A stretch of 64,000 bases of DNA from Mycolicibacterium insubricum. Its GTDB lineage: Bacteria > Actinomycetota > Actinomycetes > Mycobacteriales > Mycobacteriaceae. Location of the stretch: contig NZ_AP022618.1 in NCBI RefSeq assembly GCF_010731615.1, positions 2,232,001 to 2,296,000 on the forward strand. Direction: 5' to 3'. The first letter of the stretch is position 1, and every line of letters begins with the position of its first letter. The translations under genes and the position numbers were made by a program. Below are positions 1-64,000 of the stretch, piece by piece. The notes beneath the pieces are model-generated. The model ran no database searches, was not told the DNA's origin, and worked only from the letters and a program-made list of their open reading frames with translations.

Positions 1-1346
1 TCGCTGATCCGGACGAACACGTCGAAGTACGGGTTGTCGGAGCGGTGGTCCAGCTCCACGACGGGTGCGCCGTGCACCTCCACATCGGCGGTCAGCTCCG
101 GACCGTTGAAAACCAGCACGTCGTCACGGGTGGCCAGCGCGTCGTCGCGGCGGCGGCCGCTGTCCGGCGACAGCAGCCGACCACCCACGGTCGGCGTCGG
201 ATCGGCCGGGTCGTAGGTGAACTGCGAGCTCACCGCTGCGTCCGGGCCGGGTTCGGCGCGCAATTCGCCCGGCTCCAGATAGAGAACCGCCTCACCCGCG
301 TCGGCCGGCGGCCAGTCCGCCAGCTCGCGCCAGCCCCCGCCGCCGGTGACGAAGATCCGGGTGCGCGGCCGGGGTGCGACGTCGTGTCCGCCCAGGTGCC
401 GGCCGAACCAGTCCAGGGATTCGCGCAGCACGGCCGGCGCGGCGCGGGTCATGGTGTGGGTGTGCGTCCACGGGCCGACCGTCAGGGCCACGTCGGCGCC
501 GCGGTCACGCAGCCGCCGGTACTGCTCCAACGTCTGGTCCAGAAAGATGTCCTGCCAGCCGCCCACCACCAGGATCGGCACCTCGGCGCGGTCCAGGCCG
601 CCGTCGCGGCGGTACGGCGCCCAAAACGGGTCGTCGAGGTCGGCGTTGCCGGTCCACGGTTCCCACCACGGCGCACCGTCGCCGAGCAGATCCCGGCCGG
701 AGCGGCCGAGCGGCACCTCGGAAACCGCGCGGCGCACCTCCGAATACTGGCGCAGGTTGCGGATGGCGGCGCGCATCCACCCGGGTTCCTCCTGGTGGAC
801 CAGCCCGTGACTCCAGCCCAGGAAATCGTTGACGGTGAACGCGCCGGTGCCCCAGGTCGCATCGGCCAGGTCGTGCACCCCGACGATGGTCACCGCCGCG
901 GCCAGATCCTCGGGCGGATCCTCCAGCATCGCGAACTGGGTGTGTGCCAGATACGACGGGCCGATGGTGCCGAAAGATCCCGTGTACCAAGGTTGTTCAC
1001 GCAGCCAAGCCGCGGTGTCCAGGCCGTCGTCGGCCTCGTTGACCGCCGGGGAGAATTCACCGCCGGAACCGAACGTGCCCCGCACGCTCTGCAGGATCAC
1101 GTGGTGACCGCGCGCGGCGTACGGCGTCCCGTACAGCTGTGCGAGTGGGAACCCGCGGCCGTACGGGCTGCGCACCAACAGGGTGCCGACCGGTTTCCCG
1201 ATCGGCTCATAGTGGTCGGCGAGCAGTTCGACGCCGTCGCGCATCGGGATCGGCACGCCGCGGCGCACCCGATAGCGGTGGGTGGGGGGTGGTAGATCGG
1301 CGACGCGGCTCAGCGCCCGGTGGGCGAACTGGGGCAGCGGGGGCAC
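1..1346 (-). CDS. CocE/NonD family hydrolase (3' end off the window)
   Basis: Alpha/beta-hydrolase of the X-Pro dipeptidyl-peptidase / cocaine-esterase family. About 448 codons are visible before the left edge, and the family usually runs to 550-600, so the C-terminal part of the jelly-roll domain is missing. The reading frame is open with no stop. The nucleophile is Ser131 in GPSYLAHTQ, the acid is probably Asp266 in GGWQDIF, and the base is His295 in GPWTHT. The C-terminal beta domain begins near residue 390 and includes the typical DNPYFDVFVR stretch. The GTG start is chosen because a TACCCT -10 box lies 6 nt upstream, giving a leaderless transcript. It resembles Rv2800 of M. tuberculosis in position. 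Substrate is unknown. Confidence 0.85.
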   Translation of the reverse strand, partial: MPPLPQFAHRALSRVADLPPPTHRYRVRRGVPIPMRDGVELLADHYEPIGKPVGTLLVRSPYGRGFPLAQLYGTPYAARGHHVILQSVRGTFGSGGEFSPAVNEADDGLDTAAWLREQPWYTGSFGTIGPSYLAHTQFAMLEDPPEDLAAAVTIVGVHDLADATWGTGAFTVNDFLGWSHGLVHQEEPGWMRAAIRNLRQYSEVRRAVSEVPLGRSGRDLLGDGAPWWEPWTGNADLDDPFWAPYRRDGGLDRAEVPILVVGGWQDIFLDQTLEQYRRLRDRGADVALTVGPWTHTHTMTRAAPAVLRESLDWFGRHLGGHDVAPRPRTRIFVTGGGGWRELADWPPADAGEAVLYLEPGELRAEPGPDAAVSSQFTYDPADPTPTVGGRLLSPDSGRRRDDALATRDDVLVFNGPELTADVEVHGAPVVELDHRSDNPYFDVFVRIS

Positions 1347-1352
1347 CCCGCC

Positions 1353-1358
1353 AGGGTA
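1353..1358 (-). promoter_or_regulatory. -10 box of the CocE hydrolase (leaderless)
   Basis: On the minus strand TACCCT is followed by 6 nt and then the GTG start. This is the usual mycobacterial arrangement for an mRNA that begins at its start codon. Confidence 0.5.
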
Positions 1359-1392
1359 CGGCGTGGCCCGGACGCCGGCAGATTCCGCGAGG

Positions 1393-2001
1393 TCAGAACT
1401 TGTAGTAGGGGGACAGCTGCTGGGCGCGCATCATGTTCTCGGTCATGCACTCCGGGGCGTCCGGGGAGTGGATGGGGGAGTAGAACAGCGACTGCTGGAT
1501 GACGCCGTAGCTGGTCTTGTAGGCGATCATGCAGGAGAACCACCACCGGTTGTTCCAGTCGGTGGGCTTCATCACCCAGTAGGTGGCCGCGCGGTGGCCG
1601 TTGATGGTGGTCTCGACGGCGTCCTTGGGCAGCGTCTGCTCATAGGTGCGCCAGACGAACGCCTCCACCGCCATCTGGTAGTTGCCGGCGTCGTACTGGC
1701 AGCGCAGGCCGTTCTGCGGTTCCGGCGGCGTGAAGCCCAGGCCGATCGAATCGGTGACGTCGAGCGGGATGTCGCGGCACGGGTCGAACGGATCGGGGTC
1801 GGTCAGGTTGAGCACCGGCCGCCGGGTGGTGCTCAGCGGCACGTCGGTGTTGCGCAGCTCGATCGGGGCGGCCCAGGTCCGCTCGACGTTCCCGAACGCG
1901 GCCGCCGAGACCCCGTCGCGCGATCCGCCGGTGCCGGCGGTCAGCACGGCGGCGGCGACGACCGCGGTCAATGCGGCCCATAACCGCAGCCTGGCAACCA
2001 T
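1393..2001 (-). CDS. Conserved secreted or membrane-anchored protein (Rv2799-like)
   Basis: 202 residues. The first 30 form a hydrophobic signal peptide or anchor (RLRLWAALTAVVAAAVL), and the rest is a soluble extracytoplasmic domain with several Trp residues and three or four Cys that could pair as disulfides. No catalytic motif is recognised. The ATG at 2001 is preceded by a GAAGGG ribosome-binding site, and a TACACT -10 box lies on the same strand at 2034-2039, leaving a leader of about 26 nt. A longer upstream frame exists but would run through this promoter. It is on the same strand as the CocE hydrolase with a 46 bp gap, as Rv2799-Rv2800 are in M. tuberculosis. Function unknown. Confidence 0.75.
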   Translation of the reverse strand: MVARLRLWAALTAVVAAAVLTAGTGGSRDGVSAAAFGNVERTWAAPIELRNTDVPLSTTRRPVLNLTDPDPFDPCRDIPLDVTDSIGLGFTPPEPQNGLRCQYDAGNYQMAVEAFVWRTYEQTLPKDAVETTINGHRAATYWVMKPTDWNNRWWFSCMIAYKTSYGVIQQSLFYSPIHSPDAPECMTENMMRAQQLSPYYKF

Positions 2002-2138
2002 GACGACCCTTCCTCGGAACCGGCTCTGCGGGCAGTGTAGCCCGGCCGGGGGCACCGCCGGCCGGAGAAACGAGAACCTGTTACAGATGGCCGGGAACCT
2101 GTTGCGCAGCGCATCGGCGGGGGCCCCGACCCGGTCAG

Positions 2139-2144
2139 TAGGCT
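2139..2144 (+). promoter_or_regulatory. -10 box of pptH (leaderless)
   Basis: TAGGCT followed by 6 nt and the GTG start of pptH. The divergent spacer (2002-2150) also holds two direct copies of GAACCTGTT at 2074 and 2095, exactly 21 bp apart. Confidence 0.55.
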
Positions 2145-2150
2145 GAGGCC

Positions 2151-3113
2151 GTGGCGAGCGGACAGGCACCGGGACGATCCCGGCCCACCCTGTGGGCGAT
2201 CAGCGACCTGCACACCGGGCACACGGGCAACAAGCCGGTGGCCGAATCGCTGTACCCGTCGACTCCCGACGACTGGCTGATCGTCGCCGGTGACGTCGCC
2301 GAACGCACCGACGACATCCGCTGGTCCCTGGACCTGCTGCGCAAGCGGTTCGCCAAGGTGATCTGGGTACCCGGCAACCACGAACTGTGGACCACCGGCA
2401 AGGACCCGGTTCAGGTGTTCGGCCGGTCCCGCTACGACTACCTGGTGCAGATGTGCGACGAGATGGGCGTCATCACCCCCGAGCACCCGTTCCCGGTGTG
2501 GACCGAGGAAGGTGGCCCGGCCACCATCGTGCCGATGTTTCTGCTCTACGACTACACATTCCTGCCGGCCGGGGCGAACAGCAAGGCCGAGGGTCTGGGC
2601 ATCGCCAAGGAACGCAATGTGGTGGCCACCGACGAGTTCCTGCTGTCCTCGGAGCCCTACGCCACCAAGGACGCCTGGTGCCGGGATCGGCTGGAGCACA
2701 CCCGCAAACGCCTCGAAGACCTGGACTGGATGACCCCGACGGTTCTGGTAAACCACTTCCCGATGGTGCGCGAACCCTGCGACGTGCTGTTCTTCCCGGA
2801 GTTCTCCCTGTGGTGCGGCACCACCGCCACAGCCGACTGGCACACCCGCTACAACGCGATCTGCTCGGTTTACGGGCACCTGCACATCCCGCGCACCACC
2901 TGGTACGACGACGTGCGCTTCGAGGAGGTGTCGGTCGGTTATCCGCGGGAATGGCACCGCCGCAAGCCCTATCGCTGGCTCCGTCAGATCCTGCCCGACC
3001 CGCAGTACGCACCGGGCTATCTCAACGAGTTCGGCGGGCATTTCACCATCACCCCCGAGATGCGGGAACAGTCGGAGAAGGTGCGTCAACGGATCATGAG
3101 CCGGCGCGGATGA
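2151..3113 (+). CDS. pptH: Phosphopantetheinyl hydrolase PptH (metallophosphoesterase)
   Basis: Calcineurin-type metallophosphoesterase of 320 residues. The metal-binding blocks are all present: DLH at 19-21, GD at 47-48, GNHE at 75-78, VNHFP near 200 and YGHLH near 240. In M. tuberculosis the orthologue (Rv2795c) removes 4'-phosphopantetheine from acyl carrier proteins, opposing PptT. Loss of it gives resistance to a PptT inhibitor. The same role is inferred from sequence class and from the next gene, which overlaps it by 4 nt (ATGA at 3110-3113). The GTG start is supported by a leaderless -10 box 6 nt upstream. Confidence 0.9.
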   Translation: MASGQAPGRSRPTLWAISDLHTGHTGNKPVAESLYPSTPDDWLIVAGDVAERTDDIRWSLDLLRKRFAKVIWVPGNHELWTTGKDPVQVFGRSRYDYLVQMCDEMGVITPEHPFPVWTEEGGPATIVPMFLLYDYTFLPAGANSKAEGLGIAKERNVVATDEFLLSSEPYATKDAWCRDRLEHTRKRLEDLDWMTPTVLVNHFPMVREPCDVLFFPEFSLWCGTTATADWHTRYNAICSVYGHLHIPRTTWYDDVRFEEVSVGYPREWHRRKPYRWLRQILPDPQYAPGYLNEFGGHFTITPEMREQSEKVRQRIMSRRG

Positions 3114-3781
3114 GCACGCTGATCTCCGCGCTGGTGCCCGAAACCGTCGCCGGCGCCGAACTGTACGACGACCCGCCGGGCCTGGCGCCGCTGGCAGCCG
3201 AAGAACCATTGATTGCCCGCTCGGTGGCCAAGCGCCGCAATGAATTCGTCACCGTGCGGCACTGCGCCCGGTTGGCGCTGGCCGATCTCGGGGTTGCGCC
3301 GGTGCCGATCCTCAAGGGGGAGAAGGGCGAACCGCGCTGGCCGGCCGGCATCGTCGGTTCCATCACCCACACCGAGGGCTACCGCGGTGCGGCAGTGGCC
3401 CGCAGCGCCACCGTGCGCTCGATCGGCATCGACGCCGAACCGCACGACGTGCTGCCTGACGGGGTGCTCGACGCGATCAGTCTCGACGCCGAACGCGATG
3501 AGCTCGCCGCCCTGCCGTCCGGTCTGCACTGGGACCGAATCCTGTTCTGTGCCAAGGAAGCGACGTACAAGGCGTGGTATCCGCTGACGCATCGGTGGCT
3601 GGGCTTCGAGGACGCCCACATCACCTTCGCGGTCGACGAGCTGGACGGCGCGTCGGCGTCGGGCCGCTTCTCCTCCCGCATCCTGATCGACCCGGCCGCC
3701 GAGTCCGGTCCGCCGCTGACCCAGCTGGCCGGCCGGTGGTCGGTGGCCGCGGGTCTGGCGCTGACGGCGATCGTCCTGTGA
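3110..3781 (+). CDS. pptT: 4'-phosphopantetheinyl transferase PptT
   Basis: Sfp-type transferase of 223 residues that attaches phosphopantetheine from CoA to carrier domains of fatty-acid, mycolate, polyketide and siderophore synthases. The Mg-binding signature GIDAEP (around residue 107) and the later [11 protein letters not shown] block (around 145-155) are intact, and SITHTEGY, the CoA-contact segment, is near 85. It starts inside the last codon of pptH and its last codon overlaps the GTG of truB (GTGA, 3778-3781), so the three genes are probably translationally coupled. The length matches the M. tuberculosis orthologue Rv2794c. Confidence 0.95.
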
Positions 3782-4680
3782 GCGAGAGCGCGCCGCAGCC
3801 GGGGATCGTCGTCGTTGACAAGCCGGGTGGGATGACCAGCCACGACGTCGTCGGCCGCTGCCGGCGGTTGTTCGGCACCCGCAAGGTCGGCCACGCCGGC
3901 ACGCTGGACCCGATGGCCACCGGCGTGCTGGTGGTCGGGATCGAGCGGGCCACCAAGATCCTCGGGCTGATTGCCGGCACCAGCAAGTGCTACGACGCCA
4001 CCATCCGGCTGGGGCAGACGACCTCCACCGACGACGCCGAGGGGGAGGCGCTGATCTCCGCCGACGCTTCCGGGGTGGACGACGCGGCGATCGGCGCGGC
4101 GGTGGCCGCGCTGCGCGGCGACATCCTGCAGCGACCGTCGGCCGTCAGCGCCATCAAGGTGGACGGCAAGCGCGCCTACCAGCGGGTTCGCGAGGGCGAG
4201 GCCGTCGAACTGGCCGCCCGCCCGGTGCGCATCCAGCGGTTCGACGTACTGGGTATCCGCCGTGACGGCGCCCTGGTGGACGTCGACGTCACGGTGGACT
4301 GCTCGTCGGGCACCTACATCCGGGCGCTGGCCCGCGATATCGGCGAGAGTCTCGGCGTCGGCGGGCACCTGACGGCACTGCGCCGCACCCGGGTCGGGCG
4401 GTTCGGACTGGAGCAGGCCCGCACCCTCGACGAGCTCGCCGAGGCGCCACGGCTGAGCTACACCCTCGATGAGGCGTGCCTACTGGGCTTCGCCCGCCGC
4501 GACCTGTCCGACGCCGAGACCGTCGACGTCGGCCACGGTCGGGCCCTGGAACCCGCCGGGATCGACGGGGTGTACGCCGCCGTCGCCCCCGACGGCCGGG
4601 TGATGGCCCTGCTGGAGGACTCCGGCCGCCGCACGCGATCCGTCGTGGTGGTCCGTCCGGCGACGATGCCGCTGCCGTAG
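3778..4680 (+). CDS. truB: tRNA pseudouridine-55 synthase TruB
   Basis: 300 residues. Converts U55 of the tRNA T-loop to pseudouridine. The catalytic Asp is Asp44 in [12 protein letters not shown], followed by the RNA-contact stretch [13 protein letters not shown] and, near residue 180, [16 protein letters not shown]-terminal PUA-like part follows. The GTG start overlaps the pptT stop by 4 nt. It is the last gene of the pptH-pptT-truB operon, as in M. tuberculosis. Confidence 0.95.
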
Positions 4681-4778
4681 GAAGCCGCGTGGTGGGCGGC
4701 ACCGTCCCGCAAACCGGTGACCAAGGCCGGGACCAAGGCCCCTGTGGGGCCGGCACGCCCGGATGACAGACTGGCGAC

Positions 4779-5195
4779 ATGACTGGTATTCCCACAGCAG
4801 GCTCGATCGTCGTCGCGGATCTCATCGGAGACGCGGTGGTCCGGATCCCGGCCGGTGCGACGGTCGCCGACGCGGCCCGGGTGCTCGTCGACGCCGGCGT
4901 GGGCGCCGTGGTGGTCGGCGATGATGCCCGCCCGGCCGCGGTACTCAGCGAACGTGACGTGGTCCGGGTGGTGTCCGAGGGCCGCAATCCGGCCGATGTG
5001 CCGGTCGCCGAGGTCGCCAGCACCAACCTGGTGTGGTGCGAGGACACCGATTCCGTCGACGCCGTCGCCACCCGGATGACCGATCGCTACATCCGCCACA
5101 TCCTGGTCGAGAACGGCGGCGAGCTGGCCGGCATCGTGTCGGCCCGCGACCTGCTGGGTGTCTACGCCGGCGACGCCGACGCTGTCGACGCCTGA
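4779..5195 (+). CDS. CBS-domain pair protein
   Basis: A stand-alone 138-residue protein made of two CBS motifs (about 10-65 and 75-132). Each ends in the typical G-I/V-L/V-S-x-R-D pattern (AVLSERDVV, GIVSARDLL). Such Bateman modules bind adenine nucleotides, and free-standing examples regulate partners that cannot be told from sequence. It follows truB by about 100 bp and faces the sirR/mntR gene across a strong hairpin. In M. tuberculosis other genes (fadE21, ltp1) lie in this interval, so this locus is specific to this lineage. Confidence 0.8.
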   Translation: MTGIPTAGSIVVADLIGDAVVRIPAGATVADAARVLVDAGVGAVVVGDDARPAAVLSERDVVRVVSEGRNPADVPVAEVASTNLVWCEDTDSVDAVATRMTDRYIRHILVENGGELAGIVSARDLLGVYAGDADAVDA

Positions 5196-5223
5196 AACCC
5201 ATGCCGACTTAGGCCCGCAACGG

Positions 5224-5252
5224 GCCGTCGTTTCACAATGGGAAACGACGGC
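5224..5252. terminator. Bidirectional hairpin terminator
   Basis: A perfect 11-bp inverted repeat (GCCGTCGTTTC / GAAACGACGGC) with a 7-nt loop, sitting between the convergent CBS and sirR/mntR genes. It has TTTC or GAAA near the loop instead of a long U tract, which is common for mycobacterial hairpin terminators. Confidence 0.65.
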
Positions 5253-5284
5253 GCGCAGCGGTACCAGATCGGTACAGGCGCGGG

Positions 5285-5971
5285 TCAGAGGACCCAGATG
5301 GCCGAGGTGGCGGGAGTCCCCAGGTCGACGGCGACCTCGGATCCTCCGTCCAGCACCGCCACCGAGAGCAGCCCGGCGAAATCCCGTCGGGCCAGCACTC
5401 GCAGCCGAGCGTCCAGAGTGATGCCGAGTTCGTCGAAGTAGCGCAGCATCTCCGGGTCGTCGTCGGAAATCCGGGCCACCGTGACGGTTTCCCCGTCGCC
5501 GCATTCGCTCAGCCGGCGCGCCGGAGGCGCGGGCACGCGGCCGTCGGCGGCCGGGATCGGATCGCCGTGCGGGTCGCGGACCGGATGCCCGAGCTTGGCG
5601 TCGATGCGGTCCAGCAGCCGATCGCTGATGGCGTGCTCCAGGATCTCGGCCTCGTCGTGCACCTCGTCCCAGCCGTAGCCCAGTTCGCTGACCAGGAACG
5701 TCTCCAGCAATCGGTGGCGGCGGACCATCGCCAGCGCGGCCTCCCGGCCCGCGTCGGTCAGCGTCACCGCGCCGTACTTCTCGTGGTCCACCAGTCCCTG
5801 GTCGGCCAGCCGGCGAATCGATTCCGACACCGTGGACGGTGACACCCCCAGCCGCTCGGCCAGCATTTTGGTGCTGACCCGCTCCGCCGACCACTCCTGG
5901 ACCGTCCAGATTGTCTTGAGATAGTCCTGGGCGACGGCACTCAGCTCGCCTGCACCTCCGCCGGGGACCAC
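5285..5971 (-). CDS. mntR: DtxR-family metal-dependent repressor (SirR/MntR)
   Basis: 228 residues, the length of M. tuberculosis SirR (Rv2788). An N-terminal winged helix (about 10-75, with MLAERLGVSPSTVSESIRRL as the recognition region) is followed by a metal-binding dimerisation domain (HRLLETFL, HDEAEILEH) and a C-terminal FeoA/SH3-like domain. Proteins of this branch respond to manganese and repress Mn uptake; IdeR is the separate iron sensor. The GTG start is fixed by a TACACT box 7 nt upstream on the minus strand. Longer upstream frames run into ribF on the other strand and are spurious. It is divergent from ribF. Confidence 0.88.
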   Translation of the reverse strand: MVPGGGAGELSAVAQDYLKTIWTVQEWSAERVSTKMLAERLGVSPSTVSESIRRLADQGLVDHEKYGAVTLTDAGREAALAMVRRHRLLETFLVSELGYGWDEVHDEAEILEHAISDRLLDRIDAKLGHPVRDPHGDPIPAADGRVPAPPARRLSECGDGETVTVARISDDDPEMLRYFDELGITLDARLRVLARRDFAGLLSVAVLDGGSEVAVDLGTPATSAIWVL

Positions 5972-5978
5972 GTGGGGG

Positions 5979-5984
5979 AGTGTA
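5979..5984 (-). promoter_or_regulatory. -10 box of sirR/mntR (leaderless)
   Basis: TACACT on the minus strand, 7 nt before the GTG start at 5971. Confidence 0.5.
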
Positions 5985-6052
5985 ACCAGCGACGCGGTCG
6001 GCGTGGTTTCACTGTGGGTGGACTCCAACGAGGGAACCCGGACGCGGCATCG

Positions 6053-6058
6053 TAGGCT
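6053..6058 (+). promoter_or_regulatory. -10 box of ribF (leaderless)
   Basis: TAGGCT followed by 6 nt and the GTG start at 6065. Confidence 0.55.
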
Positions 6059-6064
6059 TGGGGC

Positions 6065-7054
6065 GTGCAGCGGTGGCGGGGAGTAGAAGACATCCCCACG
6101 GACTGGGGCAAATGCGTGCTGACCATCGGCGTTTTCGATGGCGTGCACCGCGGTCACGCCGAACTGATCGCCCGCGCGGTCCAGGCCGGCCGCGACCACG
6201 GCGTCCCGGTGGTGCTGATGACCTTCGACCCGCACCCGATGGAAGTGGTGTTCCCGGGCAGTCACCCGGCCCAGCTGACGACGCTGACCCGGCGCGCCGA
6301 ACTCGCCGAGGAACTCGGCGTCGACGTGTTCCTGGTCATGCCGTTCACCGCCGACTTCCGCCAGCTGCCCGCCGACCGCTACATCCACGAACTGCTGGTG
6401 GAACGACTGCACGTGCTGGAAGTGGTTGTCGGACAGAACTTCACCTTCGGGCGCAAGGCCGCCGGCAACGTGGACCTGCTGCGCGAGGCCGGACAGCGAT
6501 TCGGCTTCGCGGTGCAGTCCATCTCGCTGGTCACCGAACATCTGCCCGGCCAGACCCTCGCGTACTCGTCGACCTACATCCGGTCCTGCGTGGACGCCGG
6601 CGACGTGGCCACCGCGGCCGAGGCACTGGGCCGCCCGCACCGGGTGGAGGGCGTGGTCGTCCGCGGCGACGGCCGGGGCCGGGTGCTGGGGTTCCCGACG
6701 GCCAACGTGGCGCCGCCGATGCACTCGGCGGTTCCCGGCGACGGGGTGTATGCCGCGTGGTTCACCGTGCTGGCACACGGCCCGGTGATCGGCTCCGTCG
6801 TACCCGGTCAGCGCTACCCGGCCGCGGTGTCGGTCGGCACCAACCCGACGTTCTCCGGCCGGACCCGCACCGTGGAGGCGTTCGTCCTGGACACCGCCGC
6901 CGACCTGTACGGCCAGCACGTCGCGGTCGACTTCGTCGCCCGCGTCCGCGGCATGGAGAAGTTCGCCGGAGTCGAGGAACTGGTCGTCGCGATGGGCCGA
7001 GATGTCGAGGCCGTGCGCGCCCTGCTCGCATCCCGCGATGCAGATGGCGATTAG
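6065..7054 (+). CDS. ribF: Bifunctional riboflavin kinase / FAD synthetase
   Basis: 329 residues. The N-terminal nucleotidyltransferase half carries [10 protein letters not shown] (about 23-32) and makes FAD from FMN. The C-terminal flavokinase half, from about residue 190, carries the GFPTANV motif and phosphorylates riboflavin. Together they supply FMN and FAD to the many flavoproteins of the cell. The start is a GTG 6 nt after a TAGGCT box, so the mRNA is probably leaderless. It runs in the same direction as rpsO 125 bp downstream, the arrangement found in M. tuberculosis (Rv2786c-Rv2785c). Confidence 0.95.
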
Positions 7055-7179
7055 GGCCCGTACCCGCCGCGCTGCTAGACTTCGGACCCGAATCCGGCAT
7101 GTGCTGCAGTTCGCGGTGGCTCATGCCTTGTCCCCGCCGGGGACCGCTTTTCCCGCGGACCGATAGATGGAGTGAATTC

Positions 7180-7449
7180 GTGGCGCTTTCCGCCGAGCAG
7201 AAGAAGCAGATCCTGGCCGAGTACGGCCTGCACGAGACCGACACCGGTTCCCCGGAGGCCCAGGTCGCGATGCTGACCAAGCGGATCTCGGATCTGACCG
7301 AACACCTCAAGACCCACAAGCACGACCACCACTCGCGCCGCGGGCTGCTACTGCTGGTCGGCCGTCGCCGCCGGCTGCTCAAGTACGTCGCCCAGGTCGA
7401 CGTCGAGCGCTACCGCGCGCTGATCGAGCGCCTCGGCCTGCGTCGCTGA
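7180..7449 (+). CDS. rpsO: 30S ribosomal protein S15
   Basis: 89 residues, the universal length. Primary 16S rRNA-binding protein of the small-subunit platform. The signature stretch from [16 protein letters not shown] residues through [18 protein letters not shown] is intact. The GTG start is preceded by a weak GGAG. In many bacteria S15 represses its own translation through its leader; no such fold was established here. It lies upstream of pnp, as in most bacteria. Confidence 0.97.
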
Positions 7450-7461
7450 CGCAGGTTCGAA

Positions 7462-7483
7462 GCCGCGCAGCACGCTGCGCGGC
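7462..7483 (+). terminator. Hairpin after rpsO
   Basis: GCCGCGCAG-CACG-CTGCGCGGC: a perfect 9-bp stem with a 4-nt loop starting 13 nt after the rpsO stop, with no strong U tract. It may terminate rpsO, or act as the processing hairpin before pnp that is known from other bacteria. Confidence 0.55.
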
Positions 7484-7788
7484 CGGTTTGCCGGGAATCA
7501 CCGGCGAAGATGTATTGTGAATGGGGTTTGCTGGCGTTTGGCCGGCAAACCTCCTGGTGCGACGCGCGCAGTACCGCGCGCCCGTTCCGGCGAGTCACGC
7601 AGTACCAGTCCCGAGTGTGGACCGGTCTTCGGTAGTGGCTGCCGGGTCCCCGTCAGGGCGGGCCGGCCGCTTCGATCGACGGCCGCAGCCGCATTCCGGT
7701 TCCCTGGTCCCTGTTGTGACGACGCGAAACAGCGTTGACTGGCGCGCCACGGGGCGCCCAGGTGAACAGAGAGGGCCGCGGACTTTTC
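7484..7788 (+). promoter_or_regulatory. Long non-coding leader of pnp
   Basis: About 305 nt between the rpsO hairpin and pnp that holds no supported gene. A possible promoter lies near 7510-7525 (TGTATTGTGAATG). The rest is GC-rich with several self-complementary segments, for example GGCGCGCC at 7741. PNPase represses its own leader in enteric bacteria; whether this leader plays such a role is a guess. Confidence 0.35.
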
Positions 7789-10011
7789 ATGTCTGTTGCT
7801 GAAATTGACGAGGGCGTCTTCGAATCGACCGCCGTCATCGACAACGGGAGCTTCGGCACCCGCACCATCCGTTTCGAGACCGGCCGGCTGGCCCGCCAGG
7901 CCGCCGGTTCCGTCGTCGCCTACCTCGACGACGAGACCATGCTGCTGAGCGCCACCACCGCCAGCAAGTCCCCCAAGGACCACTTCGACTTCTTCCCGCT
8001 GACGGTCGATGTCGAGGAGCGCATGTACGCCGCGGGCCGCATCCCCGGCTCGTTCTTCCGCCGTGAGGGCCGCCCGTCCACCGACGCCATCCTGACCTGC
8101 CGGCTGATCGACCGTCCGCTGCGCCCGTCGTTCGTCGACGGCCTGCGCAACGAGATCCAGGTCGTGGTCACCGTGCAGAGCCTCGACCCGCAGGACCTCT
8201 ACGACGTGCTGGCCATCAACGCCGCTTCGGCGTCCACACAGCTGGCCGGTCTGCCGTTCTCCGGCCCGGTCGGTGGCGTGCGGGTGGCTCTGATCGACGG
8301 CCAGTGGGTCGCGTTCCCGACCGTCGACCAGCTGGAGAAGGCTGTCTTCGACATGGTGGTCGCGGGACGCGTCGTCGCTGACGACGTCGCGATCATGATG
8401 GTCGAGGCCGAGGCCACCGAGAACGTCATCGAGCTGGTGGCCGCCGGTGCGCAGGCCCCGACGGAGACCGTCGTCGCCGAGGGCCTGGAGGCCGCCAAGC
8501 CGTTCATCAAGGTGCTGTGCGAGGCCCAGGCCGCCCTGGCTGGCGCCGCAGCCAAGGAACTGCGCGAGTACCCGGTGTTCCCGGACTACGCCCCGGACGC
8601 CTACGACGCCGTCGCCGCGATCGCCACCGACGCCCTCGGCGAAGCGCTGACCATCGCAGAAAAGGCCGCCCGCGAGGCGCGCACCGACGAGATCAAGGTC
8701 GAGGTGCTCGACAAGCTGTCGGAGAGCTTCGCCGGCCGGGAGAAGGAAATCGGCGCCGCGTACCGTTCGCTGACCAAGAAGCTGGTTCGCCAGCGGATCC
8801 TGACCGACCACTTCCGCATCGACGGTCGCGGCATCACCGACATCCGGGCGCTGTCCGCCGAGGTCGCTGTCATCCCGCGGGCGCACGGCAGCGCACTGTT
8901 CGAGCGCGGCGAGACCCAGATCCTGGGTGTGACGACGCTGGACATGGTCAAGATGGCCCAGCAGATCGACTCGCTGGGGCCGGAGACCTCCAAGCGCTAC
9001 ATGCACCACTACAACTTCCCGCCGTTCTCCACCGGTGAGACCGGCCGGGTCGGTTCGCCCAAGCGCCGCGAGATCGGCCACGGCGCCCTGGCCGAGCGGG
9101 CCCTGATGCCCGTGCTGCCGAGCATCGAGGAGTTCCCGTACGCGATCCGTCAGGTGTCGGAGGCGCTGAGCTCCAACGGCTCCACCTCGATGGGCTCCGT
9201 GTGCGCCTCGACGCTGTCGCTGCTGAACGCCGGTGTGCCGCTGAAGGCTCCGGTCGCCGGCATCGCCATGGGCTTGGTGTCCGATGAGGTCAACGGTGAG
9301 CGCCGCTACGTCGCGCTGACCGACATCCTCGGCGCCGAGGACGCGTTCGGTGACATGGACTTCAAGGTCGCCGGCACCAAGGACTTCGTCACCGCGCTGC
9401 AGCTGGACACCAAGCTCGACGGCATCCCATCGAAGGTGCTGGCCGGGGCCCTGTCCCAGGCCAAGGACGCGCGCTTGACCATCCTGGAGGTGATGGCCGA
9501 GGCCATCGACGCCCCCGACGAGATGAGTCCGTACGCGCCGCGGATCACCACCATCAAGGTCCCGGTCGACAAGATCGGCGAGGTGATCGGGCCCAAGGGC
9601 AAGATGATCAACTCGATCACCGAGGAGACCGGCGCGCAGATCTCCATCGAGGACGACGGCACCGTGTTCGTCGGCGCGGCCGACGGCCCGTCGGCCCAGG
9701 CCGCGATCGACAAGATCAATGCCATCGCCAACCCGCAGCTGCCCAAGGTCGGCGAGCGGTTCCTCGGCACCGTCGTCAAGACCACCGACTTCGGCGCGTT
9801 CGTGTCGCTGCTGCCCGGTCGCGACGGGCTGGTCCACATCTCGAAGTTGGGCCGCGGCAAGCGCATCGCCAAGGTCGAGGACGTCGCCACGGTGGGCGAC
9901 AAGCTGCGGGTGGAGATCGCCGATATCGACAACCGCGGCAAGATCTCGCTGATCCTGGTCGACGAGGATGAGGCCCCGGCCGCGGCCGATGCAGCAAGCG
10001 CGTCGGAGTAA
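7789..10011 (+). CDS. pnp: Polynucleotide phosphorylase (PNPase, GpsI)
   Basis: 740 residues. Phosphorolytic 3'-to-5' exoribonuclease that can also add 3' tails. Domain order is two RNase PH domains (about 15-230 and 335-560) joined by the alpha-helical linker, a KH domain with [10 protein letters not shown] near 600, and an S1 domain near 655-725 with [13 protein letters not shown]. The start at [13 protein letters not shown] aligns with the M. tuberculosis protein (Rv2783c); the frame is open 54 nt further upstream but has no support there. The last codons overlap the start of the M16 peptidase gene. Confidence 0.97.
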
Positions 10012-11323
10012 GCGCACCGCAGCGGCGGCACTTCGCGAGGAGTCACTGGTCCGCAGGACCACCCTTCCGGGTGGTCTGCGGGTGGTGACCGAGCGGGTGC
10101 CGTCGGTGCGGTCGGCGTCGGTGGGTGTGTGGGTCGGTGTCGGCTCCCGCGACGAGGGTTCGTCCGTCGCGGGTGCGGCGCACTTCCTGGAACACCTGCT
10201 GTTCAAGTCGACGCCGACGCGCAGCGCCGTGCAGATCGCCCAGTCGGTGGACGCCATCGGCGGTGAACTCAACGCGTTCACCGCCAAGGAACACACCTGC
10301 TACTACGCGCACGTGCTGGACACCGATCTGTCACTGGCCCTGGATCTGGTCTCCGATGTGGTGCTGCGCGGCCGGTGCGCGGCCGAGGACGTCGAGATCG
10401 AGCGTGACGTGGTGCTCGAAGAGATCGCCATGCGCGACGACGACCCCGAGGACGTTCTCGGCGAGGAGTTCCTGACCGCCATGTTCGGCGATCATCCCGT
10501 CGGGCGGCCGGTGATCGGCAGTGTGGCCTCGGTGTCGGCGATGAGCCGCACCCAGCTGCGCTCGTTTCACACCCGGCGCTACACGCCGGAGCGGATGGTT
10601 GTGGCGGTGGCCGGCAACATCGACCACGACGAGGTGGTGGCGCTGGTGCGCCAGTACTTCGGATCCCGGCTGGACACCAGCCGCGAGCCGGTGGCACCGC
10701 GAACCGGCACCGGGCGGATCCCCGGCGACCCGACGCTGCGGCTGATCAACCGGGACTCCGAGCAGACACACCTGCTGCTGGGCGTGCGTACCCCGGGGCG
10801 CACCTGGGAGCACCGCTGGGCCACCGCCGTGCTCAACGGCGCACTCGGCGGCGGACTGAGTTCGCGTCTGTTCCAACAGATTCGGGAGACCCGCGGGCTG
10901 GCGTACTCGGTGTACTCGTCGGTCGACAGCTACTGCGACACCGGCACACTGTCGGTGTACGCCGGATGCCTACCCGAACGATTCGCCGAGGTCGTCGAGG
11001 TGGCCACCGATGTGCTGGCGTCCGTCGCCGCCGACGGGATCACCGAAGCCGAATGTCGAATCGCCAAGGGCGCCCTGCGCGGTGCCCTGGTGCTCGGACT
11101 GGAGGATTCCGCATCGCGGATGAACCGGATCGGCCGCAACGAGCTCAACTACGGGGAGCACCGCAGCCTGGAGTCCAGCCTGGCCAAAATCGAGGCGGTG
11201 ACCCTCGACGAGGTCAACGCGGTCGCCCGCACCCTGCTGACCCGCCCGTTCGGCGCCGCGGTGCTCGGCGACTACCCGTCGAAGAAGAAGCTGCCCAAAC
11301 AGCTCACCCGTCTGTTGTCCTAG
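9989..11323 (+). CDS. pepR: Zinc metallopeptidase, M16 family (PepR-like)
   Basis: About 444 residues. Inverzincin/mitochondrial-processing-peptidase-like enzyme with HFLEH at 65-69 giving two zinc ligands and the general base, and the downstream acidic helix ([15 protein letters not shown]) giving the third ligand. The C-terminal half has the conserved R-Y type substrate patch ([25 protein letters not shown]). The start at ATG 9989 overlaps pnp by 23 nt. The first 25 residues are not conserved with Rv2782c, so the true start is uncertain by a few codons. Substrate is unknown. Confidence 0.9.
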
Positions 11324-11346
11324 CAGGGGACGGGCACATACCCGGG

Positions 11347-11901
11347 TCAGACGACGGGCAGGGAGTTGTCGCGGCGCAGCACGAAGAAATACGGCCGCCG
11401 CGAGCCGCGCAGATCCATCGCGCCGAGCACCGTGTCGGCGTCGAGGCGGCGGAACACGTCGTTGATCGGCAGCTGGTCGTAGATCATGGTCGCGGTGTCC
11501 ACGTCACGGTAGCGGGTGGTGCGCAGTCGGGCCTTGGGGCCGCGGGCTGCCGCCACCGGACGCAGCGCGGTGATGCTGCGGGCCAGCGGCAGCCGCTGCA
11601 AACCCGGTAGCTTGCCGGTGGCCCCGAGCCCCGCGAACGCCACCGTCGGGTTCAACGGCCACAGCGCGGTGCCGTCGGCGGTGGGGAACAGCAGCGGATG
11701 CACGGTTTCGGCGTCGATGAACTGTTTTCCCCACCAGCCGCTGAGCTCCAGCTTTCCGTCGAGCGGATGGCCGGTCGGGAGTTCCACCCCGTGCCAGGTG
11801 CCGATCATGGACGCGGCGTCGACGGCGGGCGCGTCATCGAACAGGGCCAGGGCGTCCGCGGTACTGGTGGGGGCGTCGGGCATCACATCGGCAAGGCGCA
11901 T
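11347..11901 (-). CDS. GXWXG / DUF4334 domain protein
   Basis: 184 residues. The MIGTWHGVELPTG segment near residue 35 is the GXWXG motif, and the C-terminal RYRDVDTATMIYDQLPINDVFR region fits DUF4334. No catalytic function is known for this family; a lipocalin-like ligand-binding fold is often assumed. The ATG at 11901 is used because GGTGAG lies just upstream; an in-frame GTG nine nucleotides further up is the alternative. It converges on pepR with only 23 bp between the stops. Confidence 0.8.
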   Translation of the reverse strand: MRLADVMPDAPTSTADALALFDDAPAVDAASMIGTWHGVELPTGHPLDGKLELSGWWGKQFIDAETVHPLLFPTADGTALWPLNPTVAFAGLGATGKLPGLQRLPLARSITALRPVAAARGPKARLRTTRYRDVDTATMIYDQLPINDVFRRLDADTVLGAMDLRGSRRPYFFVLRRDNSLPVV

Positions 11902-11971
11902 GTTTCTCACCGTACTGGCCCGAGGGCTCCATTGGTCAAGAGTCCCGCGACGGCCTAACTACCATGGGCGG

Positions 11972-12373
11972 ATGCACGGCCCCGATCCCTGCCCCTGCGG
12001 CGCCGGCCTCTACCGGAATTGCTGCGAACCGCTGCACACCGGTGAGCACCGCGCCGAGACCGCCGAGGCGCTGATGCGCTCGCGATACAGCGCATACGCC
12101 GCCGGCGACGCCGACTACCTGTGGCGGACCTGGCATCCGCGCACCCGGCCGCCGGCTCCGGAGGCCGATCCCGACGTGGACTGGGTCCGGCTGGAGATCC
12201 TCGACGTGGTCGCCGGCGCGGCGGGCGATTCCGACGGCGAGGTCGAGTTCCGGGCCTACTACCGCAGCACCGACCCGGACCTGCCCGGCACCCGGGTGCT
12301 GCACGAGCGTTCGCGATTCACCGTGCGGGCCGGGCGCTGGTTCTACCTTGACGACGGCATGGATCCGGACTGA
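11972..12373 (+). CDS. YchJ-like SEC-C motif protein
   Basis: 133 residues. The N-terminal CPCGAGLYRNCC (about 6-17) is a SEC-C zinc-binding motif, followed by the YchJ/UPF0225 middle domain (ALMRSRYSAYAAGDADYLWRTWHP), an NTF2-like fold. Role unknown; SEC-C modules usually mediate protein contacts. It is divergent from the GXWXG gene. A different ATG at 11964 is out of frame. Confidence 0.82.
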   Translation: MHGPDPCPCGAGLYRNCCEPLHTGEHRAETAEALMRSRYSAYAAGDADYLWRTWHPRTRPPAPEADPDVDWVRLEILDVVAGAAGDSDGEVEFRAYYRSTDPDLPGTRVLHERSRFTVRAGRWFYLDDGMDPD

Positions 12374-12425
12374 CCGCAGGTTGCCAGGTGCCGAACTTGT
12401 GTCCGGTGTCAGAGCGGTGGAGTGT

Positions 12426-12431
12426 TAGGTT
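12426..12431 (+). promoter_or_regulatory. -10 box of the secreted protein at 12438 (leaderless)
   Basis: TAGGTT followed by 6 nt and the GTG start. Confidence 0.5.
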
Positions 12432-12437
12432 TTTGCG

Positions 12438-13232
12438 GTGTTCAACCGGGTGATGGGACGGGTCGGCGCGGCAGCGCTGGTGACGGTGGCCGTCGCCGCC
12501 GGGCCGGTCGCCGTCGCGCACGCCGACGCCCATGAGGCGAACACCTGCGCATCCCAGGTAGCCGCGTACGACGGGGTGGTCAGCGACCTCAAGGCGCACG
12601 TCGCCACCCGCGACAGCGTCAACCGCTACTCGCAGACCGCGGTGGACAACTACAACAACCGGCTGCACGAGCTCAAGGCCCAGTTGGAGACGGTGTCCAC
12701 CAAGCGGGCGTCGTGCGAGGTCGCGGTGAAGGGGCTCGGTGGCGCGCCGGCCGACATGCCCACCGAATTCACCTCGTTGAGTTCGGCGCTGGGGACCAGC
12801 CCCGGCAAGGACGCGATCAACACCTTCGTCACCGGGTTCGGCAAACTCGTCGGCGACTCCTTCAAGGACGAGCGTCTGCAGGCCAAGAAGATGCCGGCCG
12901 TGGGGGACAAGGATCTCGCGGTGCCCGGCGGGCAGATCACCGCGTATTCCGACGGTTCGCCGGCCATTTCCGCGCGCGCCGTCGTGCCGATCGCCGATGT
13001 CGTGCAGTTGTCGCAGTTCACCGCGTTGACCCCGGTCAATCAGTGGGCCGTGCTGATGGCGCGCAAGAACTATCAGTGGATGTCGAACCAGGCGGTGCTG
13101 AGTCAGTCCTCGGCCAGCGCCAAGGCCGTCAACGGCTTGGACTCGGATTGGACCTCCATGCAGCAGACCCTGGCCACCGAGACCAAGCAGACCTTGAGCG
13201 CATCGATCGACCTGCTGATCAAGAGCCAGTAG
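12438..13232 (+). CDS. Secreted protein of unknown function
   Basis: 264 residues. A signal peptide with an Ala-rich core ends near AVAHADA (about residue 30), consistent with signal peptidase I cleavage. The mature part is mostly helical and polar, with two Cys (CASQ at about 37 and ASCE at about 91) that could form one disulfide. No family is recognised. The next gene begins 20 bp downstream and encodes a membrane-anchored Pro-rich protein, so the two may work together at the envelope. Confidence 0.78.
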   Translation: MFNRVMGRVGAAALVTVAVAAGPVAVAHADAHEANTCASQVAAYDGVVSDLKAHVATRDSVNRYSQTAVDNYNNRLHELKAQLETVSTKRASCEVAVKGLGGAPADMPTEFTSLSSALGTSPGKDAINTFVTGFGKLVGDSFKDERLQAKKMPAVGDKDLAVPGGQITAYSDGSPAISARAVVPIADVVQLSQFTALTPVNQWAVLMARKNYQWMSNQAVLSQSSASAKAVNGLDSDWTSMQQTLATETKQTLSASIDLLIKSQ

Positions 13233-13252
13233 CCGAGCGTGGGAGCAGCGTC

Positions 13253-14092
13253 GTGAACCAACCACCGCAGCCGGGCCAGCCCGCAGAACCGCCCGCGGGC
13301 GACTGGGGTCTCGACACGCCCGTGCAGCCCGCCGCGGATTTCGATGCCGCCGGCGCGACCGAGGTCGTCAGCCCGCCTGCCGCGCCGCCGTCCTACCCGG
13401 CCGCCCCGCCGTCGTCCCCGGGCACGCCGCCGTCGTACCCGTCCCCGTCCCCGGTGGAGCCGCCGGTGCTCGACTACCCGGATTCCGGGTACGCGCCACC
13501 CGGGTACCCGCCGTCCGGCTATAACTACCCCGCGAATTACCCCGGGCCGACTGCCTACGCTCCCGAGGAACCGCCGATCAGCTACGGCGCCGTCGGGCTG
13601 CCCGGCACACAGACCGCGGGCGCGGCGGCGTGGATCTATCCCGGTGCGCCCGAGGGGCAACCGGTGCCCAAGAAATCCCGGAAGAAATGGGTCATCGTCG
13701 CGGCTACCGTGCTGGTCGTCGCACTGGCCGGCGGTGGTATCGCGATCTACCAGGTATTTTTCTCTGGCAAAGCCGACCGGGAGGCGGTCGGCACCGCGGC
13801 CACCGAGTTCACCCGGGCGGCCGCCGGCGGTGATCTGGCCGGGGTCAAGGGGTTGCTGTGCGACTCCGAGGCCGCCGGCGTTCCCGACGTCATCGCTGCG
13901 TCGGGCGCCTCAGGGGTTCCGGACAAGGATGTCCAGGTAAACCTGGGTGCGGTCGAGGTGCGCAAGGATCTGGCCTCCGCGGTGGTGACCAAGGGATCCA
14001 ACCCCGACGTCACCCTGTACCTCCGCAAGCAGGGCGGCGGGTGGAAGGTCTGCGCGTCGGCCGAGAGTGACTTCGACTCCGCCGCGAAGTAA
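13253..14092 (+). CDS. Pro/Tyr-rich membrane protein with extracytoplasmic domain
   Basis: 279 residues. Residues 1-135 are low complexity, rich in Pro, Ser and Tyr with PPSYP and SGYxPPGYPPSGY repeats, and are probably cytoplasmic and disordered. KKSRKKW precedes a single transmembrane helix (about 145-167, VIVAATVLVVALAGGGIAIY). The C-terminal 110 residues resemble the small DUF4878/NTF2-like domain common in mycobacterial membrane proteins. The start is a GTG behind a GGGAGCAG ribosome-binding site. Function unknown. Confidence 0.8.
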   Translation: MNQPPQPGQPAEPPAGDWGLDTPVQPAADFDAAGATEVVSPPAAPPSYPAAPPSSPGTPPSYPSPSPVEPPVLDYPDSGYAPPGYPPSGYNYPANYPGPTAYAPEEPPISYGAVGLPGTQTAGAAAWIYPGAPEGQPVPKKSRKKWVIVAATVLVVALAGGGIAIYQVFFSGKADREAVGTAATEFTRAAAGGDLAGVKGLLCDSEAAGVPDVIAASGASGVPDKDVQVNLGAVEVRKDLASAVVTKGSNPDVTLYLRKQGGGWKVCASAESDFDSAAK

Positions 14093-14120
14093 GCCGGGCC
14101 GGCCGTCCACGCAGCCAATC

Positions 14121-14151
14121 TTGCGGGAATCGACGACCCACCGGGTATACT
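14121..14151 (+). promoter_or_regulatory. Candidate promoter and operator region for the 14215-17975 operon
   Basis: TTGCGG at 14121 and TATACT at 14146 (19-nt spacer) are a plausible sigma-A promoter. The leader that follows contains the palindrome TGTCGACA and the interrupted palindrome GTTTGTAAAC, either of which could bind a repressor. Confidence 0.35.
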
Positions 14152-14214
14152 CGCGGCTACCATAAGTTCAACCTGTCGACATTTGGCGACTGTTTGTAAA
14201 CGATAAGGCCGGGA

Positions 14215-15123
14215 ATGCTCAACGTTGACAACCGGGCCGCGGGCCCACACGATGCGACGCTGGACCACGAGTCGATCGTGCTGCAGGCGCGCGACGTCCA
14301 CTTCGACTGGTCGGACCTGCCGGTGCACTACATACCCGGCGAGCCCTTCGTCACGCACTTCTGCAACGTGCTGCACCTGCTGCTGCCGGCCGGCGAGGAG
14401 TTCTTCGTCGAGGTGTTCAAAGAAGCGCTGCCGCTGATCCAGGACGACCAGCTGCGACTGGACGTCCAGGGCTTCATCGGTCAGGAGGCCATGCACTCCC
14501 AGACCCACGCCGCCGTGGTCGAACACTTCCGCGCCCAGGGCATCGACATGTCGCCCTACACCGACCAGATGCGCTGGGTGTTCGAGAGGGTGCTCGGCAA
14601 CCGGCCCCGATGGAGCAAGCGACGCCAGCGCGCCTGGCTGCTGGAACGGATCGCACTGATCTCCGCGATCGAGCACTACACCGCCATTCTGGGCGAATGG
14701 ATCCTGGAGACCCCCGAACTCGACGCGATCGGCACCCACCCCGCCATGCTCGACATGCTGCGCTGGCACGGCGCCGAGGAGGTCGAGCACAAGGCCGTCG
14801 CCTTCGACGTGATGAAGCACCTGAAGTCCGGCTACCTGCGGCGGGCACGGACGCAGTGGCTCGTCACGCCGCTGCTGTTCCTGCTGTGGGTCCGGGGCCT
14901 GAGGTTCATGTACTCGATCGATCCGGAGCTGGCGCCCGGTACCAAGGCCAGATGGCGGGACTGGTTCCTGCTGGCCCGCCGGGGCCTGGTCCCCGCTCCT
15001 ATCGAACTCGTCAAGGCGGTCGGCTCCTACTACCGGCCGAGCTTTCACCCAGCCGAACTAGGCGGTATCGAAAAGGCGGTCAACTACCTGGCCGTGTCAC
15101 CGTCCGCGCGCGCCGCTCACTGA
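14215..15123 (+). CDS. Predicted metal-dependent hydrolase (ferritin-like, PF10118 type)
   Basis: 302 residues. Helical protein with the E/H pattern of a di-metal four-helix site: FIGQEAMHSQTHAA near 93, ISAIEHYTA near 152 and GAEEVEHKAVAFD near 185. Proteins of this family are annotated as metal-dependent hydrolases, but the ligand set resembles di-iron oxygenases. It heads a three-gene run with an EphD-like hydrolase-SDR fusion and a 2Fe-2S reductase. That company suits an oxygenation or reduction step on a lipid, which is inference only. Confidence 0.8.
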   Translation: MLNVDNRAAGPHDATLDHESIVLQARDVHFDWSDLPVHYIPGEPFVTHFCNVLHLLLPAGEEFFVEVFKEALPLIQDDQLRLDVQGFIGQEAMHSQTHAAVVEHFRAQGIDMSPYTDQMRWVFERVLGNRPRWSKRRQRAWLLERIALISAIEHYTAILGEWILETPELDAIGTHPAMLDMLRWHGAEEVEHKAVAFDVMKHLKSGYLRRARTQWLVTPLLFLLWVRGLRFMYSIDPELAPGTKARWRDWFLLARRGLVPAPIELVKAVGSYYRPSFHPAELGGIEKAVNYLAVSPSARAAH

Positions 15124-15130
15124 GGAAACC

Positions 15131-16894
15131 ATGACCACCACAGCTCCCGTCACCACCGTGACGGCCACCGACGGCGTCGCGCTGGCGGTGCACCGCTACA
15201 ACGAGTTCGACGCCGCCCGCCCCACGATCCTGGCCATCCACGGTTATCCGGACAACCACCACGTCTGGGACGGAGTGGCCGAACTGCTGGCCGACCGCTA
15301 CAACATGGCGGCTTTCGACGTGCGTGGCGCCGGTGACTCGGGCGAACCCGCCGACCGCGCCGGATACCGCTTCCCGCAACTGGTTTCCGACATCGGCACC
15401 GTGATCGATCACCTCGGCGTGGACCGGGTGCACCTGCTCGGCCACGACTGGGGCTCCATCCAGGGCTGGGCCGCGGTCACCGATCCCGACCTGATGCCCG
15501 AAATCGCCTCCTACACCTCGATTTCCGGGCCGAACCTGGAATACGCCGGGCATTTCCTGCGCTCGGTCCGCCGACCGGCCGACCTCGGTGACGTCGCCAA
15601 ACAGCTCCTCGCATCCGGCTACATCGGGCTGTTCCTCACCCCGCGGCTGCCCGAGGCCTTCTTCGGATCCGGCCTGGGCGGGCGCGTCATCGCCACCCTG
15701 GACCGCATCGGGCGTTCCAGCACCCGGTCCCGACGGGACGCGGTGCCCCGCTCCGAACGGGACTACACTAACGGGCTCAACCTCTATCGCGCGAACATGC
15801 CCGCACCCATGGTCCGCCCGCCGGCCGAGCTGCCGCCGACAACCGTGCCGGTCCAGGTGCTGGTGCCCCGCAAGGACATCTTCGTCACCCCGGCTCTGCA
15901 ACGGTTCACCGGCTCGATCGCCGACGGCGGTCGAGTCGTCGAAATCGAGGGCGGCCACTGGGTGGTCACCGCCCGTCCCGAGGTCATTGCCCGGCTGACC
16001 GCAGACTGGGTCGACCAGGTCGAGACCGGCCGCGCACCGGTCGGGCCCACCGAAGTCGGCCCGGGTCCGCGCCAGGTGGCCGGGAAAACCGCTCTGATCA
16101 CCGGCGCGGGAGCCGGCATCGGCCGGGCCACCGCACTGGAACTGGCCCGCCAAGGTGCGTGCACCGTCATCATCGTCGACCGCGACGAGGCCGCCGCCCG
16201 CGACACCGCGGAGGCGGTCACCGCCGCCGGAGCCCAAGCCGCCGTTTACCCGACCGATGTCACCGACGAAGACGCCGTGAAAAACCTTGCTGCACAGGTC
16301 AACAGCGAACACGGTGTGATCGACATCCTGATCAACAACGCCGGTATCGGGATGGCCGGCCGATTCCTGGAGACCACCCCCGAACACTGGGACGCCATCA
16401 TCGCGGTCAATCTCCGCGGCGTCCTCAACTGCAGCCGGGCGTTCGCCGAGCAGATGGTCGCCCGCGGCGAGGGCGGCACCATCATCAACGTGTCCTCGGC
16501 GTCGGCGTTCCTGCCGTCGAAGTCCATGGTCGCCTACAGCACCACGAAGGCTGCGGTGCTGGCGTTCAGCGAATCGCTGCGCGCCGACCTCGCCGACGAG
16601 GGCATCACCGTCACCGCCGTCTGCCCCGGATTCGTCAACACCAACATCGCCCGCAACACCGTCTACGCCGGGATGAGCGACGAACAGCAGGAACGGGCCC
16701 GGGCCAAGGCCGACGCCGCCTACCGGCGCCGCAACTACACCCCGGAGGCCACCGCCCGCGCGATCGTCAAGGCGATCCGCACCGGACCCCCGGTGCTGCC
16801 GATCGCGCCCGAATCCCGGTTCGGCTACGCCATGCGGCGGATCAGCCCCGGTGCGATCCGGCTGCTGGCCCGCTACGACATACGGCAGAACTGA
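15131..16894 (+). CDS. EphD-like alpha/beta-hydrolase fused to short-chain dehydrogenase
   Basis: 587 residues with two complete domains. Residues 1-300 are an epoxide-hydrolase-like alpha/beta-hydrolase with HGYPDN (oxyanion hole), nucleophile Asp in LGHDWGS and a late His in EGGHWVV. Residues 315-587 are an SDR with GAGAGIG for NAD(P), NNAGIG, Ser in NVSSAS, and Tyr469/Lys473. The same fusion is known in M. tuberculosis EphD (Rv2214c, 592 residues), which has been linked to epoxy-mycolate metabolism. Mycobacteria have several paralogues, so the symbol is not assigned. It starts 7 nt after the preceding gene. Confidence 0.88.
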   Translation: MTTTAPVTTVTATDGVALAVHRYNEFDAARPTILAIHGYPDNHHVWDGVAELLADRYNMAAFDVRGAGDSGEPADRAGYRFPQLVSDIGTVIDHLGVDRVHLLGHDWGSIQGWAAVTDPDLMPEIASYTSISGPNLEYAGHFLRSVRRPADLGDVAKQLLASGYIGLFLTPRLPEAFFGSGLGGRVIATLDRIGRSSTRSRRDAVPRSERDYTNGLNLYRANMPAPMVRPPAELPPTTVPVQVLVPRKDIFVTPALQRFTGSIADGGRVVEIEGGHWVVTARPEVIARLTADWVDQVETGRAPVGPTEVGPGPRQVAGKTALITGAGAGIGRATALELARQGACTVIIVDRDEAAARDTAEAVTAAGAQAAVYPTDVTDEDAVKNLAAQVNSEHGVIDILINNAGIGMAGRFLETTPEHWDAIIAVNLRGVLNCSRAFAEQMVARGEGGTIINVSSASAFLPSKSMVAYSTTKAAVLAFSESLRADLADEGITVTAVCPGFVNTNIARNTVYAGMSDEQQERARAKADAAYRRRNYTPEATARAIVKAIRTGPPVLPIAPESRFGYAMRRISPGAIRLLARYDIRQN

Positions 16895-16901
16895 GACGGA
16901 C

Positions 16902-19192
<2,291 letters not shown>

Positions 19193-19196
<4 letters not shown>

Positions 19197-19648
19197 GCGC
19201 GACATTGCTGATCATCCACCACACCCCGTCGCCGCACTGCCAGGAGATGTTCGAGGCGGTGCTGGCGGGGGCAACCGATCCCGAGATCGAGGGCGTCGAG
19301 GTGGTGCGCCGACCGGCCCTGACGTGCTCTCCGAGCGACGCGCTGGCCGCCGACGGCTACCTGATCGGAAGCCCGGTGAATCTGGGGTATCTCAGCGGCG
19401 CCGTGAAGCACGCGTTCGACCAGCTCTATTACCCCTGTCTGGATGCCACGCGCGGGAGACCTTTCGGCGTTTGGCTGCACGGCAACGAGGGCACCGAGGG
19501 AGCGGTCCGCGCGCTCGACGGGATCACCGCCGGACTCGGTTGGGTCCGGGCCGCAGACGCCGTCGTCGTCTCAGGCAAACCGACCAAGGCCGACCTTGAG
19601 GCGTGCTGGAACCTGGGTGCCACCGTCGCCGCGTCACTGATGGAGTAG
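19193..19648 (+). CDS. Flavodoxin-like NAD(P)H-dependent reductase
   Basis: 151 residues with a flavodoxin fold: LLIIHHTPSPHCQEM (phosphate loop region, 5-19), a GYLIGSPVNLGYLSGAVKHAFDQLYY segment around residue 55-80 contacting FMN, and GNEGTEG near 100. Small FMN-dependent oxidoreductases of this type are common; the substrate is unknown. It is the third gene of the dapB operon, coupled by a 4-nt overlap, matching Rv2771c in position and size. Confidence 0.82.
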
Positions 19649-19662
19649 CCGGCCGCGCCAGT

Positions 19663-19711
19663 CCGCGCCGGGCCTCGTGCTCGCGGAATCTACACCGCTC
19701 GCCGAGCGCGG
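19663..19711. repeat. Structured dispersed repeat, copy A
   Basis: Copy between the convergent flavodoxin-like and SulP-carbonic anhydrase genes. The outer stem is CCGCGC (19663) with GCGCGG (19706), then GGC/GCC. The core hairpin is GCGG-AATCTACA-CCGC at 19683-19698. The core CTCGCGGAATCTACACCGC is shared with copies at 38840, 45798 and 58814. It may also serve as a terminator here. Confidence 0.75.
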
Positions 19712-19715
19712 CGGC

Positions 19716-21968
19716 TCAGCTGTGCACCGGGGACGGCAGCCGGTTCTCGGTGATGCCCAGCTCGTCGACCTGATAGACGTGGGCGGTGTTGAGATCGAAG
19801 AACACCCCGACCACCTCGATGCGCCCTTCGGCCACCGCCTCGGTAAGCACCGGATGCGCGATGAGGCGGCCGACCTGGATCGCCACATTGACCACCCCGA
19901 GCTGATCGGTTTCACCGAACCCACGCTCGGCCGCGGTGGCCCGGGCCGGGTGCCCGTCGTGATAGGCGGTGACGCTGTCATGGGCGTGCGCCAGCCAGTG
20001 GCTCACCGGGTTCGGCGCCTCGTCGTCGTTGTCGATCAGCGCGGTCATTGCGCCGCACGACGAATGTCCACACACCACAATCGAACTCACGCCCAACTTG
20101 CTGGCGGCGAAATCCAGGGCGGCATCCATCGACTCGTCCGTCCCGTCGTTGACCACCAGGTTTCCGACGTTGCGTACGGTGAACAGGTCACCCGGCCCGC
20201 TGGCGGTGATCACGTTCGGCAGGATCCGGGAATCGGCGCAGGTCAAAAACAGCGCGTCCGGATTCTGGTCCTCGGTCAGCTCGGCGATGTGCGGCGACAG
20301 CACCCCGCGGCCACGCCGGTTGTACTCGTCGATGCCGTCGAGGACCGAGCCGCCCTCGTCGCGGTAGCTGGCCAGCCAGGACCGCCACGGCACCAGACCC
20401 ACGGCACGGGTGCCGTAGTGCCGCTTGGGCGGCGCGGCATGCGCGTGGTGCAGCTTGGCGTGCGACGACTCGATGATCAAGACGGTGCCGCCGGTGGCCT
20501 CATGCGCCCGCTTCCAGTCGGCGATCGTCTCGGAGATCGCGTGATCGACGTAGTCGGCGTTGATGGTGATGGTGACCCGCGAACCATTCGGCAGCTCGCC
20601 GAGGATCCGGGTCAGCCGCGGCAGCGACAGGAAGCTCAGCGTGCCGTCGAGTTCGACGTGCCAGTCCTCGTTGTCGTCGGCGTCGTTGCCGAATTCCGCC
20701 GGCCGGGCCTCCATGTGCGCCCGCATCACCCGCCACAGCAGGATGACGATCGAGACGGCCAGGCCTATGGCGACGCCCTCGAGCAGGTTCAGGAACACCA
20801 CGCACACCACGGTGATCAGATAGACCGCGAGGTCGCCGGTACGACGGGCCATCCGGATCTGCGCCAGCTTCACCAGTTGCATGCCGATGACGATCAGCAG
20901 GCCGGCCAGCGCCGCCTTGGGCACCAACTCCACCAGGTCGGTCAGCATCGACGCGAACAGCAGAATCCAGACGCCGTGCAATACCGCCGACCACCGGGTG
21001 CGGGCACCGGCATTCACGTTGGTGGAGCTACGGACGATGACGCCGGTGACCGGCAGGCCGCTGAGCGCACCGGACACCACGTTCGCGCTGCCCTGACCGA
21101 TCATCTCGCGGTCGAAATTGCTGCGCGGACCGGTGTGCAGCTTGTCGACCCCGACCGCGGACAGCAGGGACTCGACGCTGGCGATCAGCGCGACGGTCAG
21201 CACCGCCAGCACCAGGGCACCGATGTGCGCGCTCCACGGCGAGCCGTCCCCGGCGGCCGCGGCCACGTCGGGCAGGCCCACCGAATCGAAGAAGTCCTTC
21301 CCCTGCAGATCGATCCGTTCGGCCGGCAGCTTCGCCACGACGGCCACCGCGGTCCCGACGACGATCGCCACCAGTGCTCCGGGGATCACCCGCAGCCGGG
21401 CGGGCAGCTTCGGCCACAGCAGCAGGATCGCGATGACGATGACGCCGATGATCACGTCGGGCAGATGGTGGTTGACGATGCCGTGCGGGAGCGCGGCGAG
21501 GTTCTCCCACGCCGTGCTGCGCGACGCTCCGCCCATCAGGACGTGGATCTGCTGCAGGGCGATGGTGATGCCGATTCCGGCCAGCATCGCGTGCACCACC
21601 ACCGGGGCGATGGCCAGTGCCGTCCGAGCGATCCGGGACAGTCCGAACAGGATCTGCAGCACACCGGCGGCCGCGGTGATGACACACGTCATCGCCCAGC
21701 CGAACTGGTCGATGAGGCCGGCCACCACCACGGTCAGGCCGGCGGCGGGACCGGTCACCTGCAGCGGGGAGCCGCCGATCAGGCCCGCGACGATGCCGCC
21801 GACGACAGCCGCGATGAGTCCGGCCATCAACGGCGCGCCGGACGCGTAGGCGATGCCCAGCGACAGCGGCAGGGCGACCAGGAACACCACCAGTGAGGCG
21901 GGCAGGTCGTGTTTGAGGTTCTGCAGAGCGGAGGATTTCGAGCCGTGCTCGAGGGAGGCAGTAGCCAT
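19716..21968 (-). CDS. SulP transporter fused to beta-carbonic anhydrase
   Basis: About 750 residues, like Rv3273 of M. tuberculosis. The N-terminal SulP/SLC26 part has 10 or more transmembrane helices (about 20-430) with the family motif VTGPAAGLTVVVA near 70. A short STAS-like stretch follows. The C-terminal 220 residues are a beta-carbonic anhydrase with zinc ligands Cys577, His635 and Cys638 and the Asp579/Arg581 pair in CADSR. The fusion suggests bicarbonate transport coupled to CO2 hydration. The ATG at 21968 is preferred because homologues begin near there; an in-frame GTG at 22052 is possible. Confidence 0.92.
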   Translation of the reverse strand: MATASLEHGSKSSALQNLKHDLPASLVVFLVALPLSLGIAYASGAPLMAGLIAAVVGGIVAGLIGGSPLQVTGPAAGLTVVVAGLIDQFGWAMTCVITAAAGVLQILFGLSRIARTALAIAPVVVHAMLAGIGITIALQQIHVLMGGASRSTAWENLAALPHGIVNHHLPDVIIGVIVIAILLLWPKLPARLRVIPGALVAIVVGTAVAVVAKLPAERIDLQGKDFFDSVGLPDVAAAAGDGSPWSAHIGALVLAVLTVALIASVESLLSAVGVDKLHTGPRSNFDREMIGQGSANVVSGALSGLPVTGVIVRSSTNVNAGARTRWSAVLHGVWILLFASMLTDLVELVPKAALAGLLIVIGMQLVKLAQIRMARRTGDLAVYLITVVCVVFLNLLEGVAIGLAVSIVILLWRVMRAHMEARPAEFGNDADDNEDWHVELDGTLSFLSLPRLTRILGELPNGSRVTITINADYVDHAISETIADWKRAHEATGGTVLIIESSHAKLHHAHAAPPKRHYGTRAVGLVPWRSWLASYRDEGGSVLDGIDEYNRRGRGVLSPHIAELTEDQNPDALFLTCADSRILPNVITASGPGDLFTVRNVGNLVVNDGTDESMDAALDFAASKLGVSSIVVCGHSSCGAMTALIDNDDEAPNPVSHWLAHAHDSVTAYHDGHPARATAAERGFGETDQLGVVNVAIQVGRLIAHPVLTEAVAEGRIEVVGVFFDLNTAHVYQVDELGITENRLPSPVHS

Positions 21969-22073
21969 CGTGGGGCCTATCGGTGTGAGTGGTGTCGACA
22001 AGAATGCGCCGGTACGGCCGCCGCCGGGGGAACCGTCAACTCGATTCACCACACGGAGGCGCCGCGGCGCCGG

Positions 22074-22442
22074 TCACTGTCGATCGATACCGATATCCGT
22101 CAGCCGGGAACGCCCCGGTGAATCGGGGCCACGGCTCAGCACCCGGCCGCGGACCGGACGGCCCACCACAATCGCCACGGCCAGCAGGGCGGCGAAGGTC
22201 AATGCGGCCGGCACATACGACGGCCCCGGCGGCACGTCGCGCCGCAACCGGTCACCGACGGCGCTGGCCTGGTTGACCGGGTGATGGTGGGTTTCCTCCG
22301 GAAGTTGCCAGGGAGTACTGGCGGCGGCGGCCGCGGCGGCGACCCCGGGCGCCGTCGTGCTGCCGGTGGCCGGCATGAAGAAACTCAAGGCCGCCAGCAA
22401 CAACAGCAGCGCAGCATTCGCGCTCGCCCGGCGGTTACCCAT
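22074..22442 (-). CDS. Small membrane protein of unknown function
   Basis: 122 residues. An N-terminal hydrophobic segment (NAALLLLLAALSFFMPATG, about 9-27), an Ala-rich linker, a polar His-containing region, and a second transmembrane helix (about 77-95) followed by a basic, Arg-rich tail. No family is recognised. A TAATCT box exactly 7 nt before the ATG supports it as a real, leaderless gene. It is upstream of, and on the same strand as, the SulP-carbonic anhydrase gene. Confidence 0.6.
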   Translation of the reverse strand: MGNRRASANAALLLLLAALSFFMPATGSTTAPGVAAAAAAASTPWQLPEETHHHPVNQASAVGDRLRRDVPPGPSYVPAALTFAALLAVAIVVGRPVRGRVLSRGPDSPGRSRLTDIGIDRQ

Positions 22443-22449
22443 GTGTTCG

Positions 22450-22455
22450 AGATTA
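22450..22455 (-). promoter_or_regulatory. -10 box of the small membrane protein at 22442 (leaderless)
   Basis: TAATCT on the minus strand, 7 nt before the ATG. Confidence 0.5.
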
Positions 22456-22528
22456 GCAGCGTGTCAAGGGTGGGTGCCATTACGCGAGGTAGGCTTCGCG
22501 CCAAGGGGATTGACGTGAGGAGGGTCAC

Positions 22529-22981
22529 ATGCCGGGTTTGGCCGAGTTGGCGCTGGGGACGGCACCGATCGCCGGCGGGGCTTTGCTGGGCCTGATCGTC
22601 GGCAACGGCCGCGGGCCCGATGTGCGGGCAGGGATCAAGGCCGATATGGACCTGTTGGACCGGCTGCCGGCCGAGGACACCGAACGTCGGGCGGCTCTGC
22701 AGGGGGCCATCGACGTCCGTATCGACGACATCGTGGCGACGGTCGCCCGCAACCGGGATATCCGGGCGCTGGCCACCTCCTACCGGGGCAATTGGCGCGA
22801 CATCGTGGTGTTCGTGTGCACCGTGCTGTTCACGATCGTCTGGTGGGAGGTCGACCACCACCGCGCGCACTGGCTGCCGATGTTCGTCGCCCTGATCGTG
22901 CTGTCGGTGATCTGCGCCGGGTACGCGCTGCGCGGGTTCGCTGAGGGCCTCGGCGAGTTCCGCCGCCGCCGGTGGAACTGA
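22529..22981 (+). CDS. Membrane protein of unknown function
   Basis: 150 residues behind a strong GAGGAGGGTCAC ribosome-binding site. A hydrophobic N-terminus (about 5-25), a soluble charged middle rich in Asp and Arg (30-85) that looks helical, and two adjacent transmembrane helices (about 92-108 and 117-135, the first with VWWEVDHH at its end). No family recognised. The MFS gene follows 70 bp downstream on the same strand. Confidence 0.72.
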   Translation: MPGLAELALGTAPIAGGALLGLIVGNGRGPDVRAGIKADMDLLDRLPAEDTERRAALQGAIDVRIDDIVATVARNRDIRALATSYRGNWRDIVVFVCTVLFTIVWWEVDHHRAHWLPMFVALIVLSVICAGYALRGFAEGLGEFRRRRWN

Positions 22982-23051
22982 GGCCGTCAGCGCCGCGATA
23001 GCGGGAAAATCGGTTGCCGGGGATGGTCGCGCCGGTGCGACGATAGCTTTC

Positions 23052-24275
23052 GTGGACTACCAGCGCGACCTCGAACGCGAGCTCGACGGTGCGGCCGAAC
23101 TGCGGCCCCGGGCGATGGCCGCCGGTGGCGCCCTGCTGATCGTCGCCGTGGTACTGACCGCGCTGAACCTGCGCCCGGCGATCACCAGCATCGGTCCGCT
23201 GCTCGGCGAGATGCGCTCCGAACTCGGGGCATCGGCGGTGTGGGCCGGCGTCCTGACCACGCTGCCGGGATTGTGCTTCGCCGCCGCCGGGCTGGCGGCA
23301 CCGTGGCTGTCGCGGAGGATCGGGCTGGGCTGGGCGATCGCAGCCGGCTTGACGATCCTGACCGCCGGTCTGATCGTCCGGGTACTCGACGGGCCGGCCG
23401 TCGTGATCGCCGGCACCCTGCTGGCCACCGGTGGCATCGCCCTGGTCAACGTGCTCATCCCGGTCGTCATCAAGGGCTCATTCCCCACCCGGATCGGGGT
23501 GATGACCGGCGTCTACACCGCCGCGTTGCAGGGCGGCGGAGCGCTGGGCTCGGCCCTCACCCCGCTGCTGGACCGGATACTCGGCGGCTGGGCCGGGGCG
23601 CTGGGCGCCTGGGCGGTGGTCTCCGGGCTGGCGCTCGCACTCTGGTTGCTCGGCGCCCGGCAGATCGAGGCCGCCCGGCCGTTGAGCACCCCCACCGCAC
23701 GGCGGGGCCCGTCGCTGCTGCGGTCCCGACTGGCCTGGACCATCACCCTGTTCTTCGGCACCCAGTCGTTCCTCGCGTATGTGGTGATGGGCTGGCTACC
23801 GGAGGTGTTCATCGACGGCGGCATCAGCCAGACCCGGGCGGGCCTGCTACTCGGGCTGATCTCGGTGCTGGCCGTCCCGATCAGCCTCGTCGTCGCCCCG
23901 CTGGCAGCCGGCCGGCCCAGCCAGAGCGGCTGGATCGTCGGGCTCGGCGTCGCCGGCGTCGCCGGGGTGATCGGGCTGCTGATCGACCCGGGTGCGGCGC
24001 CGGTCCTGTGGAGTGTGCTGGTCGGGCTGGGGATGAGCGTGTTCTCGCTGGCCCTGGCGGTGATCGCGCTGCGGGCGCGCGACGCGGACACCACCGCTGC
24101 GCTGTCCGGCATGGTGCAGGGCTTCGGCTATCTGCTGGCCGGGGTGGGCCCGCTGTTGTTCGGCGTGCTGCACGATGCGACGGGAGCCTGGACCGTGCCC
24201 TTTGCGATGCTGCTGGCGGTCTACGCCGTGCAGATGGTCACCGGCGCGCTGGCCGGGCGCCAGCGCTACGTGTAG
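23052..24275 (+). CDS. MFS transporter, CynX/NimT type
   Basis: 407 residues with 12 predicted transmembrane helices. The first helix ends in LNLRPAITSIGPLL (about 37-50), the signature of the cyanate/nitroimidazole exporter branch (CynX, NimT, YeaN). Substrates of this branch are small anions or 2-nitroimidazole; the one here cannot be told. GTG start. It converges on the CitE-like gene with 7 bp between stops, leaving no room for a separate terminator. Confidence 0.85.
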   Translation: MDYQRDLERELDGAAELRPRAMAAGGALLIVAVVLTALNLRPAITSIGPLLGEMRSELGASAVWAGVLTTLPGLCFAAAGLAAPWLSRRIGLGWAIAAGLTILTAGLIVRVLDGPAVVIAGTLLATGGIALVNVLIPVVIKGSFPTRIGVMTGVYTAALQGGGALGSALTPLLDRILGGWAGALGAWAVVSGLALALWLLGARQIEAARPLSTPTARRGPSLLRSRLAWTITLFFGTQSFLAYVVMGWLPEVFIDGGISQTRAGLLLGLISVLAVPISLVVAPLAAGRPSQSGWIVGLGVAGVAGVIGLLIDPGAAPVLWSVLVGLGMSVFSLALAVIALRARDADTTAALSGMVQGFGYLLAGVGPLLFGVLHDATGAWTVPFAMLLAVYAVQMVTGALAGRQRYV

Positions 24276-24282
24276 CCGCGGG

Positions 24283-25197
24283 TCAGTAGTGGTAGGTGTC
24301 CGACGGGGCCGGGCGGTGCCCGCGCTCGTCGTACCCGACGTCACCGGAGCCGATGCCGTAGGCGCGGGCCAGATCCAGGATCTTGGTCGCCCGGGCGATA
24401 CGCGGCAGGTCCGAGCCGTTGCGGATCTCGCCGCCGTCGCGGTTGAACTCGGCGAAAAACTCCTTGGCCCAGGCGATGTCGTCGGGCGACGGTGACAGGC
24501 CGGCGTTGACCGCGGAGCACTGGTCCGGCGACAGGCAGATCTTGCCGGTCATCCCGAACTCGGCGGACACCGCGGCCGCCTCGGACAGCTTCAGCGCGCT
24601 GGAGCCGACGGTCGGGCCGTCAATGGCGCTGGGCAGATGCGCGGCCCGCGCGGCGATGGTGAACCGGGACCGCGCGTACGCCAGCGTCGCCGGGTTGTCG
24701 CCGAAGCCGGTGTCGCGGCGGAAGTCGCCGATGCCGAACGCCAGCCGGAAAGTGCCCTTGGTGGCCGCGATCTCGGTGATGCGTTCCAGTCCGCGCGCGG
24801 TCTCCACCAGCGCGACGATCGGCACGCCGGGCAGCATCCGCGCGGTCTCGGTGACGTGGTCGACCGACTCCACCATCGCCAGCATCACGCCCCCGACCGA
24901 GGTGCCGGCCAGCAGTTCGCAGTCACCGGCCCACCACTGGGTGCCGAAGCCGTTGATCCGCACCCAGTCGTCGCGGCCGCCGGCCAGCCAGGAAGCGACA
25001 TGGTCGCGGGCGGCGGCCTTGTCCTTGGGGGCGACGGCGTCCTCGATGTCGAGCACCACGATGTCCGCGTGCGAGCGGGTGGCGGCCTCGAAACGGTCGG
25101 CGTGCGAGCCGTTGACCAGCAGCCAGCTGCGGGCCAGTACCGGGTCGAGCCGGGTGCCGCCGTCGGTGGAATCGGTGCTGAAGGGTTGCTCGTACAC
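24283..25197 (-). CDS. HpcH/HpaI-type CoA-ester lyase (CitE-like)
   Basis: About 304 residues in a TIM barrel of the citramalyl/malyl-CoA lyase superfamily. The metal-binding and catalytic stretches VVLDIEDAVAPKDKAAAR (about 45), ALVETARGLERI (about 140) and GIGDFRRDTGF (about 165) are present, and GKICLSPDQCSAVNAGL is the CoA end. Likely cleaves a malyl- or citramalyl-type CoA ester. The start is uncertain: the GTG at 25197 is used, but the frame stays open upstream (GYRPVGDDYG) and an in-frame ATG at 25305 would overlap the dienelactone hydrolase by 50 nt. Same operon as that gene. Confidence 0.8.
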   Translation of the reverse strand: MYEQPFSTDSTDGGTRLDPVLARSWLLVNGSHADRFEAATRSHADIVVLDIEDAVAPKDKAAARDHVASWLAGGRDDWVRINGFGTQWWAGDCELLAGTSVGGVMLAMVESVDHVTETARMLPGVPIVALVETARGLERITEIAATKGTFRLAFGIGDFRRDTGFGDNPATLAYARSRFTIAARAAHLPSAIDGPTVGSSALKLSEAAAVSAEFGMTGKICLSPDQCSAVNAGLSPSPDDIAWAKEFFAEFNRDGGEIRNGSDLPRIARATKILDLARAYGIGSGDVGYDERGHRPAPSDTYHY

Positions 25198-25255
25198 GCC
25201 ATAATCGTCGCCTACCGGCCGGTAGCCGAATGCCAGGGGGTCCGCGACGGGTGGG

Positions 25256-25993
25256 TTACAACGCCGCGCCGAACACCCGCTCCATGGCCTGCCAATGCCG
25301 CTCATCGGCGGTTTTGTCGTAGGCGCCGGCATTGTCGGGCACCGCGAACCCGTGCGCGGCCGGGTAGAACTCGACGGTGTGCTCGACGCCCGCATCGGCC
25401 AGGGCCCCATCCAGCGTGACCCCGTTCTCGGCGGTGAACGACGCGTCGCTCTCGGCCGCGGCGACGTAGACGACGGCCTGGATGCGCGGGGCCGCCAGGT
25501 GCGGGCTGTCCGGCGCCTCGGTGACCAGGCCGCCGCCGTGGAACGACATCGCGACCGCAACGCGCTCCGGAAGGCGACCGGCCACCGTGAACGACGTGCG
25601 CCCGCCCATGCAGTAGCCGGTGGTGCCGAACCGGGTGCCTGCGACGTCGGGGCGCTGCTGCAGGTAGTCGAAGAACGCAGCGGCGTCGGTGGTCATCCGC
25701 TCCGGGGTCACCTCGGCCATCATGGCGAACAGCCGGTCCCGCTCGGCCGGATCGGTGAACGCGGTGGGCAGGTCGAACGGCGCCCGACCCGCGTGTCGGT
25801 AGTAGATGTCGGGTACCAGAACCACGTAGCCCAGGGCGGCCATCCGCGCCGCCATGGCGTCGAACGTCGGCCTCGGCCCACCCGCGTCGGGGTACATCAC
25901 CACCGCCGGCCACGGGCCGTCGCCGTCGGGGGTGGCGACGGTGATCCGGCAGTCGCCGTCGGGAGTGGTCACGGTGTCCGTGGCAGTCGGCAT
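25256..25993 (-). CDS. Dienelactone hydrolase family protein
   Basis: 245 residues. Alpha/beta-hydrolase with a cysteine nucleophile, Cys128 in GYCMGG, the usual arrangement of carboxymethylenebutenolidase. The acid is probably the Asp in AAAESDASF, and the His is in AAHGFAVPD near the end. Such enzymes open lactone or enol-ester rings in aromatic or fatty-acid breakdown. The ATG at 25993 has a TATAAC sequence 6 nt upstream. It is divergent from thyA and upstream of the CitE-like lyase on the same strand. Confidence 0.87.
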   Translation of the reverse strand: MPTATDTVTTPDGDCRITVATPDGDGPWPAVVMYPDAGGPRPTFDAMAARMAALGYVVLVPDIYYRHAGRAPFDLPTAFTDPAERDRLFAMMAEVTPERMTTDAAAFFDYLQQRPDVAGTRFGTTGYCMGGRTSFTVAGRLPERVAVAMSFHGGGLVTEAPDSPHLAAPRIQAVVYVAAAESDASFTAENGVTLDGALADAGVEHTVEFYPAAHGFAVPDNAGAYDKTADERHWQAMERVFGAAL

Positions 25994-26011
25994 GCTTCGG
26001 TTATAGCGAAG

Positions 26012-26017
26012 TAAGCT
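26012..26017 (+). promoter_or_regulatory. -10 box of thyA (leaderless)
   Basis: TAAGCT, 7 nt, then the GTG at 26025. The opposing -10 of the dienelactone hydrolase (GTTATA as read on plus, 26000-26005) is only 6 bp away, so the two promoters probably compete. Confidence 0.55.
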
Positions 26018-26024
26018 GGCCTCC

Positions 26025-26843
26025 GTGTCAGCTTCGCCGACGGCTCCCATCCCGACGCCGTACGAGGATCTGCTTCGGCTGGTGCTGAGCCGGGGCACGC
26101 CGAAGTCCGACCGCACCGGAACCGGCACCCGCAGCATCTTCGGCCACCAACTGCGCTACGACCTGTCGGCCGGTTTCCCGCTGATCACCACCAAGAAGGT
26201 GCACACCAAATCGGTGATCTACGAGCTGCTGTGGTTCCTGCGTGGCGATTCCAACGTGCACTGGCTGCAGGAGCACGGCGTCAGCATCTGGGACGAATGG
26301 GCCGCACCCGACGGCGACCTCGGCCCGGTGTACGGGGTGCAGTGGCGCAGCTGGCCGACGCCCTCGGGCGAGCACATCGACCAGATCTCCAACGCCCTGG
26401 CGCTGCTGAGGTCCGACCCGGATTCCCGCCGCAACATCGTCTCGGCGTGGAACGTCGGGGAGATCCCGCAGATGGCGCTGCCGCCGTGTCACGCGTTCTT
26501 CCAGTTCTACGTCGCCGACGGGCGGCTGTCGTGCCAGCTGTACCAGCGCAGCGCGGACCTGTTCCTGGGCGTGCCGTTCAACATCGCCAGCTACGCGCTG
26601 CTGACGCACATGATGGCCGCCCAGGCCGGGTTGGACGTCGGCGAGTTCGTCTGGACCGGCGGGGACTGCCACATCTACGACAACCACGTCGAGCAGGTCG
26701 AGCTGCAACTGTCCCGCGACGCGCGGCCCTACCCGGAACTTCTTCTCAAACACCGCGATTCGATCTTCGACTACACCTACGAGGACATCGAGATCACCGG
26801 CTACGACCCGCACCCCGGCATCAAGGCACCGGTGGCGGTGTGA
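26025..26843 (+). CDS. thyA: Thymidylate synthase ThyA
   Basis: 272 residues. Methylates dUMP with methylene-tetrahydrofolate and leaves dihydrofolate, which the next gene (dfrA) recycles. Catalytic Cys155 is in [10 protein letters not shown], followed by [17 protein letters not shown] for dUMP binding. Leaderless GTG start. dfrA begins 10 bp downstream. A second, flavin-dependent synthase (thyX) lies 1.8 kb further on. Confidence 0.97.
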
Positions 26844-26853
26844 GGGCACGCCG

Positions 26854-27330
26854 ATGACGCTGTCGCTGATCTGGGCGCAGGCACGCTCCGGGGTGATCGG
26901 CCGCGGCGGCGACATTCCCTGGCAGCTGCCCGAAGACATGGCCCACTTCAAGGAGCTGACCGTCGGCCACCCGGTGCTGATGGGCCGGGCGACCTGGGAG
27001 TCGCTGCCGCCGCGGTTTCGCCCGCTGCCGGGACGTCGCAACCTGGTGCTCACCCGAGATCCGGGCTACCGGGCCGAGGGCGCCGAAGTGGTGACCGCCC
27101 TGCCCACCGGCTTCGACGGCTGGGTCATCGGCGGCGCCCAGATCTATGCGTTGGCACTGCCGCTGGCCGGCCGTTGCGAGGTCACCGAGGTCGACGTCGA
27201 CCTGCCGTTTCGCGGTGGCGACGCCATCGCGCCGGTGCTCGACGGCTCCTGGTCGGTGAGCGCCGGTGAGTGGCTGACCAGCCGCACCGGTCTGCGCTAC
27301 CGCTTCTGCACCTACCTGCCTCAGGAGTAG
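26854..27330 (+). CDS. dfrA: Dihydrofolate reductase
   Basis: 158 residues. NADPH-dependent reduction of dihydrofolate made by ThyA. The N-terminal [25 protein letters not shown] region contains the substrate loop and the conserved acidic residue, [21 protein letters not shown] gives NADPH binding, and [13 protein letters not shown] is the second cofactor segment. Transcribed with thyA, and followed 6 bp later by the YcaQ-like gene. Confidence 0.97.
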
Positions 27331-27336
27331 CGTCCG

Positions 27337-28548
27337 GTGAGCGTGGCCAACCTCACCACCGCCCAGGCCCGTCGGGTCGCGGTCGCCGCACAGGGCTTCC
27401 ACGCCCGCCCGCGCAGCGGTCCGGTCACCCGCTCCGACCTCGGCAGGCTGGTCTCCAGAATTCAGGTACTGCAACTGGATTCGGTTTCGGTGACGGTGCG
27501 GGCGCACTACGCCCCGGTGTTCAGCCGGTTCGGGGCCTATGACCGCGACCTGCTGGACCGCGCGGCCTGGTCGCATTCGGCCCGCGCACCCCGGCTGCTG
27601 GTGGAGTACTGGGCGCACGAAGCCGCGTTGATGTCGGTGCAGGACTGGCCGTTGTTGCGTTGGCGGATGCGCGAGTACACCCACGGCCGGTGGGGCACCG
27701 AGATCGTCAAGCGCAATCCGCGGCTGGCCGAGGACATCCTCGCCGCCGTCGCCGACCTCGGCCCGTCGACCGCCGGCCAGATCGAGGCGCATCTGGAATC
27801 CGCACCGCGGGCGCGCAAGGGCCCGTGGTGGGACCGAAGTGAAACCAAATGGGTGGCCGAGGCGCTCTGGTCCTCGGGAGCCCTGACCACCGCGCACCGG
27901 GTCGGATTCGCCCGCCACTACGACCTCACCGACAACGTGCTGCCCGCAGATGTACTGGCCCGCCACGTCGACGACGACGAGGCGGTGCGGGAACTGACCC
28001 TGCGCGCGGCGACCGCGCTGGGTGTTGCAACCGCCGCCGACATCCGCGACTATTTCCGGCTGTCCGCCGCCCAGGTCAAGCCCGCGTTGGCGCAGTTGAC
28101 CGCGGCGGGGGAACTGGAGCCGGTCACCGTGGGCGGGGTACCGGCGTATCTGCGCAGCGGGCAACCTATTCCGCGCAGTGACCGCGGGACCGCGCTGCTG
28201 TGCCCGTTCGATCCGCTGATCTTCTTCCGGCCCAGGGTCGAGCGGCTGTTCGGCTTCCGCTACCGCATCGAGATCTACACCCCGGCCGCCAACAGGGAGT
28301 ACGGCTATTACGTTTGGCCGTTCCTGCTCGACGGTGAACTGGTCGCCCGGGTCGATCTCAAGGCGGATCGGGCCGCCGGGCTGCTGACCGTGCCCGGCGC
28401 ATTCCTGGAGAACGGCCGAGACCCGGTCCGGGTGGCGGCGGCCCTGGCCGCCGAGCTGGCGGCGATGGCCGACTGGCTGGGATTGCCGGGGATCAGCGTG
28501 GGGGACCGGGGTGATCTGGCCGCCCCGCTGCGGCGGGCATGCCCGTAG
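27337..28548 (+). CDS. YcaQ/AlkX-like winged-helix DNA glycosylase (HTH_42)
   Basis: 403 residues. The all-winged-helix fold of the AlkZ/YcaQ superfamily, which unhooks alkylated or cross-linked bases. The catalytic motif is Gln46-Leu-Asp48 (VLQLDSV), the Q-x-D form of the YcaQ/AlkX branch, as against the Q-x-Q of AlkZ. The C-terminal RYRIEIYTPAANREYGYYVWPFLL segment is typical. A role in interstrand cross-link repair is inferred from the family. GTG start 6 bp after dfrA, so it is in the thyA-dfrA operon. Confidence 0.85.
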   Translation: MSVANLTTAQARRVAVAAQGFHARPRSGPVTRSDLGRLVSRIQVLQLDSVSVTVRAHYAPVFSRFGAYDRDLLDRAAWSHSARAPRLLVEYWAHEAALMSVQDWPLLRWRMREYTHGRWGTEIVKRNPRLAEDILAAVADLGPSTAGQIEAHLESAPRARKGPWWDRSETKWVAEALWSSGALTTAHRVGFARHYDLTDNVLPADVLARHVDDDEAVRELTLRAATALGVATAADIRDYFRLSAAQVKPALAQLTAAGELEPVTVGGVPAYLRSGQPIPRSDRGTALLCPFDPLIFFRPRVERLFGFRYRIEIYTPAANREYGYYVWPFLLDGELVARVDLKADRAAGLLTVPGAFLENGRDPVRVAAALAAELAAMADWLGLPGISVGDRGDLAAPLRRACP

Positions 28549-28676
28549 CGCGTCGCCGCTTCGGTCGGCAGGCTAGTACCAACTGTTGACCGGTGGCGGC
28601 CGATAACTGGATAGTCCATGTGTCGGCGCTCGGCGGTCAACATTCGGTACGGGTTCGGCTGCCAGGCCGGCGGCGC

Positions 28677-28682
28677 TAGGCT
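28677..28682 (+). promoter_or_regulatory. -10 box of thyX (leaderless)
   Basis: TAGGCT, 6 nt, then the GTG at 28689. Confidence 0.55.
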
Positions 28683-28688
28683 GCCCCG

Positions 28689-29441
28689 GTGGCCGAAACC
28701 GCGCCGCTGCGTGTGCAGCTGATCGCAAAGACCGAGTTCACCGCGCCCGAGTCGGTGCTGTGGAGCACCGACGTCGACGGCGGCGCGGCGCTGCTGGAGT
28801 TCGCCGGGCGCGCCTGCTACCAGGCCTGGGACAAGACGAATCCGCGTACCGCCGACAACGCCGACTACCTGCGGCATCTCATCGACGTCGGGCATCTGGC
28901 GGTCCTGGAGCATGCCACCGCGAGTTTCTACATCACCGGCCTGTCCCGGTCCTGCGGGCACGAACTCGTCCGACACCGGCACCTGTCCTTCTCCGAGCTG
29001 TCCCAGCGCTACGTCGCCGAACCCGACGCCCAGATCGTCGTGCCGCCGGGGATTGCCGGTGACCCCGAACTGGAGGGGCTGCTGGCCGACGCGGCCGATG
29101 CCAGCCACCGGGTCTACACCGAACTGCTGGATCGCCTCGACGCCAAACTGGCCGGTGACCCGTCAGCGCGGCTGCGCCAGAAGCAGGCCCGCCAGGCTGC
29201 CCGGTCGGTGCTGCCGTACGCCACCGAGACCCGCATGGTGGTCACCGGCAACTACCGCGCGTGGCGACACTTCATCGCGGTGCGGGCCAGCGAGCACGCG
29301 GACCTGGAAATGCGCCGGCTGGCCATCGCCTGCCTGCGGGAACTCGCCGCCCTGGCGCCGGCGGTCTTCGGTGACTTCCAGATCGCCACGCTGAACGACG
29401 GGACCGAGGTCGCCACCAGCCCGCTGGCCACCGAAGCCTGA
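28689..29441 (+). CDS. thyX: Flavin-dependent thymidylate synthase ThyX
   Basis: 250 residues, unrelated in fold to ThyA. Uses FAD and NADPH and releases tetrahydrofolate directly. The signature [11 protein letters not shown] (RHR-x7-S) is near residue 97-107, and the C-terminal nucleotide-binding [32 protein letters not shown] region is conserved. Keeping both ThyA and ThyX is characteristic of mycobacteria. Leaderless GTG start; dapA follows 47 bp downstream with its own -10. Confidence 0.97.
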
Positions 29442-29475
29442 GCCGGGCGACGGCGGACCCTGCGGTGGTCACGGG

Positions 29476-29481
29476 TAATCT
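29476..29481 (+). promoter_or_regulatory. -10 box of dapA (leaderless)
   Basis: TAATCT, 7 nt, then the GTG at 29489. Confidence 0.55.
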
Positions 29482-29485
29482 GTAG

Positions 29486-30418
<933 letters not shown>

Positions 30419-30429
30419 AGGGATCGTCG

Positions 30430-32118
30430 ATGAGTACTGCCGCGCATACCGACCTGGCACCGCCGGGGCCGCTGCCCGACGGTGGCCTGCGGGTCACCGC
30501 CTTGGGCGGGATCAGCGAAATCGGCCGCAACATGACGGTTTTCGAGCACCTGGGCCGACTGCTCATCATCGACTGCGGGGTACTGTTCCCCACCCACGAC
30601 GAACCCGGCGTCGACCTGATCCTGCCGGATCTGCGGCACATCGAGAACCGGCTCGATGACGTCGAGGCCCTGGTGCTCACCCACGCGCACGAGGACCACA
30701 TCGGGGCCATCCCGTTCCTGTTGAAACTGCGCCCCGACATCCCGGTCGTCGGTTCGAAATTCACCTGCGCGCTGGTCGCCGCCAAGTGTCGCGAGCACCG
30801 CATCAAGCCGGTGTTCGTGCAGGTCGCCGAGGGGCAGCGCAGCACCCACGGGGTCTTCGAGTGCGAGTACTTCGCGGTCAATCACTCCATCCCGGACGCC
30901 TTGGCGATCGCGATCCACACCGGAGCGGGCACCGTCTTGCACACCGGTGACATCAAGCTTGACCAGTTGCCGCTGGACGGCCGCCCCACCGACCTGCCCG
31001 GCATGTCGCGGCTCGGCGACGCCGGGGTGGATCTGTTCCTGTGCGATTCGACCAACGCCGAGATTCCCGGCGTCGGCCCGTCGGAAAGCGAGATCGGCCC
31101 CAACCTGCACCGGCTGATCCGCGGCGCCGAGGGCCGGGTGATCGTGGCCTGCTTCGCATCGAACGTCGATCGGGTGCAACAGATCGTCGACGCGGCGGTC
31201 GCCCTGGGCCGCAAGGTGTCCTTCGTCGGCCGCTCCATGGTGCGCAATATGGCGATCGCCCGTGACCTGGGCTTCCTGACGGTCGACGACGCCAGCGTGA
31301 TGGATATCGGTGCCGCCGAGATGATGCCGGCCGACAAGGTGGTGCTGATCACCACCGGGACCCAGGGCGAGCCGATGGCTGCACTGAGCCGGATGTCGCG
31401 CGGCGAGCACCGCAGCATCACGCTGACCGACGGCGACCTGATCATCCTGAGCTCCTCGCTGATTCCCGGCAACGAGGAGGCGGTCTACGGGGTGATCGAC
31501 GCGCTGGCCAAGATCGGCGCCCGGGTGGTCACCAACAACCAGGTCCGGGTGCACGTCTCCGGCCACGCCTACTCCGGGGAACTGCTGTTCCTCTACAACG
31601 GGGTGCGCCCGCGCAACGTCATGCCGGTGCACGGCACCTGGCGGCACCTGCGGGCGAACGCCAAACTCGCCGCCGGCACCGGGGTGCCCGAGGAGAACAT
31701 CGTCATCGCGCCGAACGGGGTGAGCGTGGACCTGGTCGGCGGAGTCGCGTCGATCTCCGGCGCGGTGCCGGTCGGCAAGATGTTCGTCGACGGTCTGATC
31801 ACCGGTGACGTCGGTGATGCGACGCTCGGCGAGCGGCTGATCCTGAGCTCCGGGTTCATCGCGGTCACCGTCGTCGTGCAGCGCGGCACCGGCAAGCCGA
31901 TGGGCCCGGCGCATCTGCACTCCCGCGGCTTCTCCGAGGACCCGAAGGCGCTGGAGTCGGCGGCGCGCAAGGTCGAGGCGGAGCTGGCAAACCTGGTGGG
32001 CGACAACGTCACCGACCCGGTGCGCATCGCCCAGGTGGCGCGCCGTACCGTCGGCAAGTGGGTCGGCGAGGTCTACCGGCGCCAGCCGATGATCGTCCCG
32101 ACGGTCATCGAGATTTAG
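30430..32118 (+). CDS. rnj: Ribonuclease J
   Basis: 562 residues. Metallo-beta-lactamase/beta-CASP nuclease with endo- and 5'-exonuclease activity in mRNA decay and rRNA maturation. Metal ligands are in HAHEDHIG (His85, His87, Asp89, His90), NHSIPDA near 152 and HTGDIKLD near 172. The beta-CASP domain (about 210-360) and the later HVSGHA motif are present. Together with PNPase at 7789 this window encodes two central RNA-decay enzymes. Confidence 0.96.
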   Translation: MSTAAHTDLAPPGPLPDGGLRVTALGGISEIGRNMTVFEHLGRLLIIDCGVLFPTHDEPGVDLILPDLRHIENRLDDVEALVLTHAHEDHIGAIPFLLKLRPDIPVVGSKFTCALVAAKCREHRIKPVFVQVAEGQRSTHGVFECEYFAVNHSIPDALAIAIHTGAGTVLHTGDIKLDQLPLDGRPTDLPGMSRLGDAGVDLFLCDSTNAEIPGVGPSESEIGPNLHRLIRGAEGRVIVACFASNVDRVQQIVDAAVALGRKVSFVGRSMVRNMAIARDLGFLTVDDASVMDIGAAEMMPADKVVLITTGTQGEPMAALSRMSRGEHRSITLTDGDLIILSSSLIPGNEEAVYGVIDALAKIGARVVTNNQVRVHVSGHAYSGELLFLYNGVRPRNVMPVHGTWRHLRANAKLAAGTGVPEENIVIAPNGVSVDLVGGVASISGAVPVGKMFVDGLITGDVGDATLGERLILSSGFIAVTVVVQRGTGKPMGPAHLHSRGFSEDPKALESAARKVEAELANLVGDNVTDPVRIAQVARRTVGKWVGEVYRRQPMIVPTVIEI

Positions 32119-32283
32119 GTAGGTCCGTCACGGTGAGCGCTGTCGTGGCCGCGGGCAATATCCAGAGCTGAGGGTCGCCGCTACGGTCGCATGCTCCACC
32201 AGGTGACGGTTTCGCCGCCGTCGACCCGGCCCAGTGCACTCCCGATGCGCCGGTCGCACGGTTCTGTGCAACCCGTTTCTTCT

Positions 32284-32308
32284 TGGCCGGTCGACGGGCA
32301 GCCGGCCA
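32284..32308. terminator. Weak hairpin between convergent rnj and methyltransferase genes
   Basis: TGGCCGG and CCGGCCA form a 7-bp stem with an 11-nt loop, just after a short T-rich tract (TTTCTTCTTGG). The 251-bp gap 32119-32369 otherwise shows no gene. Confidence 0.3.
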
Positions 32309-32369
32309 CGGTACTGGTAGCCATCGACCCTGATAAGGCCCCTGCTCGTGTCGCAAGAACTCCAGGTGC

Positions 32370-33242
32370 TTAGGTTCGCTCGGCGACGGCGGTCCACTCG
32401 ATCTGCGAGGCGGTCAGGTCGCGTCCGGTCGGGCGGATATAGGTGTCGCGGTAATAGCCGGGGCCGGCCTGTTCGGACAGCCGCCAGCCGTGCTCGTGCA
32501 GCACATCGCCGAGGTGCTCCGGCACGAAACCGGTTTGCCACACCTGCGCCCGTTCCCGGAAGCGCCGGTACAGCGACTCGGCGCCGTAGCGGTTCTCGCC
32601 GTCGATGAAGTCCTGGCGGACGTAGCTGAAGATCAGCTGGCTGCCGGGTGCGGCGGCCGACAGCCGGTCGAACAGGGCGGTGACGGCGGCGGGGGAGAGA
32701 TACTGGGTGAGTCCCTCGGCGATGAACAGGGTGCGGTAGCGGGCCCGGAACTTGTTGTCGGTCAGGCAATCCCAGATGTCGTCGTGCTCCAGGTCGGTCG
32801 CGATCAGGCGCACCGACTCCGGTTGGGCGCCCAGCACCCGGCGCACCACCTCGGCCTTGAGTTCGATGTTGACCTGTTGATCCACCTCGAACACCGGAAG
32901 ATCGGAATGCCGGGCGATCCGGTAGGCGCGGGTGTCGAAGCCGGCGCCCAGCACCACGACGGCGTCGAAGGAGTTGAACGGATCCGACACCCGGTCATCG
33001 ATCAGCCGTTTGCGGCAGGCGATGGACGCCCACAATCCCGGCCCGGACCGCTCGACCGCCGCGACCGCCGCCTCACGGACCCAGCCGACTCGGGTCGCCG
33101 CGACCGCCATGCGCAGCCGCGCGGGCAGGAACGCGGCGGCCAGGTCGTCGTCGACCAGCCGGCGCGCCGGTGGCTGGTTGTGCTCCACCGCAGCCAAAAC
33201 CATCGGCCCGTAGGCGGTCTGGGCGGTGACATTGGTGGGCAC
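32370..33242 (-). CDS. SAM-dependent methyltransferase (TIGR00027/LCM type)
   Basis: 290 residues. Class I methyltransferase of the leucine carboxyl methyltransferase-like group that is expanded in mycobacteria. SAM binding: VVVLGAGFDTRAYRI near residue 90, FEVDQ, then TLFIAEGLTQYLS near 180. Substrates of this group are mostly unknown. The GTG start lies 11 bp after the SDR gene upstream, so it is the last gene of a three-gene operon (monooxygenase-SDR-methyltransferase) equivalent to Rv2749-Rv2751. Confidence 0.87.
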   Translation of the reverse strand: MPTNVTAQTAYGPMVLAAVEHNQPPARRLVDDDLAAAFLPARLRMAVAATRVGWVREAAVAAVERSGPGLWASIACRKRLIDDRVSDPFNSFDAVVVLGAGFDTRAYRIARHSDLPVFEVDQQVNIELKAEVVRRVLGAQPESVRLIATDLEHDDIWDCLTDNKFRARYRTLFIAEGLTQYLSPAAVTALFDRLSAAAPGSQLIFSYVRQDFIDGENRYGAESLYRRFRERAQVWQTGFVPEHLGDVLHEHGWRLSEQAGPGYYRDTYIRPTGRDLTASQIEWTAVAERT

Positions 33243-33253
33243 CGGTGGGCCTC

Positions 33254-34072
33254 TCAGCGCTTGTTGGTGTAGCCGGCGTCGACGGGTAGCGCGACGCCGG
33301 TGACGTAGCGGCCGGCGTCGGACACCAAATAGTAGGCCGCGTTGGCGATGTCCTCGGGATCCAGCGTCTGTACCGGCAACGCGTTGCCCATATCGGGTCC
33401 GCCCTGGGACTGCTGGGCCAGCCCGTCGAGCCAGGACCGGGTGAACTCGTTGTCGATCATCGGGGTGTTCACCCCGGCGGGATGCAACGAGTTGACCCGG
33501 ATATTGTGCTGCGCCAGCAGATTCGCGTAGTTGCGCATCAGCCCGACGATGCCGTGTTTGGCCGCCGTGTAGCCGATCGAGCCGGCCATCGGACCGCCGA
33601 TGCCGACCAGCCCGGCCACCGAACTGGTCAACACGATGGACCCGCCGTTGCCGTACTTGACCATCGGCCGCATGGCGACGTCGACGGTGTGGTAGACCCC
33701 GGTCAGGTTCACGTCGATGACGTCCTGCCAGGCGTTCTCGGCGGCCATCGGTGCGATTCCGGCGTTGGCGATGACGATGTCGAGCCGGTCGCCGAGTGCA
33801 TCGGTGCCGGCGCGCAGCGCCTCCTTGAGGCTCGCGCGGTCGCGGACGTCGGCCGTCCGCGCGACGATCCGCGACCCGGTCTCCTCGACGAGGGCGACCG
33901 TGACGGACAGGTCGTCGGCGGTGGCCAGCGGGTAGGGCACCGAGTCGATCTGTGCGCACAGGTCGACGGCGATGATGTCGGCACCGGCGGAGGCCAGGCG
34001 CAGCGCGTGGGCGCGCCCTTGGCCGCGGGCGGCGCCGGTGATGAAGGCGGTCTTTCCGCTGAGGTCACCCAC
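33254..34072 (-). CDS. Mycofactocin-type short-chain dehydrogenase
   Basis: 272 residues. SDR with [11 protein letters not shown] cofactor loop, ANAGIAP, Ser in TSSVAG, and Tyr/Lys in YTAAKHG. The insertion after the second beta strand ([21 protein letters not shown]) is the hallmark of the mycofactocin-coupled SDR group, which holds a non-exchangeable nicotinamide and passes electrons to mycofactocin. Substrate is probably an alcohol; which one is unknown. GTG start, 3 bp after the monooxygenase stop. Equivalent to Rv2750. Confidence 0.87.
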
Positions 34073-34075
34073 GGC

Positions 34076-34390
34076 TCAGCCTCGCAGCAGCCCCTTGGCC
34101 GGATCGCCGCCGCCGAGCGGGGCCAGCATCTTGATGTCCGGCGCACCCTCGAGCAGCCCGCCGATTGCCCCGAACAGGGTGCCGATTGCCGGGGCGGAAC
34201 TGTGCGTCTTGACGGCATCCTCGTCGACCCACTGCTCGACGAACACGAACGTGTTGTCGTTCTGGTGCACGGAGTAGAGCTGGCAGCCGGGCTCGTTGTG
34301 GACCTCCGCGACGGCGGCCAGACAGGCCGCGCGGACCTCGTCGACCTTCTCCGGTTGGGCGGTCATGGTGGCGACGATGACGACGGGCAT
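34076..34390 (-). CDS. Antibiotic biosynthesis monooxygenase (ABM) domain protein
   Basis: 104 residues forming one ferredoxin-like ABM domain: an N-terminal strand VVIVATMTAQPE, then CQLYSVHQNDNTFVFVEQWVDEDAVKTHSS. Such dimeric proteins act as cofactor-free monooxygenases or as quinone or aldehyde scavengers. An AGGAG ribosome-binding site precedes the ATG. It heads the SDR-methyltransferase operon and is divergent from ftsK. Matches Rv2749 in size. Confidence 0.85.
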   Translation of the reverse strand: MPVVIVATMTAQPEKVDEVRAACLAAVAEVHNEPGCQLYSVHQNDNTFVFVEQWVDEDAVKTHSSAPAIGTLFGAIGGLLEGAPDIKMLAPLGGGDPAKGLLRG

Positions 34391-34537
34391 GCGTTGTGCT
34401 CCTGGGGGCCGGCGGATGTGGTCAACCTCACCCTAGAACGTGCCGGGGTCGCGGCGGGGTATCGGACTGCATAACGAAGTGGTTTCGGCCCGGCCTGTGA
34501 CCCTTGTTGCAGATGGTGCTGACGGGACAGATGCGAC

Positions 34538-34543
34538 TAGGCT
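34538..34543 (+). promoter_or_regulatory. -10 box of ftsK (leaderless)
   Basis: TAGGCT, 7 nt, then the ATG at 34551. It decides against the longer frame that opens at 34440. Confidence 0.55.
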
Positions 34544-34550
34544 GACCGAC

Positions 34551-37241
<2,691 letters not shown>

Positions 37242-37262
37242 CGATCCCGGTGTAGACGGCGG

Positions 37263-37772
37263 CTACAGGACCAGCAGCATCCGCGTATTGCCCAGGATAT
37301 TGGGCTTGACGTAGCTCAGATCCAGGAACTCGGCGACGCCGATGTCATAGGAGCGGCACATCTCCTCGTAGACCTCGGCGGTGACCGGGGTGCCGTCGAT
37401 CTCGGCGAAACCGTGCCGGCCGAAGAAATCGGTCTCGAAGGTCAACACGAACAGCCGCTGCAACTCCAGGTCCCGGGCCACCTGCAGCAACCTGCTGACG
37501 ATCGCGTGTCCCACCCCGTGCCCCTTGACCGACGGGTCGACCGCGACGGTGCGCACCTCGCCGAGGTCGGCCCACAGCACGTGCAAAGCCCCGCAACCGA
37601 CCACCGCGCCTTCGAGCTCGGCCACCCAGAACTCCTGCACGGATTCGTAGAGGGTGACCAGGTTCTTCTCCAGCAGGATCTTGCCGGCGTAGATGTCGAC
37701 CAGGCGTTTGATCGCCGGGACATCGGGGGTGCGCGCCCGTCGCACCTGCACAGCGTCGGCCCGCGGTTCCAC
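37263..37772 (-). CDS. argA: L-glutamate/glutamine N-acetyltransferase ArgA
   Basis: 169 residues. Single-domain GNAT enzyme that makes N-acetylglutamate for arginine synthesis, lacking the kinase-like domain of classic NAGS; the M. tuberculosis orthologue is Rv2747. Acetyl-CoA binding is by VDPSVKGHGVGHAIVSRLL (near 85), and GFAEIDG-type residues follow. GTG start, 6 nt after TACGCT on the minus strand. It shares a 54-bp divergent spacer with pgsA3 and converges on ftsK. Confidence 0.92.
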   Translation of the reverse strand: MEPRADAVQVRRARTPDVPAIKRLVDIYAGKILLEKNLVTLYESVQEFWVAELEGAVVGCGALHVLWADLGEVRTVAVDPSVKGHGVGHAIVSRLLQVARDLELQRLFVLTFETDFFGRHGFAEIDGTPVTAEVYEEMCRSYDIGVAEFLDLSYVKPNILGNTRMLLVL

Positions 37773-37778
37773 GACGCA

Positions 37779-37784
37779 AGCGTA
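37779..37784 (-). promoter_or_regulatory. -10 box of argA (leaderless)
   Basis: TACGCT on the minus strand, 6 nt before the GTG at 37772. Confidence 0.5.
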
Positions 37785-37814
37785 TCGGCTGCGGGTCTGC
37801 GCGGCGCCAACCGA

Positions 37815-37820
37815 TATCCT
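37815..37820 (+). promoter_or_regulatory. -10 box of pgsA3 (leaderless)
   Basis: TATCCT, 6 nt, then the GTG at 37827. The argA -10 on the other strand is 30 bp away. Confidence 0.5.
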
Positions 37821-37826
37821 GAGCCG

Positions 37827-38477
37827 GTGTCGGGACAACCACCCGCCGGAGAACCGGCGCGCCGCGTACCGGTGTTGAACCCGGCCAACGTGCTGACCGG
37901 CGTGCGGCTGGCCCTGGTTCCGGTGTTCGTGCTGGCGCTGTTCGCCGACGGCGGGCACGCCGTGACCAGCCGGATCGTCGCCTTCGCGATCTTCGCGATC
38001 GCCATCGTCACCGACCGAGTGGACGGCGAGATCGCCCGCAACTTCGACATGGAGACCGAGTTCGGCAAGCTGGCCGACCCGATCGCCGACAAAATGCTGA
38101 TCGGATCGGCGCTGATCGGCCTGTCGATCCTGGGCGACCTGCCCTGGTGGGTGACCGCGGTTATCCTGGCCCGGGAGATCGGCGTCACGCTGCTGCGGTT
38201 CGCGGTACTGCACCGCGGGGTCATCCCGGCCAGCCGGGGCGGAAAGCTCAAGACCCTCGTTCAGTCGGTCGCCATCGGTTTGTTCGTGCTGCCGCTGCAC
38301 GACTGGCCGCACCCCTGGACGACGGTCGCCTGGGTGGTCATGTGGATCGCGATCGTGCTGACGGTGGTCACCGGGATCGACTATCTGGTGTCGGCGCTGC
38401 GCAGCCCGCCGACCGATCCGGAGACTGGCGAGGCGGTGCCGGGAACCAATCCGAGTGCCGTCGACGTTGAAGGTTGA
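37827..38477 (+). CDS. pgsA3: CDP-diacylglycerol-glycerol-3-phosphate 3-phosphatidyltransferase (PgsA3)
   Basis: 216 residues with five or six transmembrane helices. Integral membrane CDP-alcohol phosphotransferase of phosphatidylglycerol/cardiolipin synthesis. The DG-x2-AR-x8-G-x3-D-x3-D signature is seen as [11 protein letters not shown] through [10 protein letters not shown] (about 61-88). GTG start after a leaderless -10 box. The 3' end carries a SigE-like promoter for clgR. Confidence 0.93.
38442..38469 (+). promoter_or_regulatory. SigE-like (ECF) promoter of clgR
   Basis: GGAACC, exactly 18 nt, then GTTG, within the last codons of pgsA3. This is the mycobacterial SigE consensus, and clgR is a known SigE target in M. 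tuberculosis. Transcription would start about 45 nt before clgR. Confidence 0.65.
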
Positions 38478-38523
38478 ACACCGCGGTCCGACGGACGCTG
38501 CGTTATACGAAGGAGAATCCCGC

Positions 38524-38844
38524 GTGACGGCACTTTTGCGTGAGGTTATCGGCGACGAGCTGCGCCGCACCCGCACCGCGCAGGGACGCACCCTGCGCGA
38601 GGTCTCCGACTCCGCGCGGGTCAGCCTGGGCTATCTGTCCGAGGTAGAGCGCGGCCGAAAGGAGGCCTCCAGCGAACTGCTCGGCGCGATCTGCCTGGCG
38701 CTGGACGTGCCGCTGTCGCGGGTGTTGATCGACGCGGGACTGCGGATGAGCCGCACCGAGGCGCCGGTGGCCCCGGTCACCGGGCATATCGATCCGGCCA
38801 CCAAGGTGGTGATCCCGCCCGTCGTGTCGATGGCCGTCGCCTGA
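38524..38844 (+). CDS. clgR: ClgR transcriptional activator
   Basis: 106 residues. Cro/C1-type helix-turn-helix near residues 10-65 ([40 protein letters not shown] spans it in full). Activates Clp protease and psp genes under envelope stress. The C-terminal tail ends in VSMAVA, a hydrophobic end that in relatives makes ClgR a ClpP substrate. The GTG start has an AAGGAG ribosome-binding site. Upstream is a SigE-like promoter; downstream is a tandem repeat before pspA. Confidence 0.92.
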
Positions 38845-38951
38845 CCCGACGAGCGGTGTAGTTTCCGCGAGGAGGTGTCAGGCGTGGTGGTCGAGCCTGA
38901 CCCGACGAGCGGTGTAGTTTCCGCGAGGAGGTGTCAGGCGTGGTGGTCGAG
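38840..38951. repeat. 56-bp tandem duplication containing structured repeat, copies B1 and B2
   Basis: Two identical 56-bp units start at 38840 and 38896, followed by the first 5 nt of a third. Unit 1 begins within the clgR stop codon context. Each holds a 43-nt element with outer stem CCTGAC/GTCAGG and inner hairpin GCGG-TGTAGTTT-CCGC. The element lies in the opposite orientation to those at 19663, 45798 and 58814. Confidence 0.9.
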
Positions 38952-39087
38952 CCTGATGGTCCCCGTCCACGCGAAGCGGTCCTACCTGACGCACCCCCAT
39001 CGAGGCGATAGGGTTTGCAGTACGAGACCGGACCGGTGGACCACACCGAGTGCCGCGCACAATCGATATCGAAGGCGGAGCGAAGTC

Positions 39088-39900
39088 ATGGCCAATCCGT
39101 TCGTCAAGGGATGGCGCTACCTGATGGCGCTGTTCAACTCGAAGATCGACGAGCACGCCGATCCCAAGGTGCAGATCCAGCAGGCCATCGAGGACGCGCA
39201 GCGGCAGCATCAGGCGCTGACCCAGCAGGCGGCCCAGGTGATCGGCAATCAGCGCCAGCTGGAGATGCGGCTCAACCGCCAGCTCGCCGACATTGAGAAG
39301 TTGCAGGCCAATGTTCGTCAGGCGCTGACGTTGGCCGACCAGGCCACGGCCGCCGGTGACGTCGCCCGCGCCACCGAGTACACCAACGCCGCGGAGGCAT
39401 TCGCCGCTCAGCTGGTCACCGCCGAGCAGAGCGTCGAGGATCTCAAGGCGCTGCACGATCAGGCCCTCGGTGCGGCCACCCAGGCCAAGAAGGCCGTCGA
39501 GCAGAACGCGATGGTGCTGCAGCAGCGGATCGCCGAGCGCACCAAGCTGCTCTCCCAGCTGGAGCAGGCCAAGATGCAGGAGCAGGTCAGCTCGTCGCTG
39601 CGGTCCATGAGCGAGCTCGCCGCCCCCGGCAACACGCCGAGCCTCGACGAGGTGCGGGAGAAGATCGAGCGCCGCTACGCCACCGCGATGGGTGAGGCCG
39701 AGCTGGCGCAGAACTCGGTGCAGGGCCGGATGCTGGAGGTCCAGCAGGCCAGTGTGCAGATGGCCGGCCATTCCCGGCTCGAACAGATCCGCGCCTCGAT
39801 GCGCGGTGAGGCGCTGCCCTCGGGCGCCGCCGGCGCCCCCGCGGCCACCCCTGTTGCGCCGCAGCAGGGAGCCGTTCCGGAGAAGCCGCTGGGGCAGTGA
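39088..39900 (+). CDS. pspA: PspA/IM30 family protein (35 kDa antigen)
   Basis: 270 residues, the length of Rv2744c. ESCRT-III-like coiled-coil protein (heptads across about 25-210) that coats and repairs the inner membrane and associates with lipid droplets in mycobacteria. The N-terminus [16 protein letters not shown] is the amphipathic membrane-binding helix, and the Ala/Pro-rich C-terminal tail is disordered. An upstream open frame reaching 38875 crosses the 56-bp repeats and is not supported. Part of the clgR-pspA-membrane protein stress operon. Confidence 0.94.
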
Positions 39901-40730
39901 TGTCCGACGGGGCGCCGCCGCGGGGTTTCCGGGGTCTGGTTCAGCGCGGCGTGGACGCCGCCAGCCAGGCCGCCGACGCGGCCGCGTTCACGCTGCGGGC
40001 GATCGCCGATCCGCGCGGCCGGCTGGTCCGCAAGCGTCGGTATGCGCTGTGGATCGGCGCGTTGTTCACCATCGCCTCCGTGGTGATGATGGGCGTGACG
40101 GTGCTGATGGCGATCTGGGACACCCCGCCGTGGATGCTGCCGATCACCGCGGTCCCGGCCGCGCTGTTGGCGTTCCCGGCGACCCTGGCCTTCCTGCGGC
40201 TGCGCCGGCTCCGCACGATTCCGCTGCCCGCCCCGCGCCCGGCCTCCAGCCGCCGGCTGCCGCCGCACGGCTCGGCCGCCCGTCCGGCGATGTACGCCCT
40301 CGGCGCGTCCGAGCGCGGACTGTTCTCCCTGCTGGCGGTGATCGAGCGCGGTGAGTTGCTACCGGCCGGGGAGCTGGCCGAGCTGACCGCCGCGGCCAAC
40401 CACGCGGCCGCGGCCATGGCCGGCACCGCCGCCGAGGTGGTGTCGATGGAGCGGGCCGCCGAGGCCAGCCCCGCCGGCCGCGAGTTTCTGGCGCCGACGA
40501 TCAACGCCTACACCGCCCAGCTCGGCGCCGGTGTCAGACAGTACAACGAGATGGTGACGGCGGCGGCGCAGCTGGTGGCCGCGACGAACGCCGGGTCGAC
40601 GTCCGGGCCGGTGCTGACCGCGTCGGTCATCGAGGCCCAGCGCTACCGCGGCGCGCTCACCGACGCCACCGATCGCATGCAGGGCTGGGCGGACGCGTTC
40701 GAACAGCTGGGCGAACTGCGCGGAGCCTAA
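39900..40730 (+). CDS. Psp-system membrane protein (Rv2743c-like)
   Basis: 276 residues. Two close transmembrane helices (about 52-70 and 78-98), then a long helical, Ala-rich domain, probably cytoplasmic. The ATG overlaps the pspA stop by 1 nt (TGATG), so translation is coupled. In M. tuberculosis this protein works with ClgR and PspA to keep envelope integrity, binding PspA; the same partnership is inferred here from position and size. It converges on ephG with a 9-bp gap. Confidence 0.87.
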   Translation: MSDGAPPRGFRGLVQRGVDAASQAADAAAFTLRAIADPRGRLVRKRRYALWIGALFTIASVVMMGVTVLMAIWDTPPWMLPITAVPAALLAFPATLAFLRLRRLRTIPLPAPRPASSRRLPPHGSAARPAMYALGASERGLFSLLAVIERGELLPAGELAELTAAANHAAAAMAGTAAEVVSMERAAEASPAGREFLAPTINAYTAQLGAGVRQYNEMVTAAAQLVAATNAGSTSGPVLTASVIEAQRYRGALTDATDRMQGWADAFEQLGELRGA

Positions 40731-40739
40731 CCTCCCGGC

Positions 40740-41195
40740 TTACAGGCGGGGCCGCAGTGCCGGAATGACGGCGCCGACCAGCCCGCGCAAGAGCGCCTTG
40801 GTCATGTCCAGCATGTCGAAATAGTCCCGCCACAGGGTGATCTTCCCGTCGTGCACCTCGAACACCCCGCATACCCAGAACGTCAGCTGCACCGGCCCGA
40901 ACCGCAGCAGATCGGTGCGCTCGTTCATCACCGTGTCGCCGTCGGTGGCACTGCGGTGGATCCGCACGTCGAAACCGAGGGCGGGGTGGTTCATCGCGGC
41001 GAACACCTTCATCACCCGGCGGGCACCGCGGATCCGGGAGAATCCGACGTTCTCGTAGACGATGTCGTCGTCCAGCAGATCCGCGGCGATATCGAGATCC
41101 TTGTCCCGCAGGGCGCACAGGAAGTCGTCGACGGCGGCGATGTTGGCGTTCGCGATGGCGGAGTTCGTGGCGGTGAGGTCCTGCGGGGTGCTCAT
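40740..41195 (-). CDS. ephG: Limonene-1,2-epoxide hydrolase-type protein EphG
   Basis: 151 residues. Small NTF2-fold epoxide hydrolase like Rv2740, with the Asp-Arg-Asp relay expected in RIRGARRV, DVRIHRSATDGDTVMNERTD and LWRDYFD. In M. tuberculosis the enzyme acts on bulky epoxides of fatty acids and steroids. The ATG at 41195 is preferred over an upstream GTG because a TAAGGT -10 box lies 7 nt upstream. It shares a palindromic -10 region with the divergent glycosyltransferase. Confidence 0.88.
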   Translation of the reverse strand: MSTPQDLTATNSAIANANIAAVDDFLCALRDKDLDIAADLLDDDIVYENVGFSRIRGARRVMKVFAAMNHPALGFDVRIHRSATDGDTVMNERTDLLRFGPVQLTFWVCGVFEVHDGKITLWRDYFDMLDMTKALLRGLVGAVIPALRPRL

Positions 41196-41202
41196 GGGAC
41201 CC

Positions 41203-41212
41203 ACCTTAAGGT
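41203..41212. promoter_or_regulatory. Palindromic shared -10 of ephG and glycosyltransferase
   Basis: ACCTTAAGGT is a perfect 10-bp palindrome. On the plus strand TAAGGT (41207-41212) is 6 nt before the GTG at 41219. On the minus strand TAAGGT (41208-41203) is 7 nt before the ATG at 41195. The two boxes overlap by 2 bp. Confidence 0.6.
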
Positions 41213-41218
41213 GATGCG

Positions 41219-42394
41219 GTGGCAGAAAGTGCGCCGTTGCGCGTGCCGGTGGTCGCCGGCCCCGATCCCGGACACGCGTTCCCGGCGCTGGCCCTGTGCC
41301 TGCGGCTGCAAGCCGCCGGTCACCTCCCGACCCTGCTGACCGGGCGGTCCTGGCTGGACACCGCCCGCGACGCCGGTATCCCCGCGGTGGAACTGCTCGG
41401 CCTGGACGCCACCGACGACGATGACGACGCCGACGACGGCGCCAAGATCCACCAGCGCGCGGCGCGGATGGCGGTGCTCAACGTGCCGGTGATCCGGGAC
41501 CTGAACCCGGATCTGGTGGTGTCCGACGTGATCACCGTGTGCGGCGGGATGGCCGCGGAACTGCTCGGCCTGCCGTGGGCCGAGCTCAGCCCGCACCCGC
41601 TGTATCTGCCGTCGAGGGGCCTGCCGCCGATCGGCAGCGGCCTGGCCCCGGGTACCGGCCTGCGCGGCCGGCTGCGCGACACGGTCATGCGGGCGCTGAC
41701 CGCCCGGTCGCTGGCCGACGGCGAGCGCCAGCGCGGCGCGGCGCGGGCCGGTATCGGGCTACCCGCGCGTGATCCGGGTCCGGCCCGCCGGCTGATTGCC
41801 ACCCTGCCCGCGTTGGAGGTGCCGCGCCCGGACTGGCCGGCGGAGGCGGTGGTCGTCGGGCCGCTGCATTTCGAGCCGACCGACGCGGTGTTGACCCCGC
41901 CGCCCGGTGACGGTCCGCTGGTGGTGGTGGCGCCGTCGACCGCGACGACCGGCACCGTTGGGCTGGCCGAACTGGCGCTCGACACACTGATCCCCGGGGC
42001 CACACTGCCCGAGGGGGCCCGGATCGCGGTGTCCCGGCTGTCCGGCCCGGAGCTGGACCTGCCGTCGTGGGCGGTCGCCGGATTGGGTCGCCAGGACGAG
42101 CTGCTGAGCCACGCCGACGTGCTGATCTGCGGCAGCGGACACGGGATCGTCGCCAAGTCGCTGCTGGCCGGGGTGCCGATGGTGTTGGTACCCGGTGGTG
42201 GCGACCAGTGGGAGATCGCCAACCGGGTGGTGCGTCAGGGCAGCGCCGAGCTGGTCCGGCCGGTGACCGGCGAGGCGCTGGTCGCCGCGGTCGCCGCGGT
42301 GCTGGGGTCGCCGCGCTACCGGGAGGCCGCGCGCGCGGCCGCGGCCGGGCGCACCGAGGTCGCCGACCCCGTCGAGGTGCTCCGACAGGTGTAG
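41219..42394 (+). CDS. UDP-glycosyltransferase (GT1-like)
   Basis: 391 residues. GT-B fold enzyme like Rv2739c. The acceptor domain begins VPVVAGPDPGHAFPAL (8-23). The donor-binding C-terminal domain has HADVLICGSGHGIVAKSLLAGVPMVLVPGGGDQWEIANRV (about 300-340), the sugar-nucleotide region shared with macrolide and sterol glycosyltransferases. The acceptor is unknown. Leaderless GTG. The last codons lie in a degenerate copy of the structured repeat. Confidence 0.87.
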   Translation: MAESAPLRVPVVAGPDPGHAFPALALCLRLQAAGHLPTLLTGRSWLDTARDAGIPAVELLGLDATDDDDDADDGAKIHQRAARMAVLNVPVIRDLNPDLVVSDVITVCGGMAAELLGLPWAELSPHPLYLPSRGLPPIGSGLAPGTGLRGRLRDTVMRALTARSLADGERQRGAARAGIGLPARDPGPARRLIATLPALEVPRPDWPAEAVVVGPLHFEPTDAVLTPPPGDGPLVVVAPSTATTGTVGLAELALDTLIPGATLPEGARIAVSRLSGPELDLPSWAVAGLGRQDELLSHADVLICGSGHGIVAKSLLAGVPMVLVPGGGDQWEIANRVVRQGSAELVRPVTGEALVAAVAAVLGSPRYREAARAAAAGRTEVADPVEVLRQV

Positions 42395-42407
42395 TTCCGT
42401 TGTCTGG
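42382..42407. repeat. Degenerate structured repeat, copy E
   Basis: Shares the 12-mer GGTGTAGTTCCG with the recX copies (reverse orientation). The flanks CCGACA and TGTC-T-GG pair with one bulged T. It includes the stop codon of the glycosyltransferase gene. Less certain than copies A to D. Confidence 0.4.
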
Positions 42408-42488
42408 AACGGAGTGTGGACGCCGGCGTCGCGGATCGGGTAGACCGGATCTGACGCGTCGTCGGCGGCGGGGGACGGGAGCGCAGTG

Positions 42489-43166
42489 ATGAACGGTGGG
42501 GGATCGCGGACGGTGCTGGGTGCGCTGGCGGCGATTCTGCTGCTGGCCGGGTGCTCGGGGCCGGCCAGGCAGGATCAGCCGGTGGCACCCACCGCGACGG
42601 CGTCGTCGACGACAGCGGCCGCGCCGACCTCGGTGGCCCCGCCCCCGTCGACGACGCCGACCTCGGTGACCGTGACCGGCACAGCGACGATGGGCGGGGC
42701 GCAGGGCGATATCTCGGTCCAGATTTCCGGCGGTGGTGAACCGCTGTTTCCCGGTGGAGCCGCGTTGCCGCTGACCGTCACCGTGACCAACACCGGGCCG
42801 GAGGCCGTCACCCAGATCGGTGTGGTCGTCTCGCTGGGTCATTGCAGCTGCACGACGCATCCGCAGAAGATGATGGCGACCGGTTCGATGGAGATGCTCG
42901 ACCCGGCGACGGGTACCTGGTCGGCGGTGCCCTATGTCAGGGAGGCCGGCGGCACCGACTTCCTGGGCCAACCGGTGGTGCCGGCGTTCGACCTGGCCGC
43001 CGGATCGACCGTGACCTACCGGCTGCGGATCCGGCTGGACGCCGAGCAGCAGTATCCGGTGACCGGCGGCGCCGCCAAGGTCAACGTCACGATCACCGAT
43101 CCGGAAACGGCCCGGTCGGGGTCGGCCGCGACGGCGGTGTCGCTGCCCATCACCGTGGCGGCCTGA
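42489..43166 (+). CDS. Putative lipoprotein
   Basis: 225 residues. Signal sequence with lipobox LLAGC, so the Cys near residue 21 should be lipidated. A Thr/Ser/Pro-rich linker (25-60) follows, then a beta-rich domain of about 160 residues resembling an Ig-like or CARDB-type sandwich (LPLTVTVTNTGPEAVTQIGVVVSLG). A C-S-C motif near 115 could bind metal or form a disulfide. ATG used; the preceding codon is GTG. No close family recognised. Confidence 0.75.
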   Translation: MNGGGSRTVLGALAAILLLAGCSGPARQDQPVAPTATASSTTAAAPTSVAPPPSTTPTSVTVTGTATMGGAQGDISVQISGGGEPLFPGGAALPLTVTVTNTGPEAVTQIGVVVSLGHCSCTTHPQKMMATGSMEMLDPATGTWSAVPYVREAGGTDFLGQPVVPAFDLAAGSTVTYRLRIRLDAEQQYPVTGGAAKVNVTITDPETARSGSAATAVSLPITVAA

Positions 43167-43167
43167 G

Positions 43168-43173
43168 TAGGTT
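43168..43173 (+). promoter_or_regulatory. -10 box of the DUF3046 gene (leaderless)
   Basis: TAGGTT, 6 nt, then the GTG at 43180. Confidence 0.5.
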
Positions 43174-43179
43174 GGTCGG

Positions 43180-43374
43180 GTGCGCCTGACCGAATTCCAC
43201 GAACTCGTCTACGCCCAGTTCGGCCGCGCCAGGGGAGCATCGATGCTGGTCGACCACGTTTTATCGTCGCTCGACGGTCGTACCGCGGCCCAAGCCGTGG
43301 CGGCCGGGGTGGAGCCGCGCGACGTCTGGCGGGCGCTGTGTGCCGATTTCGAGGTGCCTCGGGAACAGTGGTGA
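43180..43374 (+). CDS. DUF3046 protein (Rv2738c-like)
   Basis: 64 residues. Starts with RLTEFHELVYAQFG and carries AQAVAAGVEPRDVWRALCADFEVP, the whole of the DUF3046 family, an actinobacterial small protein nearly always found just upstream of recA. Function unknown. Leaderless GTG start. The 3' end (VPREQW) lies in the first unit of a 65-bp imperfect tandem repeat. Confidence 0.87.
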   Translation: MRLTEFHELVYAQFGRARGASMLVDHVLSSLDGRTAAQAVAAGVEPRDVWRALCADFEVPREQW

Positions 43375-43482
43375 CATGGCCCAAGATGAGTGGGCACGTG
43401 GCTGGTCGGAGGGTGCGGGTGCCGCGAGAACAGTGGTGACGCTGCCCGGGGTGAGCGGCTGGGTGGTTGTTCGGCGTGTCTC
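43353..43482. repeat. 65-bp imperfect tandem repeat upstream of recA
   Basis: Two diverged units start at 43353 and 43418. They share GGTGCC, GAACAGTGGTGAC and a following GTGAG(T/C)GG-type stretch. Unit 1 includes the stop codon of the DUF3046 gene. It ends about 20 bp before the LexA box. Confidence 0.7.
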
Positions 43483-43500
43483 CGGCGCGCCTGCTTGCCA

Positions 43501-43516
43501 TCGAACATCTGTTCGC
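43501..43516 (+). promoter_or_regulatory. LexA (SOS) box of recA
   Basis: TCGAAC-ATCT-GTTCGC, one mismatch from the mycobacterial consensus TCGAAC-N4-GTTCGA. It lies 108 bp upstream of recA. Confidence 0.85.
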
Positions 43517-43545
43517 TAAAGTGGTGGGCGATCGAGGGAACGGAT

Positions 43546-43568
43546 TTGTCGGTGGCTCGGTCTAACTT
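43546..43568 (+). promoter_or_regulatory. PafBC-type (RecA-NDp) promoter of recA
   Basis: TTGTCGGTG, 8 nt, then TAACTT, matching TTGTCRGTG-N8-TANNNT, the LexA-independent DNA-damage promoter. Transcription would begin about 50 nt before recA. Confidence 0.8.
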
Positions 43569-43624
43569 GACAAGCAACCGACCGAAAACGGTCACCGACC
43601 ACAACTCCTGGAGAGGTAATCACC

Positions 43625-45769
43625 ATGGCGCAACAGGCACCGGATCGCGCAAAGGCCCTCGAATTGGCGATGGCCCAGATCGAGAAGAACTTCGGCAAGG
43701 GCTCGGTGATGCGCCTCGGCGAGGAAGCCCACCAGCCGATCGCCGTCATCCCGACCGGATCGATCGCCCTCGATGTGGCACTGGGCATCGGTGGCCTGCC
43801 GCGCGGCCGCGTCGTCGAGATCTACGGCCCGGAATCCTCGGGTAAGACCACCGTCGCCCTGCACGCGGTGGCCAACGCCCAGGCCGCCGGCGGCATCGCG
43901 GCGTTCATCGACGCCGAGCACGCGCTGGACCCGGAGTACGCCCGGGCGCTCGGTGTGGACACCGATGCCCTGCTGGTTTCCCAGCCGGACACCGGTGAGC
44001 AGGCCCTGGAGATCGCGGACATGCTGATCCGCTCCGGCGCCCTGGACATCCTGGTCATCGACTCGGTGGCCGCGCTGGTGCCCCGCGCCGAGATCGAGGG
44101 CGAGATGGGCGACAGTCACGTCGGTCTGCAGGCCCGCCTGATGAGCCAGGCGCTGCGCAAAATGACCGGCGCCCTGAGCAATTCGGGCACCACCGCGATC
44201 TTCATCAACCAGCTCCGAGAAAAAATCGGGGTGATGTTCGGATGCTTTGCCTATGGCACCCGGGTGCAGCTGTCGGACGGGACCTCCGAGAAGATCGGCA
44301 AGATCGTCAACCAGAAGATGGACGTCGAGGTGATGTCCTACGACCCGGTCACCGACCAGATCGTGCCCCGGCGGGTCGTCAACTGGTTCAACAACGGACC
44401 GGCCGAACAGTTCCTGCAGTTCACCGTCGAGAAGTCCGGCGGCAACGGCCGTTCGCAGTTCGCGGCCACCCCGAACCACCTCATCCGCACTCCGGCCGGC
44501 TGGACCGAGGCCGGTGACATCATCGCCGGGGACCGAGTGCTGGCCGCCGAGCCGCATCTGCTCAGCGACCAGCAGTTCCAGGTGATCCTGGGTTCGCTGA
44601 TGGGTGACGGCAATCTGTCGCCGAACCTGCGCGGCCGCAACGGCGTTCGGTTCCGGATGGGCCACGGTGCCCGCCAGGCCGACTACCTGGACTGGAAGAC
44701 CGGTCTGCTGGGCAATATCAAGCATTCAGTCCGGGAGAACGACAAGGGCGCCCGGTTCGCCGACTTCACCCCGCTGCCGGAACTCGGCGAATTGCAGCGT
44801 GCGGTGTATCTGGGTGACGGCAAGAAGTTCTTGTCCGAGGACTACCTGAAGGCGCTGACCCCGCTCGCGCTGGCCGTCTGGTACATGGACGACGGGTCCT
44901 TCACCGTGCGGTCCAAGGGACTGCAGCAGCGCACCGCGGGCGGTAGCGGCCGGATCGAGATCTGTGTCGAGGCGATGAGCGAAGGTTCACGGGAACGGTT
45001 GCGGGATTACCTGTGCGACACCCACGGACTCGACGTCCGGCTGCGCTCGGCCGGTGCCGCGGGCAAGGCGGTGCTGGTGTTCTCCACCGCGGCGACGGCC
45101 AAGTTCCAGGAGCTGGTGGCACCGTATATGGCTCCGTCCATGGAGTACAAGCTGCTGCCGCGTTTCCGTGGGCTCGGCACCGTCGAGCCGCAGTTCGTGC
45201 CGGCCTCGCAGCGGCTGGTGCCGGCGCGGGTGCTCGATATCCATGTCAAGCCGCAGACTCGTTCGATGAACCGGTTCGACATCGAGGTGGAGGGCAATCA
45301 CAACTACTTCGTGGACGGCGTCATGGTGCACAACTCGCCCGAAACGACCACTGGCGGAAAGGCGTTGAAGTTCTACGCCTCGGTCCGGATGGACGTCCGT
45401 CGCATCGAGACCCTCAAGGACGGCACTGACGCGGTCGGTAACCGCACCCGGGTCAAGATCGTCAAGAACAAGGTCAGCCCGCCGTTCAAGCAGGCCGAGT
45501 TCGACATCCTGTACGGCAAGGGCATCTCCAAGGAGGGCTCGCTGATCGACATGGGTGTTGACCAGGGCTTCATCCGCAAGTCGGGATCCTGGTACACCTA
45601 CGACGGCGAGCAGCTGGGCCAGGGCAAGGAGAACGCCCGCGGCTACCTGCTGACCAACCCCGAGATCGCCGACGAGATCGAGAAGAAGATCAAGGAGAAG
45701 CTCGGTATCGGGGCGGTGCTGGGCGACGAGCTGACCGATGACCCGGCACCGGCGCCCGTCGACTTCTGA
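43625..45769 (+). CDS. recA: Recombinase RecA containing an intein
   Basis: A 714-codon frame. Residues 1-206 and 571-714 together make a normal 350-residue RecA; between them is a 364-residue intein. Walker A is GPESSGKTT near 70, and the host continues as [14 protein letters not shown] after the intein. RecA drives strand exchange and LexA cleavage. The intein sits after KIGVMFG, the site used in M. leprae and several other species (RecA-b), and not the upstream site used in M. tuberculosis. Protein splicing is needed before RecA can act. recX overlaps the 3' end by 32 nt. Confidence 0.97.
44243..45334 (+). other. RecA-b intein with LAGLIDADG homing endonuclease
   Basis: 364 residues from Cys207 of the precursor ([13 protein letters not shown]) to the terminal HN dipeptide (GVMVHN), with Ser of SPETTT as the +1 residue. 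Block B is ATPNHLIRT. The two dodecapeptide motifs are [11 protein letters not shown] and [11 protein letters not shown], both with their acidic residues, so the homing endonuclease may still be active. The sequence closely resembles the M. leprae RecA intein. Confidence 0.95.
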
Positions 45770-46391
45770 GTCGCCAGAAGTCGGTGAGCCCGGCGAGGTC
45801 GGCGGCGGGCCTCGTGCTCGCGGAACTACACCGCTCGCCGAACCCGCCGGTGCAGTCGGCGGCGGGCCTCGTGCTCGCGGAACTACACCGCTCGCCGAAC
45901 CCGCCGGGCGGGTGGCGCAGGCGCAGTCCTACAGTCTGCGCCTGCTCACGGCCCGGGCGCGCACTCGCGGCGAGCTCACCGAACGGCTGACCCAGCGCGG
46001 CTATACCGAGGACGTGATCGACGTCGTGCTGGGCCGGCTCGCCAAGGCCGGTCTGCTCGACGACGCCGAGTTCGCGCGGGAATGGGTGCGGTCGCGACAA
46101 CTCAATGCCGGCAAGGGAAAACGGGCACTGGCCGTCGAACTGCGTAACAAGGGCGTCGACGCCGAGATCATCGATGCCACCCTGGCCGACGTCGACACCG
46201 ACTCGGAACGGCGGCGGGCCGAGGAACTGGTGGCCACCCGGCTGCAGCGGGAATCCCTGGCCGACGGCGACGACGTCAAGGTCACCCGCCGCCTGGTCGG
46301 CATGCTGGCCCGCCGCGGCTACAGCCAGGGCATGGCGTTCGATGTCGTCAAAGTTGCGTTGATGGGGGAGCGGGAACGAAGGAAGGTTTAA
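45738..46391 (+). CDS. recX: Regulatory protein RecX with repeat insertion
   Basis: 217 residues. Inhibits RecA filament growth and ATPase. Three RecX three-helix units cover about 62-215 ([18 protein letters not shown], then [14 protein letters not shown], then [15 protein letters not shown]). The N-terminus [11 protein letters not shown] matches the M. tuberculosis type, but residues 21-58 are two 19-residue copies of [23 protein letters not shown] sequence, absent in Rv2736c. They are encoded by the structured repeat. The ATG overlaps recA by 32 nt. Confidence 0.9.
45798..45911. repeat. Structured dispersed repeat, copies C1 and C2, inside recX
   Basis: Two 57-bp units at 45798 and 45855. 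Each has outer stem CGGCGGG/CCCGCCG (45803 with 45843; 45860 with 45900) and inner hairpin GCGG-AACTACA-CCGC. The 57-bp period preserves the recX frame. Confidence 0.9.
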
Positions 46392-46430
46392 GGCCAACCG
46401 GATCTGGGTTCTCGTTTGCGTCGAGGCGCG

Positions 46431-46436
46431 TAGATT
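46431..46436 (+). promoter_or_regulatory. -10 box of the LLM oxidoreductase gene (leaderless)
   Basis: TAGATT, 6 nt, then the ATG at 46443. Confidence 0.5.
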
Positions 46437-46442
46437 CCGACC

Positions 46443-47273
46443 ATGTTGATCTCGGCGAAGCTGGCGCCCACTTTCGACTACCCGGTGCTGGACCGTTTCT
46501 GGCGGGACGCCGACGAACTGGGTTTCCACGGAGTCTGGAACTATGACCATTTCTACGGCCTGGTGGATCCGCAGCAACCAACGCTGGAAGCCTGGACCAC
46601 CCTGGCCGCGATGGCCACGCTGACCACCCGTGCACGAGTCGGCTGCCTGGTGAGCTCGGTGACCTACCGCAACCCAGGGCTGCTGGCGAAGATGGCCGTC
46701 ACCGTCGACCACATGTCCGGCGGGCGCCTGGACTTCGGGATCGGCGCCGGTTGGCACGAGGATGAGCACCGCGGCTATGGCATCGAATTCCCCAGCCCGG
46801 GCGAGCGAGTCGAGATGCTCGATGAGGCGCTGGCGGTGATCCGGCGGCTGTGGACCGAGGATTCTGTCACCCACCGGGGTCGGTTCTTCACGCTGCAGGA
46901 CGCCATCGCCAACCCAAAGCCCCGGCAACGGCCGCACCCGCCGATCGTCATCGGTGGCGGTAAACCGAAGATGCTGCGCGTCATCGCCAAGCACGCCGAC
47001 GAGTGGAATATGCCCAGCTCCGGGGCCGCGGATTGGGCTACTACCAGCGCTGCCCTCGACGAGGCCTGCGCTGAGGTCGACCGTGACCCCAGCCAGATCC
47101 GTCGCTCCGTCCAGATCTTCCTGCACCCGCAGGATCCGGGGCAGGTCGACGCCGAGCTCGCAAAGCTGACCGGCTACGCCGAAGCCGGCTGCCAGCACGC
47201 GGTGCTGTCGTTCTATCAGCCGCCGGACCGGGAGCTGCTGAAGCGAGTCCGGGCGATCGGATCGGGCCCGTAG
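46443..47273 (+). CDS. LLM-class F420-dependent oxidoreductase
   Basis: 276 residues. Bacterial-luciferase-like TIM barrel: GVWNYDHFYGLVDP near 31-44, RVGCLVSSVTYRNPGLLAKMAVTVDHMSGGRL (about 61-95), GAGWHEDEHRGYG, and a cofactor segment HPPIVIGGGKPKMLRV. In mycobacteria most proteins of this shape use coenzyme F420. Substrate unknown. It converges on the SulP gene with an 18-bp gap. Confidence 0.87.
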   Translation: MLISAKLAPTFDYPVLDRFWRDADELGFHGVWNYDHFYGLVDPQQPTLEAWTTLAAMATLTTRARVGCLVSSVTYRNPGLLAKMAVTVDHMSGGRLDFGIGAGWHEDEHRGYGIEFPSPGERVEMLDEALAVIRRLWTEDSVTHRGRFFTLQDAIANPKPRQRPHPPIVIGGGKPKMLRVIAKHADEWNMPSSGAADWATTSAALDEACAEVDRDPSQIRRSVQIFLHPQDPGQVDAELAKLTGYAEAGCQHAVLSFYQPPDRELLKRVRAIGSGP

Positions 47274-47291
47274 GGATGGCGTTCGACGTGG

Positions 47292-48959
47292 TCAGCGTGG
47301 CACGGGCCCAGGAGCGGCTGCGCCGGGCGGTCTGACGTGCGTGCGGGCGTGGGCGATCGCCTCGTCGAGGCCCTCGACCAGGTGGTTCTCATGACGCAGC
47401 GAGTCGATGACCCCGACATTGGCGAGCAGCCGAAGATGTTCGGGCTGCACACCTTTGATGATGACGGTCACGCCGCGGGCTTCCAGGTCCTCGGCGATCT
47501 GAGCCAGTGTGTGCGCACCGGTGGCGTCCAGCATGCCCAGCTGTGACATACGGATGATCACCACGTCGACATCGGGGTGGCGGTCGTCGGCAATGGTCGA
47601 CCAGATACGTTCGGCCGCACCGAAGAACATGGCGCCGTCCAACCGCAGCAGAGCGATCCGCTCGTCGCCGGGTTGTGGGGTTCCGGGCAGATCCTCGCGG
47701 GTGACGCTCGATCGCCGCGCCACCACCCGCAGGGCGAAGAATGCGGCGACCAGAATGCCGATCTCGACCGCCTCGATCAGGTCGAAACACACGGTGACCA
47801 CGGCGGTGAGCGTGAATGTTGCTGCATCCGAACGGGTGGAGCGCAGAATCGTGCCGACGGTGCGTGCCGAGATCATCCGGAACGAGGTGACCATCAGCAC
47901 GGCCGACAGTGCCGCCAGCGGGATCGTCGCGACCGGCCCGCTGGCCAGATAGACCACGCCCAGCAGCAGCACCGAGTGCGTGATGGCCGCGACGCGGGTG
48001 CGGGCACCGGCGCGGATGTTGACGGCCGTGCGGGCGATCGCCCCGGTGGCCGGCATTCCGCCGAACAGGCCGGAGGCGACCGACGCCAGTCCCTGCCCGG
48101 CGAGTTCCCGGTTGGGGTCATACGGGCCGGTGGGGGACATGGTGGCGGCGACCCGCGCCGACAGCAGCGACTCGATCGCAGCCAGCGCGGCGACGGCTAC
48201 CGCCGCACCACCGAGGGTACGCAGCGCCGCCAGGTCGGCCTGCGGCCACAACGGGGCGGGCAGGTGAGCGGGTAGCGCCCCGATCCGCCCCACCGACAGC
48301 CCGGTGAGGCCGACCAGGGCGGTGGCGGCGACGATGGCGGCCAGCGACTCGGGAATCGCGCGGTGCAGCCTGGGCAGCACGACCATCAGAACCACGACGA
48401 ACGCGGCGATCAGTGCGGGCGGCCACCACGCCGTCCCGGGTACGTGCGCCAGGACCGTCACCGCACCGACCAGCGGCGGCTTTCCGGCCGGGGCGGGTTG
48501 GCCGACCGCGGCCGGTATCTGTTGCAGGAAGATGATGGTGGCGATACCGAGGGTGAAGCCCTCGATGACGGGCCACGGGATGAAGGTCACCGCTCGTCCC
48601 AGGCCGGTGGCTCCCGCGGTCAGCACGATCAGCCCGGCCATCACGGTGACCAGCGCGAGGCTGGCTGGACCGTAGACCGCGACGATGGGGGCCAGCACCA
48701 CCGCCATCGCCCCGGTCGGCCCCGACACCTGGACATGGGAGCCGCCGAATATCGCGGCCACCGCCCCGGCGATGACGGCGGTGGTCAACCCGGCCGCGGC
48801 CCCGGCGCCGGAACTGATGCCGAACGCCAGCGCCAGCGGCAGCGCCACCACGCCGACGGTGACACCGGCCAGCAGGTCGCGGCCCCAGGACCGGGGCAGT
48901 TCCGCGTAATCGGCCCGCCGCGGCAGCAATGCGGCCAGCGCGGCGATCGGTCGGGTCAT
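47292..48959 (-). CDS. SulP-family anion transporter with STAS domain
   Basis: 555 residues. Eleven or more transmembrane helices (about 25-425) with VQVSGPTGAMAVVLAPIV near 75-95 and LASVASGLFGGMPATGAIARTAVNIRAGARTR-type conserved loop near 280-315. The C-terminal STAS domain (about 440-545) has IIRMSQLGMLDATGAHTLAQI. Transports sulfate, bicarbonate or a related anion. A GAGGAGGG ribosome-binding site precedes the ATG. The ArsR gene upstream probably regulates it, as both share a promoter motif. It is a second SulP protein in this window besides 19716-21968. Confidence 0.9.
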   Translation of the reverse strand: MTRPIAALAALLPRRADYAELPRSWGRDLLAGVTVGVVALPLALAFGISSGAGAAAGLTTAVIAGAVAAIFGGSHVQVSGPTGAMAVVLAPIVAVYGPASLALVTVMAGLIVLTAGATGLGRAVTFIPWPVIEGFTLGIATIIFLQQIPAAVGQPAPAGKPPLVGAVTVLAHVPGTAWWPPALIAAFVVVLMVVLPRLHRAIPESLAAIVAATALVGLTGLSVGRIGALPAHLPAPLWPQADLAALRTLGGAAVAVAALAAIESLLSARVAATMSPTGPYDPNRELAGQGLASVASGLFGGMPATGAIARTAVNIRAGARTRVAAITHSVLLLGVVYLASGPVATIPLAALSAVLMVTSFRMISARTVGTILRSTRSDAATFTLTAVVTVCFDLIEAVEIGILVAAFFALRVVARRSSVTREDLPGTPQPGDERIALLRLDGAMFFGAAERIWSTIADDRHPDVDVVIIRMSQLGMLDATGAHTLAQIAEDLEARGVTVIIKGVQPEHLRLLANVGVIDSLRHENHLVEGLDEAIAHARTHVRPPGAAAPGPVPR

Positions 48960-49007
48960 CCTCGAGCCCTCCTCGCGGGCAAAGCCGCGACTATCAACAA
49001 CAAAACA

Positions 49008-49028
49008 ATATTAGAAAAACTGCAATCA
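49008..49028 (-). promoter_or_regulatory. Promoter/operator of sulP
   Basis: As read on plus, ATATTAG, 7 nt, GCAATCA. On the coding strand this is TGATTGC-N7-CTAATAT, and TAATAT is a good -10 box about 50 nt before the ATG. The identical motif precedes arsR. Confidence 0.6.
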
Positions 49029-49090
49029 GTGGCTGTGCTCATCGGCGGGTTCATTTCGGCAGGGTTATCGGTTGTTCAGGTTTTCGGCGG

Positions 49091-49441
49091 TCAGCCCGCG
49101 GCCCCGGTGGACACTGGTTCGGCGGTGTCGAGCCACCCGGCCTGATCCGACACCACCCCGGTCAGGATCCGCCGCGCCGAAGCCAGCAGTTCGGCCACCT
49201 CCGGCGAGGACAGGGTGTACATCACCGACAGGCCTTCTCGGCGGGAGGTCACCAGACCGGCCCGGCGCAGTACGGCGAGCTGCTGGGACAGCGCCGCCGG
49301 TTCGATGCCGACCTCGGGCAGCATCTCCGAAACCGCCCGGTCCTGCCGGCTGAGCAACTCCAGCACCCGGATGCGGACCGGATGGCCCAGGGTCTTGAAG
49401 AACTCGGCCTTCATCCGGTACAGCGGCTGACGCGCATCCAC
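49091..49441 (-). CDS. ArsR-family transcriptional regulator
   Basis: 116 residues. Winged helix with LGHPVRIRVLELLSRQDRAVSEML (about 16-39) and PAALSQQLAVLRRAGLVTSRREG (recognition helix and wing). It contains no Cys in the chosen frame, so the classic metal-thiolate or persulfide sensing sites are absent and its signal is unknown. The GTG at 49441 has GAGGTGG upstream and lies about 35 nt after the -10 box; an ATG at 49471 would sit only 4 nt from that box. Same strand as sulP, with 131 bp between them. Confidence 0.85.
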   Translation of the reverse strand: MDARQPLYRMKAEFFKTLGHPVRIRVLELLSRQDRAVSEMLPEVGIEPAALSQQLAVLRRAGLVTSRREGLSVMYTLSSPEVAELLASARRILTGVVSDQAGWLDTAEPVSTGAAG

Positions 49442-49475
49442 CACACACCACCTCGACCCAATTGACGACATGCAG

Positions 49476-49496
49476 ATATTAGCAATCCGGCAATCA
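49476..49496 (-). promoter_or_regulatory. Promoter/operator of arsR
   Basis: As read on plus, ATATTAG, 7 nt, GCAATCA: the same 14 fixed bases and the same spacer length as at 49008, pointing to one regulator acting on both genes, probably ArsR itself. Confidence 0.6.
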
Positions 49497-49527
49497 TGCA
49501 GGCAGGCGACCCGGGAAGCGGGCGGGA

Positions 49528-50415
49528 CTAGTCACCGGGCTGGATGAGCACCCCCGGCGCACCGTCGGCCTCGACGGCCTCGGCATCCGGAGAACCCGAC
49601 GCGCCGCGCGAGCGGGTCAACCGGCGCTCCAACCGGGTCGCCACCGCCGACAGGGCGAAATTCATCGTGATCATCAGCACCGCGATGACCAGCAGGGCCG
49701 GCAGGTAGTTGCCATAACTCGAGCCGATCACCGTGCCCTGGCGCACCATCTCCACGAACGTGATCTGGTAGCCGATGGCGGTGTCCTTGAGCACCACGAC
49801 CAGCTGGGAGATCAGCACCGGCAGCATCGCCGCGACGGCCTGCGGCAGCTGGATCATCCGGACGGTCTGCCACCAACCGAGGCCCAGCGAGGCCGCCGCC
49901 TCGGTCTGACCGCGCGGCAACGAGGCCACACCGGTCCGGATGATCTCGGCGATCACCGCGCCGTTGTACAGGGTCAGACCGGTCACCACACCGGCCAGCG
50001 GCAGCTGCTGGGACGGAAACACGTCGTACAGCGCGTAGAGGAAGTAGGCGAAGATCATCATGATCAGCACCGGGACCGCGCGGAAGAACTCGACGACCAC
50101 CGCGGCCGGGCGGCTGACCCAGCGGTTCGGCGACATCCGGGCCACCCCCAGCCCCACGCCGAGGATCCCGGCCAGCACCACCGACATCGCCGCGGCGGTC
50201 AGGGTGCCTTCGATGCCGGGCCAGACGTAGGTGCGCCACAGATCGGCGGTCAGGAACGGATGCCACTTGGCGGCGGCGAGCTGGCCCTTGTCGGCCAGCC
50301 GGGCCAGCACCGCCGACACCGTGATCACGGCGACGACCAGCACGGCCAATGAGATGACGCGGTTGCGCCGCCGGGCGCGGGGCCCGGGGGCGTCGAACAG
50401 CACGGACCCGCTCAT
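49528..50415 (-). CDS. Amino-acid ABC transporter permease (GluD-like)
   Basis: 295 residues. HisM/GlnP-type permease with about five transmembrane helices (first at 18-40). The EAA loop is EAAASLGLGWWQTVRMIQLPQAV, which contacts the ATPase. The C-terminal 35 residues are an acidic, disordered tail. It is the last gene of a three-gene operon with 13-bp gaps, and should pair with the permease half of the upstream fusion to form the membrane channel for glutamate or a related amino acid. Confidence 0.9.
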   Translation of the reverse strand: MSGSVLFDAPGPRARRRNRVISLAVLVVAVITVSAVLARLADKGQLAAAKWHPFLTADLWRTYVWPGIEGTLTAAAMSVVLAGILGVGLGVARMSPNRWVSRPAAVVVEFFRAVPVLIMMIFAYFLYALYDVFPSQQLPLAGVVTGLTLYNGAVIAEIIRTGVASLPRGQTEAAASLGLGWWQTVRMIQLPQAVAAMLPVLISQLVVVLKDTAIGYQITFVEMVRQGTVIGSSYGNYLPALLVIAVLMITMNFALSAVATRLERRLTRSRGASGSPDAEAVEADGAPGVLIQPGD

Positions 50416-50428
50416 CGGTACCTGCTCC

Positions 50429-51961
50429 TCATCGCAGCACCGCCATCCGGGAACCCAATCTGCCGAACAGCAGTCCCAGCGGCAGCGTCAGGATGATGAA
50501 CCCGACGGCGAAGATCGAGCCGACGACGAGCAGCATCGCGGTGTTCTCGATCATCTCCTTCATCAGCAGCGCCGCCTCGGCCACACCGATCGCCGACGCG
50601 ATGGTGGTGTTCTTGACCAGCGCGATCAGCACCGAGCCCAGCGGGATCAGCACCGCGCGAAATGCCTGCGGCAGCAGGATGAGTCGCAGATTCTGGCCGA
50701 AGGACAGACCGAGGGACCGGGCCGCCTCGGCCTGGCCGAGCGGGACGGTGTTCACACCGGAGCGCAGCGTCTCGCAGATGAAAGCCGCGGTGTAGACGCT
50801 CAATCCGAGCACTGCGAGCCGGAAGTTGCTGTCCACGATGAAGGTCGGCGACGTCGAATCGGCCAGCGTCACACCCATCGTCTGCGCCAGCCCGAACGAG
50901 CAGAACAGCAGGATCAGCGTCAGCGGCGTATTGCGCACGACGTTGACATACGCGGTGCCCAGCCACGCCAGTACCGGAACCGGCGACAGCCGCATCGCCG
51001 CCAGCGCCGTGCCCAGGATCAGCGCGCCGATCGCGGAGAACACCGCCAGCTGAATGGTCACCCAGAATGCCCGCAGCACCTTGGTGCCGTACTCGCCGAG
51101 CAGGTCGATGTCGGAGACCGCGGCGACGGCGTCGTAGCGGTCCACCTGCGGTGGGGTGGGCGTGGGTATCCCGGCCGGGCCGAGGTTGCGGTCGAACGCC
51201 GCCCGCCATTCCCCGGTGCGGATCATCTTCTCGATCGCGGTGTTGATCTGCTCCCGCAGCGTCGGGCCCTGGTGTTCTTCCGCGTTCTCCTGGCGCAGCC
51301 CGATCCCGTAGTTCTCCACCGAGAACGGCGTGCCGACCAGCTTGAACGTCCCGGGGAACTGGGCTGCATAGCCGGCCAGGATCACCTCGTCGGTGCTCAG
51401 CGCATCCAGGATCCCGTTGCGCAGCGCCTCCAGGCATGCCGAATAGGTGTCGTACTTCTGCAACTGGACACCGGGGTACTTGTCGGCGATCCGTTGCGCC
51501 GGCGTCGACCCGCCAACTGAGCACAGTTTCTTGTTGTGCGCCAACGATTCCGGGCCGACGATATCGGTGTTGTCCGCTCGCACCAGCAGACCCTGCCCGG
51601 TGGTCAGGTACGGGCCGGCGAACGCCACCTTCTGCTTGCGGGCGTCGGTGATCGAGTAGGTGGCGACGATGAAGTCGACCTGGTGGTTCTGGATCATCGT
51701 CTCGCGCTGCGCAGACGGCGCCTCCTTCCAGTCGATCTGGTCGGGGGAGTAGCCCAGCTCGCCGGCGACGAAGGTCGCGACGTCGACGTCGAAGCCGGCC
51801 AGCGACCCGTCGGGCAGCTTCGCGGCCAGGCCCGGCTGGTCGAACTTGGTGCCGATGGTGATCCGCTTGCCGCCGGCCGAGCACGACGACAACCCCAGTG
51901 GGACCAGCACGGCCAGCAGGGCCACCGCGAGCAGCCGCACCGGCCGAGACGCCAACGTCAT
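50429..51961 (-). CDS. Fused substrate-binding lipoprotein and permease (GluB-GluC)
   Basis: 510 residues in one frame. The N-terminus is a lipoprotein signal with Cys27 (LGLSSC). Residues 30-265 are a periplasmic binding protein of the glutamate/glutamine type (FDVDVATFVAGELGY, MIQNHQVDFIVATYSITDARK, SVENYGIGLR). From about 290 a HisM-type permease follows with five helices and the EAA loop EAARSLGLSFGQNLRLILLPQAF. In corynebacteria these are separate proteins. The GGGAGGGAG ribosome-binding site before the ATG is strong. Confidence 0.92.
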   Translation of the reverse strand: MTLASRPVRLLAVALLAVLVPLGLSSCSAGGKRITIGTKFDQPGLAAKLPDGSLAGFDVDVATFVAGELGYSPDQIDWKEAPSAQRETMIQNHQVDFIVATYSITDARKQKVAFAGPYLTTGQGLLVRADNTDIVGPESLAHNKKLCSVGGSTPAQRIADKYPGVQLQKYDTYSACLEALRNGILDALSTDEVILAGYAAQFPGTFKLVGTPFSVENYGIGLRQENAEEHQGPTLREQINTAIEKMIRTGEWRAAFDRNLGPAGIPTPTPPQVDRYDAVAAVSDIDLLGEYGTKVLRAFWVTIQLAVFSAIGALILGTALAAMRLSPVPVLAWLGTAYVNVVRNTPLTLILLFCSFGLAQTMGVTLADSTSPTFIVDSNFRLAVLGLSVYTAAFICETLRSGVNTVPLGQAEAARSLGLSFGQNLRLILLPQAFRAVLIPLGSVLIALVKNTTIASAIGVAEAALLMKEMIENTAMLLVVGSIFAVGFIILTLPLGLLFGRLGSRMAVLR

Positions 51962-51974
51962 GCTCCCTCCCGCA

Positions 51975-52781
51975 CTAGTGGCTGAGGATCTTGCTGAGGA
52001 AGTCCCGGGCCCGTTCGGAGCTGGGATTGGCGAAGAACGCCTCCGGGGCGGCGTCCTCGACGATCGCGCCGTCGGCCATGAACACCACCCGATTGGCGGC
52101 CCGACGGGCGAAGCCCATCTCGTGGGTCACCACCACCATGGTCATCCCCTCGGCGGCCAGCGCGGTCATCACCGCCAGCACCTCGTTGACCATCTCGGGG
52201 TCCAGCGCACTGGTCGGCTCGTCGAACAGCATCACCTTGGGCTCCATCGCCAGCGAACGGGCGATCGCCACCCGCTGCTGCTGCCCGCCGGACAGTTGCG
52301 CCGGATACTTGTCGGCCTGGTTGGCCACCCCGACCCGGTCGAGCAGCTCCATCGCCCGTTTGCGCGCCGTGGCGGAGTCGAGGCGGCGGACCTTGACCGG
52401 AGCCAGCGTCACGTTCTCCAGGATCGTCTTGTGCGCGAACAGGTTGAAAGACTGGAACACCATGCCGACCTCGGACCGCAGCCGCGCCAGCGCGCGGCCT
52501 TCCTCGGGCAGCGGCACCCCGTCGATGGCGATGGTGCCCGAGTCGATGGTCTCCAGCCGGTTGATGGTCCGGCACAGGGTCGATTTCCCCGACCCCGACG
52601 GCCCCAGCAGCACGACGACGTCGCCGCGGGGCACCGACAGGTCGATATCGCGCAGCGCGTGGTGGGTGCCGAAGTACTTGTTGACCCCGCGCATCTCGAC
52701 CATGGGGGATCCGCCCGGGTCCGGCTGCCACTGGGTTACCGGTGCCTCGTCGGGGACCGGTGCGTCGCCGTTGGCCTCCAT
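51975..52781 (-). CDS. Amino-acid ABC transporter ATP-binding protein (GluA-like)
   Basis: 268 residues. Walker [10 protein letters not shown] near 60, Q-loop [12 protein letters not shown], signature LSGGQQQR, Walker [14 protein letters not shown], and H-loop VVTHEMGF. The first 27 residues are an extra acidic extension before the usual start ([12 protein letters not shown]), so an internal ATG at about 52703 is an alternative. First gene of the operon, divergent from miaB, 13 bp before the fusion gene. Confidence 0.93.
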
Positions 52782-52857
52782 GGGCAGTAGACCTTACCGA
52801 GCGAATTCAGGGTTTTCTTGCCTAAGTCACGATTTCTCGGCCCGGCGGGCGGCTCCG

Positions 52858-52863
52858 TACGAT
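52858..52863 (+). promoter_or_regulatory. -10 box of miaB (leaderless)
   Basis: TACGAT, 6 nt, then the GTG at 52870. Two nearby ATGs are out of frame. Confidence 0.5.
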
Positions 52864-52869
52864 GAATGG

Positions 52870-54396
52870 GTGACTTCCTCGGTAGCGGCGCGTACCTACC
52901 AGGTCCGCACCTACGGCTGTCAGATGAACGTGCACGACTCCGAGAGGCTGGCGGGCCTGCTCGAGGACGCCGGCTACCGGCGCGCCGCCGAGGGAGCCGA
53001 CGCCGACGTGGTGGTGTTCAACACCTGCGCGGTCCGGGAGAACGCCGACAACAAGCTCTACGGCAACCTCAGCCACCTGGCCCCGCGCAAGCAGGCCGAC
53101 CCGAACATGCAGATCGCCGTCGGCGGCTGCCTGGCGCAGAAGGACCGCGCCGCGGTGCTGCGCCGCGCGCCGTGGGTCGACGTCGTCTTCGGCACCCACA
53201 ACATCGGTTCGCTGCCGGTGTTGCTGGACCGGGCCCGGCACAACCGCGTCGCGCAGGTGGAGATCCTCGATGCGCTCGCGGAGTTCCCGTCGGACCTGCC
53301 CGCGGCCCGGGAGTCCAGCTACGCCGCCTGGGTGTCGATCTCCGTCGGCTGCAACAACACCTGCACCTTTTGCATCGTTCCGTCGTTGCGCGGCAAGGAA
53401 ATCGATCGCCGCCCCGGCGACGTCCTGGCCGAGGTGCAGGCGCTCGTCGACCAGGGTGTACTGGAGGTGACGCTGCTCGGGCAGAACGTCAACGCCTATG
53501 GCGTGTCCTTCGCCGACCCCGACACCCCGCGCGACCGCGGCGCGTTCGCGTCTTTGCTGCGCGCCTGCGGTGCCATCGAGGGCCTGGAGCGGGTCCGGTT
53601 CACCTCGCCGCATCCGGCGGAGTTCACCGACGACGTCATCGAGGCGATGGCGGCGACCCCCAACGTCTGCCCGCAGCTGCACATGCCGCTGCAATCGGGC
53701 TCCGACCGGATCCTGAAGGCCATGCGCCGGTCGTACCGGGCCAAGAAGTTCCTGGGCATCATCGACCGGGTCCGCGATCTGATGCCGCACGCCGCGATCA
53801 CCACCGACATCATCGTCGGCTTCCCCGGCGAGACCGAGGAGGACTTCCAGGACACCCTCGACGTCGTCGAGAAGGCCCGCTTCGCCTCCGCGTTCACCTT
53901 CCAGTACTCGCCGCGGCCCGGGACCCCGGCCGCCGACCTCGATGACCAGGTGCCCCCGGAGACCGTGGCGGACCGCTACCGCCGGCTCATCGACTTGCAG
54001 GAACGGATCTCGCTGGAGGAGAACCAGGCCCAGATCGGGCGCCGGGTCCAGGTGCTGGTCGCCGCCGGTGAGGGCCGCAAGGACACCGCCACCGCCCGAC
54101 TCAGCGGCCGCGCCCGCGACGGCCGGCTGGTGCACTTCGCGCCCGGCGCGCTGGCGGAGGCCATCCGGCCAGGCGACATCGTGTCCACCGTCGTCACCGC
54201 GGCCGCCCCGCACCACCTGATCGCCGACGGCGGGGTGGACGAGCACCGGCGCACCCGGGCCGGCGACGCGACCCGCACCGACGACGGGCAACGGGTCGGC
54301 ACCGCCGTCGGGCTCGGGATACCGACCCTGGGCGCCCCGGCCCCGGAGCCGCAGGGGCAGACTGGGGGCGAATGCGAAAGTGGGTGCTCATGGTGA
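52870..54396 (+). CDS. miaB: tRNA-2-methylthio-N6-dimethylallyladenosine synthase MiaB
   Basis: 508 residues. Adds the methylthio group to i6A37, the product of MiaA encoded 6 kb downstream. Three N-terminal cysteines for one cluster (YGCQMN, NTCAVR, GGCLAQ), the radical-SAM motif GCNNTCTFC near 155-165, and a TRAM domain near 400-465. The C-terminal tail of about 40 residues is low complexity. Leaderless GTG start. The 3' end overlaps the next gene. Confidence 0.96.
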
Positions 54397-54953
54397 CCGA
54401 TCAGGGTTTTGACGCGTACCGAAGTGAGATCGAAGCCGCCGAGCGGCGGGTGTCGCGGGAAATCGACCCGGGCGCGCGCGCCGTGGTGGTCGCCGCCCTG
54501 GTACTGGTGCTGATCGTCTCGCTGCTGCTGCCGCAGACCGGCGACGCGCGCGGCGTCGACGTACTGGTGAACTCGGCGGCCGCGCACGCCGAGATGGTCG
54601 CCCTGCCGCACCGGGTGTTCTGCTGGCTGACGCTGGTCTTCGGCATCGGCATATCGGCGCTGGCCCTGACCACCCGGCGCTGGGGCGTGGCGTGGGTGGC
54701 GCTGGCCGGCTCGGCGGTGGCCTGCGCGGCCGGGATGCTGGCGGTGTGGAGCCGACAGACGGTGAACGTCGGCCGCCACTTGCCCGAAGTGCTACCCGGC
54801 CCCGGGATCGGTCTGATCATCGGCTGGATCGCGATCATCGCGCTGACCTTCCACTGGGCGCGGGTGATCTGGGCGCGCACCGCCGCGCAGTACGCCGCCG
54901 AGGAGCTGCGCCAGCAACGGCCCGAGCCGCCGACGGCCGAGCAGCTCGGCTGA
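54390..54953 (+). CDS. Membrane protein (Rv2732c-like)
   Basis: 187 residues with four transmembrane helices (about 33-48, 73-92, 98-115 and 135-155). Short cytoplasmic ends, the C-terminus polar and rich in Gln and Pro. It overlaps the end of miaB (stop 54396) by 7 nt with the ATG, or by 4 nt if the next codon, a GTG, is used; an ATG at 54372 is a further option. Function unknown. Conserved after miaB in M. tuberculosis. Confidence 0.8.
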
Positions 54954-54997
54954 CGCCTTGGCTGCCCGAGATCGGCAGCGAATCGGTCCCGGCCCTC

Positions 54998-55003
54998 TAA
55001 ACT
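54998..55003 (+). promoter_or_regulatory. -10 box of the gene at 55012
   Basis: TAAACT, 8 nt, then the ATG at 55012; a near-leaderless arrangement. Confidence 0.4.
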
Positions 55004-55011
55004 TTCCGGCT

Positions 55012-55545
55012 ATGAGCAGCCCTGAGCCGAGTGGCAACGAACGGGTACAGGCCGTCCTGCACAAGGTCGTCATCGTGTCCGTCGTACTGGTGTTGCTGGT
55101 GGCGAGCTATTTCCTGCTCGCGTCGCTGGTACCGCGCTGGTGGGCCCAGCGAATCGCCGACCAGGTCCAAGGCTCGTTCCGCACCGGCATCACCCTCGGG
55201 CTGAGCACCGGGTTCGTGTGCACGTTCATCCCGATCCTGCTGGTGCTCGCCGCCATCCTGGTCTGGAACAGGTGGAAGCACATCCCGACGATCCTCTGTG
55301 CCGCGGGCGCCGTCATCGCGGCGCTGCCGAACCTGCTGACCCTCACCGTGGTGCTGGGCCGGAGTGACGCCGCACACGCCGGGGACCGCGTCCTCGACGT
55401 TCTGGCCCCGGCATACCGCGGTGCCACTGCGTGGGGGGCGATCATCGGGGTGCTGGCCTCGGCGGTGGTGATCTACTTCATCCTCAACTACCGGCGGCGC
55501 GGCCGCAGACTGCACGAGGCCGCCCGCCCCGCCGACGGCGAGTAG
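55012..55545 (+). CDS. Membrane protein of unknown function
   Basis: 177 residues with four transmembrane helices (about 18-38, 58-80, 86-105 and 138-160) and a basic cytoplasmic C-terminus (RRRGRRLHEAARP). No family is recognised. The start at MSSPEPSGNE is supported by a TAAACT box just upstream; the frame opens earlier but without support. It converges on the DUF349 gene with only 2 bp between the stops. Confidence 0.75.
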   Translation: MSSPEPSGNERVQAVLHKVVIVSVVLVLLVASYFLLASLVPRWWAQRIADQVQGSFRTGITLGLSTGFVCTFIPILLVLAAILVWNRWKHIPTILCAAGAVIAALPNLLTLTVVLGRSDAAHAGDRVLDVLAPAYRGATAWGAIIGVLASAVVIYFILNYRRRGRRLHEAARPADGE

Positions 55546-55547
55546 CC

Positions 55548-56882
55548 TCAGCGCTTCTTGGCGACCGCCTGGGTCGCGGTCTGCGCCCAGTCCCGCCACT
55601 GCGCGGCGCTGGCCCGGGCCTCGCCGGCCTCCTTGGCGCGCCCGGCGGCCTCGGCCTTGGTCGCTTGCTTCTCGAACTGCTCGGCGCGGGCGATGAACTG
55701 CTCGGCGCGCGCCTGGGCCTGGGGATCCGGCTGATCCGCGTCCCCCGCCTCGCGGACCTTCTTCTCGACGGCGCGGAGCCGGCGCTCCAGCTCGGCGCCG
55801 CGCTCCCGCGGCGTCATGCCGATGGCGTCCCACTTGTCGGTGATCGCCCGCAGCGCCGCGCGGGCGGCGTTGCGGTTGCCGACGTCGATCCGCTCGGCCT
55901 CGGCCAGCAACGCCTCCTTGGCGTCGGCGTTCGCGCTGAACTCGGCGTCCCGCTCGGCGCTGTTGGCGTTGCGGGCGGCGAAGAAGGCGTCTTGCGCGGC
56001 CTTGAACCGGCGCCACAATTTGTCGTCGACGTCCTTGACGGTGCGGCCCGCGGCCTTCCACTCGGTCAGCAGATTCCGGAATGCGGCGCTGGTGGGACCC
56101 CAGTCGGTCGACGACGTCAGCGCCTCGGCCCGCTCACACAGCTCCTCCTTGGCGCGGCGCACGCCGGCGCGACCGCGATCCAGCTCCGCGAAGTGGGCGC
56201 CACGACGACGGTTGAAGGACTCCCGCGCCGCGTAGAACCGCTTCCACAGTTCCTCCTCGGTCTTGCGGTCCAGCCCGCCGATCGTCTTCCACTCCTCGGC
56301 GATGGTGCGGAACCGGTCGCCGGCGGCCTTCCAGTGCGTCGAGTTGGCGGCCAGGTCCTCGGCCTCGGCGGCCAGGGTTTCCTTGCGGGCGGTGTTTGCG
56401 GAGCGCTCTTCGTCGCGCTGGGCGCGGGTCGCCTCGGCGACCTCCATGGCGTGCTGGGACAGGGCGGCCAGCCGGGCGGCCAGTGCGTCGACGTCGCCGA
56501 GCACATGGGCCTCGGGCAGGGTCTTGGCCAGGCTCGCGGCGGCATTGCCGATCTTGCGCGGCTCACCGGTGCCGGAGGCCAGCCGTCGCTCCAGCAGCGC
56601 CACCTCGGTGGCCAGGTCGTCGTAGCGGCGCCCGAAATGCTCGTAGGCGGCGTCCGCGTCGCCGGCCTGCCAGGACGCGATGACCCGCTCGCCGGCTGCG
56701 GTGATCAGCCACACCGTGCCGTCGGGGTCGACCCGGCCGAACCGGTGCGGATCGCTGGACGGGACCGCGGGCACCACGGCGGCCACCGGATGGGCGCCGG
56801 GCCGGGGGCCGGGACGCGGACCGGGCAGTGGTCCGGGGCGGGGAGTCACGGGTTGCGGGTTTTCCTGCGCCGAATCCGTCAT
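55548..56882 (-). CDS. DUF349 protein (Rv2731-like)
   Basis: 444 residues. A Pro-rich N-terminus (1-40), then three or four copies of the DUF349 three-helix unit, each marked by a W-K-x-hydrophobic pattern ([28 protein letters not shown] near 200, [29 protein letters not shown] near 280, DKWDAIG near 355). Ala/Glu/Arg-rich with coiled-coil propensity to the end. The role is unknown. ATG at 56882 is chosen as the first Met of the conserved region; the frame opens 39 nt earlier. Confidence 0.87.
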
Positions 56883-57050
56883 CTGCAACCTCGTACTTCC
56901 CTGGGTGCGGACTCTCCGCACACTGCCGCGCGACGCGGCGCCGGTCGGATCTGCCGAACAATCCGATAGGGCCTATTCAAGCAGGCCGCCGCTGCGCCGT
57001 CACGATCTTGGGTGGCCACCACCGGTGCAGTTGCGCGCGGGGTCATCGAG

Positions 57051-57965
57051 ATGGTTGCGTGGCACACCGTGTCCAACTCCGGTATCGCCGCGGCCCTGCT
57101 GGCCCTGGGCGCCGCCCTGTTCATCGGGATCGGCAACGTCCTGCACCAGCGGGCCGCGCACGCGGTCACCACCGAACCGGTCGGCAACTTCGAGCTGTTC
57201 CTTCGGCTGTTGCGGGACTGGCCGTGGTGGCGGGGCAGCCTGATCGCCGCCATCGGATTCGCCTGCCAGGCCGCCGCTCTCGGTCTGGGATCGGTGCTGC
57301 TGGTCCAGGCGCTGATGGTCACCTCGCTGCTGTTCGCGCTGGTACTCAACGCCCGCTGGACCCACCGCAGGGTCGCGCACAGCGAATGGGTGTGGGCGGC
57401 GCTGCTGGCGGTGTCGGTGACCGTCATCGTCATCGTCGGAAAACCCACGCCCGGTGCCTCCCGCGGCACCCTGCACATCTGGCTGCTGGTCGCCGCGGTG
57501 ATCGTCCCGCTGATGATCGCCTGCCTGATCGGCGCCCGGATCTGGTCCGGGCCGGTCTCGGCGGTGCTGATCGCCCTGGTCTCCGGCACCTGGTGGGGCA
57601 TTTTCTCAGTGCTCACCAAGGGCATCGTCGAGCTGGTCGGCGACGGGCCGATGGCGGTACTGCGCTCTCCGGAGCTGTACGGGTTCGCGCTGGCCGCGCT
57701 GGCCGGCACGGCCTGGCAGCAGGCCGCCTTCCGGGCCGGGGCGCTGACCGCCTCGCTGCCGACGCTGACCGTCACCGAACCGATGGTCGGCTCGATCCTG
57801 GGCGTGGTGGTCCTCGGCGAAACCCTGCACCCGGGCCGCGCCGGGTGGGCGGTACTGGTGGTCACGGTGGCGGTGATGGTGGTGGCCACCGCCAGGCTGG
57901 CCCGGGTGGAAGCCGACTCCGTCGAGCACGCCGACGATCCCGTCCCGGCCGGCGGCGCCGGATAG
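57051..57965 (+). CDS. DMT-superfamily (EamA-like) membrane protein
   Basis: 304 residues with ten short transmembrane helices in two homologous halves, the usual fold of drug/metabolite transporters. The first helix begins SNSGIAAALLALGAALFIGIGNVLHQRAA, and the second half ends with TVTEPMVGSILGVVVLGETLHPG, the conserved EamA stretch. Substrate unknown. The ATG at 57051 is chosen from length; a GTG at 57012 gives 13 more residues. Related in position and size to Rv2729c. Confidence 0.8.
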   Translation: MVAWHTVSNSGIAAALLALGAALFIGIGNVLHQRAAHAVTTEPVGNFELFLRLLRDWPWWRGSLIAAIGFACQAAALGLGSVLLVQALMVTSLLFALVLNARWTHRRVAHSEWVWAALLAVSVTVIVIVGKPTPGASRGTLHIWLLVAAVIVPLMIACLIGARIWSGPVSAVLIALVSGTWWGIFSVLTKGIVELVGDGPMAVLRSPELYGFALAALAGTAWQQAAFRAGALTASLPTLTVTEPMVGSILGVVVLGETLHPGRAGWAVLVVTVAVMVVATARLARVEADSVEHADDPVPAGGAG

Positions 57966-57968
57966 CCT
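57963..57968 (+). promoter_or_regulatory. -10 box of the gene at 57977
   Basis: TAGCCT, 8 nt, then the GTG at 57977. Confidence 0.4.
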
Positions 57969-57976
57969 GATCAGTC

Positions 57977-58792
57977 GTGCTGACCGCCATCGCGATCGTT
58001 CCCTCACCGCCGGTCCTGGTCCCCGAGCTGGCCGGCGGCGGCGCCGCCGAGTTCGCCGGTCTGCGCGCCGCGGTCGCCGAGGCCGCGGCAGCTCTCCCGC
58101 CGCGCTGGCTGGCGGTCGGCGTCGCGGGCGACGCACCGGCGGTGTTCGGGACCCGGGCGTCGGGCACCTTCGCCGGATACGGGGCCGACGTCCCCGTCGC
58201 ACTGTCCGGCCACCCCGATCCCGCGGTCCGGGCGCTGCCGCTGTGTGCGCTGATCACCGGCTGGATCCGGGGACAGAGCGCGCCGCAGGCCGTCGCCGAG
58301 GTGCGCTGCTGGCCCGCCGACACCCCCGATGCCGCCGCGGTGGCCGCGGGCGCGGCGCTGCGCGCCGAACTCGACGCCACCGGTGAACCGATCGGCGTAC
58401 TGGTGGTCGCCGACGGGCTCACCACGCTGACCCCGTCGGCCCCCGGCGGCCACGATCCCGCGTCCGTGCCGCTCCAGCAGGCCCTCGACGACGCCCTGGC
58501 CACCGGCGACACCGCCCGCCTGGCCGTCCCGCCACCGGCGGCGGGACGGACGGCCTACGCGGTGCTGTCCGGACTGGCCGGACCCGGCCCGCACGAGGTG
58601 CACCAGCTCTACCGCGACGCCCCGCTGGGCGTCGGCTATTTCGTGGGGGTTTGGAGGTTTAGCGAGGCTCGGCGGAGCGGGGACGGAGAAGGCCGAGTCA
58701 GCGGAGCTTGCGGAGCTGACGCTGGCCGGATCCGACCGTTGGTTGCGAGCCGAGTCGAAGCTGGAACCGACCATCAGGGCTGGAGGCTGTGA
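57977..58792 (+). CDS. LigB-like (class III extradiol dioxygenase fold) protein (Rv2728c-like) with unusual tail
   Basis: 271 residues. Residues 1-227 resemble the LigB/MEMO fold family found next to miaA in mycobacteria ([16 protein letters not shown] at the start, [10 protein letters not shown] near 140). The metal ligands of true dioxygenases are not clear, so activity is doubtful. The fold ends near YFVGVWRF; the last 45 residues (from [12 protein letters not shown]) are polar, Arg- and Gly-rich, and look added. The stop overlaps the miaA GTG by 4 nt (GTGA). Confidence 0.75.
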
Positions 58793-59772
58793 GTACCCGG
58801 CCAGATGTAGCGCCCGGCCTCGCCGTCGCGGAACTGCACTGCTCCTCGAACCGGCCGGTCGCGGTCATCGGCCCCACCGGGACCGGGAAATCCGCCCTCG
58901 CCCTCGATCTGGCCGAACTCCTCGCCGCCGAGGGGATCGGTGCCGAGGTGGTCAACGCCGACGCCATGCAGCTCTACCGCGGGATGGACATCGGCACCGC
59001 CAAGCTGGCGCCAGACCAGCGCCGCGGCATCGTCCATCACCAGCTCGACGTGCTGGAGGTCACCGAGACCGCCACCGTCGCCAACTACCAGAGTGCCGCC
59101 GCTGCCGACGTCGAGGCCATCGCCGCCCGCGGTGCGGTGCCGATCATCGTCGGCGGCTCCATGCTCTATCTGCAGTCGTTGCTGGACGACTGGGCCTTTC
59201 CGGCGACCGACCCGGCGGTGCGGGCCCGCTACGAGGCCCGGCTGGCCGAGATCGGCGTGGCGGCGCTGCAGCGCGAGCTGGCCGCCGTCGACCCCGAAGC
59301 CGCCGCGAGCATCCAGGCCGGCGACGGGCGCCGGATCGTGCGGGCCCTGGAGGTCGTCGAGCTGACCGGGGCGCCGTTCGCCGCGTCGGCGCCGGTCATC
59401 GGCGCACGACCCCGGTGGAACACCCTGATCATCGGCCTGGACACCGACACCGCCACCCTCGACGAGCGACTGGCGGCCCGCACCGACGCGATGTTCGCCG
59501 ACGGCCTGGTCGCCGAGGTCCGCTCACTGCTGCAGGTCGGCCTGCGTGACGGGGTGACCGCCGCCCGGGCGCTGGGCTACGCGCAGGTGATCGCCGACCT
59601 CGACGCCGGCGGCGACGGTTCCGGTGCCGCCGAACCGACGTTCATCGGGACCCGCCGCTATGTCCGACGGCAGCGGTCCTGGTTCCGCCGTGACCCCCGC
59701 GTCCTGTGGCTGGGCTCCGGCGACCCGGACAACCCGGCCACGGTGCTGCGACGGTGGCACGACGTATCCTGA
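58789..59772 (+). CDS. miaA: tRNA dimethylallyltransferase MiaA with N-terminal repeat insertion
   Basis: 327 residues. Prenylates A37 of tRNAs reading U-starting codons; MiaB then methylthiolates it. Walker A GPTGTGKS with Lys34, then [29 protein letters not shown], and [13 protein letters not shown] at the end. In M. tuberculosis the Walker A follows the start almost at once (MRPLAIIGPTG); here about 20 extra residues ([18 protein letters not shown]) precede it and are encoded by the structured repeat. GTG start overlapping the previous stop, with GGAGG upstream. Confidence 0.94.
58814..58858. repeat. Structured dispersed repeat, copy D, inside miaA
   Basis: Outer stem CCGGCC (58814) with GGCCGG (58853); inner hairpin GCGG-AACTGCA-CTGC (58828-58842, one G-U pair). 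About 37 of 47 positions match the recX copies. Read here in a different frame from recX. Confidence 0.75.
59765..59770 (+). promoter_or_regulatory. -10 box of dapF (leaderless)
   Basis: TATCCT, 6 nt, then the GTG at 59777, overlapping the last codons of miaA. Confidence 0.5.
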
Positions 59773-59776
59773 TCAG

Positions 59777-60646
59777 GTGAAATTCACCAAGGGGCACGGC
59801 ACGCAGAACGACTTCGTCGTGCTGCCCGACCTGGACTGCGCCCTGGAGCTGACTGCGGGCGCGGTCGCCGCGCTGTGCGACCGGCGCCGCGGTCTCGGCG
59901 CCGACGGTGTGCTGCGGGTGACCCGGGCCGGAGCCGCCGTTGACGCCGGGGCGCTGGCCCGGCTGCCGGAGGGTGTCGACGCCACCGACTGGTTCATGGA
60001 CTACCGCAACGCCGACGGCTCCGCCGCCGAGATGTGCGGCAACGGCGTCCGGGTGTTCGCGCACTACCTGGCGGCCAGCGGGCTGGAGGACCGCGGCGAG
60101 TTCGTCGTCGGCACCCGCGCCGGGGCGCGCCCGGTGCAACTGCACCAGGTCGGCCCGGTGCACGCCGAGGTGACCGTCGACATGGGCAAGGCCACCCGCA
60201 CCGGGACCTCCGGCGCGACAGTCGGCGGCCGCACCCTGCGCGGAGTCGCCGTCGACGTCGGGAACCCGCACCTGGCCTGCGTGGACCCCGAGCTGACCGT
60301 CGCCGCGCTGGATGCCCTCGACGTCGCGGCCCCGGTGACCTTCGACGCCGAGGTGTTTCCGCACGGCGTCAACGTCGAGGTGTGCACCGCGCCGGTCGAG
60401 GACACCGTGTACATGCGCGTGCACGAGCGCGGGGTGGGGGAGACCCGCTCCTGCGGCACCGGAACGGTGGCCGCCGCCCTGGCCGCCCTGGAACACCGCG
60501 GCGAGACGACCGGGACGCTGACCGTGCGGGTCCCCGGCGGAGCCGTCACGGTCACCATCACCGAGGGCACCAGCTATCTGCGCGGACCATCGGAACTCGT
60601 GGCCCACGGCGACATCGCCGACGACTGGTGGCGTGCGCAGCGGTGA
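59777..60646 (+). CDS. dapF: Diaminopimelate epimerase
   Basis: 289 residues. Interconverts LL- and meso-diaminopimelate, the latter used in peptidoglycan and as lysine precursor. The two catalytic cysteines are Cys87 (EMCGNG) and Cys226 (RSCGTGT), one in each half of the pseudosymmetric fold. The N-terminal [16 protein letters not shown] is the conserved substrate loop. GTG start 4 bp after miaA, with its own leaderless -10 box. Confidence 0.96.
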
Positions 60647-60710
60647 AATTCCCCCGGGAGAAAACTCGGATGCGCTCGCCCGGGTCGCCGTGTCACCATC
60701 GAAAGCGAAT

Positions 60711-62183
60711 ATGACGAACTTTGACGACACCGTTCCCGACAGCGACGACGACCTCGACCCGGATTTCGACGACTTCGAGCCGCTCGACGATCCCGGCCCC
60801 ACGGTAGGTGAACTCGCCCTGGCCGACCGCGCCGCGCTGCGCCGGGTGGCCGGGCTGTCCACCGAACTCGAAGACATCAGCGAGGTCGAATACCGGCAGC
60901 TGCGGCTGGAGCGCGTGGTGCTGGTCGGGGTGTGGACCGAGGGCAGCGCCGCCGACGCCGACGCCAGCCTCGCCGAGCTGGCGGCGCTGGCCGAGACCGC
61001 CGGCTCGGAGGTACTCGACGGGCTGATCCAGCGCCGCGACAAACCGGACCCGGCCACCTACATCGGATCCGGAAAGGCCGCCGAGCTGCGCGAGATCGTC
61101 GTCGCCACCGGCGCCGACACCGTGATCTGCGACGGGGAACTGTCCCCGGCGCAGCTGGGCGCGCTGGAGAAGGCGGTCAAGGTCAAGGTGATCGACCGGA
61201 CCGCGCTGATTCTCGACATCTTCGCCCAGCACGCCACCAGCGCCGAGGGCAAGGCGCAGGTGTCCCTGGCCCAGATGCAGTACATGCTGCCGCGGCTGCG
61301 CGGCTGGGGTGAGTCGATGTCGCGCCAGGCCGGTGGCCGCGCCGGTGGCGCCGGCGGCGGGGTCGGTACCCGTGGCCCCGGTGAGACCAAGATCGAGACC
61401 GACCGCCGGCGGATCCGGGAGCGGATGGCCAAGCTGCGCCGCGAGATCAAGGAGATGAAGAAGATCCGCGACACCCAGCGCAGCGGCCGGGTACGCAGCG
61501 AGATCCCCCGGGTGGCGATCGTCGGCTACACCAACGCCGGAAAGTCCAGCCTGCTCAACGCGCTGACCGGGGCGGGGGTGCTGGTGGAGAACGCCCTGTT
61601 CGCCACCCTGGAGCCCACCACCCGCCGCGGTGAGTTCGACGACGGCCGCCCGTTCGTGCTGACCGACACCGTCGGCTTCGTGCGGCACCTGCCGACCCAG
61701 CTGGTCGAGGCGTTCCGCTCCACCCTGGAGGAGGTCGCCGACGCCGACCTGCTGGTGCATGTGGTGGACGGTTCCGACGCCAACCCGCTGGCCCAGATTT
61801 CGGCGGTGCGCCAGGTGATCGACGACGTCATCGCCGAGCAGCGGGCCGCACCGGCGCGGGAACTGTTGGTGGTCAACAAGATCGATGCCGCCGACGAACT
61901 GATGCTGGCGAAGCTGCGGGGCGCGCTGCCGGATGCGGTGTTCGTCTCCGCGCACACCGGTGCGGGCCTCGACGAGCTGCGCCGCCGGATGGCCGACGCG
62001 GTCGAACCGCGCGACGTCGCCGTCGACGTCACCATCCCGTACCGGCGCGGCGACCTGGTGGCCCGGGTGCACGAGACCGGCCGGATCGAATGTTCCGAGC
62101 ACACCGACACCGGAACCCGGATCCGCGCCCACGTACCCGCCGCGCTGGCGGCCGGACTGGCGGAGTTCGCCTCGACCGGCTGA
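60711..62183 (+). CDS. hflX: GTPase HflX
   Basis: 490 residues. Ribosome-splitting GTPase of the OBG-HflX class. An acidic N-terminal extension (1-40), the HflX nucleotide-binding-like domain (about 60-190), the GGxGTRGPGETKIETDRR linker with a helical hairpin, then the G domain with Lys278 in GYTNAGKSS, DTVGF and NKID. The ATG at 60711 is used because the upstream 78 nt are not conserved-looking. Last gene of the miaA-dapF-hflX run. Confidence 0.94.
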   Translation: MTNFDDTVPDSDDDLDPDFDDFEPLDDPGPTVGELALADRAALRRVAGLSTELEDISEVEYRQLRLERVVLVGVWTEGSAADADASLAELAALAETAGSEVLDGLIQRRDKPDPATYIGSGKAAELREIVVATGADTVICDGELSPAQLGALEKAVKVKVIDRTALILDIFAQHATSAEGKAQVSLAQMQYMLPRLRGWGESMSRQAGGRAGGAGGGVGTRGPGETKIETDRRRIRERMAKLRREIKEMKKIRDTQRSGRVRSEIPRVAIVGYTNAGKSSLLNALTGAGVLVENALFATLEPTTRRGEFDDGRPFVLTDTVGFVRHLPTQLVEAFRSTLEEVADADLLVHVVDGSDANPLAQISAVRQVIDDVIAEQRAAPARELLVVNKIDAADELMLAKLRGALPDAVFVSAHTGAGLDELRRRMADAVEPRDVAVDVTIPYRRGDLVARVHETGRIECSEHTDTGTRIRAHVPAALAAGLAEFASTG

Positions 62184-62229
62184 ATCACAGTCTCGTAACA
62201 CGATGTTCAGACGCGTGTAACCATCGTGA

Positions 62230-62235
62230 TACGTT
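62230..62235 (+). promoter_or_regulatory. -10 box of the gene at 62243 (leaderless)
   Basis: TACGTT, 7 nt, then the ATG at 62243. Confidence 0.5.
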
Positions 62236-62242
62236 GATAGGT

Positions 62243-62665
62243 ATGTCGAGCCGTACGGGTCACCGTGGCGCGCTCCAGTGGTTGATTGTGCTGATCGTCC
62301 TGGCCACCATCGGGATTCCGGCGCTGCCGGGACGAGGTGTTTCCGGTGCACGGTATGACGCGATCGGGCAATCCCAGGAGTCCGCGCCCGTGGCGGTCGA
62401 CGGCCTCAACACCGCTCCGGCGGCCGCCGAGCGCGATGGCGGGCGCGCTCCACAGGAGGTGCCCCGCTCGGCGCTGGAGGAGGAGCACCTGATCCGCGCC
62501 GGCGGTCCGACGCGACTGGCGTTGGTCGTGCTGGCAGTGCTGCTCGGGGCCGGTGCCGCACTCTGGAGCGCCCGCGGCACCAGGGGCCCGCCACGGCCGC
62601 GGGATCCGCGCAGCAAGCGTTCCGGTCGCGACATTCTGCAGGATCACTGCGTTCATTTGTGCTGA
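62243..62665 (+). CDS. Small membrane protein of unknown function
   Basis: 140 residues. N-terminal transmembrane segment (WLIVLIVLATIGIPALPG, about 13-30), a polar linker, a second helix (about 92-110) and a basic tail that ends in a Cys-His-rich end (DHCVHLC). No family recognised. A TACGTT box exactly 7 nt upstream supports the start. The layout resembles that of the small membrane protein at 22074, but no sequence similarity is evident. Confidence 0.6.
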   Translation: MSSRTGHRGALQWLIVLIVLATIGIPALPGRGVSGARYDAIGQSQESAPVAVDGLNTAPAAAERDGGRAPQEVPRSALEEEHLIRAGGPTRLALVVLAVLLGAGAALWSARGTRGPPRPRDPRSKRSGRDILQDHCVHLC

Positions 62666-62762
62666 GCCGACACCTCGGGTCGGGCGGGGTTCCGCCATGC
62701 CCAGATGTGTCCACGTAAGCATTCGGTCGCCGCGAGCGGCCGCCACCCACGCAGGGATCAAC

Positions 62763-63119
62763 ATGTCTGAAAAGTCTGTCACCTCTAGTAACGCTGTCAC
62801 CTCTGATAACACCGGTACCGTCAGCCCCGTCGCTCCGGCCGATCGGGAACGCCAGCGGATCGGTGCCGCCGCGGTGTCGGGCGGTATCGCCGCCGCGGTC
62901 GTCGCGGTAGGTGTCGCCATGACCAGTTCTGAACCGTCCACCCTGGTTGCGACCGACCGCAGTGAACTGGAACTGACCGTCATCGATACGGATCCGGAGG
63001 CCTCGGGGCCCAAGGAATCCACCCTCGGCGAAGGGACGGCGAGCACCCAGCTCAACCCGCGGAGCAACCGCAAGCGCTACAACAACAACAAGCCGCCGCT
63101 GCGTTCCGGCGTCGGGTAG
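62763..63119 (+). CDS. Hypothetical membrane-anchored protein
   Basis: 118 residues. A Ser/Thr-rich N-terminus, one transmembrane helix (about 33-54, GAAAVSGGIAAAVVAVGVAM), and a polar C-terminus with NNNK near the end. Three close copies of a VTSSN/VTSDN-type sequence occur at the start. No family recognised. The coding pattern is weaker than in neighbours, so the gene is only probable. Confidence 0.5.
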   Translation: MSEKSVTSSNAVTSDNTGTVSPVAPADRERQRIGAAAVSGGIAAAVVAVGVAMTSSEPSTLVATDRSELELTVIDTDPEASGPKESTLGEGTASTQLNPRSNRKRYNNNKPPLRSGVG

Positions 63120-63197
63120 TCCGGCGTCGGTTCCGCCGCACGCCGCCACCGTCGCGGGCGCCACCGCGGTGGTGCCCGGACGGGTACCGGTCAGCGG

Positions 63198-64000
63198 TCA
63201 GCGGGCGGCGGTTCGTCGGTCGTCTCCAGGTGTCCCCGAGACGGGACCGGCCACTGCACGGCTGATTGCACCAAGACCGGACAGGCCGAGACCACCGTCG
63301 ACGACAACGCGGGCACCGGTGACGTAGGACGCCAACGGTGAACTCAACACCACCGCCATGGCGGCGACTTCGGCCGCCTCGCCGAGCCGGCCGAGAGGTA
63401 CCGCGTCGGTCCACACCTCTTCGCCGGTGGGCTGCGCCAGCCGGCGCATCCCTTCAGTACCTCGGATGGGCCCGGGCACGATCGAGTTGGCCCTGATCCC
63501 GAAGCGCCCCCATTCGAACGCCAAGTTCGCCATGAGATTGTCGATCCCGGCCTTCGCCGCGCCGACGTGAGACTGATTGGCGAACGGCAGGTACGCCTGT
63601 CCGGCAGAGAGAAAAAGGATGCTTCCCCGACTGTTTCGCAGATGTTCGAACGCGGCACGCGCGGTGTTGAAGCTGCCGAGTAGGTCAATATCGATGACCG
63701 TGCGAAAGCCATTGGGGCTGATCGTTTCCGCGGGTGCAAAGAAGTTGCCTGCGGCGCCCGCGATCACCGAGTCCAACCTGCCGAATCGCTCGACGGCGGT
63801 GGTAATCGCGACGGTCAGCGCCTCGGCGTCTCGGACGTCGGCGACCGCGGTGAGGACGCGTCCGCCGTGTGCCGAGAGTTCGTCTGCGGCGGCGTCCAGC
63901 CGCGATCGAGTGCGGCCGCAGATCATCAGGTCGGCGCCGACGGAGGCCAAACCGTGGGCGATGGCCAAGTTGATCCCGCTACCGCCGCCGGTGACGAAGG
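63198..64000 (-). CDS. Short-chain dehydrogenase (5' end off the window)
   Basis: About 267 codons are visible; the start lies beyond the right edge. The cofactor loop TGGGSGINLAIAHGLASVGADL, then GAAGNFFAP in place of the usual NNAG, and AAKAGIDNLMANLA with the catalytic Lys. These features resemble 2,4-dienoyl-CoA reductase-like SDRs, which use NADPH and often lack the standard Tyr. The substrate is not certain. The gene ends 78 bp after the convergent hypothetical gene. Confidence 0.85.
   Translation of the reverse strand, partial: FVTGGGSGINLAIAHGLASVGADLMICGRTRSRLDAAADELSAHGGRVLTAVADVRDAEALTVAITTAVERFGRLDSVIAGAAGNFFAPAETISPNGFRTVIDIDLLGSFNTARAAFEHLRNSRGSILFLSAGQAYLPFANQSHVGAAKAGIDNLMANLAFEWGRFGIRANSIVPGPIRGTEGMRRLAQPTGEEVWTDAVPLGRLGEAAEVAAMAVVLSSPLASYVTGARVVVDGGLGLSGLGAISRAVAGPVSGTPGDDRRTAAR

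Follow-up and report, generated by a model that had tools for sequence, protein, structure and literature searches.

Rickettsia palindromic elements (RPEs) are palindromic and dispersed and occur in frame within many unrelated genes, as described in the sections of the literature drawn upon here (PMC10969869, PMC2229807). By description they appear to be the closest known kind to the repeat analyzed here, which lies in a 64-kb stretch of the chromosome of Mycolicibacterium insubricum (the window) and is likewise palindromic, dispersed and in frame in unrelated genes. It differs in being mycobacterial, in having units of 54-57 nt instead of the 105-150 bp given for RPEs in those sections, in forming tandem arrays, and in a 3′ arm that, where the sites are clearest, is derived from the target.

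The element was not met as a named repeat in Rfam or in the literature searched, in keeping with the first-pass annotation, which had not recognized it among named repeats; at the Rfam gathering score the element was unmatched, the sole match in the window being Actino-pnp (7621-7687). MIRUs sit at overlapping stop and start codons and to our knowledge have not been described as hairpins. The part of the account used here gives units of 46-101 bp at 41 loci (PMC3914561). Compared by description with these and other mycobacterial VNTRs, the element is also mycobacterial and scattered (43 loci, 11 of them tandem) and of similar unit size. Small dispersed repeats are of cyanobacterial origin. A citing account, seen in excerpt, has them as very small, tandem and possibly mobile (PMC2884548), properties shared by the element, from which they differ in their size of about 20 bp.

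GTAG/CGTC REPs and REPINs are short imperfect palindromes with tens of copies, some of them intragenic, according to the excerpt cited (PMC3733652). The element resembles them in all these respects and differs in having no tag, in arms that vary by locus, and in that most of its many-copy carriers have no Y1 transposase. For YPAL/RU-2 of Yersinia the passages cited report inverted repeats, a variable target site duplication of 3-26 bp, empty sites, targets at or near dyad symmetry and a length of 168 bp (PMC2229807). In the first four of these features the element is comparable; the organism and the length differ, and in the element the duplicated target becomes a hairpin arm.

Copies in the Window and in the Chromosome

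All six copies reported by the first-pass annotation were located where it had placed them, at two intergenic loci (A and B) and two loci within genes (C in the RecX frame, D in MiaA), and the core stem GCGG/CCGC (CTGC in D) with its locus-specific complementary arms is as it had described. The window contains 3 + 3 matches to the exact core patterns, where shuffles would lead one to expect about 0.01, and the covariance model R1 recovers all six copies (E 2e-13 to 7e-6); since R1 was built from 27 own-genome copies, four of the six among them, this match is a register check and not an independent proof. A seventh, weak R1 match lies at 37098-37154 (E 0.25). The features in the window are the following.

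19664..19715, plus strand: copy A; pattern and R1 matches; intergenic, in a convergent gene pair; one extra loop base
38455..38844, plus strand: HTH regulator gene (Pfam PF01381), targeted by B in the region of its stop codon
38836..38886, minus strand: copy B1; R1 match; overlapping the stop codon of the HTH gene upstream
38892..38942, minus strand: copy B2; R1 match; tandem to B1 with period 56
45738..46391, plus strand: recX (Pfam PF21982, PF02631), with two units in the N-terminal tail, before RecX_HTH1
45801..45851, plus strand: copy C1; R1 match; in frame in recX
45858..45908, plus strand: copy C2; R1 match; in frame in recX; tandem to C1 with period 57
58789..59772, plus strand: miaA (Pfam PF01715), with one unit after MSTRP; genome G393 has MSTRPIAVIG without the unit
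58795..58802, plus strand: left target copy ACCCGGCC at D; single copy in G393
58809..58859, plus strand: copy D; R1 match; in frame near the MiaA N-terminus; stem weak
58850..58856, plus strand: right-hand target copy at D, ACCGGCC; repeats the left copy imperfectly and forms part of the hairpin 3′ arm

Copy A is flanked by a gene that matches FMN reductase weakly and by a sulfate-permease/carbonic-anhydrase gene, and copies B sit between the HTH gene, which we take to be clgR-like, and a pspA-family gene. Folded as single-stranded DNA and compared with shuffles, A has a z of −2.1, the two B copies −3.7 and −2.9, and both C copies −3.75. The stem of copy D is called weak because its fold does not beat shuffles (z +0.86; 161 of 200 shuffles fold as well or better).

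That more than a handful of copies would be found genome-wide was borne out: the 4.58-Mb chromosome contains at least 53 at E ≤ 0.01 (covariance model, 150 candidates scored). There were 60 model matches, of which those at 450246, 1057255 and 1896880 were left out, so that 57 matches at 43 loci were analyzed, 26 loci on the plus and 17 on the minus strand. Tandem arrays are present at 11 of the 43 loci, with periods of 54-57 and also of 62, 63, 68 and 78, and the inserted unit, composed of spacer and hairpin, measures 54-57 nt as against the 43-49 nt of the first-pass annotation. A replication-strand bias was sought by chromosome half (43 loci; origin assumed at position 1), where no pattern emerged. 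To look for terminal inverted repeats such as a MITE would share with an autonomous IS, the exact pattern of the right half was searched (one pattern, one genome); it matched the own genome 25 times, 24 times inside known copies by coordinates and once, at 2361374, unexplained, and revealed no larger parent element that ends in the same way on the right.

Alignment A1 comprises 27 of 33 pattern-search loci, five extra tandem-array members and the odd copy 821499 being excluded; the reversed-pattern controls of the two pattern searches gave one match and none. The covariation for which the first-pass annotation had proposed a check is strong in the outer stem, with double changes in 9 of 14 pairs, and on four of five measures none of 500 shuffles was as good (7 of 500 on the fifth). 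The arms form 277 Watson-Crick and 5 GU pairs with 19 mismatches.

Empty Sites

The dispersed repeat consists of insertions, for empty sites exist in relatives. The element has been inserted at several chromosomal sites having an empty relative, singly or in tandem. Uninserted relatives were found at miaA, at rnhA and in six alignments with genome G199, which together with the in-frame inserts in unrelated genes upholds the dispersed, mobile, RPE-like element suggested by the first-pass annotation. Pairing with G199 was possible for 18 of the 43 loci, and six of these 18 alignments are clean, with one gap holding the element: 54 nt once, 57 nt four times and 114 nt (2 × 57) once. Among the other 12 pairs, several have split gaps (such as 2277801 in recX, net 84, and 2956044, net 81); in the rest the arrays differ (2055883), a short relic is common to both genomes (2482877), half an element is present (1544978) or the alignment is poor.

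At miaA the site in G393 is empty, with a difference of 54 nt, and the target duplication is imperfect. The rnhA gene of another mycobacterium (G093) carries a 57-nt insert with a perfect 14-nt direct repeat when compared with G016 and G022 (95% identical across 411 bases), and the insertion in CobN has a perfect 14-nt direct repeat as well. The length of the direct repeat varies, from 14 at CobN and rnhA to about 19 at 2055883. A target site duplication, as expected of a MITE, is present, of no constant length. None of the recA-recX loci examined in 29 relatives contains a copy.

Origin of the Hairpin Arms

At the clearest sites a host sequence has been duplicated: one copy precedes the element on its left side, and the second makes up the 3′ arm of the hairpin. 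Uninserted relatives already have the 3′ arm at rnhA, CobN and clgR-pspA, the last being the right arm GGGTCAGGC of copy B1, present in G199. The sites that the element enters, and that become duplicated, resemble its right end (GAACCCGGCG): seven empty sites have on average 7.57 of 10 matches to GAACCCGGCG versus 6.28 in 20000 random windows (p 0.00015). At 4031981 and 3816772 the empty site resembles the arms poorly.

Over the loci, the left flank matches the copy's own 3′ arm at 7.35 versus 6.55 of 10 positions and the complement of its own 5′ arm at 5.65 versus 5.23 of 7, each with 0 of 10000 permutations; four control tests were null. In cases where the two arms differ and the left flank matches one of them, the 3′ arm is the one matched 10 times, against 3 for the 5′ arm, a small count taken from a symmetric offset analysis, offsets set by 3′-arm similarity being biased. 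At 17 of the 43 loci the left flank holds at least 8 of the 10 bases of the right arm, whereas the other 26 have 5-7, much as unrelated pairs do (mean 6.55), which speaks against the explanation we favor below. In 34 of 231 arm cells, taken from the 33 loci past a permissive threshold, the two arms are in agreement and the left flank differs, so that either some 3′ arms do not derive from the target or the copy on the left has decayed. Target-templated 5′ arms were also considered and are unsupported at rnhA, where the 5′ arm equals the empty site at only 5 of 7 positions.

From the preserved pairing the first-pass annotation had concluded that the fold is what is maintained. This conclusion is not safe, because the landing site contributes some of the variation in the arms: as the 3′ arm is host sequence at rnhA, CobN and clgR-pspA, the compensating stems partly record target matching and not selection for the fold.

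Inserts in Genes and Distribution

RecX, MiaA, NAD kinase, PEP carboxylase, CobN and others contain in-frame inserts, which use both strands and more than one frame; these five core proteins and RNase HI gain peptides of 18-19 residues. Insert lengths of 54 or 57 nt leave the reading frames open. A Pfam family was found for 19 of 20 submitted ORFs, chosen for a long ORF spanning the element (the other 23 loci were not included) and read from stop to stop, so that inserts near an end may fall outside the translated part (e.g., L016, L009, L013, L032, L014).

Within the genus, 18 of 396 genomes have a match. None was detected by R1 in 24 genomes from other families of the order, and a search of the family gave matches in 2 of 201 genomes, each belonging to the own genus; both searches were limited in the candidates scored per genome, and weak copies are liable to be missed. 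Plasmids, phages and viral contigs yielded no element, the one Streptomyces plasmid match covering 53% of the query. A broad pattern, CTTCCTCGCN{0,30}GCTCGTCGA, matched 82 of 392 genus genomes; outside the known carriers most of the matches listed lack the apical sequences by eye, and they were not used as evidence. The "Acidobacteria" MAG UR.bin238, a seeming carrier outside the genus, is read as mislabeled because, of its five loci, the two that have a counterpart for comparison are 100% identical over 3051 nt to loci of G393, which is placed in the genus of the window. In a match from Minicystis rosea the arms do not match by eye, and it is read as chance.

Mechanism and Alternatives

The repeat is probably a small mobile element, non-autonomous and with units of about 57 nt, that inserts by being copied in at sites resembling its 3′ end. 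The unit consists of a spacer of about 10 nt, the 5′ arm, a conserved core of internal loop and apical stem, and a 3′ end close to GAACCCGGCG. We infer that a single-stranded copy of the element would find its site by pairing of the 5′ arm with a complementary host sequence, and would then be copied in either by a putative trans-acting recombinase or by template switching in replication or repair. Tandem arrays may have arisen by later slippage between the direct repeats, and the element probably persists as a selfish passenger, because inserts that keep the frame are tolerated. The varying duplication length and tandem periods are unlike a classical transposase and count against this explanation. 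That the landing site completes the hairpin, the element bringing a 5′ arm alone, which serves as a short guide that chooses a complementary host sequence and the duplicated target becoming the 3′ arm, is a tentative extension, somewhat unlikely as it stands.

Template switching or microhomology-mediated copying without a dedicated enzyme, between GAACCCGG-like sites and with a donor unit lying between direct repeats, is possible though doubtful as the whole explanation; it is also one of the two routes kept within the favored one. It would fit targets that resemble the element's end, a total of 57 nt with a variable direct repeat, arrays of the same period, and the failure to find a Y1 gene or a parent element. 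A distribution with tens of copies in some genomes and absence from the great majority (18 of 396 with a match) is nevertheless easier to understand with a trans-acting factor, and the absence of an enzyme refers to the one family covered by the search, Y1. Mobilization of a REP element by a REP-associated Y1 (RAYT) transposase, raised in the first-pass annotation, is very improbable. A small dispersed palindrome, tandem, intergenic and intragenic, recalls the GTAG/CGTC REPs as excerpted (PMC3733652), and one PF01797 gene each is present in G304 (20 copies) and G012 (3 copies). However, G304 is the exception among the six genomes with at least six copies: PF01797 was not found in the own genome (G000), G199, G418, G393 (81% complete) or G080, while G002 has nine PF01797 matches and yet one weak element match. 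REP tags are likewise rare, CGTC and GTAG occurring at the left foot of the hairpin in 3 and 2 of 43 loci and at the right foot in 0 and 1 (in the order given).

An immobile functional RNA or protein-binding hairpin under selection at each site would account for the strong covariation and for copies A to C folding better than shuffles. We regard it as improbable in view of the empty sites, the absence from the recA-recX loci of 29 relatives, the presence on both strands and in several frames within unrelated genes, and arms that are almost purely Watson-Crick paired, unlike the outcome of selection on RNA. Hardly credible is a selfish module retained for an encoded peptide: one sense frame does recur in several proteins, but an antisense frame and a second sense frame (APGLVLGEQHSSPNP) are used too, and intergenic copies occur.

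Implications

Empty sites reveal the insertion itself: how long the unit is, what it targets and where one arm comes from. They hold a warning too, since covariation in the stem of a dispersed repeat does not necessarily imply selection for the fold. Loci with variable unit number could serve for typing, and the movement of RPE-like elements becomes experimentally testable. If the 5′ arm indeed acts as a guide, stem covariation would be a fossil record of guide-target pairing, and mismatch correction within the hairpin would generate new guides, whereby an element of less than 60 nt and without a gene would change its targets.

Structure and copies of the element

The six copies that the first-pass annotation had placed at four loci of the window (A; B1 and B2; C1 and C2 in recX; D in miaA) were borne out at their coordinates by inspecting the sequence, and their core repeat is non-random (3 + 3 window matches against about 0.01 expected). 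Across the 4.58-Mb chromosome the two core patterns occur, with up to two mismatches, at 4 and 29 places, the reversed-pattern controls at 1 and 0. In an alignment of 27 copies from the M. insubricum genome (G000) the outer arms are CGCCGGG/CCCGGCG and variants and the inner stem is GCGG/CCGC or GCAG/CTGC, with a TCG/CGA step as well; the apical part varies by subtype (GCGGAACTACACCGC, GCGGAAAAACGCCGC, TCGTTCCTC and others). Under this structure 92.3% of the cells pair, against only 29–47% when the partners are slid. Double changes occur in 9 of the 14 stem pairs, with both partners altered in 30 cells and a single partner in 4, and the alignment was equalled by none of 500 shuffles on four of five covariation measures (7 of 500 on the fifth).

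The covariance model built from these copies (R1), applied genome-wide as had been proposed earlier, gave at least 60 matches at E ≤ 1 and at least 53 at E ≤ 0.01 among the best 150 candidates scored. We analyzed 57 of the 60 matches, forming 43 loci (26 on the plus and 17 on the minus strand), of which 11 are tandem arrays. Exact right-half matches in G000 lean more to the plus strand than the loci do, with 21 there and 4 on the minus strand. The arms contain 277 Watson-Crick pairs, 5 G-U pairs and 19 mismatches; with G-U pairs so scarce, a DNA-level process fits better than selection on RNA.

Occurrence in other genomes

With up to 15 candidates scored per genome, the element was matched at E ≤ 0.003 in at least 18 of 396 genomes of the genus, that of M. 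insubricum included. A search of the family found it in 2 of 201 genomes, both from the same genus, and the R1 search of 24 genomes from other families of the order found none. Named carrier records are Mycolicibacter sp. MYC017, MYC098 and MYC123, M. algericus, M. icosiumassiliensis and three further mycobacterial records. A public metagenome-assembled genome titled Acidobacteria (JAKIXW01, UR.bin238) is identical to G393, a genome of this genus, across two compared loci (L102, L105) and seems to be mislabelled.

Copies at E ≤ 0.02 in six of the 18 carrier genomes
G418: 36
G199: 31
G393: 31
G304: 20
G080: 6
G012: 3

Insertion

The element has been inserted in the past. Comparison with G199, which covered 1.83 of its 3.99 Mb, made 18 of the 43 loci pairable; in 6 of these the element is a single gap in the relative, the empty site that the first-pass annotation had asked for, and the other 12 pairs gave unclean alignments.

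Empty sites in G199 (position in G000, gap)
314865: 54 nt, with an additional 3-nt gap
498164: 57 nt
3816772: 57 nt, with a compensated 3-nt shift close by
3966903: 57 nt
4031981: 57 nt
3099341 (CobN): 114 nt, equal to two units

At locus D the G393 protein reads MSTRPIAVIG, that of the window MSTRP, 18 further residues and VAVIG. The clearest case lies outside the M. insubricum genome, in rnhA of G093, which has 57 nt that are absent from G016 and G022 (95% identity over 411 bases compared); the 3′ end of the insert is a perfect 14-nt copy of the preceding host sequence.

Some positions carry elements in more than one genome. The G199 locus orthologous to G000:2055883 (L223) holds an array of a different subtype in reversed orientation, apparently a target hit repeatedly. 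In G286, G304 and G012 (L084, L093, L172) one gene has an insertion at a common position with 1, 4 and 1 units, respectively; either vertical inheritance with altered unit number or repeated targeting would account for this.

No copy is present at recA-recX in 29 relatives. The window's recA harbors an intein with a LAGLIDADG domain (44242–45333; Pfam PF03161), which is absent at this site in G199 and G304; G393, G110 and G022 align through it. The window also encodes an Actino-pnp RNA (7621–7687; Rfam), a known cis-regulatory family.

Target choice and origin of the 3′ arm

Empty sites resemble the right end of the element, GAACCCGGCG, with a mean of 7.57/10 over seven hand-cut windows, rnhA excluded, against 6.28/10 in random G199 windows (n = 20000; p = 0.00015). 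The left flank, whose conservation begins about 20 nt ahead of the arm, scores 7.35 against the 3′ arm of its own locus and 6.55 against those of other loci, and 5.65 versus 5.23 against the complement of the 5′ arm (0 of 10000 permutations in both cases); four controls with the opposite strand and the right flank were null. The left-flank repeat is clear (at least 8/10) at 17 of the 43 loci and reaches just 5–7, close to the level of unrelated pairs, at the other 26. At the clearest sites the target is duplicated.

In three cases the 3′ arm is derived from the target. At CobN uninserted G199 has GCCGAACTCGCCG, which equals the 3′ end of the element there down to the T that is paired by an A of the 5′ arm. 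The right arm at B, GGGTCAGGC, coincides with the stop-codon region of the HTH gene and is found in element-free G199. In rnhA the host supplied the 3′ arm, TCCACCG; the complement of the 5′ arm, TCCGACG, differs from it twice, and this 5′ arm was clearly brought in by the element. Against a general rule of target origin stand 34 of 231 arm cells (33 loci) in which the arms match each other and not the left flank; where the flank agrees with one arm only, it is the 3′ arm in 10 cells and the 5′ arm in 3. We know of no other hairpin with an arm supplied by its landing site.

Mechanism and relation to known systems

The 5′ arm may select the site by pairing, and copying into the target would proceed through a recombinase acting in trans or template switching. 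The REP-associated Y1 transposase suggested earlier is missing from most genomes rich in the element: present in 7 of 26 genomes searched, it occurs among the six with at least six copies in G304 alone (G393 is 81% complete). G002, a 4.0-Mb relative, has nine Y1 transposase matches (PF01797), yet a single weak element match. REP tags were looked for at the hairpin and not recognized. A search of G000 for exact right halves turned up no larger parent element ending in this way, 24 of the 25 matches lying in listed R1 copies.

No Rfam family matches the element, and no matching repeat was found in titles and abstract openings of open-licence literature or in parts of PMC3733652, PMC2229807, PMC10969869, PMC2884548 and PMC3914561. 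It behaves like the Rickettsia palindromic element, a likeness of behavior and not a claim of family membership.

Host genes

Inserts read in at least three frames, on both strands, as a 13-residue sense peptide, a 13-residue antisense peptide and, in a second sense frame, APGLVLGEQHSSPNP. The RNase H of G093 is 19 residues longer through its insert, and the Pfam family call holds with and without it. A Pfam family was found in 19 of 20 element-spanning open reading frames submitted, the hosts including RecX, MiaA, NAD kinase, PEP carboxylase, CobN, 4-alpha-glucanotransferase, peptidase S58, GT87 and an Rv2179c-like RNase. By coordinates the best Pfam stretch encloses the insert in seven cases (NAD kinase, PEP carboxylase, S58, GT87, glucanotransferase, acyltransferase and Rv2179c-like); other inserts are in tails or ahead of the domain.

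All five tandem arrays in Pfam-supported genes (925629, 2277801, 2952419, 3039355 and 3099341) have a period of 57, whereas five without a spanning reading frame have periods of 54, 56, 57, 62 and 63/78, as would be expected if genes retained only arrays whose length preserves the frame.
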